A stretch of 64,000 nucleotides of DNA from Haliotis asinina (Eukaryota; Mollusca; Gastropoda; Lepetellida; Haliotidae), in contig NC_090287.1 in the NCBI RefSeq assembly GCF_037392515.1, positions 14,187,001 to 14,251,000 of the forward strand. Direction: 5' to 3'. The notes beneath the pieces were generated by a model. It was not told the origin of the DNA. It worked only from the letters and a program-made list of their open reading frames with translations, and did no database searches. Numbering within the stretch: position 1 is the first letter of the stretch; every line of letters starts with the position of its first letter. Positions 1-64,000 of the stretch are shown in pieces. The position numbers were made by a program, and so were the translations under genes.

Positions 1-252
1 CCAGCTCTTCTCTGCATCCTTCATGACAAAGTCATGATCGTCACTGACTATGGGTATGTTTTATTCTATTGCACCTGGAGGAAAATGAAAAGAATACCTT
101 GAGTCACAATTAAGGTCAATTTGATATTTTAAGAAATAATTACTTAATCTACATAACATTTTCATTCTATATTCAAACTATTCAAAATAAAGTTTCAATA
201 AAATATATCATTTAAAGTTAAGAAATATTTATGAGTAGACCTTTTGAAAAAC

Positions 253-416
253 TTATTTTCATTGTTGGGTGAAGGGCTGTGATCTCTCCAACTGTGTAGG
301 GTATGGCGACAAAGTCTGTGCTTCCTGATAAATCAGGCGGAACTTGTATAGTTGCTACCCCTTTGGTGGGTTTCTTCTCATCCAAGGCCAGGTTAAGTAA
401 TGAGTTTAGAGTGGCT
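253..416 (-). CDS. Possible internal exon of the THAP-type gene
   Basis: The minus strand has an AG acceptor after a T-rich run, then an open frame beginning ATLNSLLNLALDEKKPTKG and continuing through VPPDLSGSTDFVAIPYTVGE to a weak GTTTTT donor. The composition looks coding but I recognise no domain. A second short open piece lies at 1-45 (SDDHDFVMKDAEKSW). Membership in the THAP gene is inferred from strand and proximity only. Confidence 0.35.
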
Positions 417-823
417 CTATGAAAAAATATAATTGATAATATTCAGGGGCGCGGTGTTTTAGAAGAGAATAGTTTTTTTTATTTGCAAAAATAGAACAAA
501 CTTCTAAAATAATCCGACTTTTTCACTCACAATTTGTAGCTTTATATTGAGCAAAAGAATGGACAACTTTGACAATAATTTTGAATTAAACGAATAATTA
601 AAACAATCGTTAACAATATTGAGTAACGTCCTCCCTGACAAACCACGGATCTATTTATAGATCCGCGGCCAAACTCACTAAATTATTTTTTTTAAAGTTT
701 ACATGTGTAAGTAGTCTTTACCTTAGAGCGGAGGACATTTTAAAGCGGTTATAGGGGGGAAAATTCGGACAGTCACCACAGGGCAAAAAATGTCTTGAAC
801 ATATCCGACTGTATCCTCGATAC

Positions 824-1003
824 TTGTTCGGTGCCCATTATAGGCTCTCGTCGGACAAGCTTAATCCATCTTCTCCGAAGAGTTGATGCCCTAACCTTGT
901 TCGGGAAGGAGAAAAAGTCACCCCCTGTAGCCATCTTCTCATGTTTTTGCTGCTTTCGCATCCATGTGGTACAACCCGGAACACAACAGTGATGAGACGG
1001 CAT
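824..1003 (-). CDS. THAP-domain protein, first coding exon (partial gene)
   Basis: Sixty open codons begin MPSHHCCVPGC and contain FFSFPN and an RRRWIKLVRRE block. This is the usual order of the first half of a THAP zinc finger: Met-Pro, the first Cys pair, a Phe-Pro turn, then a Trp in a basic helix. THAP domains are C2CH DNA-binding modules related to P-element transposase. The second Cys and the His of the finger are absent here and should lie in the next exon. The exon ends in phase 0 at a GTATCG donor. I start at the ATG of MPSHH because the open frame upstream has only a GTG. The rest of the gene should lie to the left, partly outside the window. The exon-like stretch at 253-416 may belong to it. 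The product could be a transcription factor or a transposon-derived protein. Confidence 0.7.
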
Positions 1004-1120
1004 ATTTACATTAACATGGCCTTGTAACCGCCCCACCTTCCGGTGACGAGGTATGATAGCAACTCATCTTCGGCTAAGCGCCCGCTACAAGCGCCACATA
1101 TCTCGCAGTGTCACCCCATA

Positions 1121-1130
1121 TCTCGCGAGA
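1121..1130. promoter_or_regulatory. TCTCGCGAGA palindromic promoter element
   Basis: A perfect TCTCGCGAGA palindrome lies about 118 bp upstream of the THAP-exon ATG, in a locally CpG-rich patch (about 1060-1140). In vertebrates this motif is bound by BANP and marks promoters of constitutively active genes. A second partial match (TATCTCGCAG) lies about 20 bp away. Its position fits a core promoter for the minus-strand THAP gene. Function in this organism is inferred. Confidence 0.55.
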
Positions 1131-2240
1131 TCAGTGCGTTGAGGGAGATCTCATTTCTCTGCGGCAGATTAAACACTTTTCAATATAAGTAAACTATTTA
1201 AACAAAATATCTCTAACTTGTAAGTATTTCGTGTAATCCATCGTCTGACACAAAACTTATGTAACGAAAAATATGTATATTGAGTCTCACATATTTTTAT
1301 TTTATTTTTGAAAATTAATATCATAACCGCACCAACACGTAAACGTAAACAAGAATTCAAAAATCTATTTATAATTAATATAAAACGGCTAGAACTACAA
1401 ACCAGTGTCTCATCAGTATCAGCATGAAAAAGACTTCATGTATTAAGAAGGGGGTTGTAAAGGTATACTTATTATTCAGTCATGCACACACTTCAGAATA
1501 TTGTTACAGATCATGTGTGTAGAATATTTACGTTTTTTCCCACCTTTTTTCGAAGACGTATATTCGAGTGCATATGTGTATTTGGTTTATTGCAAATCTG
1601 GTCAAAACGTTCCAACGTGACCCACGTGTCCCACGGGTGTATCAGAATCAATCTAACTTCGTGTACTTTCCCTGAACATAGTCACTATTAACTCCTTGCC
1701 TTATACTTTTACAGCACTTGGGCTTCTGACAGAAAATATTTAACTGGGGTCTCGCTAAACCTACTGTCGAGTGTACTACTAACGTCACCACTATGTCAGG
1801 GTCATTTGGTACGGCGCGGCTCCTACCGCTAGACCACGGGGACGGACCTTCTTTCCAAACCAGGAAGAAATGTACACGAGTGAACAACGTCGCAAAGGAA
1901 TTCTTTATGCATTTCATTTTATTTGTCTACAGAGCCACCGGTGTCTTCAGTAATCATATACACAGGAATAGAAGTTATAAATAAACAAAACCTTTAACTA
2001 AACAAACAATGCCACAATTTACACGTGTAACATGCAGAAAACAGCTGTTCTTGTTACTTTGTTAATTTTTACAACATTGTAACATATCAAAGACGGGAAG
2101 GGGGGGGGGGGTCGTCGTCCTGCATGCCCTACTTTCTTTGACCTCACTATTTTTCAAGAAGAAGCATTGGCGTGTCCTTTGGTAAACTTTACTTGCATTA
2201 AAACTCAATTGTGTACATTATTCTGTGATCACTAAAAATC
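1131..2240. other. Intergenic, no gene seen
   Basis: AT-rich sequence with scattered short frames that have no recognisable domain or splice context. A run of 12 or more G lies near 2100. Confidence 0.5.
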
Positions 2241-2259
2241 CCTAACATTACTGGGGAAT

Positions 2260-4030
2260 GTGTGATCCATTACAGTAAGCTCTGCAGCATTACAGGAAGG
2301 AGGGAATGTAGCATTACAATAATACTGTACCATTATAATTAGGTCTGTAGCATTTCAGGAAGGACTGTAGCATTATAATGAGGACTGTAGCATTATAATT
2401 ATGACTGTACCATTACAGCAAGGAAGGAATGTAGCATTACGATAAGGACTGTAGCATGAGGGACTGTAGCATTACAGCAAGGAAGGACTGTAGCATTGCA
2501 GTAAGGACTGAAGCATAACAGTAATGACTATAGCATTACAGTAAGGAAGGAATGTAGCGTAACAGTAAGGACTGTAGCATTACAGTAAGGAAGGAATGTA
2601 GCATAACAGCAAGGACTGTAGCACTACAGTAAGGGCTGTAGCATTACAGTAAGGAAGGAATGTAGCATTACCATAAGGACTGTAGCATTACATCAATGAG
2701 GGACTGTAGAGTTACAGCAAGGAAGGACTGTAGCATCACAGTAAGGAAGGAATGTAGCATCACAGCAAGGACTGTAGCGTTACAGTAATCACTGTAGCAT
2801 TACGGCAAGGAAGGACTGTAGCTTTACGATAAGGACTGTAGCATTGCACCAATGAGGGACTGTAGAGTTACAGCAAGGAAGGACTGTAGCATTACAGTAA
2901 GGACTGTAGCATCACAGTAAGGACTGTAGCGTTACAGTAAGGAAGGAATGTAGCATTACGATAAGGACTGTAGCATGAGGGACTGTGTTATTGCAGTAAG
3001 GACTGTGGCATTACAGCAAGTACTGTAGCATTACAGTAAGGACTGTAGCATCACAGTACAGGACTGTGGCATTACAGGAAGGACTGAAGCATTACAGTAA
3101 GGACTGTAGCATTACAGTAAGGACTGACATTACAGCAAGAAATGTAGCATCACAGTAAGGACTGTAGCATTACAGTAAAGACTGTAGCATTACAGTAAGG
3201 ACTGTAGCATTACAGTAAGGACTGGCATTACAGTACGGAATGTAGCATCACAGTAAGGAGTGTAGCATTACAGTAAAGACTGTAGCATTACAGTAAGGAC
3301 TGTGGCATTACAGTAAGGACTGTAGCATTACAGTAAGGACTGTGACATTACAGTACGGAATGTAGCATCACAGTAAGGACTGTAGCATTACAGTAAAGAC
3401 TGTAGCATTACAGTAAGGACTGTGGCATTACAGTAAAGACTGTAGCATTACAGTAAGGACTGTGGCATTACAGTAAGGACTGTAGCATTACAGTAAGGAC
3501 TGTGACATTACAGTACGGAATGTAGCATCACAGAAGGACAGTAGCATTACAGTAAAGACTGTAGCATTACAGTACGGACTGTAGCATTACAATACGGACT
3601 GTAGCATTACAGTAGGGACTGTAGCATTACAGTAAGGATTGTAGCATTTCAGTAAGGACTGTGGCATCACAGTACTGAATGTAGCATCACAGTAAAGACT
3701 GTAGCATTACAGTAAGGACTCTGGCATTACAGTACGGACTGTAGCATTACAGTAAGGACTGTGGCATTACAGTACGGAATGTAGCGTTACAGTAAGGACT
3801 GTGGCATTACAGGAAGGACTGAAGCATTACAGTAAGAACTGAAGCATTACAGTAAGTATTGTAGCATTGCAGTAAGGAGGCACTGTGCCATTACAGTAAT
3901 AAATGTAGCATTAAATTAAGGGCTGTAGCATTTAAGAAAGCCATTAAAGTATGGAAGGCCTGTACCATTACATTAAGGAAGGGCTGTACCATCAAAGTAA
4001 GGACTGTAGCTTTACTGTAAGGGCTAGGCG
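2260..4030. repeat. Minisatellite, 20-bp unit, hairpin-forming
   Basis: About 1.77 kb of tandem copies of a 20-bp unit, ACTGTAGCATTACAGTAAGG, roughly 85-90 units. Substitutions, short expansions (GGAAGGAA) and occasional truncated units interrupt it. Each unit contains CTGTA and its reverse complement TACAG around a 4-nt loop, so each single strand can form a small hairpin. The right half is the more regular; the left half is more degenerate. The array lies between the THAP gene and the promoter of the peptidase gene. Confidence 0.95.
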
Positions 4031-4179
4031 GGAGGTAAAATAATGTGGTCCAGAGGTTGTCTGACATATTAGTCAAAGCCGTGTATATATTTTAATTATA
4101 TTTGGTAAGTATCGGAAGACATTTCCAAGTATCATTATGGTTCGCTTATGTGTTTATATAGAACAATCCAGTCCCAGCA

Positions 4180-4186
4180 TATAAAA
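4180..4186 (+). promoter_or_regulatory. Candidate TATA box of the OTU/C48 gene
   Basis: TATAAAA lies about 50 bp before a GTACGT donor at 4234. It would place transcription start near 4210 and define a short non-coding first exon spliced to the acceptor at 4468. Position and consensus are the only evidence. Confidence 0.35.
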
Positions 4187-4486
4187 GGGAACGGGCAAAT
4201 GCCAGGAAATGACTGGCCAGAATAAGGCAAAGGGTACGTTTTTTATGTCCCAATTCATACAACATATTTTGTCAACCATATTATTTAAACGTTTTCATTG
4301 TAATATTATAAGACACTGTCTACGTATATTTATGTTGTGCTAATATTTTAGTTTGTACTCGTTATGCCCTATGAAGTTTACATTGTAAAAGGTTTCCTAG
4401 AGAATACACGTTTTTCTATATTACACTAGGTACAATGTAATCATATTCTTTACTTACTTTCCATTAAGGTGAGGAATATATGCAAA

Positions 4487-7400
4487 ATGCAGGGAAAGCC
4501 ACAAATGGCCCTTGTCCACCTCACGACGGAAGGGGCCGTTAAGGTTGTTGGTACGCTCATTTCACATTTCATCTGAAATTATATGTATATTGTTAATGTC
4601 GCATAGCCTCAAATGCAATTTGATCGTTGGCAATACTAAAAACTAAACATTTTTTTATGAAACCATGATATTGTACTATACCTGAAAGTAATAAAAGAAA
4701 GAATTCATACAAAATATGTTGTTCACTATGCCAGAAACCTGCGTGAGTTGTGATATGGCTAACATACGAGTGAAAACGGAATATCTTTCGAAACAAAAAA
4801 CACATGCCTCATTGCTTTAATATAAAAGACAATCAGTTAAAGCGTTTCAGTGTCTGTGACCTTAATTTTTATCAAAACAGGAGACCATGATATGGTGCAA
4901 GCAGTAGGTCGAAGTAACCTCCTGTCCATGCTGTATACAATGCCGGTAGCGGCCGATATCAATAAGGAAGGTACGTGGTCTCACAGCTCATACATTTCTT
5001 ACAGGAAGAGCATAAAATATATCATGTTCAATACCACCTTACATAATTTCAAAATTCCACTTTTCAGATGAAAAAGTCGACCTTCGGCGTGTGTCAGTGG
5101 CGGTAGACTACGCCGACGTGCGTGATGTTCACCTCTTAAGGCGTGCAGTGACTCAGGTCACAACTGATAAAGGTAAAATCGGTGTGTTTCGCGTGCGTAG
5201 GTGCGTGTACCTCCACACAGTCAAGAAAGAATAATTCAGTATTAGTCCATATTATGAAAATTGCGTCCAATTAAGCATATATTATATAAACTTTGTTGTT
5301 CTCGGGTGCCAAGGGATCAAGAGGCCTTTGGGGTAATGAAGGCCTTCGACCTGTTTGGTGGCCCAATGGTGTGCCGTTTGTGGCGCCATCAGCAACGCAT
5401 ACGGACCATGGTATGCTTGTCAAAGAAATCTCCTAATATGAAACTTCTACTGGGGAATGGAACTCTTAGAAAGTCCATTTTTTTCCCCAGATAGAAAATC
5501 TGTATAATTTAAATTAAGGTCATGTGCTAAGAATCTCAAGTACATGACTCATTAATGGATAACAACATCTTGATAACAGCCACCCAAACACCGACCAGGA
5601 AGTTGCACAGTTACGTCCGTACTAGCAATTTAGAGCTGTCTCCATTCCCCTCCATGGCATACCACATGCCTCTCAAAGAATCAATAAGTAATCTCTTCCA
5701 GCTGTATCGTTAAACTTCATATGGAAATAAATGCAGCAATAAGGAGAGCACACCGAGACATGAGTCTCATTAACCCATTCAGACAAAGACCTGCTTTTCA
5801 GCCCATCCGAATGTTCTCGTGTGAAAGTGAAAATACACATCACAAACAACCCTGGTTACAATGAATTCCAATTCCTTGTTTCATAGGAAAATGGTATTTT
5901 CAAATGAATTCTAATTTTAAACTTTAATAACATCGTATTTCAATGTTATATGCCAAGGTTTAGGCAGCATATATTACTATGAAATCACAGACTGCCCCTT
6001 TTTGATGAGTTTGTAAAAAGATTCACAAGGCATCTGGCTCACTGGTTAGACCTGTTAAGTGTTTTTTCAGTGTAGTTCTGGGATGCACAATGTGATTGAT
6101 ATAATATCAGTCCCGTAGTAGACCGACAAATTTTTCTAACGGCAGAACCTCGTTTTGAGATTTCCACTATTTCCAGGTTTCCGTTTGTCAGAACTCGCTG
6201 TATGACAGAACAAGCTGTACGACGAGTTTGCAAGTATTGGAAGGAGCTTAGACGTTTCAAATCATACTGATTAATATTCATGTATCCAATTAAATGAAAT
6301 AGTCTAACAATAATATCTGGACTGGTTATCGCACTAAGTTCCACAATAGGAAGCAACCCAGTAAACAGGAAAGGAGGTTGTTCTGCAATCGATGTTTAGA
6401 CTTGCATGAAAAACGTTACTGTTTTCATGTTCATGATTCGTGTGGAAGCCGCTAATAGTGAGTAATTGATTCTACTTTTACGCCTCGTTTAGCAGTATTC
6501 CAGCAATATCACGTCAGGGGACACTGGAAATGGGATTCATACATTGCACCCATGTGGGGAATCGAACCCGAGCCTTCGGCGTGATAAGCTAACGATTTGA
6601 TCACTAGGCTACCACACCGCGCGCCCCACGTCAGGGAGTGAGCTGTATATAATATTCATGCTCACACAAGTTGTTCACAAATGTAGAAAAAAGTAAGGTG
6701 TTGATAATATCAGTAATCTTCTATTTCAGCTGGCAGAAAACATCAGGGTGGGGGCCGAAGATCCGATCCCATATCCGTATGGTCCGGGATTACATAATGA
6801 TTGTAAGTTAATCAATGACATGTGGCGCTTACACCTGTAGAGTGCCCGAGTTCTGACATACGCGCCACACAGGCAGACTTTTTGCACAACGTGAAAACGT
6901 GACATAGTTATCATAACACTTCTCATACAGCTGATGATGCGGCGCTTCTAGAGTGCCTACAGAATGATCCCAGTGGTGCGATTACGGCAATTTTAGATGA
7001 CATCTACTGTTCCAAACATTTAGAACAAATCGAAGCTGGAAATATTTTTCAGTTTCGATTTTGTCCATACTGTGTGCCTAACACGAGAAGGTATGATCAT
7101 AATATAGCGGGTTTGGATTCATATAGAATCTAGCATTTTCACAGCTTACTGTAATGGCTATTTTTTATACATAATAAGGTATGTGCACTGCATACGGCAC
7201 AGGATGACATCCAATAATACAAGAGGGCTGCAACTGTCAACTGATCTGTATCCACGCTCTAAAACTATCGCTGTCCCGTTAAAGTGTACACTATAACTTT
7301 ACTGTTTAGACATTGCATAGTATTAGTACTAAAATTATCAAGCCCCTACTATACATGTATTTTCCTACAGGAACTTTGCAGAGGTACCGCCGTCAAAGGT

Positions 7401-10400
7401 CGCTTGTGGGGAGGGGTGTTCACTTTGGGAGGCTTTTGGGGGATTCCCCGATAATCTAGTACTGGCCACCTTCGCCCATGGGATTCTACACAAGGAACAT
7501 TACGCACAGCATGTGAGTACTTAACAAAAGCCGTAAATCAGACATTCACAATATCCAGATACCATTCGCTGCACTGTAAGTCGTGATTAGTTAGTCGCTA
7601 TTTAAACTTATTCACTAAGGTGGATAACCAAAAGATGTACAAGTTGCCGCTGTACATGGTTTTGCCCAAAATATGTGTACACACTGACATGCATCTCCAT
7701 AATTTATCAGCTGATCAATTTGGGCGAAAGTGGAGAATCCCTTGGAGAGCGTTTCGGCACCCGTCCCTCCACTGATCAGTCCGTGGAGGATGCGTTAGGT
7801 GAAATAACGCATAGCATCCTAGCTGGTTCCAGCATGCCAAGTAAGTATTTAAACAATTATGTTTATTTTCCATTTACATATCAATAATATCTGCCATCTC
7901 ACATTTACTAGTTCTGACAGGTTATGGACCTATCTAAAAGCCTTACAAGTTGTATGAAGTCTTGGTGTTATTTGAATGCCTTTAAGGAGGGCGTTAAAAC
8001 CACTGACTGAACTAATTTCTGCAATCCAGATATGGGAACCATAATGCTCCTTGCTGGGGCTTTGAAGAGGGAGGTGGTGGTCCACATGGACAACGCAAAA
8101 ATATCTTCACCACCGTGCACATGTCTGAAAAAGTATGAAGGCGAGGAGGTGCACGTCTACGTGGACAGAGGCGGAAGGGCCTACCATCTAATTACCCAAC
8201 CGGATGATGGTATAGCAACAACATTCTAGTCCCGAAAATTTACACACTTGCAATGTTTGTTTGTTTGCTATTTAATGCCGCACTGAGCAATATTTCACGT
8301 ATAAGATGGTGGTATGTACATACACGAGTTTGAACCAGACAGTTATCACGGTTTATGCTACTCACCTATTTAAAATATGTGTTCATAACTTTGTAAGATG
8401 CTTCCAGCATATAGTTTTGCTGCAGCTGTTTGGCTACTTCTCAGTAAACGGATGTACATCGACATATCAAACAGGATATTACGACTGTTGTCACCTACAT
8501 ACTTAACTCAACGTACGATGGCGTCTCCTGTTGCAGAAAATGCCCACGTGTTTAAGGAGGCGAAAAGGTAGGTACCACCTAGTTGGTGACATAGTCAAAA
8601 TGAATAGATGTAACTAAACATAAAATGTATACACGGGTTTTCCTGATTATTTTATTCCATGACCAGTTTATAACCAGCATAACCTGACCTGTATTTTATT
8701 CCTGCTGCAGATTTGGAACGGATGATCCAGACAGAAGGTGGGCACATTTTGAGACACATAAACTGATTCATAAAATGCTTAACAGTCAAAGATACCATTT
8801 TACAAGAATAAAAGAACGTACACCCAAAAAGACTTGCTCCAAAGTTGCCTTTTGTCTGGCTTGTGTTGAGACGATTCCCGTGACAAACAAAATCAGTAAA
8901 TATAGCAGTATATGAGAACACTTGAAGCAAGCAGGAATTTCTCAGGGGTAGTACATATGTGCAACTATTTTTTCAGAGTCATACTTTACAAGAAGCTCTT
9001 TGTAACAGCTACAGAGATGGAAGCTGTTTTGGGTAAGGCATGGCTTGATGACCATGTCATCGACACCAGTCTTTGGTAAGTATATGCAATGTTAACAGAG
9101 AAATGATTTTGGAAAATATACCAACATACAGATTAACTTACTCAGCAAGTTAGCGAACACTTACAAAACAGAAGAGGTCCGTTTTCACAATTCTATTCCC
9201 AAGGCTCACCTTCTTATTGTTCTGGTCCTAGATTTTTGAAGCTTTCAGAGAGTTAAGATAGCCGTTGGTTAACGTTACTGTATGGCACTTACGACTATCT
9301 TTGCGCTACGTTTGAGGCGTTATCTTTTATGAAAATCAAATTTAAACTAATGGTTGTTCGACCTCACCAACTCTTCGAATTATACATCTTTGATGACAAC
9401 ATGACATTACAATCTCTCCATAATCATTAACAATTTATCAATATTTTATTCCACAACTAGCATCCTCAAAGACGAAAATGAGTCCCAGACTGTGGTCCTA
9501 TTGGCAACCACGGGGATTCTCCTCCTAGTCAAAACGCAACAGTACCAGTCAGTATCTGTTTCGTGAACACCTTGTGTCATCATTCATTTCCAGTTATTAC
9601 GAGGGTTTAGTGAAACGGGCCCCTGAAGTCCCCACAGTTCACTCATAAACTATAAACTAAATGTTTGGGGGAGACATTAAGGCCCCCCACCCATGCATTG
9701 GCAAATATCCACAACGTATTGTTTCACTGGGCTAGTGTGTACATGGATTACCTGATCCGTCTTGTGAAGATCTAGCCAATACGTCTTTGTTTACAGGCCA
9801 TAATGTTTTTTATCATATTCAAACTGTGTAAATATTGTCAGATGCTAACGGCAGGTCCTCAATTCCAGTGACTGATGTCCATAATTGAGACTACATGTTA
9901 TCTGACTTTCACATTTATGATAAAATTGAAAACTGGTTTATCTGAACTTGTAGCTCATGTTTTCTATAGCAGGTATGAACATGACCACTTTCTTTCTTTT
10001 CATAGAAAACTGAAAAAAATTATGTGCTTCCAGGGGAACATGATTGTTCCCATTTGCACAGGGTAATTACATTTAACGTATTACTTGCTTTTTGCATCCA
10101 TTTACTAGGAGTGGCATTTACGTAAACACCAATATGTTGTTTGTGTACAGGAATAACTACAATTAGTACCAATGACATCTGTGTATCTATTTTCTAGGAC
10201 ACACTGGTACCTGCTGGCAGTGGGACCAGAGAACGCATGGGTTCTCTGTTCCATGGGAGAGGAACATAAAACGGTAAGACTCTGCAATATGTAATCGGTT
10301 TAATCTTTAGCTCAACTTGATATGTGACAATACATTTATATATACACCTGGAAATTAATCAAGCAACACCCCAATTTTTTCTATTGGAGCAACTTTGAAG

Positions 10401-12965
10401 TGTTCTGACAATCAAAATATGCCGGGTTGATATAGTTTGACACTTTTTTATTCAACAGACGATCTCTGACAAACAACTTAAAGGGAAAAAGTATCAAGAC
10501 TTTGCTTTATTGCAACGAAATCCAAATTCTTAAAACTGTCTTAAATTCATGAAAAAATGGACACAATTTACTATTCATCCACAGACGTTGTTGTCAGGTG
10601 TATTAACACAAAGGTCACATGGAAAGAAAGAACAGTCATCTGAGAGTCTGCACACCGACTTTCATCAATATCTAGTGTGTCCTCCCTGCGCACGCACCAC
10701 CGATTCCAGACGCCTCCTCATTCCTTGGATGAGTCTCCGGATCTGATTCTGGGGGATCCTGTTCCACTCCTCATGCAGGGCAGCCGTCAATTCGTTGAGA
10801 TTATGGACTGGTGGGTCTCTCTGCCTCACACGACGGCCAATAAAGTCCCACAAATGTTCAATGGGGTTGAGGTCAGGGCTCATGGCAGGCCATGGAATTC
10901 TGTCAATTGCATTTTGCCGCAAAAAATCATTTACAGCATGCGCCCTGTGAGGTCTAGCATTGTCGTCCATAAATATGGGTCTCGTTGCCAGAGGATGGTT
11001 CTCAAAATGAGGTACCACAGCCCTGTCAAGAACCTCCTGTTGGTAACGAACACCGTTAAGGTTGCCACGGATGGTAATGATATCCAACTTGCAGTTCATG
11101 GAAATGCACCCCCATACCATAACGGAACCTCCCCCAAAGGCCACAGTCTCCTGGATGTTCCGTGGAGCCATTGCTGTGTTCCTCTGCCTCCAGACCCGAG
11201 TACGACCGTCCACCATGTGCAGCAAGAACCGGCTCTCATCTGAGAAATGGACCTTCCTCCAAGAGGCAATGTTCCAGTGCAAACGGTCATTACACCAGGC
11301 CAGTCGGGCTGCCTTATGGGCTGGAGACAGTCTGGGTCGCTTGATTGGCCTCCTTGCCCGGTATCCTGCAGCTTTCAGACGATTCCGAACAGTCCTGTTC
11401 GAGATGGGTCTCCCTGGAAGCCACTCCTGTCTCAACCGAGAGCTCGAGTCGAAGGACCTGCGCCGTACAAGTCTCAGTAAAGCTCTGTCCTCCCGGACTG
11501 TGGTCTTCCTGGGTCTTCCTGGTCTAGGCAGGTCTTTAACTTCATTAGTGGCCCGGTATTTTTTCAAAAGTTTTGAAATTATGGAATGATGTCGTCCGAT
11601 TTGAGTCCCGATTTGTCTTAGAGACATACCAGCATTCCTCATGCCGATTATTTGCCAACGAGTGGCCTCTGATAATTTCCTACGTGCCATGACATTGAAA
11701 TGAATGAAAAACCGAATGCAATCGACAACCTGCGCTTGTAAACACCCCAGGGAAAAAGTGCATTTTTCGAAAGTTGAGGTTAAAGCAATGCACGTGCGCT
11801 GTGCAAGCTTCACGCGCGTCATATCAACCCATGAAAAGCTCATGCTGTATGTCAATACATCAAAATTGAATAATCAATCATCAAAATTACTTCGTTAAAC
11901 TTTGTTAAGTTTTTATGTGTCTTTGAATTTGGTGTTGCTTAATTAATTTCCATATGTATAGATTTTATTAAGATTACAAAGCTTAAACATATACTAAATG
12001 TGTTATTAATGAATGTAAGCACTATTTCAGCTATGCAGCTGTCATCAAGTGTTGGTCAGCATGTAAAACTCTGTGCCATCTTTCAAGTATAGATGCAATT
12101 GGCCAAGTAACAGATACTCTCTATAATGGTTGGATTCTTACCCCAAAAGATGATGGAAGAAAATTTTAAGACATAACTGTTCTCATTTCAAAATGAATTT
12201 CATAGAAATAAATATATCAACAACATCAGGTAAATATTCTTTACGAACCAGTCAAAAGAATAAACATCTTATAATTTCATTACAGACTACTAGGAAAGAT
12301 CTGTATATACCCAAAGGTAAAGTCAAAGCTTCAATGTAACATATTCATCTATTTTACACAAGTATGTTAATATCAATAATGCAACAACAATTCAATAGCA
12401 ATGACATTTAAAATGTTTGATAAAAGGTAGTAATATTTCATCTTTTTAAAAAAGGCTTCAAACAACATGCTGATGTTCAAAGGTCAATTATCATATTAAT
12501 AACGATGATAATTTCTAGGTTCCTAAACAGACAAATGGGCGGGACTGTGGCGTGTTCACAGTGATGTATGGAGTGGCTCTACTGAAGGTACACCATTATA
12601 TCTGATACTATCAAATAGCAATAAAATAAATCAGTGTGTTGATTTGGGTAGCATATCAGTAGTCAAAATAATTTATTTATTCTTTTTGCAGCTAAATCAG
12701 TAATGGACATTTCATGGTACTCTTTTTAAAAAACAAACAAACAAACAAACGAAAATTACGACACTTGGTTAAATATCAAATAATAAATGCTAACACCCTC
12801 ATCCAACACAAAACATTTTCTTGTACAAATTACTAATGAAACTGTTTTGTCCCTTTTAAGCAAAACAACTGGAGCACGGTCCAGTGGTCAACACTAGTGC
12901 CCTCTGACATTGACGAGACAGGAAGGAAAATGATTCACATGACACTGATGAAATGGTGTTGCTGA
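4487..12965 (+). CDS. OTU/vertnin-like plus C48 (ULP/SENP-like) cysteine peptidase protein, 19 exons
   Basis: My exon model is 4469-4550 (ATG 4487), 4881-4970, 5068-5172, 5322-5410, 6730-6802, 6931-7090, 7371-7512, 7711-7840, 8030-8209, 8537-8567, 8711-8737, 8977-9075, 9461-9551, 10034-10062, 10198-10273, 12031-12062, 12286-12316, 12519-12587 and 12861-12965. Phases agree at every junction, giving 541 codons with the TGA. The middle (exons 7-9) has GEGCSLWEAF and MGTIMLLAGALKREVVVH, resembling the OTU-like fold of vertnin. The C-terminal third has C48 landmarks: AWLDDHVID, THWYLLAV (catalytic His) and PKQTNGRDCGVF (oxyanion Gln and nucleophile Cys). Such peptidases cleave SUMO or ubiquitin-like proteins. 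The position of the usual catalytic Asp reads VLCSM instead of a YDSM-type motif. The 5322 acceptor and exons 16-17 are least certain. A Tc1 element sits in intron 15. Confidence 0.75.
5411..6729 (+). other. Intron of the OTU/C48 gene with a tRNA-derived SINE
   Basis: A 1.3-kb intron with no convincing exon. Its only recognisable content is the minus-strand tRNA-like SINE at 6478-6645. Confidence 0.5.
6478..6645 (-). repeat. tRNA-derived SINE
   Basis: On the minus strand an A-box-like TAGCCTAGTG is followed by a perfect B box, GGTTCGATTCC (complement at 6558-6568). Flanking words such as CATGGGTGCAATG recur in the elements at 29.65 and 57.7 kb. Drift from a cloverleaf and the spread of copies argue against a working tRNA gene. 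Confidence 0.65.
10343..11958 (-). mobile_element. Tc1-type DNA transposon
   Basis: The element of about 1.6 kb is bounded by inverted repeats sharing GGAAATTAATYAAGCAACAC (left 10350-10369, right complement 11932-11951) and flanked by TA-rich sequence consistent with the TA target of Tc1/mariner. It lies in an intron of the OTU/C48 gene in antisense orientation, so it should be removed by splicing. Both ends and a full-length transposase frame survive, which suggests a recent insertion. Confidence 0.9.
10665..11690 (-). CDS. Tc1-family transposase, apparently intact
   Basis: The frame encodes 341 residues starting MARRKLSEATRWQIIGMRN; the open frame continues upstream without need. The N-terminal half has two helix-turn-helix regions (MSLRQIGTQIGRHHS, then ISNRTVRNRLKAAGY) separated by the Tc1 linker PRPGRPRKTT. 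The catalytic DD34E triad is visible: Asp in HFSDESRF, Asp in MDDNARPH, and Glu in PDLNPIEHLWD, with 34 residues between the last two. The length matches normal Tc1 transposases of about 340 residues and no internal stop or frameshift is seen. It cuts and pastes the element at TA dinucleotides. Whether it is expressed cannot be judged. Confidence 0.92.
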   Translation of the reverse strand: MARRKLSEATRWQIIGMRNAGMSLRQIGTQIGRHHSIISKLLKKYRATNEVKDLPRPGRPRKTTVREDRALLRLVRRRSFDSSSRLRQEWLPGRPISNRTVRNRLKAAGYRARRPIKRPRLSPAHKAARLAWCNDRLHWNIASWRKVHFSDESRFLLHMVDGRTRVWRQRNTAMAPRNIQETVAFGGGSVMVWGCISMNCKLDIITIRGNLNGVRYQQEVLDRAVVPHFENHPLATRPIFMDDNARPHRAHAVNDFLRQNAIDRIPWPAMSPDLNPIEHLWDFIGRRVRQRDPPVHNLNELTAALHEEWNRIPQNQIRRLIQGMRRRLESVVRAQGGHTRY

Positions 12966-14540
12966 ATACCGTGAGTATGCCGGAAAAGGAAAAAGAAACA
13001 TATTTATTCTTAGCAAAGCAGTCTTAAAATCCTAAATGTATTATTATTGATGTAAATGATAACATGATGATGTATCATATCTGTGAATTTTTCCAGGCAA
13101 ACAGAAAGAATTTGTCAAGATAAAGACAATGCATAAAACATAATAACCACTAGAATATGCATATGTCTAATGTATTGGAGAAACTCTATGCATGTGTAGC
13201 TCAATTCAAATTGCACATTGTGTTACGGTTAAGAATTTGCCGTGACAAAAGGTGTAAGAAATCCCCTGTGATTCCAGCAATACAGAACAAAGACAAGTCT
13301 GAAACATTCAAATATTATCATTAGCAAAAGAGAGCAAGTTATAAGGCCACAAGTCAATTTCACAATAAATATTTCAAATACAATACAAATGAGACAAAAT
13401 CTAAGGCAACGTGTCATAAAATGTATAGCTAACTCACGAAAGTCTTAGTGCGAGAGGGAAACAAGTTTGCAGAATGTTACACAGCCAGAGATCTGACAGC
13501 GGCTATGAAGATTCATCCGTTGGCAGTGATTGATGATGATACCCCTGTAATTGTTTGCGTCCCTCTCCAACATGGCAACTAGCCTTTATATACATTCAAT
13601 CATTTCCTGAAAGTTCGAGCACTTACGACAATCGTCACTAACATGGAATTCTCTAGACAGTAGTGGACTCTTGTTTACATGTTTTTTCATAGGGAGTTAA
13701 CTCTAAAGTACTGCCTTAGAGGAGTGCTGCTTAAATAACTCTCTGTAGGAAATTTATAATAACTAACACTAAAGCCTTAAATATTGTGACCCAAATATAA
13801 TTATTACTTAATTAACAACAAAATATACAGAAAATACACACTCGTAACAATTGACAATACCAGAAACAAAATGCATGGCACCAATGAAAGATGGGAGATC
13901 AGGTTTTACACATTATTACTCAACAGCCTCTAGAAACAATGAAAGTATAGTAGAATCTTTCTATCATAGTATGTAGTCACTGCAGAAAACATAAGGTGAT
14001 ATAATGCATAGTAGGCTCTATTGAAGTAAGTGGACTTGAAATTATGAGAAACCAAGTGTATTTCGTGCTGATAATGATTAGACTAAAATACATTTTCATA
14101 TCATGTTACAACCTTGAGCAATAAAAGCTAACCTTACCTTTTCAAATTTTATTTTCTCCTCAGATGACCTCATATTTTCTATAATGTGTCATGACAGAGA
14201 CATTGCAATGCACTAAGTAAAATACCATGGATGAAGGGTCATATCAATTTCAAACTCATTTTTCACAAATATTTCTTAGATAAGCTTGCAAAATTCTGAG
14301 AAAAACTGTCCACATTGCACATTCCATACAAGAAGATGATAATAATAGAGCAAAGACCATAACACTTGTTTAGATGTGCAGAAGCAATCATGTTTCAATA
14401 ATTCTAGAAAATCAAAGTTCTTATTTACAGTGTTGAATACACTTTTGACAGAATTTGGAAGAGGGCAGTATACTGTTTCGGTTTATTTTCTTGTTTTGCA
14501 GTCATTGATATCATACTTCGAAACCAAACATAAACTTTAC
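12966..14540. other. Convergent intergenic region
   Basis: This lies between the stop of the plus-strand peptidase gene and the last recognised exon of the minus-strand KDZ-like gene. A 49-codon open stretch on the plus strand (13433-13582, containing KFAECYTARDLTAAMKIHP) has coding-like composition but no good splice context or known domain. The rest is AT-rich with nothing recognised. Confidence 0.4.
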
Positions 14541-14676
14541 AGGGTGACATAAAATGGTCAACATGCATGTAAGATAGCATGCTTCTTAATTTATTCAATG
14601 TAGCATTCCGTTGTTTAGCAACTTGACTATTAAGGTTTTGAATTTACGGTATTTTGACAGATTGTATCCATCATGA

Positions 14677-14916
14677 GTGAGTGAGTGAGTGAGTGAGTGA
14701 GTTGAGTTTTACGCCGCACTCAGCAATATTACAGCTATATGGCGGCGGTCTGTAAATAATCGAGTCTGGACCAGACAATCCAGTGATCAACAACATGAGC
14801 ATCGATCTGCGCAATTGGGAACCGATGACATGTGTCAACCAAGTCAGCGAGCCTGACCACCCGATCCCGTTAGTCGCCTCTTACGACAAGCTGAGTCGCC
14901 TTTTATGGCAAGCATG
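14677..14916 (-). repeat. Abalone-type SINE-like repeat with 13-bp target duplication
   Basis: The copy runs from a GAGT-repeat tail through ACGCCGCACTCAGCAATATT to GGCAAGCATG. It is flanked by perfect direct repeats GTATCCATCATGA at 14664-14676 and 14917-14929. Long target duplications and a short-repeat tail point to retroposition. It interrupts an exon of the KDZ-like gene; the duplicated bases are part of that reading frame. Confidence 0.92.
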
Positions 14917-17839
14917 GTATCCATCATGACAACCTGCAAGCAAAAAGTAGGTGAATGAATGACTTCAGAATTTTATTATCATAAAATATATGTAGCCAGA
15001 GACTTATGGTTACCAAACGAAAATATGTGAAGTGTTGACAATCACGCTACTGTCACAAAGCAATGTTGTGCATTCTGACAACTATAGTTACAGGTTACCT
15101 TACCAAACACACTCGTGATGAAATGAATAAATGATTGACAATACCATGTATGTAATAAAACAATGAAATACAGTCACAACATGACAAACAGTGTGGTTTA
15201 AGGGTACTGATTCACATTTAAGGATTCATAAACCTGACAAAAAAATTAACCCTTCATTTGATCATGAACGTCTTGTACACTGAAAAAATTTTTTTACACA
15301 GACATCAATATTATAATCATATCAATACTGATGCATTACTTCCATTATTTACCAAAAATTCATAATGAAGATTGACTTGAAAAACAAATGGTTACCATTG
15401 TGATTTGGCCAGTGGAATCTGTCCACCAGAGACCAGGTGTTTTTGAAAAACCCCGGATCTCGGTTCATGCAGTATGCATGCAGGTTACATGCATTGTCAT
15501 AGACCATCATTTTGAGAGCTGTGAATATAGATATGCTCTTAGAATGATTTGGACATTTTAGGCACTAAGGAGTTGCATATTGAAATAACATGTCGTCATA
15601 TCGCAGTTACTAAAGTAAAGAAGGGACATGGTTTGTGTGTATTTCATGAAAATGACAATGCACATGTAGCCCTGAGTACATGTATGTGCTAAAAAACAAG
15701 TGAGTGAACTTTATTTACCCAAGGCTGTAATTATCAGTACATGTACAATACATGCATGCAATGAAAGGAGCTCAATATAAACGGAAGGAAGGATGTCACC
15801 CACCTTTCTTGAACCGTGTACAGAGAAGTGTAAAGGGAACATTTGGGGACTCCGCATCCTGCATCAGGCTGAACCCATAGCAAACACTTGCAAAAATAAG
15901 TTTTTTTGAAATAATTAACTGCATTCACCCAAGATTATCACCCTACATGTTCATACCATGATTTGTGGTATGGCTTACATACTTAGGGACTATAAAATAT
16001 GTAAATGTTTGTCAATATGATTACCTCAGGTATTATTATGATCACCTTGACCTCAGCTTTAAGTTTGTATCTAGTTCTATGGCATAAAACTGTATCAATA
16101 ACTAGTTGATGAGACAACACTCACCATGTTGACAGGACAGAGTGAACAATCCTGGGGTGAGGGAAGGATGACTCCCTGGACTTTTCCTGCATGGTCCCTT
16201 CTGTGTCTTGTCATCCAAGACATATGATCCTCTCCTGTTACAGACATTCAGTAATGGAAAATACTCAGTCCTCATGTCTGGCTGTGATTCTGATTCAGAA
16301 ATCTATGAAAAAATACATATTACTTCGTTAGGTAAAAGTAAAAATACATTCAGTAAAACTTCATGAGAAAATCTACTAAAAAATACAAGTCATTACTCAT
16401 CAGTGGATTACACAAATTCAAGGTTTAATACTGAATCAATCCTCAATATGAAAATGTTGTAAGTCTTGTACAATGGATATAGAAAAAGGATTTCAGGGGC
16501 AAATTACTTTTGCCATACTCCATGAAGATATTAAAATAACATCAATCAATAAGTAACAACCACTGAACAATTCAAAATGAGGACGACTGAAATTGGTGTA
16601 CATGCCTCTAATCGATGTTCATCAACCTTCATAAACTGACCCACATTTTCTACAAAAGCAAGCAACAAGGGACAACATAAGCAGGAGTTTCTGGAAAATT
16701 AGACAGAAGGGAAAATAGTGTGGGGACTTTATCTTCCAAAATGGCCATGTGAGAGATGTTATGTCTAAAATTTGCCCCTTTAGACTCCTCCATGAGAATA
16801 TCTAAAACAGTTTCATCTTCAATATGAATTAAAGCCAACAAAGGATAATCCGAGCTCATGGTAGAAATGATAGAACTGAAGATTTCAGGGCACGTTCCAT
16901 AATGAAAATTTGAAGCAATTTCCGAAAATAAAGGCTCCAAAAAGGGTGCATATGTGGTCAGTAGTGTCTTGAGCTCTGCCGTTTCCTCTTGAGTGAGGCT
17001 GCTGATTGTAAACTGCCTCAACAGTTTTCGACATTTCCTATTCTTAATAAAAACCCTCGAGCTGAAAGAAGTATAAACACATTTTGGACATTAAGCATAT
17101 ATCAAGAAAATAAGTGTTCAAAGTTGGGATCAGTAGTGTCACATAAAAGCAATATATAGCAATACATCATACTGTCTTGTGGGTCTTAAAAGGGCACTGA
17201 TGCAGAACAGTTTCCATGTACTGGTTGTTGTGTTTGTTATTGTTATTGTCCTGTAAGTACCAGGATGATAACCTTAAATTCATGAGTGGTTCATGACCTC
17301 TGCATCAACACCCACATGCACAAATGATAGTATAGACTGATAATTATAGCAAAGATGAAGTCACTTTCACTTCATTATAATGAAAACAAATAAAACACTT
17401 TGAATATTAATGATATGCAACAAGCAAAAAGAGTTTGGACTGAAAAAAACCAACATTTCCAATGTTCCTCTTTATATTTTGTCTTATAATCCTAATTAGT
17501 TCACAATAATGAAACTGTTGTGTTACTTATCTTCCATCCAGTTTCTGCTGTTCTTCCTGTGGCATCTTCCAGTCCATATGGGTGTTTTTTATCCCAAGCT
17601 TGACACCGTCCATGATGACCACCTCTGGTGACTCCCCACAACAGCAGCACTGGAAGCCCTCCTCTTATGATATGTCCAACAGCTCCATGTATGCATACCA
17701 TGAATCTTAAAGACAAAGTTAATGATCTGCATATATCAGTTGATAAGTCATGTTGAAAATATACTCTTCTAAAACAGTAGGGGGAACTGTACTTTCAATG
17801 TACGATTGTCATAATTGGGAGATATATGGGATTGAATCA

Positions 17840-18625
17840 ATGTTGATACAATAACAATGTATGTATGGACGTTTTCCACTGTTTACTAACGCCCATTGTC
17901 GGGTTATTTCATATTGGCTAAGATTGGTGAGACAACCAATTTTCCAATATTCAAGATGTATTTATGAAATGCTTAAAACACTAGATGATACCGGAGATAC
18001 TAACTGGGTTTCCTTTGTTAGAGCTATTTTTTTCAGTCATGGCTATATGCAATATTTCATCAAAGTATTCCAGCAGAGGTGCAAAGACATTCATCAACAA
18101 GACTGGCATAATGAAATAATGTCATCAGCCTGTGTCAAATTCTATTCAGAACTTACATATTGTATTAATACAGAAATTTACTTTAAGGAAGCTTACTAAA
18201 TTTAAATGTAACGCTCATAACTTAAAAGTCCATGTGGCATGAAAATTGCAAATGTAATAGATAACCAATGCCCATACTGTAAACTATCACAAGAGGATGA
18301 GTACCACAGCTTACTTATATGTCTGAAATATCTAGAAATAAGAGAAATATATTTGCGTTATTTTAATTACAATTGTGGAGACATAAATTCTGTATACTAC
18401 TTTGCACTGAAAATAGTGACTTATTGTTGAAGGTAGCCCTAGTGTTGTACCACATACTTGAGAGGAAAAATGTATATTGTACATGGGTGTTTCTGGATTT
18501 GCTGATTTTCCTAGAATTTGTGTATTTACAGATTGCGCATAAATGCACTGTTGCAATTGTATACATGTACCATTGGCCTCAGGGCCACCTATACAAGTAA
18601 ACAATCTGTCTATCTGTCTGTTATT
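17840..18625 (+). mobile_element. LINE (non-LTR) 3' fragment
   Basis: A broken reading frame includes GRFPLFTNAHCRVISYWLRL and, downstream, CPYCKLSQEDEYHSLLICL. This is the RT-distal part of a LINE ORF2 ending in a CCHC-like motif. The 3' end GGCCACCTATACAAGTAAAC is followed by CTGT/CTAT repeats typical of a LINE tail. It is 5'-truncated, with stops in frame, and lies antisense in an intron of the KDZ-like gene. Confidence 0.75.
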
Positions 18626-21600
18626 ATGTATGTCGTGTGAATTTCTGCAGATGTGTACCTCTTACCATGATCAACTTTGACAACCACTATTTACAAATAT
18701 GTTCATGGCATATCATGGTTTCACACCACCTTGGCTTTAGGCGTGTATTAATACAATGTTTTTGACAGACATGTATATGTTTGGGGAACAGGGAACTTAA
18801 CATATGTTAGTCCAGATATTATTTCAACATCAGGAGCATGTACTCAATAAAGAAGTACTAGAAAACATTACAGGTATATTCATAGAACTGAATGGAATCT
18901 AAAGTTGTATCACTAATCATGTGTTTCGTTTGATATGATATGCACCACAACATTGCTACTCTTGTGTAAAGAGGTCAATAAACAATAATAGAATTCTTTG
19001 TCAGATGAATGCACTACCCAGATTGTCAGAAGGGCGGTGCTCCCAGTAAAATAGCTGTGGAATTCCTTGCTTTCATTGTGAGTCTTCACGTGTATCACCA
19101 GAGGATCATTCGACAAATAAATATGTGCAAAAGTTAACCCCAAACATATTGAATGTTGCATGATTTGACTTGCTGTACAAGCCATGACACACAAAAAAAT
19201 AGAGAAAACATCAACCTGTAGTATGACAGTTGGTTACTGAATTCCAGATCACCATTTTCTGCATGCTGCCAGACCAATGTTTTATAAAAAGAAGACAGTG
19301 TTGTTCTGTAAAATAGAGGAGTTTAGATAAGTGCTTATATACTACACAACCATTATACTATCCACAGATTAATATGGTATACAGTGGAAGCTAACACAAC
19401 CGGCATCTGTCTCATCCAGCAAGTTGTCATCAACCGCATAAAATTCCATGGCTAGTACATTTAGCATCAGCTCTCCAATCCAGCACATTGTCTAAAGCAG
19501 ATTATTTCCTCAGTCCCAGTGAATGCCGGATTAAACAGCTTCCACTGTATTTATAGCACGTGCTGTAGATAATAGCAAGGCAATTATTGCTCCTATTGAG
19601 AGATGATTTATAGAACATATTTCGTGTGAGCTTAACATGTTAACACTCCAGTTAAATGTTTTGATTACAGAACTTTCAGTTCTCTTTAACAGTATTTATG
19701 CCCAATGAAATATAACAATTAACATATTACCCGAAAACTTGGTGTGAAACCATATAGGTTCCCATGTTGAGAAGGTGGTGATCCCCACCATCAAATTCTT
19801 TTCATCTTGGGCCGTTGGTACACTGTCTATCGAAAACTGAATGAATGGGAAAAGAATCATGTTGTCTTGTAACATGAAAAACATGAATAGCACTTACACC
19901 TTTTAAAGCAAGTAAAACTGTAAGAAGTAACAAAAGCAATATTGTTGCTCTATCCGTTTAACAAGTGACAAGATAAACAGATATTTTGAAATTGTGCATG
20001 AATTTGTTAACATACAAAACTAAACATTGATCAGTCAAATAACCAGGTATAATGCTCTTCTTTTCCATAACATAAAATTTACACAACTTACATGAAGCTC
20101 AGTTGTAGTTATTTTTTTTCAATTTATACATATTGGTGTTTTTTGAAAACAGGAACTTAAATGAAATATGTTCATACCTTTAACATTTGATGAAGTGGTT
20201 GTGGTGAACAGCATGGTTTCCACTCCCTCCGTGAGCTCACCCCACACAGATCCACACACACACATGCCGGAAGTGTCCGGGGCAAAAATGTTGTCGTATG
20301 TCACTTCATAGGTATACTTGCTAAAATCTATTGGTTTTTTTAAAGTTGGATGAGGGACATATCGTGCCCTGAACGATGGCTTTGGTGACAGCAGCTCCTT
20401 CAGTACCTGAGCTGATGAGTGCCTTGAACACTTGATAGCATCTGTGTGTGTGCATGGGGTCTTTTTGCAGACAGAACATGATAACGAGTGCCCACCTTGA
20501 AAGTTTATGCTGACGATGGCATATGAATTACTGCATGAGTCATATATGTGGACACACATAGCATGTTCTGTCTACAAAATGGGATACAACTCCACCTATA
20601 GGATAAAAATACAGGCCTCAGACATGCGAAACATTTATAGGCATTAAGACATAAAGGCACGAAAAAACATAGTACGCTTAAGTCTGAACAGATTGAGATT
20701 AGAATTGATGAAGTCATTTAAAAAACAATGACAATACAGCATTATGAAATAAATTAACTGCTTGCTTACATATGGTTACAAAAGGAATGATTTTCTAAAC
20801 AAAATATTCATTTACTTCAAGTAAACACTTAAACACGATTGAAAACCTGAGCCAAAAATATTGCGAACTCACATGATCATTCGGCTTACAGTACTGGTGG
20901 TCTGACACATCTAGAATAAAATAATTAATATTGTATGAAGCGAAACAGTAGTTTTGCATGATTCACAATATGTATGTCCACTTACACAAGAACTATTAGG
21001 TACTTATAGCTAATATGGATTGAATTGTCATTAAAATGCCCTCACATTATCAGAAATGACCAGGCCACTGTGACTTGATAATGCCTGCAAAATGCTTAAT
21101 GACAACCCATTATCAAGCCTGTTGTTTAGTAACGAACTAAGTAGCTCAGCTGTTGAAGTTCACTCACCTACAGCTTGTTTGAAAAAAATCTATTCATTTT
21201 AGCTATAATTACAGTAACACTATTTTGCAGGGCTTATCATTTGCAGGAGCCCTCAGTCTTTTCAAAAAAAGGACAAATTCACAACTTAAAGTATTCTGTG
21301 GGAAACTGTAAAACACTCTTTGAAATGTAACCAACAAATGATACTTCAAGTACGCACATTGCTTTATCTGTGGCAAGATAGAGTATTATACATAACATTG
21401 TGGCAAAGTGTGATGAATGCCTTAATTCAACTGAAATTTTTAGCAGTAAAAATATTATTGGTTAGTTTAAATACCATTGAAAGAATGTGCATTGTACTCA
21501 TCAGATGTGATGGTGCTTATCAAAAGTTCTCAGCATGCCTTGATATGAATGCATTCACCATGATTGGCATGCTGGTCTAAATCTGCAATAACAATCAGAG

Positions 21601-21723
21601 GAAAACTGAAAATATCAAAGCAAAGCATTTGCACGAAATTGTACAATGAATGCTAAAGGTAACAAGAAATAGTACACCTGTAATTGTAGAACATTTTTTT
21701 TTTCACTACATGATTAATTGGTA

Positions 21724-21915
21724 CGTAAGAAGTGACTAACGGGATCGGGTGGTCAGGCTCGCTGACTTGCTTGACATATGTCATCGGTTCTCAATTGTGC
21801 TGATCGATGCTCATGTTGTTGATCACTGGATTATATGGTCCAGACTCGATTATTTACTGACCGCTGCCATATAACTGGAATGAGTGCGGTGTAAAACTTA
21901 ACTCACTCACTCAAT
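21724..21915 (+). repeat. Abalone-type SINE-like repeat, truncated
   Basis: Same family as the 14.7-kb copy but in the opposite orientation. It begins near GTGACTAACGGGATCGGGTG and ends in ACTC repeats. About 60 bp of the head is missing and it has more substitutions than the other copies. It lies in an intron of the KDZ-like gene. Confidence 0.85.
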
Positions 21916-23823
21916 CGCTGATAAATTGGTAAGTGATTAGACATAATAACAGGTGGAAGTTATATAGTAATGTACAATAAATTTGGAAAAGATCTTATAT
22001 GTGAGCTTTTGCATGGTTGGATGGATATGACAATGGTGAAATGTGTAATATTATAAAACTGAACAACCTTCAATTTATTAAATGTCTGGTCAAAGTCTTG
22101 CAGGGCAAATGCTGTGTGATGAGGGCTGCACAGAGAAAGGCCTTTACCCTGGATGAGCAGGTACTCATACTGTCTTAGTGGTGTCAGTGTATACTGAAAG
22201 GCAGTTAAAATAGATAAATATAATCAGAAGATGACATAGGCCCCAGTCTGATACAATTCAGAAATGGATAAATAAATAAATAGCAAAAGACACCTCTTGT
22301 ATCAAATTTAGTGGAAAAATATTGAATGGTTTTCAAGTTATGCTCTGGAAACAAAATGATTACATACAGATGGGGTAGATGAAAAGATCAGGGTTAGACT
22401 ATATACCTCAGCATAAAAGCATAAAATGGGTAGATGAATTCGGTTTTGTATAATATTGCTGACAGAACCTGAGGGGTGAGGAAAATGACTTTGAACATGT
22501 TATACTGGTGAATATGACATTGTGTTGGCCAAGGCATGACCCAAGTTAACATTAGTTAGCTGATGAAAACTCATTTACATAATACTGTGATTAACCTTGG
22601 TTGCCCATGTAACGGCTGGACACTTGGGGTGTGGTACCCGGGTTAGCGGCATCCATGTGACATCATCAGTAAAGAAAATTTGCTTACATTTTAATTTCAG
22701 TGATGCATCAAATTACAGTCTCAGGAAAACTGGTTGCAGAACAGAGCACAACAAGGACTGGTCGGCTTGGAGTATAATGTGTATTCATGATTAACTGCAG
22801 CATGGCAAGTATGGACAAGTACAAGCTGCCATGCAGCACACACATGTATGTTGTCATAAGAGCAAAATATTCTTTAGTGTGATCTTAAACCCCATTTCAG
22901 CTCGCATATGGACCTCATGGAATCATCTTCCCCATAACTTTTAGAGACATTCTTTCAGTTAGTTGATCTCTGCAAAAATTCAGTAAGTGGAATTGGGAGT
23001 ATGTTTTTTTCCATGGGTTAGTAGACATTTAGAAAATGATACTTGCTAGAGACATAAAGTTTCGGAGGGAATGACAGTTAAAGGGAACAATGAAGTAATT
23101 GTTATGATATGCTAATATATTGCAGGCACATAAAATGTAATACATGTAGTACAAATTCTTTTGTACACAAATATTCTTTAAAATACTTAGTAAAGAGGTG
23201 TGACCAAAATGACACATTCATGGAAAAAAACCATGATACTTACTCATTTTCACTTATCTCATGAGAATACTAAAAACGCTTGCACAATAAAATTAAGCTA
23301 CTACCTTAATATGTAGGTAAAATAGATGGAACAATATAGTTCACATAAATACATGTGGTATAAAAATTGGCAAATGAGAACATTACTGTTTTTAGAAAAT
23401 GAAATTCAGACATAACAGATGCTGTCTACACAGTAATGTTCAACTTGAAGAGAAGATGACTTCTAATTTATTTATGCTAATAAACTAAGAAATTGTTGGC
23501 AATAAATATACTGATGGAACCATAAGAGTATCCCTTTATATAGTCTGACATTTTCACCCATAAAGCATGCAAAGAACCTTGAAAAGAATATGAGGGCATT
23601 TGTGCTTTAATATGTTCCTTTACTTGTTTCCATCAGTATATATGTTATGCAGCACAGATACTTGACCAGAAATGATTTTGGTCACCAAACACTATTCTAA
23701 TGAAACAAATCATAACTTGACAATCACGTCATTGACTAGTTATATGTACGATTCATTATTGAAAATATAATATTACCACACATGAGGACATCACCTGCAA
23801 AAAAGTACAAAGAAACCATAAAG

Positions 23824-24094
23824 GGAGTGTGGAGTGAGTTTAGTTTTACGTCGCACTTAGCAATATTCCAGCTATATGGCGACGGTCTGTAAATAATCGA
23901 GTCTGGACCAGACAATCCAGTGATCAACAACATGAGCATCGATCTGCGCAATTGGGAACCGATGACATGTGTCAACCAAGTCAGCTAGTCTGACCACCCG
24001 ATCCCGTTAGTCGCCTCTTAAAACAAGCATAGTCACCTTTTATGGCAAGCATGGGTTGCTGAAGGCCTATTCTACCCCGGAACCTTCACGGGTC
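23824..24094 (-). repeat. Abalone-type SINE-like repeat, near full length
   Basis: It includes the head segment TGGGTTGCTGAAGGCCTATT and CCTTCACGGG missing from shorter copies. Flanks GAAACCATAAAG (23812-23823) and GAAACCACAAAG (24095-24106) form a 12-bp target duplication with one mismatch. Confidence 0.9.
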
Positions 24095-25392
24095 GAAACC
24101 ACAAAGCATCGCATTCTTTGGTATATAACTAGACCTAACAACATACAGCCACAGGCCTCTTTAATTCAGTAATGTTCAGAGTCAAAAGGAATGCATACTA
24201 AGTTGCATACTGATGATGTCAAAATATATGAGTTACTGAAGGAGGGGAGTTTGGTTTAATGCTGCATGGAAATGTTATTCTGTAATACAAAACAATTATA
24301 CAAAGTGAATTATCATTAGCTGAGGAATTAGGTTCCTAAAGTACAACATACTTACCTCAGATTCAATGACTGATGTAGGAGCAGGCACATGTTGATAAGA
24401 CTGACCCTGTTGTTGCTGGTCAAGAATTTGCTGATGCTCTTGTTGATGTTTTTCGCATGCTGACTTAGAAGCCTTCTGTGCACTACAGGAACTGAACAAG
24501 AAAGGAGACACCAATGCTTACACAGAAAGATGGACATTGTGAAGTGACATACTTCCAAAATAATGTTTTGATGGCCAATGGGAACAGATTATTTTCTTGT
24601 GAGGAATGGCGATATGACACATTAGAATGAAGAAAAGGGATGACGCTCAACATAAACTTGGTGTAATGAACGAATGATTTAACCACTTGACTACCACACA
24701 TGTATAACTGTAATAGCTGCTGAATGTGTACTAATAATTAATAATAATAATATAAGAAATAACTATTATTATATCTACCCAGTATGACCCTTACTTAAAT
24801 TTCGTCTCTTTCTTGTAGTTTGACTTGGAACAATGACATTGTCAACGTCTTCATTCAGCTGTAACCGATTTGGGATTATGGCTACAACAACAAAAAGAAT
24901 ATGTCATGACAAGGCCCTGACACACTGAAGTATGGGACATCTGTAAATATCTGATATGTAATTCTACAAAATGTACAGTGTAGCTGACATAATTGTACCT
25001 TTTACATGATATTTTGTCACTATCATCTGCAGAATATTGAAGAGATATTTTGACAATAAAACATTGATATCAAGGTTTTACTTGTCTTCAGAACAATACA
25101 CGTGTTTCAGTGTTAATCAAACGCTACGACTTTGACATCTGCTCACTATATTTTGCAAACCATAGCTTGTTACGCAAATTCATTGCCGAAATGTAGTAAC
25201 TTCGCAGTTACGAAGTAAAATATACTTGTTAGACATTAGTCGCCAACTGACTCGAATACTGGAATAGTTAATGAAGCACGAAAATAAGTCCCAAATAAGT
25301 CCCAACCTAAACACGTATTAATGGCAAAGTTTTGACATAGTTTGGTGACTTGTTACATGTAATATCAATGTCAGTTTACCTGCATGATTCAT

Positions 25393-26497
25393 TTTGAATT
25401 GTGCAATGGTCGTGCCATACAACCTGAAGTTCAATTAGTGATATGGATTACTCCCTTGATGTACTGAATGACCCCTTGAAAAGGACGCAATTATTGCATA
25501 TAGTTCACAATATTAAAGTAAAAGAAATATTAAATAGGGTTTTTACATTTTTTCCAAAGTGTTTCTTAGATGATTAGTTAATGCCAATGTATGTCCAAAT
25601 TGTGAGACATTAAATACTCTATTTCAAGTGGTGCTTACTGTGGCGCTTAGCCATATTCCAGGTTGCTTTGGTATATGCGGTGACGTAACGACCATTTTTC
25701 GATTTTCTAAAGAGAGCACTTACAAAGGGACGTAATCCGAAACATCCGTATCTACCAACACGAGTTATCTGTGCTGAATCTGACCTTCACGTCACGGATT
25801 TATAAACAACACGCATGAAATGCAGCCTTTGGCAAGTATCCATGTATTACTAGTTTACCTGCCTCTGTGGGCATTGAGGTATTTTCTAGCCTCACAGACT
25901 ACTGTTAAATATCAACAGATAACTTTTTCTCAAAATGAAACCGTAATGCGAGTTTTTGCGATGTCTGTGTGTTGTCACATTCCTCGTTATATAGCTTGAG
26001 GTTCAGGTTTCGTCTTTTAAATATGTCACCTGATTTGCAATTACTGCTTTCAACATACAACTGAATACATGTACACTGGTGAATCTGTGAAGATCAGTCT
26101 TCGGCAGCCCATACTTGTAGACACAACTAAAGGTATCGGGTGATCAGCTCTCTGACATGAACTTGTTGTCCGCGACTCGTTGTACCGCGGTACTTGATCA
26201 ATCCGTAATTGGAAATAAAATTGTGAAATTACAAGGACCATTCTATTATGAAATCTGATTAACTTGACATTTAATCAACATATTAAGGAAAAATTACTCT
26301 AACTTTGATAGTTTTTCAACATGAAACATGACGAACGAAGCCGGGTATTCTTTTCCAAGGTAGAGCATCCCCGTGTCCACCCATGTTCAGTACGCCTGAC
26401 TTAACGATATATACTAAACGAATTCAGGCGGAAATAGAAATCTGTCATGGTAGAGAGGTATAAAACTGTATTTACAGGATTGTCTTAATATTGACAG
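25393..26497. other. Intergenic, likely promoter regions of two divergent genes
   Basis: This separates the start of the minus-strand KDZ-like gene from that of the plus-strand glycosyltransferase. A worn fragment of the abalone-type SINE may lie at 26090-26160. No TATA box or gene was recognised. Confidence 0.4.
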
Positions 26498-29451
26498 ATG
26501 TTGATGCTGCCCATCCGGAGAATCAGGCAGTACATTCGATATCTGGTGTGTATCATCATGGCCACCTGTATGTCTCTCATCTCCATTCATTTGCTGTCTC
26601 CTCAGGTAAGGAATACCAATAATCTAGTGAAGAATGAGGTTCCCCTCCAGTACCTTTATGGATGTCAACTTCTATATTTTGATGGACACCATGTTTTGGA
26701 GGATAAACTTACTCCTTCATCAGGTAAATGAAGGGATAAGCATAAACTTCAAAACAGAATAAAGTAGGTGACATCGATAAGCTCTTGCCTATATTGGGAT
26801 ATGTAGTAATATGAATATTAATTTTGAATTCATCATTAGTAGTCAAGGTAACTTAAATGTCACTAACTGGAAGCTGTCAAAGATAATCAGAGATGCAAAC
26901 CAAACCTAAATCTTTGCTGTTGAATGCAGGAACTGGTTGAGGACTTTCCAGGTTGAAGGATTCATTCCCCAACACCAAAAAGTACTAGAATCTGTACTTT
27001 ACGAAGAAAGTGTAATCCCAAGTATAACACACATTACCCATAGAGAATGAAATGAACATAATGAACATATCTCAAGCTCAGTATTGTCAATGAACAGCAG
27101 TGGTGTACCTGTCATTAGGAACTTTAGGCACGTGCCTAGCTTAATTTGGGGCAATTCACTTTGCCATGACATCAACATCAAGCGAGAGATACTTCAGTGC
27201 AACGAGAAGACGTATCTTCAGTCCACCATGGGTGATGGGTATGTTATGCATGCACTTATCAATGTCCACAGAGACATACTTGTTATTTCTGTCCTGGGTT
27301 CGGCCCTGGACAGATTATTATAATAAACCAACCAGTTTTGGCAATAACACTGCCTGACAGTAGGTTAACTTTAGCGGTCTTGTGGAATCAGCAAAGTAGA
27401 ATTCTATTGCTGGTTATGTTTGGTGCATAGCATCTTGATAATTTAGCTATTTGACCTACAGATATACCTTTTACATGTCAAAGTTCAGAGAAGCCGATCT
27501 TCAACTGCAACTGCGCCTGAAAAAATCTCGCGTCATTATTTTAAATGCAAGTTCTTACCAGCTGAGATAGCTTTTCCAAGGGCAATAACTCTACTACAAA
27601 TTACTTACAGTCCGAGTCATTTATGGGACGTTTCGCTCAGTAATTCATTCATGTTTGTCTGGTCACTTACATTTGAGTTTTCGGGACAGACACGGACCAG
27701 CGTTTTAATTTGCTGCATAACGTAAGACGTCATCCCGAAAACTGAAAGAGAGTATTGTTCTTTTAAAATGAAATTGACATCTTGACCTCGGTTCTGACAA
27801 CCATGCATGTAAATCAACCATGTCAGTAAGACACCCATGGGGTTAAAGTATTGTTAACTTCTTTTACTCCTGCAAGAGAAGGTAAGTCAGAAAACATATC
27901 GGGTCCACCTAAGCTTACGAAATAATTTAACGGTGCATTTTTGTGAATTCAAATGATTGCTAAATCTGACTACAGTTGCCAGCGACTGAAAGGATGGTGT
28001 AAATCTAGCTAGGGTCCATGCAGGAAGCGGTGTAAGTTCCCATGGTCCCTAGTGTGACGATCTACCGTCTACGCTCCATGCTGTTCAATTGTTGTGTTCC
28101 AGTTGCGCTGATGAACGTTCAGTCACAGAGGTTCAACTTTAGCTAGTCTCTTCGGCGTATTTTCTTCCGGACCAGTAACCGTATTGAATGATAAGACACG
28201 TGCATTGAAGAAATTTACAAATGCAGGGGCGTAGCATTATTTTAAAAAGACCGGGTTTACATGTTGCTGTTGCTAGAAAGCTTGGACGAGTCCTCAGTAT
28301 GCTAACTAAATGTAAAGCTTTGCAACCTATCGGAATTACACACAAAAATAGGCCTGCTACGCGCTTGACAATAAAACCATGAACAGCTTCTATATTTCAG
28401 TGTGAGCCACGTTTCGACTAATGTTCTAATTCTGTCAAAGAATAGTGATGAAGCGTTCGTCCATATTGTGCCAACCTTCTTTAGTCTTCAAACGTCTAGA
28501 TGCATCTGAAAGAATGCATATGATCAATTTTTAACATGTTTTACTACAAATGAAAAAAAAATCTTGGATATTTTGTTCTCATTTCAGCAGCTCCCATGCT
28601 TTGGACATGTAATTCCCAAATATAGATTTGAACTCTACAACAAATCTCAGCCGCTGGATGTTACAGTTGTCACAGCCTATTTCAACCTTGAACGATTCCG
28701 AAAAGGATCAGGAGGGTATGTTGACGCAAATCTTTACATGAAGTGGGCGAACGTGTACCAATATATTAGAAGCCCTTTTGTGTTTTATACAGATTCACCG
28801 GACACTGCTGAAGCATTCAGAAAGATGAGAGCGGGATATGAACACATCACAAAGATTTTATTGGTGGACAGAAAATCATTGTGGGCCTTTAATTATGTAG
28901 AACGGATAAAAGCAATATATTCAATCCCGGGTTATCCGAAGCACCACCCTAACACAGTTTTACCGGAGTATTCATGTGCCCAGCATGCTAAATATGCAAC
29001 TGTTGAAGAAACCGTAGAGAAAAATTACTTCAACACAACTTATTTTGCCTGGATAGATTTGGGGTATTTTAGATACATCGTTGGACGGAAGAAGGAGTTT
29101 GTGATAGTAAAACCAAAGGATTTCAACGAATCTCGAATCGCAATGACCCAAGTGTTCGATGTGAGTATGGGCGTGAAAGTGGAAGCTATATTCAAGGAAA
29201 ATCAGGTGTGGCTGGGAGGAGGGATGTTTTTCGGGTCTAAATACACTCTCCCGACATTCATAGCCGACTATCGACACGCAGTTGAACGTTACCTGAATAT
29301 GTCTCTTAGTAACACTGATCAACAAGTTATTTACTCGATGAACACCATCAACGAAAAGCCTCATGTGAGACGACGGGTACCCGTACAGACATATTCAGCC
29401 CAATTTTGCTGGTTCTATTTGGGATTTTCATGCTATAGAGAATTGTCCTGA
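26498..29451 (+). CDS. HtrL/YibB-type glycosyltransferase-like type II membrane protein
   Basis: Two exons, 26498-26605 and 28588-29451, join in phase 0 to about 323 residues. Exon 1 supplies a short basic N-terminus (RRIRQYIR) and one hydrophobic segment (LVCIIMATCMSLISIHLL), a signal anchor expected to place the protein in the Golgi or ER with the catalytic part in the lumen. Exon 2 starts QLPCFGHVIPK and carries DVTVVTAYFNLERF, the KMRAGYEHITKI region and YFAWIDLGYFR. These match the HtrL/YibB glycosyltransferase-like family of bacteria and invertebrates. NKS, NTT, NES and NMS are possible N-glycosylation sites. AATAAA at 29486-29491 gives a polyadenylation signal 35 bp after the stop. An AG just before the ATG suggests a spliced 5' UTR. 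The substrate is unknown. Confidence 0.8.
26606..28587 (+). other. Intron of the HtrL/YibB-like gene
   Basis: A GTAAGG donor and TTTCAG acceptor bound about 2.0 kb without a recognised exon or repeat family. Confidence 0.6.
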
Positions 29452-29639
29452 CCAACAGTTATGTATTAATTATGGATGTTATGTTAATAAATGCAGCTAG
29501 TGTGCAAATTGATGTATGAATGTGGATTGCATTAAGTGTGAAAAATGTTTGACTGGTCCTTACTTGAATGCTTCAGAGACACCAAGATGCACGGATAACG
29601 TTTTGATAAAGCAAGATTCGTGATCATTTCTTTGGATCT

Positions 29640-29765
29640 GAGGGGAGGTGGGGTAGCCTAGTGGTTAAGCATTCACTCGTCACACAGGATACCCTGGTTT
29701 GATTCCCACATTGGTGCAGTGAGTGAGGCCCTCTTCTGCAGTGGTGATCCTTTATTATTGCTAAA
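29640..29765 (+). repeat. tRNA-derived SINE head
   Basis: GGGGTAGCCTAGTGGTTAAG contains the A box, and GGTTTGATTCC at 29696-29706 is the B box. The intervening CACTCGTCACACAGGATAC and trailing GTGCAGTGAGTGAGG words recur in the other tRNA-like copies here. No acceptor-stem pairing supports a real tRNA. Confidence 0.7.
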
Positions 29766-31080
29766 GGCAATGCTCACTTACTTTGATTCGAACTAGGATC
29801 CTAACTGAGCAGCAGGATCCAATTCAACACTGAGTATGAAGTATCTTAAAGCCGTAAAGATAATACTTTCCAAGGACCACATGCCTGGAGATAAGAGCCT
29901 GTCATTGCTCCCAGTCCGTTATAATGAGTGAATTAGCCCAATATTTATGATTTGTAAGACAAATTTGGAAACATTCCACCTATATAACTAGGGAGAATAC
30001 TATAAACTGGATTCGTTGCTTGACATCCAAAACTGTGGTGAGAGACCAACTTTTAAGGCGAGTGGTGATTTTACAATTTGTATTTGTATTCTGATGTTCC
30101 AACAAATGTAATTCTCTCTGAATGTTTTTAGAAACATTTTGTAGACATTTTATGGAAATGTATATAATGTCGTATTTGGAAATAAAATTGTTTTTCTATA
30201 AATGATACAGTAGTAATCATATTCTGAAAATTGGATCGCTCACTTTATGCCCACTCTCTCTACATTAAGTGGGTTTATCAATTGGGTCAAACAGGCGGAG
30301 CGTTGTACCATAAGCGCTTCCTCGTTTTGAACAGGGTGTAGGGGGAGCTTAACTCAAAGGATCTACAGGCAGTAACTCTCCGTCGGTTGTAATATATGAA
30401 CGCAGAGAAACCTCTAAAGGAAGATACATATATGCCTAAAAACGAACAGGTGAGCGGTTTATCGGTTTTCTAGCAGAGATGATACTGTTTTACTCCTCCA
30501 AAGATGATTGGGGTCGGTGGTAGGTGGTATTTGTTGAGTTATTTTCGTTATTCACGCGTCTATTGTGAGCTTAATATTGCATTTTTCTGGAACATAACTC
30601 AAAAACTGTTCAAATAGGTTTCAACAAAATTGGTAAATATGGCAAACAGAACCTAAGGTGGTGACTTTTGAGATTTACAGGCTTTATTTACGGGCTTCGT
30701 TTCCAGAGCGATAGTCGAAAACCTTTCAATATCAATATATCGACGCATCCCAAAGTGGTGCCTTGTGCTATTTGCAGATTTTAGCCATGTATATTTTTCA
30801 TGATTTCCATGGATTTTGATTTGGTCTGAAAAACTAAGTTGAACTTAAAGTAACTGATTTGTTCTTTCAAAAATATGGGGCCGGTGGGCTTTCTTCTGAA
30901 GACTCTGAAGACTCTTGTAAACAACTAAATGAAAATGATACCTGCGTATCTTAGCGTTGAACGCAATCGTGAAAATTAATGTTGATGAGAGAAATAAGAG
31001 AGGTGAGGTTACGCCTGCAAGATAGCACGTAGCGACCTGCATAAACAGTAGGCATCAGATTGTTGGAGTTTTCTGAACAC
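29766..31080. other. Intergenic, no gene seen
   Basis: AT-rich DNA downstream of the glycosyltransferase with no coding frame or repeat family I could support. Confidence 0.4.
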
Positions 31081-31089
31081 AGTGAATCT

Positions 31090-31410
31090 GTTGGTGTAAC
31101 CTGTATGCCAGACATCAGCTGCAGTATATGTTAATTGGATGCCATGGTTTACTTGGTGTAACTAAGATGCCAGGCATCCATTAGTGTCGCCTATATACCA
31201 GGCAACATTTGGCGTTACCTGTATACCAGGCATCAGTTGCTGTTATCTGGGTACAACCAACAGTAGGTGTTACCTGAGTACAGGCATGAATTTGTGTTAC
31301 CTGTATAAAAGGCAGGTATTGTTACATGGGTGTTCGCATCTATTTGTGTTTAAAGTATACCAGGCATTAGGTGGTGTAAGCTGGATACAAGTATCAGTTG
31401 ATGTGTCTCT
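31090..31410. repeat. Degenerate tandem repeat, about 28-30 bp
   Basis: Diverged tandem copies of a unit like GGTGTTACCTGTATACCAGG plus CATCAGTT, about ten units with many substitutions and indels. It lies just upstream of the fucosyltransferase pseudogene. Confidence 0.75.
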
Positions 31411-31644
31411 AACAAAAGTTATGATTTTGTGTCATCAGCGTGTAGTCATCATGTTACAATGTTTAATGATATAATTACCTGCTTGCCGGGTATAGGTTCA
31501 AAATAGCTTACAGGTGAGAATATATGCTTGCTGGATAGTGCTCGTCATAATTAGGACTTCATAGCATAATATTTAAAACAAAAGTCAATCAGTCTCCACT
31601 TAGACGTTTTCGTTGCCAATGTTCAATTACCAGCCTTTCTGTTT

Positions 31645-32450
31645 ATGTGTTACTTTTTTATTTCGCATTTCCGTTGGCGAAAGTTCCTGCTGGGATTAAT
31701 AATCGTCAGTGTCGCGTTCTCCTCGCTTTTCGTTACTTTTCACGTCCAGGGACAAATATTGGCTCATTTGCCAATCAGGACAGACAATGCTAACCAAACC
31801 ATCTTGTGGTATTATGCGCCAAGGTATATACTAGTATCTGATCCCATGACAGACATAGTCCTTCTCAGCAAATGACCTAGTCTGGGATCTTTTGTGACGA
31901 GAAATAAGTCCTTCTTTTCAGACAGCGCTGCTGTCTTATTTTCAGCAGACCAGATCAGCTCGCGCACTCCACCCCCTAAGCATCCAGGATACGAGTGGAT
32001 CTTTCACAATAACGAACCACCACATCTGTTGCCTGCAACAGGCCCTTCCATACACCTCCCTGGGGTAACTACAGCCGTGACGGTCCTCCCGGAACTTACA
32101 TCAACACCGCTGACTTCAGTTCGCCCAAAGAGTTAGCAGATTATATTTTATATATTCACAACAATGTAACTGAATACATAGAAATACTCAGGATGAAAGA
32201 CCAGTATTTCTATGAGTCAGAAGAGTATTTGTACACCGATCCTAACGGGAAGTCGCTTCTAGAGCATCATTACGAAGCTCATCCATTGTGCGACTTGTGT
32301 AGAAGGCTCCACAATTTGTCGAACAATTCGAAATCCATTGAAAATATTTCTCGGTGGTTTGAAAAAGGCATTTGCGTTTCTGCAACGTATATATGGCATC
32401 AGTTACTTTGTCTTTCTCTACGACAGAACATCTTGTTAGATTTATACTAG
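31645..32450 (+). pseudogene. Alpha-1,3-fucosyltransferase (GT10) pseudogene
   Basis: The frame starts at an ATG with a basic stretch and signal anchor (FRWRKFLLGLIIVSVAFSSL), then WYYAPRYI. After an in-frame TGA at 31873 the same frame continues with FVTRNKSFFSDSAAVLFSAD and STPPPK-type residues to HNNEPPHLL, the N-terminal domain of GT10 fucosyltransferases. In another frame, from about 32075, come GTYINTADFSSPKELADYI and LCDLCRRLHN, the C-terminal end. Roughly 200 residues between these halves, including the GDP-fucose-binding core, are missing. The copy therefore cannot be active. It is intronless, like many invertebrate GT10 genes, so retroposition need not be invoked. In a living member the enzyme would transfer fucose to N-glycans or glycolipids in the Golgi. 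Confidence 0.85.
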
Positions 32451-32459
32451 TATTCACTG

Positions 32460-34940
32460 ATTTTCAAATAGATGACAATAACACTGTGGTATATTAACTG
32501 ATTATCTGTACAGATATAGACTATTGTTTATGACCAAAGACTTTCATACGTTGCTCTCCCGCGAAAGTCGGTACTAGAACTCGTCTTCAGCAACCCATGC
32601 TCGCCGTAAGAGGTGATCGCTGACTTAGTTGACTCGTGGAATCGTATCACAATGGCATAGAATCTCATTGTGTCAGTCACTGAAATGTTTGGTCAAGACC
32701 GGTTTACTATCAGACCGCCGTCATATTCCTGGAGCATTGCTGGAAAAGCAAAAGAGACAAATGATTCTCATTACGATAAAATAATGCTAATTCACCAACT
32801 TTAGATTCAAAGTTCTTACGGGGTTTTTTTCATGCATGTGTGCACGTAGATGAAAGTCCCTTCTCTAAATCACAATATCAAACGTCAGTCAGTCTCGGTT
32901 GCTTGCCAAAAGATATCCACTGGTGTGTGGTATTAATCATATGATTGAACATTTGAAAACCGTGTTCACAATCGTGTTATAGTGAACAAGAAAAGATGCT
33001 TTCAGACAGACGGAGTATGACTTTTTCTAAAGTAATTTACCACTTCTGGCATGTTTCATTTCCTGCATGGACAATGACTGTAATTGATGTCCAGTTTCGT
33101 GGTGGTCATATTTTCTGAGTGGCATAATTTGGGAACATGTAGACGTAAGAGCGTAAAAGGAACACGTCTTTTGAATATCACTCTTTATGTCATGCTTAAA
33201 GAATAGCAACTATTGTGGATCATTCTCGTTCCTCGGTTGTCTTTGTTCTAAAGCACCAGATCAGTGGAGCTGGGTATTGCCCTAGAACAAAAGGAGCGCT
33301 TTTTTATTTTGTTCTCTTGTTTCCGCGCAAATTGGTCACTGTGTTATTTGGGTTACTGTCAGTATTGTTTGGTCTTGTAATGTATCGGATATATTTATTT
33401 ATAGGCGATATTTACAAAACCATCCTGCAAAGTACACTTCCAATGGACAGAAGCTGTTCTTCTTGTCGTGATACCAAATCTACTCCTCAAATACCAAGTA
33501 AATCTGTGTCGGCCAAGGTGGACGTCAAGTACATATCATAGACCATGTGCCTATTTAGTATAGTTCACTGAAGATGTCGTAACTGATCAAAATGCTTAAA
33601 TGGATATTGTTGTCATATCTTGAATCAGTAGGTGAGAACCTGCCAACCAGCTGTGGTCACTAATCCTCCAACTGGCCGGACCATATCTCACAGGGATGAG
33701 CAGTAGTTGCACAATCAGTCAAGCATAACAGTTAATCCCCTTAGCTGCTGAGTGAATGAAAAGACCCCTTGTTTATCAACACCTGAAACATTACACAATT
33801 ACCTCGTACAAAATACACCTGTGAATATGTACTTCATATAGCAAACTGTCTACAGAAAGATTCCTAACGAACGAAGGAAGCTGATGAATACACGATGTCA
33901 AAACCAAGATACGTTATACTTGAGATTACGCTCTTTTTTTCGTGGAAACCGCAGTGACTGAATGGGATTAGACTTTGAAGTCGCTGTGCTAATGTTTGGG
34001 ATAAGACTTTCATATTTGTGTATGGTGCGGTGGCTAAGTGGGTTAGTTTGCTGATTTTGTGTGTTAGTGGTCCGCTGTTCAAGCGAAAACAAAAGTACTA
34101 AAGTCTTCACTTACGAGAGAAAGAGCAATCCAAAGTATAGCGTATGTAGAAAGAAACGAATGATTAATGCACTAAGCATGCACGATATGACCTTTATTCT
34201 GTTTGGTATTTTGAAGTACTGCCTACGCCTTAGAAATCCGGATATATTCCTATATATATTCCTACAATAATGCGTCATTACATAAAATCTTAGACATGGA
34301 TTAATTAAACTTGTTTTTATACGTACACAAGAATGTGCAAATCTATTAAGTGATTTGACTAAAACTATGGTACATCGCATAATTTAGGTTATGGTGCAAA
34401 GGTATAGGGATATCTAACAGTAGATAACATAAGTTGATGAGGTTTGATTGACTTCGTCTTTTGATAGCATGTTTTGATATACAAATTATACCTTTGGAAA
34501 GGTCTCTGAAACACAGTATTAAAAACCACACGGAGTAGATTATAATTACACGCATTCCTGTATTGTTTACGTTCTTGCGTTGAAACAGCATAAAGAAGGC
34601 ATACATTATTTTTTGCGACACCTATGCAATTAATTAGCACCACACAAGTATAAACACATATATTAGCTTTGATGTTTCAAAACATACACCTACCATTCAC
34701 CTATGCTAATCTGAATCAAAATGATAATTGGTAAATAACAAGTGTTGTTTTAAGCTAATGAATGCATAAGAGGTGATCAACCACAAACACCTCTTCCACG
34801 ATGAAAATGAGAGCAATTAGGAACGGTATAAAATCTAATTAGGTTCACACTGTTGTTGATTATACCGGTACAAAACCTGTTACTAAAGTATACAAACACA
34901 ATTATGTGATTTCAGTAAAAAGGCCTTGTGTGAGAGCGAA
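32460..34940. other. Intergenic with an old SINE
   Basis: Apart from the diverged SINE at 32585-32745, I see only short frames. One at 33215-33541 is hydrophobic in the middle, but it starts at GTG and has no family resemblance. Confidence 0.4.
32585..32745 (+). repeat. Old diverged abalone-type SINE
   Basis: CTTCAGCAACCCATGCT, GTAAGAGGTGA, CGCTGACTTAGTTGAC and CAGACCGCCGTCATATTCC occur in the order of the younger copies, but with many changes. It is an older insertion of the same or a sister family. Confidence 0.65.
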
Positions 34941-34943
34941 GCA

Positions 34944-34960
34944 ATTGGATGCCTATATAA
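34944..34960 (+). promoter_or_regulatory. Inverted CCAAT plus TATA box for the 35.0-kb family gene
   Basis: ATTGG (34944-34948) and TATATAA (34954-34960) stand about 90 bp before the ATG, predicting a 5' UTR near 60 bp and no intron. The same combination of elements recurs upstream of other family members, at different spacing. Confidence 0.6.
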
Positions 34961-35044
34961 GTTAAACCGAATGTGCAAAAGGACAGACTGCTCAGATTAT
35001 AGAAGCTCTGAAGATCAAGATTCGCTAAGAAGACGACGAATACA

Positions 35045-35563
35045 ATGAATAATACACTTGCGAATGAGATTTCTGTCCAAATTGCTGACTTCCCTTTCAA
35101 ATGCCTACCCAAGCTGGTGGACTATTCCTTCCATGATGATAGCGATAGTGAAGAGATGGCTGCTGATCCGATGGAGCAACTCCAGACTGAGCTGACCGAG
35201 CTTCGTTCCATGCGTGCTCCGCTCTCAAGAGCATTTTCAGAAAGGTTCGCGTCTCGATCAGCCTTCAGTTGCAGGAACCTCATAGAGCGTGCCAGTATGA
35301 AATTAAAACTGGAAGAAACTAAAGAAACTTTGAGAAAGGAACGTCTCATGATTCAACTTAATGGTGCGCTGTCGACAACAGGTCTAGTATCTGGTTCAGA
35401 GAGACCATCCAAGAAGAAAAAAGAGGACATGAGGTCTGGGTTGGAGAGGTGGCTGTCCAAGAAAGGATGTCGCCTACTCCGAAGACAAGGATCTTTCGTA
35501 AAGACAGAAGATCAGAAGATGAAGTCCACGAGTTTTCTGAGATTCTTACAGAAGCGTTCCTGA
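35045..35563 (+). CDS. PKLVDYSF-family small protein, group II, intact
   Basis: An intronless gene for 172 residues. The signature PKLVDYSFHDDSDSEE is at 22-37. A PMEQLQTELTEL segment is at 42-53, a basic Ser/Arg stretch (RAFSERFASRSAF) at 62-74, and a charged amphipathic helix (RASMKLKLEETKETLRKER) at 82-100 followed by LMIQLNGAL. Basic patches follow: KKKK at 123-126, SKKGCRLLRRQ at 138-148 and the end LRFLQKRS. The acidic N-terminus, Lys/Arg clusters and absence of a signal peptide or membrane segment suggest a nuclear or nucleic-acid-associated protein, which is inference. TATA and CCAAT elements precede it and AATAAA lies at 35636-35641. Its closest relatives are the genes at 44.4 and 39.3 kb. 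I recognise no outside family. Confidence 0.8.
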   Translation: MNNTLANEISVQIADFPFKCLPKLVDYSFHDDSDSEEMAADPMEQLQTELTELRSMRAPLSRAFSERFASRSAFSCRNLIERASMKLKLEETKETLRKERLMIQLNGALSTTGLVSGSERPSKKKKEDMRSGLERWLSKKGCRLLRRQGSFVKTEDQKMKSTSFLRFLQKRS

Positions 35564-35641
35564 TCATAGACACTGTTATCAACTAATTGTTATATTTTGT
35601 ATGGTTGTGCTGCAAGGTTGTTTGTTATATTTTCAAATAAA

Positions 35642-36240
35642 CACACACATTAATGTTCAGATTTGTTGCTCTTTATTCACATCTATGCATGTTCATATAT
35701 ATATATTATTTTTACAAATGAGAACGTTTTGCCAGTGGAAAGTAAACAGCGAATGTACGGTAACATACGTATTTTAAAATGTATGCTATATCAAATTATT
35801 TGTTTTTTCAAAACTATTTAACCCTAGCTTGGCAATGACGTTAGAACTTGTGTCCATAAAAGTTGTCCTCGTTCTTCATGACCACTTGCTTGACAACGAC
35901 ATTAGAATCATACACTTGTGTCCTTGGAATTATAAGACTCTTTGCCTATGTCAACTGAATGATATTTTGCTGATAAACCTGGACCTTGTGCAGCGCATTA
36001 CATTTTTCGACCTTCCGTGTCCAATATTGAAATAGTTGACTTTGATACAGCAGAGCTTAGAAAAACATTCAGATCAAGTCTTGAATTGTCCAAAGTATTC
36101 ACCAAGCAGAAATCCAAGTCCATACTTTGTATGGCACGGTACCCTCCGTAAATGATATTGTGAAAATGAAAATTTAAGGAATCAGTTAAATGTCAGTGTG
36201 CATGAAAACATAACAATCTTAATGCACAAAATATAATATT
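35642..36240. other. Spacer downstream of the 35-kb gene
   Basis: AT-rich; a short internal near-repeat (ACGTTAGAACTTGTGTCC-like, about 60 bp apart) lies near 35840-35920. No gene was seen. Confidence 0.4.
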
Positions 36241-36267
36241 ACAATTATTTCGTAACAGCGCCATCGG

Positions 36268-36375
36268 TCACGAACGTTTCTTTAAGAATCTCAGAAGACT
36301 CGTGAACTTCATCTTCTGCTCTTCTGTCTTTACGGAGGATTCTCGCAATCGCCATCCTTACTTGGACAGCCACCA
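36268..36375 (-). pseudogene. 3' remnant of a PKLVDYSF-family gene (first)
   Basis: The minus strand reads RWLSK, a stop, then GWRLRESSVKTEEQKMKF, TSLLRFLKKRS and a stop. This matches the last 35 or so residues of the group II genes. The rest of the coding region is missing. The homology breaks after CCACCAAGAG and resumes with the CCAAT-side upstream sequence (GCTAATCAACA), so gene body, leader and TATA box were removed together. The copy at 44.2 kb has the same junction. Confidence 0.8.
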
Positions 36376-37374
36376 AGAGTTTTACGCTAATCAACATTTT
36401 ATCATGAATTAGTGCTAAATAAGAAAAGGGAAATGTTTCTCGGGCATCGGCACGTCTTTCTTTTTTGTGCACCTAAGCTTTTTTTATTGCCATTAAAAAA
36501 AATAATTTTGACTTTGCCGCGTCCCGATCACTCGTTTCTCCACTACAAGAGGGAGTGTCTGTAAGAACGAGTGTGACTGAATCTACAACTTATTAAACGT
36601 CCCAAGCTGTATTTCTGAGAGAAACAAAAGTATGAAGATGTGTTCCTCACTTTTTTCTGTCAAACATATTTTTAAGATGTCCTACCACCCACGTCCCTAC
36701 TACCCGAGAAACATTTAAAAATGTACCCGAGAAACATTTAATTGTTTATGCAGCCTAACATATTTTAACACTCTTCAATCCAGTGAGTAAACCTCATTAG
36801 GTGATCTACTGATCCTCTTTCCGGTTCCCTCCTTCGTTGTGTTTCTTTCAGAGTTTTGTTTGCGGATTAAATAGTATTAGTTAAACATTAAATAGTATTA
36901 GTTAAACATCGACTGATTTGATAAAGTAGATATTCGTTGAATTTTATAAAAAAAAAAAAAATCACATGTTCACAGTTTCATTTATCATAGAGATAAAAAA
37001 ACGTGTTAAGTAACTAAATAGCGTAGTAGTAAACAGTAGTAAAAGTATTTTGTGGACCGAAAAAATGTAATATCATATGCTGATCTTTGCATGGTAGGAT
37101 AATTGTGTAAACATTTGAAGTATACTCTTAGTATTGCTAAAATCACATAAGCAGTTTGATTAATCAACGTTCTTTGTCAGTTCAGTAACTCTTGCACTTC
37201 ATGAAACACAGATCAAGGGTAGAGTTGGAGAATAGATCAACTGTAAGATAACTTTTTTCCACTGCTTTTGTTGTGAAAGGAGACTTGTCATGACACAGCT
37301 ACAGATCGTGACTGGAATACACTTTATGTCATAATTTGTAATCCAGTTGGTCTTCCGAGCTTTGGCGCGTTTGC

Positions 37375-38230
37375 GGCCATATTCTATATGCCTTGCTATA
37401 TAATCGCATCTATCAATGTTTCTGTTTTCTTGTGTAATTATCACTCTGTAGTCATCAAAATTGTGAGCTTTACTCAATCTCACATAATTGCCCTGCCGTC
37501 TAGAGGCGGGATAATGTTTGTTTAAGACCTACCTCTCGAAGTAATTAGATTAAACGCATTAGATTGACACATATTAGAGAAAACTTCGTAAAAACGGTTA
37601 GTGGTTTCAATTCCGCTTGATCAAAGGTAGTGCGTGTTTTGATCTCTTTTAATGAAGTTCGCATCGTTTGTGGTCCCGTTGTTCCAGCAAATTATTAGTT
37701 TGGGCATTTACTGTTCTAAAGCAATGTTTGAGAACCCAGAGCTGCAGGTCTATATGGGACATGATCAGACCAATTCCTTAAAACACTGCGCGTATGGGTA
37801 TTTGCACATGTTCTATATTAAATTCTTAATAAAATTTAAATTTAAATTAAGTCAAAGTAAAAGTCCTCTAACGTAAAAAAATAAAGTTATTTTCGGGAGA
37901 GGACCGTGTATATACATAATCATAACATTCCCCACAGTCTGTAATAGTTAAATCTTAGAAGACATACACTTTCATAACGGTATATCGATTATGAACTATG
38001 CCTCTAAAATTGAAACCATATTCTTAAAAATGGTGTCTGTAATCGACATGAACGAACATTTACACCACTGACTTTTTAATACCATTACGAAATACATATT
38101 ACACACGTGATGATAAAAAACTGACAATTGTACAATTGTCTCTCGACAATTCGATAAATTATCCCCTAAAGAGGATTTTGTGTTGAAGGTCATCTGCATT
38201 ACCTGGCAGGAAGAAGAACCCGGTGAAAAT
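37375..38230. repeat. Third copy of the spacer found beside the group I genes
   Basis: TCTATATGCCTTGCTATA, TAATGTTTGTTTAAGACC and CAATTCCGCTTGATCAAAGG match 42985-43290 and 48088-48370 at lower identity. The stretch from about 38120 matches 43550-43670 and 49220-49340. This marks an older copy of the duplicated unit whose genes are mostly gone. Confidence 0.75.
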
Positions 38231-38519
38231 ATGTCATATTGCATTAAAATGTGACTGTACTTGATTAGAAATCAAGTTATGTGAAGTTATGTGTTAAGCG
38301 TTGTTGTATTTCAAGTACATTTCTCATTCACATTGCTGGTTGCACCCTGGTTACAGAAATATCAATATTACTAAGAAGGGTAGCAAAGGCACAATGTGTA
38401 CCTGATTCGCTACTGCTAATTCGTCTTCTTTGTTTGTATTGTAAGTGTTTTGGTTTATATTTAAACTGATTAAGCTGTGAAGTGTTTTTTAAAACGTGCG
38501 TAACTCAAGGTAAATCCTT

Positions 38520-38775
38520 GTACTAATATCACTGACAGGGGTGTCTCATTAAGTCACATAACTATAGACACGAAGTTCTATTATTATTGGTCTTTCCAAT
38601 CGCATCCAGTGTTTACCATCGTTGATCGAAGTTGAGAAAAATAACCCTTCGGTTCAGACATATTGGCCTTTCTAATGTCAGAAAAGTTTTCGATGTTGTT
38701 TATTTAAGCTGAACTGGTGGAACATTAGCTCCTTGAATTCATCTTATGTTATTTGAAAGCATTCTTTGACAGGGC
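38520..38775 (+). promoter_or_regulatory. Orphan upstream region of a lost family gene
   Basis: This stretch follows the upstream region of the 49.9-kb gene step by step: CACATAACTATAGACACG, ATTGGTCTTT, GAATTCATCTTATGTTATTT, GAAAGCATTCTTTGACA. Similarity ends about where the other copy reaches its coding region (38775). No coding sequence follows. The TATA box of the other copy is replaced by a weak TTATTTAAG. Confidence 0.7.
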
Positions 38776-39321
38776 ATCAAATGTTTGTAAGCTACTGATC
38801 CGGATCCACAAAGCATGCGACAATCGTAAGCCTATGGTAAAGTTTTGATTACTAGAGTTGTGATTTTCACCCTCAATACACTGTTCATCAAAACACTTGT
38901 ATATATAATATTAAAAAAACAGTTCTAAGACATGTGAATGTAAACCATGGCAAAGTGTGGAATTTCACCTATGTTTTCTGATATATGCAATGACAATGTC
39001 TCTAGGGAAAGGACATCGAAGGTTTTGTTGAACAACCTAGAGAAACTGAGATACATGATCATATTGTTAATGTCAATCAACAGCATATCTTTAACTAACA
39101 TATTGTAACACCGGTCCTTCAATCACAAAGAGTAAGCCTCATTACTTAATCTATATATTGATCTCCATTCCGGAGATCCCAAAATAGAACAAACACTCTG
39201 AAAACACAAAGAAGATAACATACCAATCATTTCATAACAGTGTCTATGATCAGGAACGTTTCTTTAAGAATCGCAGAACACTCGTCGATTTCATCTTCTG
39301 TTCTTCTGATTTCACTAAGGA

Positions 39322-39768
39322 TCATTGTCTTCGGAGAAGGCGACATCCTTTCTTGGATAGCCACCTCTCCAACGCAGAGCTAATGTCCTCGTTTTTCTTC
39401 TTGGATGATCTCTCTGAGCTACACCCTTGACCTGTTGTAGACAGTGCTCCTTTAAGCTGAATCAAAAGGCGCTCCTTTCTCAAAGTTTCTTCGGTTTCTT
39501 CCAGTTTTAGTTTCAAACTGGCACGATGTGCCATGTTCCTACGACTAAATGCTGATCGAGAAACGAACCTCTCTGAAAATGCTCTTGAAAATGGTGTACG
39601 CATGGAACGAAGGTGAGACTGAAGTTCTTCCATTGGATCAGCAGCTATGCAATCTGCCCTGTCTTCGTCTTCACTGTCCTCATGAATGGAATAGTCTACA
39701 AGTTTAGGTGAAGCAATGCATTTTAAGGCTGTTGATTGGTTAAAATCTCTTTGTAGTGAATAATCCAT
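39322..39768 (-). pseudogene. PKLVDYSF-family group II copy, truncated and lacking its promoter
   Basis: The frame of 148 residues begins MDYSLQRDFNQ and has PKLVDYSIHEDSEDEDRAD. It ends at CRLLRRQ because a TGA replaces the GGA codon found in the near-identical gene at 44.4 kb. About 34 C-terminal residues are therefore untranslated, though still readable downstream. The sequence upstream of the start jumps directly to spacer DNA that in copy 2 lies beyond the TATA and CCAAT boxes, so the promoter was deleted. Both changes suggest a dead duplicate, although a short product from another promoter cannot be ruled out. Confidence 0.8.
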
Positions 39769-39784
39769 AATATGTATAATTTAT

Positions 39785-41170
39785 AATTGTATAAACATCA
39801 AGAGTTCACACTTTCATTTCTGATACAGATCAAAGGGCATGTGTTCATTAATTAACTAAATAGTGTAAAACGTTGAATGTTATACAGATACATGACTTTG
39901 GGGAAAAACACACTTTGTGTTACGACACCTGCAACATATCTATTTTTATCAGCTGGAACAAAATGAATATTTAACAATACGATTCCTGGAACACCAACGT
40001 AGGCCTTGGTATACTGTTGTATATTTCAAGGCCATAACTGAATTTATGAGAGAGAACCAGTCTATGCAAACTCACCTTTACATATCTGCACATTATATTC
40101 TATTTCATTTTGCAAGGGTATTATGGCTGTTTTGCCATCACACTAAGGGCTAGGTTAGAAATCCAAAATGATGGCAATATTCATTTCCTTTTCTCATACC
40201 ACGTAGTGTCTTAACTATTGCCACAATCATCGCAAATTCACATACATCGTAATTACGCCTGTGTTTTATTTCCAACATACCATATCAATAATTTATATCA
40301 TTGCACTCATGACCAGCACGTAAATTACTTGTCATAAAAATCCAAGTAAATTAATGAGATAAAGCCAAATTTGTGTTTATATTCTACCCAGCCTGTTCAT
40401 GTTAGCCTTGTGAGCACTACCAACGCATGTACCATATGTTCTTAGACCAAAGTAGCATCTCCTTGCTGCGACATATGAGGCACCAAAAAGATTAAAATAG
40501 ATGCTCAAAATGTCAATGGCTCAATCCTGACTCGAGAAGTCCCTGACCGCCGACATACAGTTGGAATAATATAGAGTGGGGACTCACTCAAACAGATATA
40601 CATACGAGTTGGATGAGGACACAAAGTGGTTGATAGAATTAAACAAAGAGTTCATATTTAAGAAATACACATTTTTGGTTTTGCTGAAGAAACAGCTGAT
40701 GAACAATGGACCCGAATATATTCGACTTTAGATGGTGAGTGAAAGATTTTATGAATGTCGCCTTCTGTGATATGTGTTCCCTTGTATGTAACAAATATAC
40801 AAGCTTGATAGATAAAGGTTATTCTTCAATATCGACAATGTCGCAGATGCAATGCTCTCTTTCATACAATTTGCAACATGGCCAAATACCTGAATATGGC
40901 TATGAATGGCAAGTCTGTAGGGATGGTCAACGACGCTTGTCATTCCTGTCACTTGCAACTCGCAGAATGCCTTTCAAACAGCCGAATATTACAGGTAGTT
41001 CACTGACATGACATTCATAAGGTTGTGTCCAAGGTGGTTAATAACAGCTAAGTGTATTGTGTATGTGTTGAGTTTGTCACGTAGATCCAGTTATCAGGTA
41101 TGTTTGCAACAGCAATAATTTCCCGAGTTCATAATCTTAAAACTACATGTATACTATTGCTCTTGAAGAT
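39785..41170. other. Spacer within duplication copy 1
   Basis: This matches about 45308-46650 in copy 2. Short frames occur in both copies (for example one containing FCDMCSLVCNKYTSL) but change length between them and have no conserved start or family match, so I do not call genes. Confidence 0.5.
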
Positions 41171-41990
41171 TTGCGAATTCATGAAAACATTTAATTTTGT
41201 TCGCATTAATTAGAATATAAACAGAGTGGCAACCTGATGTGAGACAGTTCTAAGACTTTTACTTCTTTAATGAAGCCTATGTCCATAGGTATAGCGCGAA
41301 CTAACTTACAACCATATTGGGGATTCCAACACTGGTATATAACTTTCTGGCATGTCTAAGGGATGCATTGTCTGCTCTACGAATTGGGGTGTCTAAAACA
41401 ACTGAATTTCCTTCCCCCATATATAATGTCCACTCTGAATCCAGATTCTGTCAGATTATTCATTCGCGCCTGAGGCTCGGTTGCAGTGATTTAAACGCAC
41501 ACAAATATGAACGATATTTATCTTCAAATCCGTCTTGTTCTTGTGACTACTCTTACGAAGATCCAATTCACTATTTCTTTTCGTGCATAAAGTACTCTGA
41601 CATAAGACATAAAATGCACTTCTATACCGAAGGGTATGATATCAAATCAATACTATACGGACACTCTAATTGATCTGCTAACGATAATCATGAATTATTA
41701 GAATCTATCCACTCTTTCATTGTACTCTTAGGCAGATTTGTGTTGTAATAGTAAAATGAAATTGCACCTCCGACACTAATGATCTTAATGTTATAAGTGG
41801 CTATGTTATCAAGTTTTGATTTTACATTCTCAGAAAGCTATTGTTTGTTGTTTGATATTTGCATGCTTTTCTCCTCACGACTGCTTTATATAAGTTACTT
41901 GTACCCCACTAGCGGTATTAACAAAAGCAATATATTGCTTGTTTACCAATGCAATTCCCCTTCTGGAAATAAATATGTTTAAACCATTAT
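41170..41990 (+). mobile_element. LINE (non-LTR) 3' end, copy 1
   Basis: The frame at 41317-41673 contains FCQIIHSRLRLGCSDLNAHK and SCSCDYSYEDPIHYFFSC, the C-terminal Cys/His region of a LINE ORF2. It is followed by a 3' UTR ending near GGAAATAAATATG. It is 5'-truncated and stops in frame before the expected end. It was present before the segmental duplication, since a shortened version lies in copy 2. Confidence 0.7.
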
Positions 41991-42345
41991 ATCCACATAG
42001 CTAACTCTGATACACAAACTTTATCATTGATTGTGACGCATAGTGGTGTAAGAATATACAAAATTGTTATATTGGAAAAGCATCGCCCATAATAGTGAGG
42101 GGTCTTCTTATGATAATGTAATCCAAATTACAGAATGATCATGTGGAGCACTGAATGCATTGTATCCACGACACAGGTCAATCACTCCAGAAACTGCCAT
42201 CACATGTGAACAAAATAGGTAGAAATGACTCTCTGTTTGTAACTTTGATGTTTATTTCTAAATGCAACAAATAACGATATTTCATAACATCATATCAGAT
42301 AACATTATAACAACCATGAACGGTAACAAATAACATCATCTGTGA

Positions 42346-42879
42346 TCACGACCGTTTCTTCAGGAACGTCAAGATGCAACTGGGCCTAGTTTTCTGTTCG
42401 TCTGTCTTCACTGTCCGTCGCTGTCTTCGGAGAACGCGGTATCTGTTCCTGGTCAACAATCTTTCTACTAAAGAGGTCATGTCAAGTTTTCTCTTCTTTG
42501 CTGGTCTCTCGGAGTTATAAACCCGACGTGATGCCGACAGTGCGTCATTAAGCTGCGTCATGAGAAGCTCGTTTCTGAAGGTTTCTTCTGTTTCTTCTAA
42601 CTTCAGATTCAGATTGGCACGTTGTCTCAGATTGAACTGTTTTCGACACGTGAACCTTTCTAATGATGGAGCAGCCAGTGAAGTCAGTTGAGATCGTAGT
42701 TCTTCAATAGGACCACCATGTATGACACCCTCACTTTCTTCATCATTATCATCACTATCATCGTGAAACGAATAGTCCACAAGCTTAGGAAGAAAGTTGA
42801 AGTCAGGACTTGTACTGAAACTAGTTTTACCAAACGAAACATCACTGCTCACATATATAATGTCTGATTCTCTCTTCAT
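42346..42879 (-). CDS. PKLVDYSF-family small protein, group I, intact
   Basis: An intronless gene for 177 residues. I start at the ATG of MKRESDIIYVSSD, because this N-terminus is shared with the gene at 49.9 kb and the longer open frame begins only with GTG. LPKLVDYSFHDDSDD is at 31-45, then an acidic run. A charged helix (RANLNLKLEETEETFRNE) lies near 87-104, then LLMTQLNDALS. PAKKRKL at 126-132 closely resembles a classical monopartite nuclear localisation signal. The protein ends TFLKKRS. AATAAA lies about 90 bp after the stop (complement of 42251-42256). It is nearly identical to the gene at 47.4 kb and is part of the tandem duplication. Function is unknown. Confidence 0.82.
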   Translation of the reverse strand: MKRESDIIYVSSDVSFGKTSFSTSPDFNFLPKLVDYSFHDDSDDNDEESEGVIHGGPIEELRSQLTSLAAPSLERFTCRKQFNLRQRANLNLKLEETEETFRNELLMTQLNDALSASRRVYNSERPAKKRKLDMTSLVERLLTRNRYRVLRRQRRTVKTDEQKTRPSCILTFLKKRS

Positions 42880-42959
42880 TCTGACTGTTTGAGTCCTCTC
42901 AGTACAAGTTCCAATCTTCTCTATGTTACACACCTACATGCAGTTGGTTGTGACGGCCA

Positions 42960-43860
42960 CTGCTGTAGTGAGGCTTATTAAGTATTCTATATGCCTTGCT
43001 CTAAAATCACATCTATCAATGTTTGTATTTTCATGAGAATTGAAACACACGGATATAGCACTCTGTAGTCATCAGTAGTGTGAGCTGTACTCCGTGTGCA
43101 ATCGCACATAATTGCCCTCTTGTCTAGAGGCGCGATAATGTTTGTTTAAGACCTACCTCCCGTAATAATTAGCTTAAAACAACACTTTGACTTACCTACC
43201 AGGTACACATCTTAGAGAAGTCTTTGTAAATACGTAAGGTGGTTAGTATTCAATTCCGCTTGATCAAAGGTAGTATGTGTTTTTATCTCTTTTAATTAAG
43301 TAAATACTGTTTGTATCCCCTCGTTGATCAGGCAACCTATTAGTTTGTGCATTTGTAAGCAATGTTTGTGAACCCGGAGCTGCAGGGCATCAGCATGGGG
43401 TTTGATAACAACAATCCATGAAACACTGCGTGTATGTGTATTTGTAGAAGTATAATATTAATTTATTTCAACGTAAATCGAAGTAAACTAACATTTATAC
43501 AATTAATTTTACTACAATCGTCATTATCAAAAATATGAAAAACGACATTTGTACAATTGTCTCATGAAATATTGGATACATTGTCCTCTAAAGAAGATTT
43601 TGTGTTGAAGGTCATGCCCCAGGATTACTTGCATTATACCTAGCAGGAAGAACAGGTTTCAAGCATCTGTAAACAAAAACCTGCATGTATAATCAGGAGG
43701 ACATGTGTACATAAGGCTTGTTAAAAACGTTAGCCTATGTTGTCTAATGTGTGCAATACCAATGTGTTTGGGGAAGAGGACATCGAAAGTTGAACATGTT
43801 GAGATACATCATGAGCATTTGTTTAAAACCGACCACAGTCTCAAGCAGACTGTTCCTAAA
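42960..43860. other. Spacer upstream of the group I gene, copy 1
   Basis: It holds the duplicated spacer to about 43490, then sequence related to 38120-38230 and 49220-49370. The plus-strand partner gene present beside copy 2 (at 49.9 kb) is missing here. Confidence 0.6.
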
Positions 43861-44158
43861 CCAAGTTGACGGAAACAAAGGTTACTCTATTATCGAACAG
43901 CTGGTGAGTATTAACTGACGTACAAAGGGATTTAACGTCGCCTTCTTCTGTATATCAAACACACAGTGTCATAAGATAAAACAGGATCCCTAAAAACAAA
44001 TGAAATTATGTATACATTCATGATTTTGCTTCAGAACATCGCTGTCATTTAATAATCATCAGAGAGAGAACAATTTTCAAGTCGTCATTTGGATGTTTAT
44101 TTGAAAACACAACAAACAATCTGAAAACACAAAGAAAATAACAAAAAAGTGTCTGTGA

Positions 44159-44265
44159 TCACAAAAGTTTCTTTAAGAATCCCAGAAGACTAGCCGACTT
44201 CATCTCTCTGATCTTCTCTCTTTACGGAAGATCTTTGCTTTCGACATCCTTTCTTGGACAGCCAC
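44159..44265 (-). pseudogene. 3' remnant of a PKLVDYSF-family gene (second)
   Basis: The minus strand reads WLSKKGCRKQRSSVKREDQ, then in another frame EMKSASLLGFLKKLL and a stop, so the C-terminal end is present but shifted. It is followed by CCACCAAGAGCTTTAAGCCAATCAACA, the same joint to upstream sequence as in the remnant at 36.3 kb. AATAAA (complement of 44096-44101) lies just downstream. Confidence 0.8.
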
Positions 44266-44447
44266 CAAGAGCTTTAAGCCAATCAACAGTTTCTCTTTCA
44301 CTAACATATTGTAATACCCTTCAATCACAAAGAGTAAACCTCATTAGTTTATCTATTGGTCTCCATTCCGGAGACCCCAAAATAGAACAAACACTCTGAA
44401 AACACAAAGAAACTAACATACCAATCATTTCATAACAGTGTCTATGA

Positions 44448-44978
44448 TCAGGAACGTTTCTTTAAGAATCTCAGAACACTCGTCGATTTCATCGTCTGTT
44501 CTTCTGATTTCACAAAAGATCCTTGTCTTCGGAGAAGGCGACATCCTTTCTTGGACAGCCACCTTTCCAACGCAGAGCCAATGTCCTCGCTTTTCTTCTT
44601 GGATGATCTCTCTGAGCTACACCCTTGACCTGTTGTAGACAGTGCTCCTTTAAGCTGAATCAAAAGGCGCTCCTTTCTCAAAGTTTCTTCGGTTTCTTCC
44701 AGTTTTAGTTTCAAACTGGCACGATGTGCCATGTTTCTACGACTAAATGCTGATCGAGAAACGAACCTCTCAGAAAATGCTCTTGAAAGTGGTGTACGCA
44801 TGGAACGAAGGTGAGACTGAAGTTCTTCCATTGGATCAGCAGCTATGCAATCTGCCCTCTCTTCGTCTTCACTGTCTTCATGGATGGAATAGTCTACAAG
44901 TTTAGGTGAAACGTTGCATTTTAAGGCTACTGGTTGGTTAAAATATCTATGTAGTGAATAATCCATAACTCCAAACAT
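44448..44978 (-). CDS. PKLVDYSF-family small protein, group II, intact
   Basis: An intronless gene of 176 residues from the ATG of MFGVMDYSLH; a second ATG four codons later is possible. The longer open frame starts only with GTG. It has SPKLVDYSIHEDSEDEERAD, PMEELQSHL, SRAFSERFVSRSAFSRRN, the helix HRASLKLKLEETEETLRKER, and the basic end SKKGCRLLRRQ through LRFLKKRS. The former nuclear-signal position reads SSKKKSED. It differs from the broken copy at 39.3 kb at few positions, so it shows what that copy lost. TTATATAA lies at 45078-45085 and an inverted CCAAT (complement of 45117-45121) lies further up. Cellular role is unknown. Confidence 0.82.
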   Translation of the reverse strand: MFGVMDYSLHRYFNQPVALKCNVSPKLVDYSIHEDSEDEERADCIAADPMEELQSHLRSMRTPLSRAFSERFVSRSAFSRRNMAHRASLKLKLEETEETLRKERLLIQLKGALSTTGQGCSSERSSKKKSEDIGSALERWLSKKGCRLLRRQGSFVKSEEQTMKSTSVLRFLKKRS

Positions 44979-45077
44979 ATCCCAATGCTCCACTGTTATG
45001 ATGGTTCCTAGACTATCGCACGTTCCCCGATTTCCGAAATCTAGATCTCAGTGACTGACGAGGGATGTGGGTTCTGG

Positions 45078-45185
45078 TTATATAACGGCAAGAGAGTCAG
45101 TGTTTCGAAATTCACGCCAATCAATCGTTTCTATCTTTAACTAACACCCTTCAATCACAAAGTGCAAAGCTCATTAAGTTGTCTA
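45078..45185 (-). promoter_or_regulatory. Promoter of the 44.4-kb gene with a family-wide upstream block
   Basis: A TTATATAA box (45078-45085) lies about 100 bp before the ATG. On the plus strand CCAAT (45117-45121) is followed by AATCAATCGTTTCTATCTTT and CTTCAATCACAAAG. Versions of this block, CTTCAATCACAAAGAGTAAG and CCTCATTA, also stand at about 39115, 44310 and 36775. Conservation across several copies suggests a shared control region, or simply common descent. Confidence 0.55.
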
Positions 45186-45307
45186 TTGATTATCATTTCT
45201 ATTCTCTCCATGGGAGGTGTGTTGGTTTATGGCGAGGTGCTTTAATTTAATTAATATAAGTTCAAAACATCATTTAACTTCATTAAGTAGATAATCAGTC
45301 GTCTCTG

Positions 45308-46640
45308 TATAAACATCAAGAGTTCACACTTTCATTTCTGATACAGATCAAAGGGCATATGTTCATTAATTAACTAACTAGTGTAGAACGTTGAATGTTA
45401 TACAGATACATGACTTTGGGAAAAAACACACTTTGTGTTACGAACCTGCAACATATCTATTTTTATCAGCTGGAACAAAATGAATATTTAACAATACGAT
45501 TCCTGCAACACCAACGTAGGCCTTGGTATACTGTTGTATATTTCAAGGCCATAACCGAATTTATGAGAGAGAACCAGTCTATGCAAACTCACCTTTACAT
45601 ATTTGCACATTATATTCTATTTCATTTTGCAAGGGTATTGTGGCTGTTTTGCCATCACACTAAGGACTAGGTTAGAAATCCTAAATGATGGCAATATTCA
45701 TCTCCTTTTATCATACTACGAAGTGTATTAACTATTGCCACAATCATCGTAAAATCACACTCACCGTAATTACTCCTGTGTTTTATTTCCAACATACCAT
45801 ATCAATAATTTATAGCATTGCACTCATCACCAGCACGTAAATTACTTGTAATAAAAATGCAAGTAAATTAATGAAATAGCGCAAATTTTGTGTTTATATT
45901 CTACCCAGCTTGTTCCATGTTAGCCTTGAGAGCACTACCAACGCATGTACCATATGTTCCTAGGCCAAAGTAGAATCTCCTTGCTGCGACATATGAGGCA
46001 CCAAACAAATTAAACTAGATGCTCAAAATGTCAATGACAGTTGGAATAATATAGAGTGGGGAGTCACTCAAACAGATATACATGCGATTTGGATGAGGAC
46101 ACAAAGGGGTTGATAGAATTACACAAAGGGTTCATATTTAAGAAATACACATTTTTGGTTTTGCTGAAGAAACAGCTGATGAACAATGGACCCGAATATA
46201 TCCGACTGTAGATGGTGAGTGAAAGATTTTATGAATGTCGCCTTCTGTGATATGTGTTCCCTTGTATGTAACAAATATACAAGCTTGATAGATAAAGATT
46301 ATTCTTCAATATCGGGAATGTCGCAGATGCAATGCTCTCTTTCATACAATTTGCAACATGGCCAAATACCTGAATATGACTATAAATGGCAAGTCTACAG
46401 GGGGATTTTCAACGACGCTTGTCATTCCCATCACTTGCAACTCGCAGAATGCCTTTCAAACAGCCGAATATTGCAGGTCGTTCACTGACATGACATTCAT
46501 AAGGTTGTTTTCAAATGGTTAATAACAGCTAAGTGTATTGTGTATGTGTTGAGTTTGTCAGTACCCGTTGATCCAATTATCAGGTATGTTTGCAACAGCA
46601 ATAATTTCCCGAGTTCATAATCTTAAAACTACATGTATAC
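45308..46640. other. Spacer within duplication copy 2
   Basis: Counterpart of 39785-41170, with no supported gene. Confidence 0.5.
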
Positions 46641-46644
46641 TATT

Positions 46645-47095
46645 GCTCTTGAAGATTTGCGAAGATCCATTCACTGTTTCTTTTCGTGCATAAATTACTC
46701 TGACATAAGACATAACATGCACTTCTATACCAAAGGATATGATATCAAATCAATACTATACGGACACTCTAAGGGATCTGCTAACGATAATCATGAATTA
46801 TTAGAATCTATCCATTCTTTCATTGTACTCTCAGACAGATTTGTGTTGTAATAGTAAAATGAAATTGCACCTCCGACACTAATGATCTTAATGTTATAAG
46901 TGGCTATGTTATCAAGTTTTGATTTTACATTCTCAGAAAGCTATTGTTTGTTGTTTGATATTTGCATGCTTTTCTCCTCACGACTGCTGTATATAAGTTA
47001 CTTGTACCCCACTAGCGGTATTAACATAAGCAATATATTGCTTATTTACCAATCCAATTCCCCTTCTGGAAATAAATATGTTTAAACCATAATGT
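46645..47095 (+). mobile_element. LINE 3' end, copy 2, internally deleted
   Basis: It retains the last part of the copy-1 LINE (HYFFSC-like frame and the 3' UTR ending GGAAATAAATATG). It lacks about 390 bp that include the LRLGCSDLN region, so the deletion followed the duplication. Confidence 0.7.
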
Positions 47096-47448
47096 CCACA
47101 TAGCTAACTCTGATACACAAACTTTATCATTGATTGTGACGCATAGTGGTGTAAGAATATATAAAATTGTTATATTGGCAAAGCAACACCCATAATAGTG
47201 AGGGGTCTTCTTATGATAATGTAATCCAAATTACAGAATGATCATGTGGAGCACTGAATGCATTGTATCCACGACACAGGTCAATCACTCCAGAAACTGC
47301 CATCACATGTGAACAAAAAAGGTAGAAATGACTCTCTGTTTGTAACTTTGATGTTTATTTCTAAATGCAACAAATAACGATATTTCATAACATCATATCA
47401 GATAACATTATAACAACCATGAACGGTAACAAATAACATCATCTGTGA

Positions 47449-47982
47449 TCACGACCGTTTCTTCAGGAACGTCAAGATGCAACTGGGCCTAGTTTTCTGT
47501 TCGTCTGTCTTCACTGTCCGTCGCTGTCTTCGGAGAACGCGGTATCTGTTCCTGGTCAACAATCTTTCTACTAAAGAGGTCATGTCAAGTTTTCTCTTCT
47601 TTGCTGGTCTCTCGGAGTTATAAACCCGACGTGATGCCGACAGTGCGTCATTAAGCTGCGTCATGAGAAGCTCGTTTCTGAAGGTTTCTTCTGTTTCTTC
47701 TAACTTCAGATTCAGATTGGCACGTTGTCTCAGATTGAACTGTTTTCGACACGTGAACCTTTCTAATGATGGAGCAGCCAGTGAAGTCAGTTGAGATCGT
47801 AGTTCTTCTATAGGACCACCATGTATGACACCCTCACATTCTTCATCATTATCATCACTATCATCGTGAAACGAATAGTCCACAAGCTTAGGAAGAAAGT
47901 TGAAGTCAGGACTTGTACTGAAACTAGTTTTACCAACCGAAACATCACTGCTCACATATATAATGTCTGATTCTCTCTTCAT
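47449..47982 (-). CDS. PKLVDYSF-family small protein, group I, intact (duplicate)
   Basis: The product of 177 residues differs from the 42.3-kb gene at very few positions (for example SVGKT for SFGKT and NDEECEG for NDEESEG), so both reading frames have survived since a recent duplication. All group I landmarks are kept: MKRESDIIYV start, LPKLVDYSFHDD, the LNLKLEETEETF helix, PAKKRKL and the FLKKRS end. AATAAA is at the complement of 47354-47359. It is divergent to the gene at 49.9 kb, about 2 kb away, and the degenerate copies suggest that this head-to-head pair was once the basic unit. The start was chosen as for its twin. Confidence 0.82.
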   Translation of the reverse strand: MKRESDIIYVSSDVSVGKTSFSTSPDFNFLPKLVDYSFHDDSDDNDEECEGVIHGGPIEELRSQLTSLAAPSLERFTCRKQFNLRQRANLNLKLEETEETFRNELLMTQLNDALSASRRVYNSERPAKKRKLDMTSLVERLLTRNRYRVLRRQRRTVKTDEQKTRPSCILTFLKKRS

Positions 47983-48039
47983 TCTGACTGTTTGAGTCCT
48001 CTCAGCACAAGTTCCAATCTTCTCTATGTTACACACCTA

Positions 48040-49820
48040 CATGCAGTTGGTTGTGACGGCCACTGCTGTAGTGAGGCTTATTAAGTATTCTATATGCCTT
48101 GCTCTAAAATCACATCTATCAATGTTTGTGTTTTCGTGGGAATTAAAACTCACGGATATAGCACTCTGTAGTCATCAATAGTGTGAGCTGTACACCGTGT
48201 TCAATCGCACATAATTGCCCTGTTGTTTAGAGGCGTGATGATGTTTGTTTAAGACCTACCTCCCGTAATAATTAGCTTAAAACAACACTTTGACTCACCT
48301 ACCAGGTACACATCTTAGAGAAGTCTTTGTAAATACGTAAGGTGGTTAGTATTCAATTCCGCTTGATCAAAGGTAGTATTTTTTCATCTCTTTTAATTAA
48401 GTAAATACTGTTTGTATCCCCTCGTTGATCAGGCAACCTATTAGTTTGTGTATTTGTAAGCAATGTTTGTGAATCCAGAGCTGCAGGGCATCAACATGGG
48501 ATTTGATAAGAACAATCCATTAAACACTGTGTGTATGTGTATTTGCAGAAGTATAATATTAATTTATTTCAACGTAAAGAACAACGAATTGATTTTCAGG
48601 AAACATAGTGTGTCTTGACATAACTTTTTGCATTACAAATCTGCACATTTCTTGCCTAATAACTATGTGTCTAAATTGGAAGTTATTTTTTAAACTGCTC
48701 ATGACTTGTGCTGTAATAGCAAGTAATGCATACATTGTACCACTTTGTTTTAAATGCAATCATTATTATAATTTATACATTACACACGTGGTGATAATGA
48801 ATCACATATTTCCCCAAAGTACTTCAGTTCTGAATAAACAAGTCTGTTTGATAATGACTAAGTCTTAAATGTTGGATTTATGTGGTTGCTATTGATGGGT
48901 TACACATAACATGTGTATGTGTTTGTTACCATTTCATAACATTTTTTCAGTATAGGCTATTAAAAAAAGTCGGAGATGTTCTATTTTGCGAGAATACCAC
49001 TAGCCAATGCATATATGAAATATATACATACAGATGAAACATTTCCATAGGAATGGAATAAATTTTTACCTTTACCCTTAATTTCTTTTCATCTTTTATA
49101 TCCTCCTTGGCGTCATTTTCATTTCATCAATGTTATAAATCAAATATCCCCTACTTTTGGCATGGTACAGTTACGGTGTCTTCGCTATACCCGTGATATT
49201 AACCTGTTAGACCAAGGTGACGATTGTACAATTTCCCCTTGAAATATTACTTCATATATCCCTTGAAGAAGAACACCCACCCACACATTTGCGTTGAAGG
49301 TCATGTGCAAGGCTTGCTCGCATTATCTAGCAGGGTGAACAGGTTTCAACTTAAACAAGAACCGAGAGAGGGTATATAACTTGCTGTCATGTTCTGTTAG
49401 GCTGTATCTGGACTTGATTAGAAAGCAAGTTACGTAAAGTGTGTACAGTGGTCTGTATTCAATAAATTTCGCATTCAAATTTCTTGTTGCACCCTTATAT
49501 AAACAGGGTTTTTTCAGTTCATGCAACAAATGATCACACCGAAAATAGAAACTTCAATCCTTCCATTAAAATGAAGTATGTGAAATATTTCTAAATAACA
49601 AGCTTCAGGGTAGCAAATATACACCAGCTATTGTCACATTTTCTTCTTTCTTGCTTGTATTTAAAGTGTTTTTGTTTTTATTTAAGGTAATGTAGTCATG
49701 AAGTGCTTTTCAAAATATGCCGTAACTCAATGTAAGTCCTTGTGCTAATATCAGTAAGTAGCAGGGGTCACTCAATTAGTTGGACTCACATCACGTGACT
49801 ATAGACACGCCGGTCTAATC
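48040..49820. other. Shared upstream region between divergent group I genes
   Basis: About 1.9 kb separate the minus-strand gene at 47.4 kb and the plus-strand gene at 49.9 kb. Pieces match the degenerate unit at 37.4-38.8 kb in the same order. No gene is seen inside. Confidence 0.6.
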
Positions 49821-49822
49821 TC

Positions 49823-49866
49823 ATTGGTCTTTGCTGTCCAAGGACGTGGTTCAGGGCCTATATAAA
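49823..49866 (+). promoter_or_regulatory. Inverted CCAAT and TATA box for the 49.9-kb gene
   Basis: ATTGG (49823-49827) and TATATAAA (49859-49866) lie 32 bp apart, about 85 bp before the chosen ATG. A CACGTG E-box occurs just upstream in ATCACGTGAC. The homologous orphan region at 38.6 kb keeps the ATTGG but not the TATA box. Confidence 0.65.
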
Positions 49867-49947
49867 TGTGTGCGGTAGGTAATGGGCCATTAGCGATTTG
49901 AATTCATCTGATGTTATTTGAAATCATTCTTTGACATAAAATCCATC

Positions 49948-50529
49948 ATGAAACGGTGTTCCGATATTGTCTACGTGGCCAGTGACAACCCTGATCTCAA
50001 AACCAAGTTCACCCTCAAACCGAACTTCAACTTTTATCACCAGTCTATCCCGAAGCTTGTGGACTACTCATTCCACGATGACAGTGAAGATGAAGATGAC
50101 GGTCGTGGTCGCAGTTCCGACGCAGTAGAGGATCTTCACTCTGAGCTCACAGCATTGGTATGTCGGCTGTCAAACACTACCCGCGCAATTCCGGTTGAAC
50201 GAGACGTCGCACGCCAGGCATTCAGTTCCAGGAACCTTCGAGAAAGGGCTAGTCTAAAACTGAAACTGGAGGAAGATGAAGAGAAAGTGAGGAAAGAGCG
50301 GGTTATGACGCAACTAAATGACGCATTGTCGGAGACCCGTCAAATATGTGACTCTCAAAGACCAACAAAGAAGAGAAAGGTGGACATGAGTTCTGTGTGG
50401 GAAAGACTCATTTCCAGAAAGAGTTATCGTCTGCTCCGAGGTCAAGGATCACCTCGTCTGAAGAGGAAAACTGAAGACAGTGGGATCAAACCAAGAAGTT
50501 TGCTGGGACTGTTGAAAAAACACAAGTAA
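49948..50529 (+). CDS. PKLVDYSF-family small protein, group I, diverged intact member
   Basis: An intronless gene of 193 residues starting MKRCSDIVYVASD, aligned with the group I N-terminus; an upstream in-frame TTG was not used. SIPKLVDYSFHDDSEDEDD lies near 33-51, VEDLHSELTAL near 60-70, the charged helix RASLKLKLEEDEEKVRKER at 100-118 and MTQLNDALS after it. PTKKRKV at 139-145 is almost the SV40-type nuclear signal and is the clearest localisation hint in the family. The end is KPRSLLGLLKKHK. AATAAA is at 50617-50622. It has several extra residues relative to the minus-strand twins and is clearly older than their duplication. No outside homologue is recognised. Confidence 0.82.
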   Translation: MKRCSDIVYVASDNPDLKTKFTLKPNFNFYHQSIPKLVDYSFHDDSEDEDDGRGRSSDAVEDLHSELTALVCRLSNTTRAIPVERDVARQAFSSRNLRERASLKLKLEEDEEKVRKERVMTQLNDALSETRQICDSQRPTKKRKVDMSSVWERLISRKSYRLLRGQGSPRLKRKTEDSGIKPRSLLGLLKKHK

Positions 50530-50639
50530 TCTATTCCATGGGATCATGAGTTTTCAAATTTGTTAAGTTTTATCGTGTTTATGTTGTTAAAATGTTGCTT
50601 TTCGTTACGGTTGGTCAATAAACCGAGTACATGCAAAGA

Positions 50640-52660
50640 AGACTGGTTTTTTTTCTGTCTCTACCCTTATCTAAGAGAAATCATAATTTACTCCCTTCGT
50701 GAACTTGCATCACCTGGATGAAACTGTATTATTTATAAATCCTATACCGGTCATCTAGATCCAAATGTATGGAAGCGCTGTACTCCTTCCGTACATTTAT
50801 AATGTATAGATAACCGCCCCTGTTGACATACACCGACAAATATAGCATTTTGTATACCTGCATTCCCGTGCATAATCTCTACAGGCAGCCATAACAGACG
50901 GGATAGGATCTGCCATATTTTGGAGCATGACAGCTGCTATATGGTTACAGCTGGAAATGTTTACCTACCTCTTAATAACCATAACTGTCCTATTTATATT
51001 CACACCAAAGCCCATACTCAGATCTACAGCTTCTTTTATTCCCGATGTCTTAAGTCCCATTTTTTTAGAGATGTAGTATCTCTGGGTACAGAATTAAGGA
51101 TTGTCTTTCTTCTTTTCAGTGCCACATTTCGGGGCAGATGGCTCTGAAGTAGAAAGTACTTGTGTACGTACTGAAACATAGTACTCACGTGTACCCTGTA
51201 TTAATTTCTATCATGGCGTGTTATCCAACTTGAAAGAAAGTTGTGACTTCGATGAAACATATCTACCGATCACAGACACTGCACGGGTGTCATATAGTCG
51301 TCATGATATTTGTAATTAATATAACATGAGTATTTAGGATGATGCACATGTTCGTTTATATAAGCAAATATGCAAAAGGTATACTACATCGCAAACGTCT
51401 ATTAGGTTCTCGCGACAACAGAAGCGAAAACATGTGTTCTGTATGTCCTTTGGTAAATAAACTCATACCATCACTCAAGTCGGAATATTAAAATTAACTC
51501 TGCTGTAGGACCAGGAGTAGGACTTTGTCGCTTTTGGTTCCTTCAATTTCTGTCACTGTTTACGAAAGCATTGACATTACGTAAATACCAAGGTCAAACA
51601 GTGATGTCATGTATGTAAAGAAACGTTGATATGATCATGGTTCGAGTCCTAAGGGCAGATCAGCTTTACTAGTTACGGACTACGAACATCGCGAATAAAC
51701 ATCGACAGTCCTATGGTATTCGTCACAGCGCTATATATCGAACATGGAGGTTGACAACATTTACTCTTACTGTTTGGGGTTTTTTTGTATTGTTTTTTTT
51801 TTTTTTTTTTTTAATTTCAAAAATCTTGCGTCCGTAGAAATAACGGCATGGAAAGGACACTAACATTGAACAGTTCGCACTATCAAACTATTTCTTATCA
51901 GACTTGAATGTCTGTTTGATGGTCGTAATCTGCGAGGACGTCAAATTCATTATAATGAATTATGTAATAACTATGTATTATAATCTTATATCACACTCAG
52001 CAGTGCCGTTGTTACAGTAGAGCTTCTACAAAGTGTCAATACTTGCTAGAGAAGATAGTGGCAATACTGGCTAGGGGAACTGATCTGCAGTTATAATCCC
52101 TCTTCAGCCCCAGGCTTGATCAAGCTAAGCCTGACCATGTAATGTCGACTCTTAAAAGAACATGAGCTGTATTTATTTTTCTGATTATTGCTCAACGGTG
52201 GTACATCAGTAGGGTAAGTCCCATGGTAAATATTTTGATAGTGATGCCTTATACCTAGGAAAGTAACGTTAATAGACTCCCACGATCACCAAGTGGCTTT
52301 TAATCGCTGTAGAAATGGAAAGGACTACTGGTAACCAGTTTATCTCGTTTCGGCAGGATTTTCTCTGATTCGGTTCAACGCCCTTGGACTGAATGAGTTG
52401 AACTCATTGTTTCTTTTCATGTGTCGTTTCTAATGCCAGCAGCACGAATAGAATTATTTTCAGGGACAGACCATTGTAGCTCCCCAAAACTACACACCGA
52501 GCTTTGATAATAAATATTTGCTCATTGCCGCATGATTAATGTTGATCTATAATCAACGGCCAAAATAGTATCGGATACACCCTCCTTAAACACATGGTCA
52601 TGTTTTAATGACGAAAGCTCAAGTCCGTAATATACACGAAAGTGGAAAACAGATTTAGAG
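50640..52660. other. Intergenic, no gene seen
   Basis: AT-rich spacer with a poly-T run near 51790-51815. Short frames lack support. Confidence 0.4.
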
Positions 52661-52665
52661 TTTGT

Positions 52666-53545
52666 CGACACAATCTACCGACTTCCAGTGTCCTTCTGTG
52701 TAAAGTCTTCCAGGCTTGATCCGTCACATACCCCAGCGTTTTTAATCGTCAGAAACCGTATCAAAAGATGTCCTCATGTTTTGTGCCGTGACGGAACAAT
52801 ACCAGCATCTCCTGGTCGTTATAGATGCCCTTGTGTATGATTTTCTATTTTGACGTGTTCTGTCGACATGACTGTTAAGGGGTAGGGGGTAGCCTAGCGG
52901 ATAAAGCGTTCGTTCGTCACGCTGAAATACTTGGCCGGTATTGTGACTGAGCTGAAGTCAGGCGGGCAGTGTCTCAAACATGTCGTGACAAATGTGCGAA
53001 ATAGCCACTGGTAAAAATCCAGCCGGGCCAGTAAATGTCCCTACAATCATTTTTGGTTAAGTGGCGTATATGTGGGCTAGTAACTTTCAGGCATGGCTAG
53101 CATGACTCGATAGCAAAATGTGGAAACTATTTGACCAAGCAGATAGAAGTTGACCATAGTCTCAAATAGACCAAGCAGACAGAGAGTGAGTTCAGTTTTG
53201 CACCGCGTTCAGCAATGTCGCGGCGGGAGACACCAGAAGTCCGCTCCACATTTTGTACCCATGTTCTGAATCGAGCCAAGTATTTCAGCGTGACGAACGA
53301 ACGCTTTAACCACTAGGCTACCCTCTGCTAATTAACAGCCATGTCGACAAAGCACGTCAAAATAGGAAATCATACACAAGGGCATCTATAACGACAAGCA
53401 GATGCTTGTGTTGTTCCGTCACGGCACAAAACACGAGGTCTTCTTTTGATGCGGTATCTGACGACTAAAAACGCCGGGGTATCTGACGGGTCAAGCCTGG
53501 AAGACTTTACAAAGATGGCTAGTGGAAGTCAGTAGATTGTGTCGA
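52666..53545. repeat. Foldback structure with tRNA-like sequence at the inner arm ends
   Basis: Arms of about 270 bp (52666-52935 and 53274-53545) are reverse complements with scattered differences; the spacer is about 340 bp. Pairs include GACACAATCTAC with GTAGATTGTGTC and CACAAGGGCATCTATAACGA with its complement. Near the inner end of each arm lies a tRNA-like piece (TAGCCTAGCGG at 52890-52900, complement near 53315). The spacer contains a fragment of the abalone-type SINE (about 53187-53235). It may be a foldback DNA transposon or an inverted duplication. Confidence 0.85.
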
Positions 53546-53650
53546 GATCCGTTAGTTCTCGTTCCCCACCCCGGGCGAGTCTGTACTGTCTTTTCATAGT
53601 CACTTTCTACTGAAGAGAGGAATTCAGGCACAGGGAAGTCATGCGAGTAT

Positions 53651-53890
53651 AGAGGGAGTGAGTTTAGCTTTATGCCGCAGTTAGCAATGTTCCCGCAATA
53701 TAACGGCGGTGTGTAAATAATCGAGTCTGGACCAGTCAATCCAGTGATTGACAGCATGAGCATCGATCTACTTGACTAGAACACAATGACATGCGTTTAC
53801 CAAATCAGCGTGTCTGACCATCCAGTCCCGCTGCCTTTTTTGACAAGCATGGATACATGAAGATCAGTTTTAATCCGGACCTCCACCGGA
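53651..53890 (-). repeat. Abalone-type SINE-like repeat, diverged
   Basis: GAGTGAGTTTAGCTTTATGC starts the copy, and CGAGTCTGGACCAGTCAATC and CCAGTCCCGCTGCC follow. The flanks share ATGCGAGTA (about 53641 and 53893), a short target duplication. More mutated than the 14.7- and 59-kb copies. Confidence 0.8.
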
Positions 53891-54026
53891 CTATGCGAGT
53901 AGATATGCTGTGTTGAGTTGATCCATGTATGAATGTGCGCCGGAACATGAATGATGTGTCGATGGTTTGGAGAACGGAACCTCGACCCATACTCTCAGCG
54001 CAATCTCATGCCCCTGAACATCCAAC

Positions 54027-54867
54027 TACAGGCAAACTGTAGCGCAAGTGGGGTAACTGTAGCGCTAGTGTAGAGGATATGACCAGAATATGACCAGTAT
54101 TCATATATGCGAGCGAAGCGAGAAAAGGTTGGCAACGCACTTCCCCCGCTTCGGTTAAAAAAATATTGTTCATGTCAAAACAAAATATCGCCACCATCAA
54201 AGGTACACTCCAGTTTCCTCACTAGGTTGTGCTCTCAGATTTCCAACGCCATATTTAATAATTACTCACGTGAAATATGTTTTATTCAACATTTTAAGCG
54301 CAGCTCGTGGTACATCAGACCGTTCTTCGTCTCCATTACCCCTGTCAGCTTTCGGTTCAAAGTAGTGAAGGGACAAGTTATTATTCCTTATGGAATACAT
54401 AAAGAGTTACCTCCCATGCTTGGTACGCTCACTGCGCCAGAATAAACAATAACGCCGACACTTAAGACAAATACAATCCAACAGAATCATAATAAAAATT
54501 GGCAGTATGGTATATCTTATCTTATTTCTGCTTATTCTTGTTCCTTCACTCCGTTCAACCTGAAGCTGGCAGGGGTAATGGAGGCGAAGAACGATCTGAA
54601 TACCACGAGCGGCGTTCAAAATGTTGAATAAAACATATTTCACGTGAGTAATTATTAAACATGGGATAGGAAATGTGAGAGCACAGCCGAGTGAGGCAAC
54701 GGGAGTGTACCTTTGATGGTGGCGATATTTTATTTTGACATGAAAAATACTTTTTGAACCGAAGCGAGGGAAGTACGTTGCAAACCTTTGCTCGCTTCGC
54801 TCGCATATATGAAGGCTGGTCATTTTCTCTACGCTGCGCAAACACATTTGCACTACAGTTTGCCTGT
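54027..54867. repeat. Second foldback element
   Basis: The left arm (54027-54379) and right arm (54534-54867) are inverted copies of about 340 bp with moderate divergence; the loop is about 155 bp. Matching pairs include GCAAACTGTAGCGCAAGTG with CACATTTGCACTACAGTTTGC, and TCACGTGAAATATGTTTTAT with its complement. The repeated GCGAGCGAAGCGAG box stands near the outer ends. No coding capacity is seen, so it is a likely non-autonomous DNA transposon. Confidence 0.85.
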
Positions 54868-57700
54868 GATCCAAACCGCCTCCCACGTCCAGGCTTAGTA
54901 ACAGCATGTCCCATACGCTGGTATGACCCGGCCAGATGACCCCTAGTCTTTCCACTTCCACTCACTACCACGTACACTTTGCTGGTCCAGGTTGACAAGT
55001 GTAAGCCCCTAAATCTTTGAAAGATCGGACAAATTTAAGACTTCCTGCAGTAATAAAAGTATAGGTCGTCGGCAAGTGACAATGGCAGTTTATTTCGGTA
55101 TAGCGAAAACGTGGCGTCAAGTACATCTAGGGTACAGAAATACTGTGCACAGTGGTAAAACATTAGTCGACGTTTTCGTTGTGAAGCAAGTCAGCGACAT
55201 TAGGGTCTGTGTCGAAACGTCGCCTATGCAGAATAAAGACGTTGAATAACCATAAACATCGTTCCCATTCTTCACCCCTCAACTTCTAGAATGCCAGTCA
55301 AAGAAAGTACAGAGATCAAGCCATCGACAAGAGCGAGTCAACGAACGACACCCTTGTGATAAATTGTATCTCCATCCTGATGCCAACCGAACAACCTACA
55401 GGACAGAGCAGTTCAGACCGATGTCACAAAAATGTACTGTGTAACAAGGCTATGAAATATTTACCTCGATGGAATAATTTAACAAATTATTGTAAACTCA
55501 TAAAGTTAATAACTTCTAGTGACAAGTTACTTTTATTGAATGGTGCTAAATTTATCAAATCAGCACTTAAATGTCGATCTTCCAAATAATGACAACATAA
55601 ATGACTGCCTATTGTCATTATGCCAAGTATCATTTATATTGCTTTTTGTACATGGACCGGTGGACTACAAAATGAAATAAACTACTCTCTAAGTAAATGG
55701 AATTTATTTATTCTTATAAGAATAATACAATACTTATGTGACAGGTATAAAACATTTCTTCAATATTTTGGTCACAATACTTCTGAGGGTGTCGGTACTC
55801 TCCTCTCTACCTCGCTTCCTGATGCAACTGATGAACGTCACTGTGTCTTGATCCTGAGGTCCGTGGTTGCATGCAGGGTGTTGCTGCCGTAGCTCCTTGT
55901 GGTTGTCACCATGCCTTTGCCCCCCTTCACGATGCATAGTTAAATACAGTGTTGCTTTGCTGAGATTATGTTGTGAACATGACCTTGAAACAAAACTTGT
56001 GGTATCCGTCGTCTTGATACCACTCTACTTCTATTGAAGCTGCCATAATGGCGACTAAATGACCATTCTTCCATCTTAGGTTAATAGGAATGTATTTGTT
56101 CTTAAGCAGTCAACAACATGAGTAGACTCAAAGTTTACAAACAAGCAGAGTATTTCCTTAAATCTGAATAGTAGTTTAATTCGAATCGGAAATGGAATTA
56201 CATTCATACTGCGTTTTTCTAAAAAGATATTCCAAATAATCGGTATGCCGAGTAGACTTATTAAATTATCTGCATAATAGTTTAATTGGGACAGGAAATG
56301 GAAGTGTCTCCTTCCTCTCTTTTCTCAAGACATTCAAAACAATCGGTGTATTTGACTATCACCTTGTATCTCGCGTAAGAAAAGCGGACGAGTCTCCTGC
56401 ATCGAAGTGAGCGTGGCTTTTGTTGTTTAAGCTAATCCTGTCCGTTCCGTATGACTAGTGGTCGTATGAGAAATGGGCGTGCCACCAATCTGTGTGTGGG
56501 GGTGGGAGGAGGGGGGTGTCCACATGCATTTCCATGAAAGTCATTTACTATGATCCCTGTATTCCGGACCAAGGGAGAAACACTGTCATGCAAATTGTAC
56601 ATTGTTGGTCTCGTGGGTGTACATGCTCATAGCGTTCGTCTATCGACGGGCAGACGGCTAGACAGATGTTTTTATCAGAGAGGCCACTCAACTCTCAACA
56701 GGACATCTTGTCAGTTAGTTTATGACGTTAAGTTAACACACCCAGGGTTATCGCCCTTGCATTGTAATAGGCTGTACCAGGTTAAGTTCGCAAAACTGCG
56801 GGTAATTGCATGGAGGTAGATTTATCACTAATCATTGTTGAGAAGTTAGACGGTATCTGAAACACGAATGCTCCTAGAATGTCAGTTAGATGGGGATCTG
56901 TGACATCTGACTTGGCAACATCCTGAACCTACCAATTTCATATTTGTTTTGGCTAACTAATTTATGTGATGTTAAACTTCCTGCTTTTTTAAAGAATATG
57001 GTTTAAACATATTTTTATTCATGAAAGTGAACAGGGATTGGTGAAGATGCATTACTGCTTATGCTAACACCGCCCTCATGCAACATATAGTACAACATTC
57101 AGGATTTCACGTTATCGATATTGACTATTGCAATAATGGAACATTTTTAAATATTTATAGATATATACAGATTACATCCATTATGACTATTCTGTAAGTA
57201 GTAATAAGTTAGAGAGTTACAGATGTGTGTGTCTAACAAGCCATTGTAGAAATATTCATCAATCCTGAGAAGGTTTGATGAGTGAATTCATTTGAAGCGT
57301 TGTGTCTTGATCATATTATCGTGGACAGATTCAACTATATTCTGGTTTACACAAGAAGTAACGTCTTTGTTTCCCGTATCCAAGTGATAACCGGTTGTGT
57401 AAATATATATATTGGGTCTTATCTGAGCATAGTTACCGCAAGTGAGGAAACAGTGTAGGGCGTTTCCACTTTGCGCCTAGATTTTCGGAGCTCTCTTAGA
57501 ACTAAGGGACCATTCATAATTTATGGCTGGGGAAGAGGGGGGTGGGGCGGTGATGATGATTTTTATGGATTGGCATGCACGATGTACACGATTGCTCAGA
57601 TGTACAGTTATTTGAAACATGCGAACTGTAGTCAAATATCGACAGGATATAGAGCTTACAGATAATATCCAACGTTTTATGTGATAATTGGTATTTAATA
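54868..57700. other. Intergenic, with a possible LINE scrap
   Basis: A frame near 55440-55589 (LPRWNNLTNYCKLIKLITSS) resembles the end of a LINE ORF2 but is too short to be sure. A G-rich run lies near 56500 and another at 57530. No gene is supported. Confidence 0.35.
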
Positions 57701-57719
57701 TTATAAAGAATACATGTTT

Positions 57720-57830
57720 TAAAAGCGTCGGTGAGCACCGTTCGCTCGTCACACCGAAGATACTGGTTCGGTTCCCTACATGGGTACAGTGTGTGAAGTC
57801 CTATTCTTGTGCCAAGAAAATAAATATTCC
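57720..57830 (+). repeat. tRNA-derived SINE fragment
   Basis: CGTTCGCTCGTCACACCGAA followed by GGTTCGGTTCC (B-box-like) and ACATGGGTACAGTGTGTGAA. It belongs to the family of the 29.65-kb element but lacks its A box. Confidence 0.6.
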
Positions 57831-58639
57831 CTTCATACATGGAAATGTATGTATATCCCAATATTTACCCTGAATCATATTTCTTCAGTCGAAACGTAAC
57901 TTGATTTTAGTGTTATATTTTTTCTTCTGATGTGCATAAGCTACAAATGTAGGTGCCCTTGTGTCCCACTGGATGTTAAATACACACTACGTTAAACATA
58001 TGCGATTTTTCAATAATGGTCTCTATAAAACTTACGCCGAATCTGGCAGAGGGTCATGGGAAAGTGATTTTAACGCAAAGTACAAAACGTGTTTATGTTT
58101 GTAATTTATAACACTTTGTGAGTGTTTGATAGATTACATCATAGTTTTGAGTGACATTGTGTATATTTATCGAGTACAGTAAGGTACAGGTGTGGGCAGG
58201 GATTGGTTGTGCCTGAAGGACAAGTTCATGTGTAGTTGTGCCTTATGCCGTAACACCCGGAGGATATTTTACATAAAGCATAGCCCGTTTACACTTACAT
58301 GAATCAAATGTTATGATCCATTAAAGCAAACAGATTGGTTTAAAATTATTTTTGTTGAAGATTACTGCCACTTCCTTTAAATGTAAAATCTATGATTCGC
58401 GTCGTCCTGTACAAAATGTATCGATTATTTACTTGTATATTACACGATTTATGTAGCATGACAAACATACATGTATATTCTATATAGTGTGTGGTTATGA
58501 GAATGTGTGTGCGTGCGTGCGAACTTAGGTACGTATGCGTTTGCTAGCATGTGTAGATACATGGTGTAGTATAGCTCATGTAATATGGAAGTCAATTCGA
58601 TAACTTGATGATATCATGGTTTTCAGTGTGTCCAAAAGA

Positions 58640-58910
58640 CTATGTGTATGTGTTGAATAGTCTATATACATCTGCCGCATAATCTGCATGTATGTGTCGA
58701 ATAGCCTCTGTGTTTTTTAAGAATAGATTTTATGCACATGTCGAACTTGCCCTGTTCATTTGATGAATAGCCTCGATACATGTATCTGTATATATATGCG
58801 TTTACATTCATGTGTCTGTATATATGTGTCGAATTGTCCATATGCATGTGTCTATATGTATGTGTCGAATTGTCCATATGCATGTGTCTATATGCATATG
58901 TCGATGTACC
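58640..58910. repeat. Short tandem repeats around TGTGTCGAATTGTCCATATG
   Basis: Several imperfect units of about 36 bp built from TGTGTCTATATGTATGTGTC and GAATTGTCCATATGCA; the last two are the cleanest. Confidence 0.75.
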
Positions 58911-58977
58911 GCATGGTCCACTGCATCATATTGATGATATGTTGACACGCTTCCGAGAGTGGGAGCTGTGCATAGTT

Positions 58978-59244
58978 GAGTGAGTGAGTTAAGTTTTACG
59001 CCACACTCAGCAATATTCCAGCTATATGGCGTCGATCTGTAAACACTCGAGTCTAGACCAGACAATCCAGTGACCAACACCATGAGCATCGATCTGTGCA
59101 ATTGGGAACCGATGACATGTGTCAACCAGGTCAGCGAGCCTGCCCACCCGATCCCGTTAGTCGCCTCTTACGAAACGCACATTCGTAGTTTTATGGCAAG
59201 CATGGGTTGCTGAAGGTTTATTCTACCTAGGGACCTTACGGGTA
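58978..59244 (-). repeat. Abalone-type SINE-like repeat, full length, with 12-bp target duplication
   Basis: It runs from GAGTGAGTGAGTTAAG to GGACCTTACGGGTA. Perfect direct repeats CTGTGCATAGTT flank it at 58966-58977 and 59245-59256. This copy best defines both ends of the family. Confidence 0.92.
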
Positions 59245-59256
59245 CTGTGCATAGTT

Positions 59257-60170
59257 ACCTCCCTTTGTTTCTAGGATGTGCGGATCAGAGATAGGATTTG
59301 TACTATTTTCACCTTGTTTGAAATATCTTACTTGAATTGAATGCAGCTACTTGCAGCTACATTTAAACTACTTGTAAATGATATACGTTAGCTCACGTTT
59401 ACTTATACATTGTTTCAAAACGTCAGACGAATAAAGACGTTGTTTATCCATAAAATTGTCTTTATCTGACTCGCCAACTGGTCACTCAAAAGGTCATAAA
59501 CCCTCCAGTTTCCAACGTTATACTTTGCTGTACTTGGCACAGGTCTAATTAATGGAGTATAAAGTTTCAACTGAAAACTTAATGCTGTTACAAAAGAATC
59601 ACGATAGATAATACACAACTTACTAAAGCCTTTTTTTTCGTTCCACGAAAAGAACCTACTGATAAATATAGCACATCCTCGTGGATAGTGTTAAAAGAAA
59701 GACGACTTGTTACTTCTATTATTATGAATGCGAACCAAAAGCAACACACACGGGTGAATGTTTCCACGTACACTTCAACTAATAGCCTTGTGCATGTTGA
59801 ATTTTAGTTAAAATTCTATTGACGGTAAAGATCAATACTCCCTCCTCATTAATGATAATCTTCTCTTAACACAAACACTGACTGCTTTAATGTTTACTCA
59901 AGGACTTACTCCACCTAATTAACCATTTAAGCGTACGATACTGTTTTAACCTAATTAACCCCCACATGAAAGCAAACATTCCCAGGTCACAACAGTGGGG
60001 TAATGAAGCGTTCAAATATAGTCCCCAGTTAAGCCAAGCCATTGTTCAAACAAACAGTCGTTAAGATTGTTGAAGGCCAAGCACACACACAAATACAAGA
60101 ACAAGGCCCGAGCTGCGGAGCGCCGAGGGCAAGCGCTTGTGACGTGATAGGTGGTTGGATAACGGATTAT
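59257..60170. other. Intergenic, upstream of the 60.3-kb gene
   Basis: AT-rich, no gene seen. TGACGTGA at 60140-60147 resembles a CRE half site 40 bp before the TATA box of the next gene. Confidence 0.4.
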
Positions 60171-60180
60171 TCGAACTCGA

Positions 60181-60186
60181 TATATA
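60181..60186 (+). promoter_or_regulatory. TATA box for the 60.3-kb family gene
   Basis: TATATA lies 80 bp before the ATG, predicting a leader of about 55 bp without introns, as in the other family members. Confidence 0.5.
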
Positions 60187-60265
60187 CACCAACTCTTCAT
60201 ACCAGTGCTTCACAGTTTAGCTTTGGATCTGAACCACGTAGACATACAAGAAACACCTGTGAAAG

Positions 60266-60667
60266 ATGAGGCCCCAGTCTTCTTCATCCGACCTTTGCTA
60301 CAGTGCTCCTCACAGGCTCGTTGAATACTCCTTTGACAACGACAGTACCTGTGATGATTATCCAAGTCGTAGTTCCAGCCCTGTCGAGGAGCTCCACCTA
60401 GAACTCAGCGCCCTGATGGGGCTGGTAGCGCCAAGGTATCAGTGTTCATCTGTCTCTGGTGATATACAGAAACGCGTTAGCTTGAAACTTCAAGCTGAAG
60501 AAGAGGAGGAAGATCGCAGAAAGGAACGCCTGATGACTCAACTGAAGAACACATTGTGTGGTCCAGCTGGTGCTGCTGAATGTAAAGTGCAGGGGAAGAC
60601 GAAGAAAGCGGATATCGGATCTCTGCTTGGGAAAATGAAGAGGAAATTTATTTCCAAGAAGGGTTGA
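60266..60667 (+). CDS. PKLVDYSF-family distant member, intact
   Basis: An intronless gene of 133 residues starting MRPQSSSSDLCYSAP. The signature is altered but clear: HRLVEYSFDNDSTCDDY at 16-32, then SPVEELHLELSALMGL. The helix reads KRVSLKLQAEEEEEDRRKER and continues LMTQLKNTL. The C-terminus is short and basic (KTKKADIGSLLGKMKRKFISKKG). Because the same three blocks are conserved in order across such divergence, they are likely the functional core: acidic LV(D/E)YSF motif, charged helix, basic tail. It lies 10 kb from the main cluster, beyond the foldback elements. No clear AATAAA was found close by. Function is unknown. Confidence 0.75.
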   Translation: MRPQSSSSDLCYSAPHRLVEYSFDNDSTCDDYPSRSSSPVEELHLELSALMGLVAPRYQCSSVSGDIQKRVSLKLQAEEEEEDRRKERLMTQLKNTLCGPAGAAECKVQGKTKKADIGSLLGKMKRKFISKKG

Positions 60668-61799
60668 TTGTACATGTTTATAAATGCATCGTACAAGTCA
60701 CCCTGGTACCGTGTACCCAGGAAGAAGAGGACCTCTGATGGAGGCGTCGAAAGGAAACGGACACTCACAGCGAGGAAGAGGAAAAGCGCGGGATGTACCA
60801 TGGTTGAAGAGAATGACGGGTACTTCGAGAAGGAGGAGAAAACGTGAGTGCCATACCGATTTGAACATTATTTCACTTTTCTAATGACAACTGGGAGGCG
60901 ATAGCTGAGGAGGAAATAGTGAATCCCGCGTCATAGGTACGGTAGAGACGATTCCCGGTGTTTGAGCCTGTGTTCATCGGGGTTCGGAACACCGGACAAT
61001 GATAAGGACCACCACTTTAGAAAACGAACTGCGGCACCTCACTAGACGAATGAGGTGTACAGGTGGTGCCTTTGTCCATGCTTCCTGTAAGAGCATTTTG
61101 TGATGTGCAGTAAAGATGATCGTGACTAAGATGTGATAGACCTTAGATGTGATACATGTCTGCATGAACGCCACGCCTGTTTTATCCATCAACGGAAAAC
61201 AGTAGCGATAACTTCGCTTTGTAACCGGGCGACAGATGTGCGATATCCTAGCAACATTACATCAACAAGACAGTCTCATCAGAGCAGAGACATAGAGTAA
61301 ACTAAACTGTTCTACATCGGACTACAAGGACTTCAGTCGAGACTGGTTATATTTCTAGTGGTATTGTGAATTAAAAATAGCATGACTGAACTGAGTCTCT
61401 GTTGTATTGTAAAGCTATATAGGAGATACAATGAAATACACTTTTATTCCGATACTTACTTACTGGTATACACTGTCAGAGTACAGGCTATTTTTGGGGT
61501 ATTTTTTAACCAGTGAGATCCCATTTATGAGACTTGAGTCATACATGCATGGCGAGTGAACGAGTAATTATTGTTAAACAAAGTTTTCAACAATCCCCGA
61601 GTTACGATATGTACATGCCACTTGGCGAGGGCATTCTAGTGACGGTCAACGCTTCGGCGAAACCCACGAATCTGGTCACAGTCCAGGAAACTAATTCAGT
61701 ATATAGAGCTTGTTGACCAATTTTCATGAAATATATATGTTTTATTATAGACAGATTAAATTAATATATACACCTACATGATATCCACCAATGGCGTGA

Positions 61800-61849
<50 letters not shown>

Positions 61850-63300
61850 GAGGGAGAGAGAGAGAGAGATGGGTGGGGTGGAGGGAGTTTCATTTGCTCA
61901 AATGGACCTTACCATACGTTATTGTTCGAAGCGTAAAAACATATGAGTTAGTGAGTGGGTGGGAGTTTAGCCCGGTTTTATAAATTTTCTAGCGACGCCT
62001 CTACTGAGGCTGCCAGTAACAAGTATTCTTTCAATAATGCTAAATTTTTATTTTTGTAGACACCAAGAAGCTTCGAAAACACACACGCGGATACAAACAC
62101 ATATTGGTTGTCCACAGAAACCTCTTGATATATACACACAAGCACACACACTATGATACATAAGCGCGCGCTCGTGTCTGTGTGTGTGTGGATATCACGT
62201 GGTGTGTGTGAACATCATGAGAGTGCGTGTACACACTGCCAAAACGATAGGGCGATCATCGCATCCATCCAAAACAACATCAAGATAACAATATATTTTA
62301 TTTTTATTCTTACATAATTTGGGCATCATAAATGTACATATATTTTCAAGTGAAGTTATTTATTGAGCACCTAAAGGCAGTTGTATTACATTTTGTCTGG
62401 CATGCATCTATTTAGAGAATGAGGTGACGACATGAATTCTAAAACAGTCTCGGCAATAATTCGTTCAGGCAATAATTGGCAATGGGTATTGTAAACATGA
62501 CGGATACACTTTCTAGATTTGTTCTTCAATCAACATATTGTAAAGGCACAAGGTCATCATAGTTAATGTTTCGGCATATGGTTAGCAATAATAACATAAC
62601 TATTAAATTAGACCTGAAAGCATTACACATAAGGTCATCGCAAAGTCAGTGTTGAATACAATGGGTGGCCATTAGTATATTCCGTTTGGCAATGTGTTAA
62701 AAATACATTTCAAGTTGAGAAAAGCATGAGCTACTAAAAAATCAGATGAATTTTAGTTGATTATTGCAAAGTTGACCAATTTTATGGACACCAAATTCTT
62801 ATGTTTCGTGAATGTGTCGTTTCAATGCAGAGTCTTGCACCGTTTTCAAGCACTCACGAAATCAGAGAAGTTGTTGATCACAAGGTTTGTCAATATTGTA
62901 CTACCCAACACTTAAAATGCCACTCAAAGAAGTTGACCATTGCAACAGTGACAACGTTACGCAGCAATATTACATTTATAGCGATCTCACACCATTCCCT
63001 TTCATTCACAAAAACAGCGAACCAAAACCTTTGGCAATATTGCACTACACATGAATTCTGTGACACTTGAGCACATGCATGTGATGTAGATGGTTCACGT
63101 CATAGGCAACATAATAATGTGAAATAGTCTCAATGCTGAACATGTGACACACCGAGCCATTCCTTCTCCATACCAGCAAGGACAACTCATGACTTCTTCA
63201 ATTTGTTTCACACCAATGCTCATAATTCATTTGATTTTCAAATGACATCCTCAACCCCATCCCATGAGTTGTTTTGGACGTCACTTCCGCATCCGGCCAT
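60668..63300. other. Intergenic, with microsatellite
   Basis: No gene is supported. A compound GT/GA microsatellite lies at about 61799-61870. Part of the right side may be 3' UTR of the minus-strand EF-hand gene. Confidence 0.4.
61799..61870. repeat. Compound (GT)n(GA)n microsatellite
   Basis: GT repeats pass into GA repeats with interruptions (ACAGACAG). Confidence 0.9.
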
Positions 63301-63332
63301 CAATGCATACGTTCAAAGGTTCACAAGAATCT

Positions 63333-63751
63333 TTATTTAGGGGAGTGGGGAGGTTGTACATGTTGTGGAGGTTGTTGCATATGTTGTGGAGGTTGTTGTG
63401 GAGGTTGTTGATATCCCTGGGGAGGTTGTTGGTACCCTTGTGGTGGCGGTTGCTGGTACCCTTGTGGTGGAGGTTGTTGGTACCCTTGTGGTGGGGGTTG
63501 CTGGTACCCTTGAGGAGGATGTTGGTATCCCTGCGGAGGAGGATGTTGGTACCCTTGCGGAGGAGGTTGTTGGTATCCTTGGGGAGGATGTCCTCCTGGG
63601 TATCCTTGCATTTGCGCACCTTGCTTCATCATCTCTTCGTGTTGTTGACGCATGCGCTGCTCATCCCTTCTCCTAGCGAGGACATATTCTGGGTAACTAA
63701 GGTAACCATTCCCATCTCTGTCATCATCGCGGAGGACCTTATCAATGATTT
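63333..63751 (-). CDS. EF-hand protein, MCFD2-like, with PQGYQ-repeat tail (last exon)
   Basis: The exon follows a TTTCAG acceptor (start 63751) and opens with EIIDKVLRDDDRDGNGYLSY. The loop DRDGNGYLSYPE has D, D, N, G, L and E at the calcium-binding positions of an EF-hand. The block closely resembles the end of MCFD2, the luminal cargo adaptor that works with LMAN1 between ER and Golgi. MCFD2 ends soon after this hand. Here a basic stretch (VLARRRDEQRMRQQHEEMMK) leads into some ten repeats of PPPQGYQ(Q/H), then PQHMQQPPQHVQ and the stop. Such tails are disordered and may phase-separate or, in a secreted protein, join a matrix or shell. Upstream exons, including any signal peptide and first EF-hand, lie outside the window. 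Confidence 0.8.
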
Positions 63752-64000
63752 CTGAAACAACATAAAACCGATTAACTAAAACTGTCTATAAAACTTCTAC
63801 ATTTTGCTCTACCAAACCATGCAAGTCTGTGACACGAGCCACGGATTTGAAAAGGTTTCGAACCCTGAACAAAACTGAACAGGGACTGACTATACCAGTA
63901 CCAAATTGTGACGGAACAAATAAACACCGGTCGTATATTACCGAGGGCAAGAGAATTTTAGATAATGTTCTGGTTCATAACGAAATGAAAATACGTTTGG

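Follow-up and report, generated by a model that had tools for sequence, protein, structure and literature searches.

What kind of proteins are encoded by the row of short genes in this window (the whole 64 kb stretch of DNA that was analysed), how have these genes come to lie side by side, and what may their products do? The original prediction described six intact genes with conserved blocks in a common order. Indeed, the ORF listing contains seven homologous open reading frames of 133-193 aa within 35045-60667 (Table 1), which align in one order and of which six are intact. Introns are apparently absent from the family genes, judging from their open frames.

Members of the gene cluster

All seven proteins were compared by tblastn with the whole 64 kb window (E up to 0.01). 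Beyond the seven genes, the family matches were the two 3'-end fragments listed in Table 1, and all matches fell within 35.0-60.8 kb. The fragment just downstream of g44 gave tblastn pieces with E values of 9e-4 and 0.002, and matched the g35 DNA in blastn at 74% over 197 columns (E 1e-30).

Table 1. Features of the gene cluster, with positions in the window (AATAAA distances are counted from the stop codon)
Feature	Positions	Strand	Description
g35	35045-35563	+	172 aa, intact; TATA at -91, inverted CCAAT at -101, AATAAA 72 nt past the stop
3'-end fragment of a lost copy	36271-36372	-	tblastn against g35: 68% over 37 aa, E 4e-8
Relic of the g47-g49 intergenic region (the two genes are divergent)	37380-38771	unassigned	from DNA alignments
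g39, broken copy	39322-39768	-	premature stop; without the promoter segment that its near-copy g44 has
g42	42346-42879	-	177 aa, intact; AATAAA at +89; no strict TATA
3'-end fragment of a second lost copy	44168-44264	-	just downstream of g44; from tblastn and blastn
g44	44448-44978	-	176 aa, intact; TATA at -106, inverted CCAAT at -143
g47	47449-47982	-	177 aa, of which 175 of 177 residues equal g42; AATAAA at +89; no strict TATA
g49	49948-50529	+	193 aa, intact, divergent to g47; inverted CCAAT at -125, TATA at -89, AATAAA at +87
g60	60266-60667	+	133 aa; most divergent member, with a shorter C terminus; Z 16.5-24.7 against four others

The g60 frame is followed by 59 stop-free in-frame codons past its stop, a run that has a chance of about 4% of being stop-free. 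These codons resemble the C termini of the paralogues weakly: four comparisons, without correction, gave 0.010, 0.028, 0.033 and 0.43 as the fraction of shuffles equalling the score. The window has the look of animal DNA: of its other frames, four of the ten scanned match Pfam families (Tc1-type transposase, THAP, HtrL_YibB and fucosyltransferase).

Conservation and selection

The seven-member alignment has 23 invariant columns, and the C-terminal part is absent from the g39 and g60 products. For the shuffle test we used g35, g42, g44, g49 and g60, leaving out the near-copies g39 and g47, and found that all ten pairs among these five distinct members scored above every shuffle (300 each), with Z values of 16.5-67. 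The best-conserved stretches were the LVDYS motif, with a mean pair identity of 0.74 among the five members, and the charged helix, with 0.59-0.67. As literal strings, PKLVDYSFHDDS is found in four of the seven members, PKLVDYSIHEDS in two and RLVEYSFDNDS in one. MTQLNDAL is literal in three members and takes the form LIQLKGAL in two, MIQLNGAL in one and MTQLKNTL in one; a KKRK patch is present in three.

Nei-Gojobori counts were made for 21 pairs, with g39 entered including 23 codons beyond its stop. Eight pairs had a measurable, non-recent synonymous divergence (dS 0.62-1.39), and their dN/dS was 0.25-0.34. For the eleven pairs involving g49 or g60, synonymous sites were saturated and dN was just 0.36-0.65; synonymous similarity has been lost and protein similarity kept, and therefore selection has acted on the protein. 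The recent pairs had dN/dS of 0.40 (g39/g44) and 0.58 (g42/g47), the latter representing three changes only. These codon comparisons show purifying selection on the family proteins.

The g39 frame has an in-frame stop followed by 23 further homologous codons, with homology reaching 39253. Its alignment with g44 stops by the start codon and starts again 337 nt further on in g44 but 17 nt further on in g39, so that the TATA-bearing segment of g44 is absent from g39. We read g39 as a pseudogene on these alignments.

Growth of the cluster

Two tandem duplicate blocks, 39074-43477 and 44280-48578, are 92-97% identical in three main aligned pieces. The relic in Table 1 is an older, third version of the stretch between g47 and g49: it aligns at 73% over 493 columns to 48086-48568, and to the g49 promoter and leader at 72% over 192 columns and 90% over 49 (leader). 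Its flanks on both sides are without clear family coding sequence, the best low-threshold tblastn match covering 35 aa at E 0.032. Judging from these DNA alignments, the cluster has grown by segmental DNA duplication with gene loss. We also considered the recent copies as retrocopies, and rejected this origin because the flanks were duplicated along with the genes. Segmental duplication thus argues against retrotransposition for the recent copies, though not for the first gene of the family.

Predicted structure and sequence patterns

The original prediction had placed a charged helix in these proteins, and two AlphaFold runs, for g49 and g44, bore this out. Both runs used the same seven sequences. 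A first helix was predicted at residues 59-78 of g49 and 49-77 of g44, then the long charged helix at 84-135 of g49 (pLDDT 94-96 over 101-120) and 80-116 of g44 (pLDDT 94 over 91-110), followed by a shorter one within the basic region and, at the C terminus, a very short one. Confidence was low over the N terminus, the acidic motif and the ends. The pTM was 0.24 in both runs, and so no global fold is predicted for g49 or g44. By eye, the long helix does not show the clean heptads of a coiled coil. In all seven proteins the 25-aa acidic motif has a net charge of -6 to -9 and the last 60 aa one of +5 to +16. The safest statement is that the family consists of duplicated, selected genes for small helical proteins in which charge is segregated between the ends.

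The pattern K-K/R-x-K/R is that of a monopartite NLS. The basic patch that had been likened to a nuclear signal carries this pattern in four of the seven members, but the pattern is missing in the other three. The spacing Phi-x2-Phi-x3-Phi-x2-Phi occurs once per protein and at the same aligned place in all seven. Shuffled sequences contain it with a frequency of 19-52% per protein, and it is also compatible with a plain amphipathic helix. On this shuffle frequency we rejected the export-signal spacing as evidence by itself; only its fixed place counts.

Search for relatives

The family had been called unrecognised, and this held in the libraries searched: Pfam and NCBIfam had no match at cut-off, and PHROGs and the PDB no significant one, although the claim reaches no further than these libraries. 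With the seven proteins as queries, Pfam-A gave no match at cut-off; three of them had one sub-threshold match each, to three different families (E 0.018-0.2), including DASH_Dam1 (E 0.018) and BLOC1S3 (E 0.2) for single members. The consensus and its pieces gave sub-threshold Pfam-A matches in two of five queries (E 0.006-1.2), and for the hand-made consensus these included ATG16 (E 0.006-0.009) and DUF4709 (E 0.0087). We rejected these sub-threshold matches as compositional: they are mutually discordant, below cut-off and largely on charged parts.

NCBIfam hmmscan matched none of the seven proteins, and PHROGs hmmscan gave nothing significant (one of the seven at E 0.39). The seven-member profile found nothing among PDB sequences up to E 10, and the best Foldseek match of the g49 model in the PDB had an E value of 5.3. 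Two single PDB matches were also set aside as compositional, namely ABCC2 (g49 alone, E 0.23) and a designed repeat protein whose whole-chain E value was 2e-4 and in which each stretch had an i-E above 1000. Four contig scans, two of viral and two of GTDB sequences, returned no relative. The scanned contigs come from viruses and prokaryotes, and an animal family is represented in Pfam or the PDB only once it has been curated or solved. A possible likeness of LVDYSFHDDS to the pocket-protein-binding peptides of E2F was also considered; in a phmmer search of this block against PDB chains at least 20 residues long, E2F was not among the matches. In the literature, the listed titles and abstract starts for the signature strings, or for intronless or lineage-specific mollusc families, name no matching family. 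By these sequence searches the family does not correspond to a curated domain, and it may well stand in animal proteome databases as 'uncharacterized protein'.

Promoters and 3' ends

Most of the genes had been credited with a TATA box close to the ATG. A strict TATAWAW lies 86-106 nt upstream in four of the seven (g35, g44, g49 and g60), but not in the other three. The strict match of g60 is on the opposite strand, the gene's own strand having just a looser TATATA, and a TATA match 17 nt upstream of the ATG of the broken g39 was excluded from the count. Counted on either strand within 250 nt, TATAWAW is present in four of the five distinct promoters, a number that was found in 0 of 300 simulated sets (mean 0.9). 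Loose TATA was the only other tabulated motif above chance in the five distinct promoters. An inverted CCAAT, likewise expected near the ATG, is upstream of the TATA in three of the seven (g35, g44 and g49) but not elsewhere; those of g42 and g47, 36 nt from the ATG, were not counted, and CCAAT itself was not enriched (fraction 0.117). The nearby AATAAA held for the four genes in which it lies 72-89 nt past the stop, but in g44 the distance is 346 nt, and g39 and g60 have none within 600 nt.

The consensus sites of HSE, NF-kB, CArG, AP-1, ISRE, GAS and full CRE were found in none of the five distinct promoters (-250 to -1). Chance alone would give each of these sites in 0.01 to 0.35 promoters, so that the absence of induction motifs is mild evidence. 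Half-CRE was present in three of the five, which is the chance level. A shared-motif test over -220 to -1, on the same strand only and with 12 shuffles per word length, found no 8-, 10- or 12-mer common to the promoters beyond shuffles. A TGTGATTT-like promoter motif spotted by eye was rejected, since it was not above Markov shuffles; the 8-mers were equalled in 3 of 12.

Possible role of the family and rival explanations

We tentatively propose, as a possible reading, that these compact genes, which would be active in the embryo or on demand, encode small adaptor or co-regulator proteins directed to the nucleus. The adaptor reading draws on sequence patterns, with the nuclear role a guess, and the expression reading draws on gene compactness. 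The acidic motif LVDYSFHDDS with its acidic residues, a stretch of low predicted confidence, would bind one partner, and the charged face of the long helix, which is conserved, would bind another. The basic C-terminal patch would mediate entry into the nucleus, and the leucine spacing of the amphipathic helix would also be compatible with a nuclear export signal. Being compact and in part TATA-driven, the genes would be expressed quickly, for a short time or at particular stages.

According to the available text of PMC4654234, genes that are short and have few introns are suited to rapid expression in both the immediate-early and the early zygotic setting. Because this text ties compactness to both groups of genes, both are kept as rivals. 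The genes may be early zygotic or germ-line genes that are young and fast-duplicating, and compact for very short embryonic cell cycles, and not genes that respond to stress or signals; we consider this unlikely. The short, apparently single-exon, clustered and TATA-enriched genes without any of the tested stress motifs would agree with it, as would the statement in the same text that the earliest genes to be transcribed are short, often lack introns and tend to be of recent evolutionary origin; however, the text also gives immediate-early genes a similar short, few-intron architecture, and states that shortness by itself does not predict early expression (PMC4654234). An immediate-early family induced by stress or infection, which was the original suggestion, appears improbable. 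Gene compactness and TATA enrichment speak for rapid inducibility, together with the inverted CCAAT in three of the seven and the AATAAA close past the stop in four, but the seven tested induction consensus sites are found in none of the five distinct proximal promoters, where their chance expectation is low too, and no common motif rises above shuffles.

The proteins could also be a divergent branch of a characterised animal family that lies beyond the reach of these libraries, such as a coiled-coil cytoplasmic adaptor. Several of the weak sub-threshold Pfam matches are indeed to coiled-coil or adaptor families; yet these matches are mutually inconsistent, do not reach the curated cut-offs and are mostly located on charged parts, in the manner of compositional matches, and the seven-member profile is without a PDB match up to E 10. 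We consider such a branch quite unlikely.

Coming back to nuclear adaptors, a wider form of the proposal is that this is an undescribed lineage-restricted family with its own motif-plus-helix module, the rapidly produced nuclear adaptors of which are encoded in a cluster still being amplified and lost. Taken as a whole, this statement is rather doubtful. If the family is lineage-restricted and nuclear, it would be a young gene family that adds regulators to old nuclear machinery, and its conserved blocks are a ready profile for detecting the family elsewhere. Uncharacterised lineage-specific gene clusters are common in animal genomes, and until its expression and distribution are known, this cluster is one more of them.

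Comparison with known systems

Canonical histone gene clusters are similar in architecture only, as clustered short genes without evident introns. The family differs from them in having an AATAAA within 100 nt in four of the seven genes, and the proteins are unrelated. The histone stem-loop is an Rfam family, and an Rfam scan of the window found no family at gathering score, the histone stem-loop included. There are also intronless regulators, such as IER2/SERTAD. Like these and the immediate-early genes, the family has short, compact genes with small products, a part of which bear a basic patch of nuclear type. For immediate-early genes of the FOS and MYC type this gene architecture is described in PMC4654234 (in its available text). 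The family has no Pfam match to the domains of either group, and the tested immediate-early promoter consensus sites are present in none of the five distinct promoters. Expanded mollusc families such as the IAPs are of an unrelated protein kind, and the family described here is without a Pfam domain. It is gene family expansion that the two have in common, judging from the available parts of PMC8917759 and PMC7831173, and in the former the word 'intronless' occurs 16 times.

Additional frames and repeats around the gene cluster

Directly after the stop codon of g60, the most divergent member of the cluster of small homologous open reading frames, lies an in-frame stretch of 59 codons without a stop (60668-60844, forward strand). 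The codons have a basic composition with an acidic stretch at the end, and the product shows a weak likeness to the C termini of the paralogues. This frame may reflect truncation, read-through or chance. Elsewhere, 37380-38771 is a relic copy of the intergenic region between the divergent members g47 and g49, and no clear gene was found flanking the relic on either side.

The HtrL_YibB-like frame and the fucosyltransferase piece both adjoin the cluster, and a Pfam search of the 63336-63785 frame (threshold 0.01) returned zero matches. The transposase frame is uninterrupted, with zero internal stops, and the inverted repeat at 54085-54828 contains overlapping open reading frames. The copies of the dispersed repeat are 74-91% alike among the pairs listed, and this repeat is perhaps a mobile-element fragment.

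Other frames and repeats in the window
Feature	Position	Strand	Details
Tc1/Tc3-type transposase domains in open frame	10668-11873	-	402 codons
Dispersed repeat	14690-14917, 21724-21914, 23831-24093, 53652-53848, 58977-59243	both	five places
HtrL_YibB-like frame	28510-29448	+	E 2e-13
Fucosyltransferase family 10, C-terminal piece	32013-32447	+	E 6e-13
Inverted repeat	52644-53566		arms ~290 nt, 86% complementary, spacing 339 nt
Inverted repeat	54085-54828		arms ~290 nt, 88% alike
EF-hand-like start, then long QGYQQPPP repeat	63336-63785	-	EF-hand likeness judged by eye
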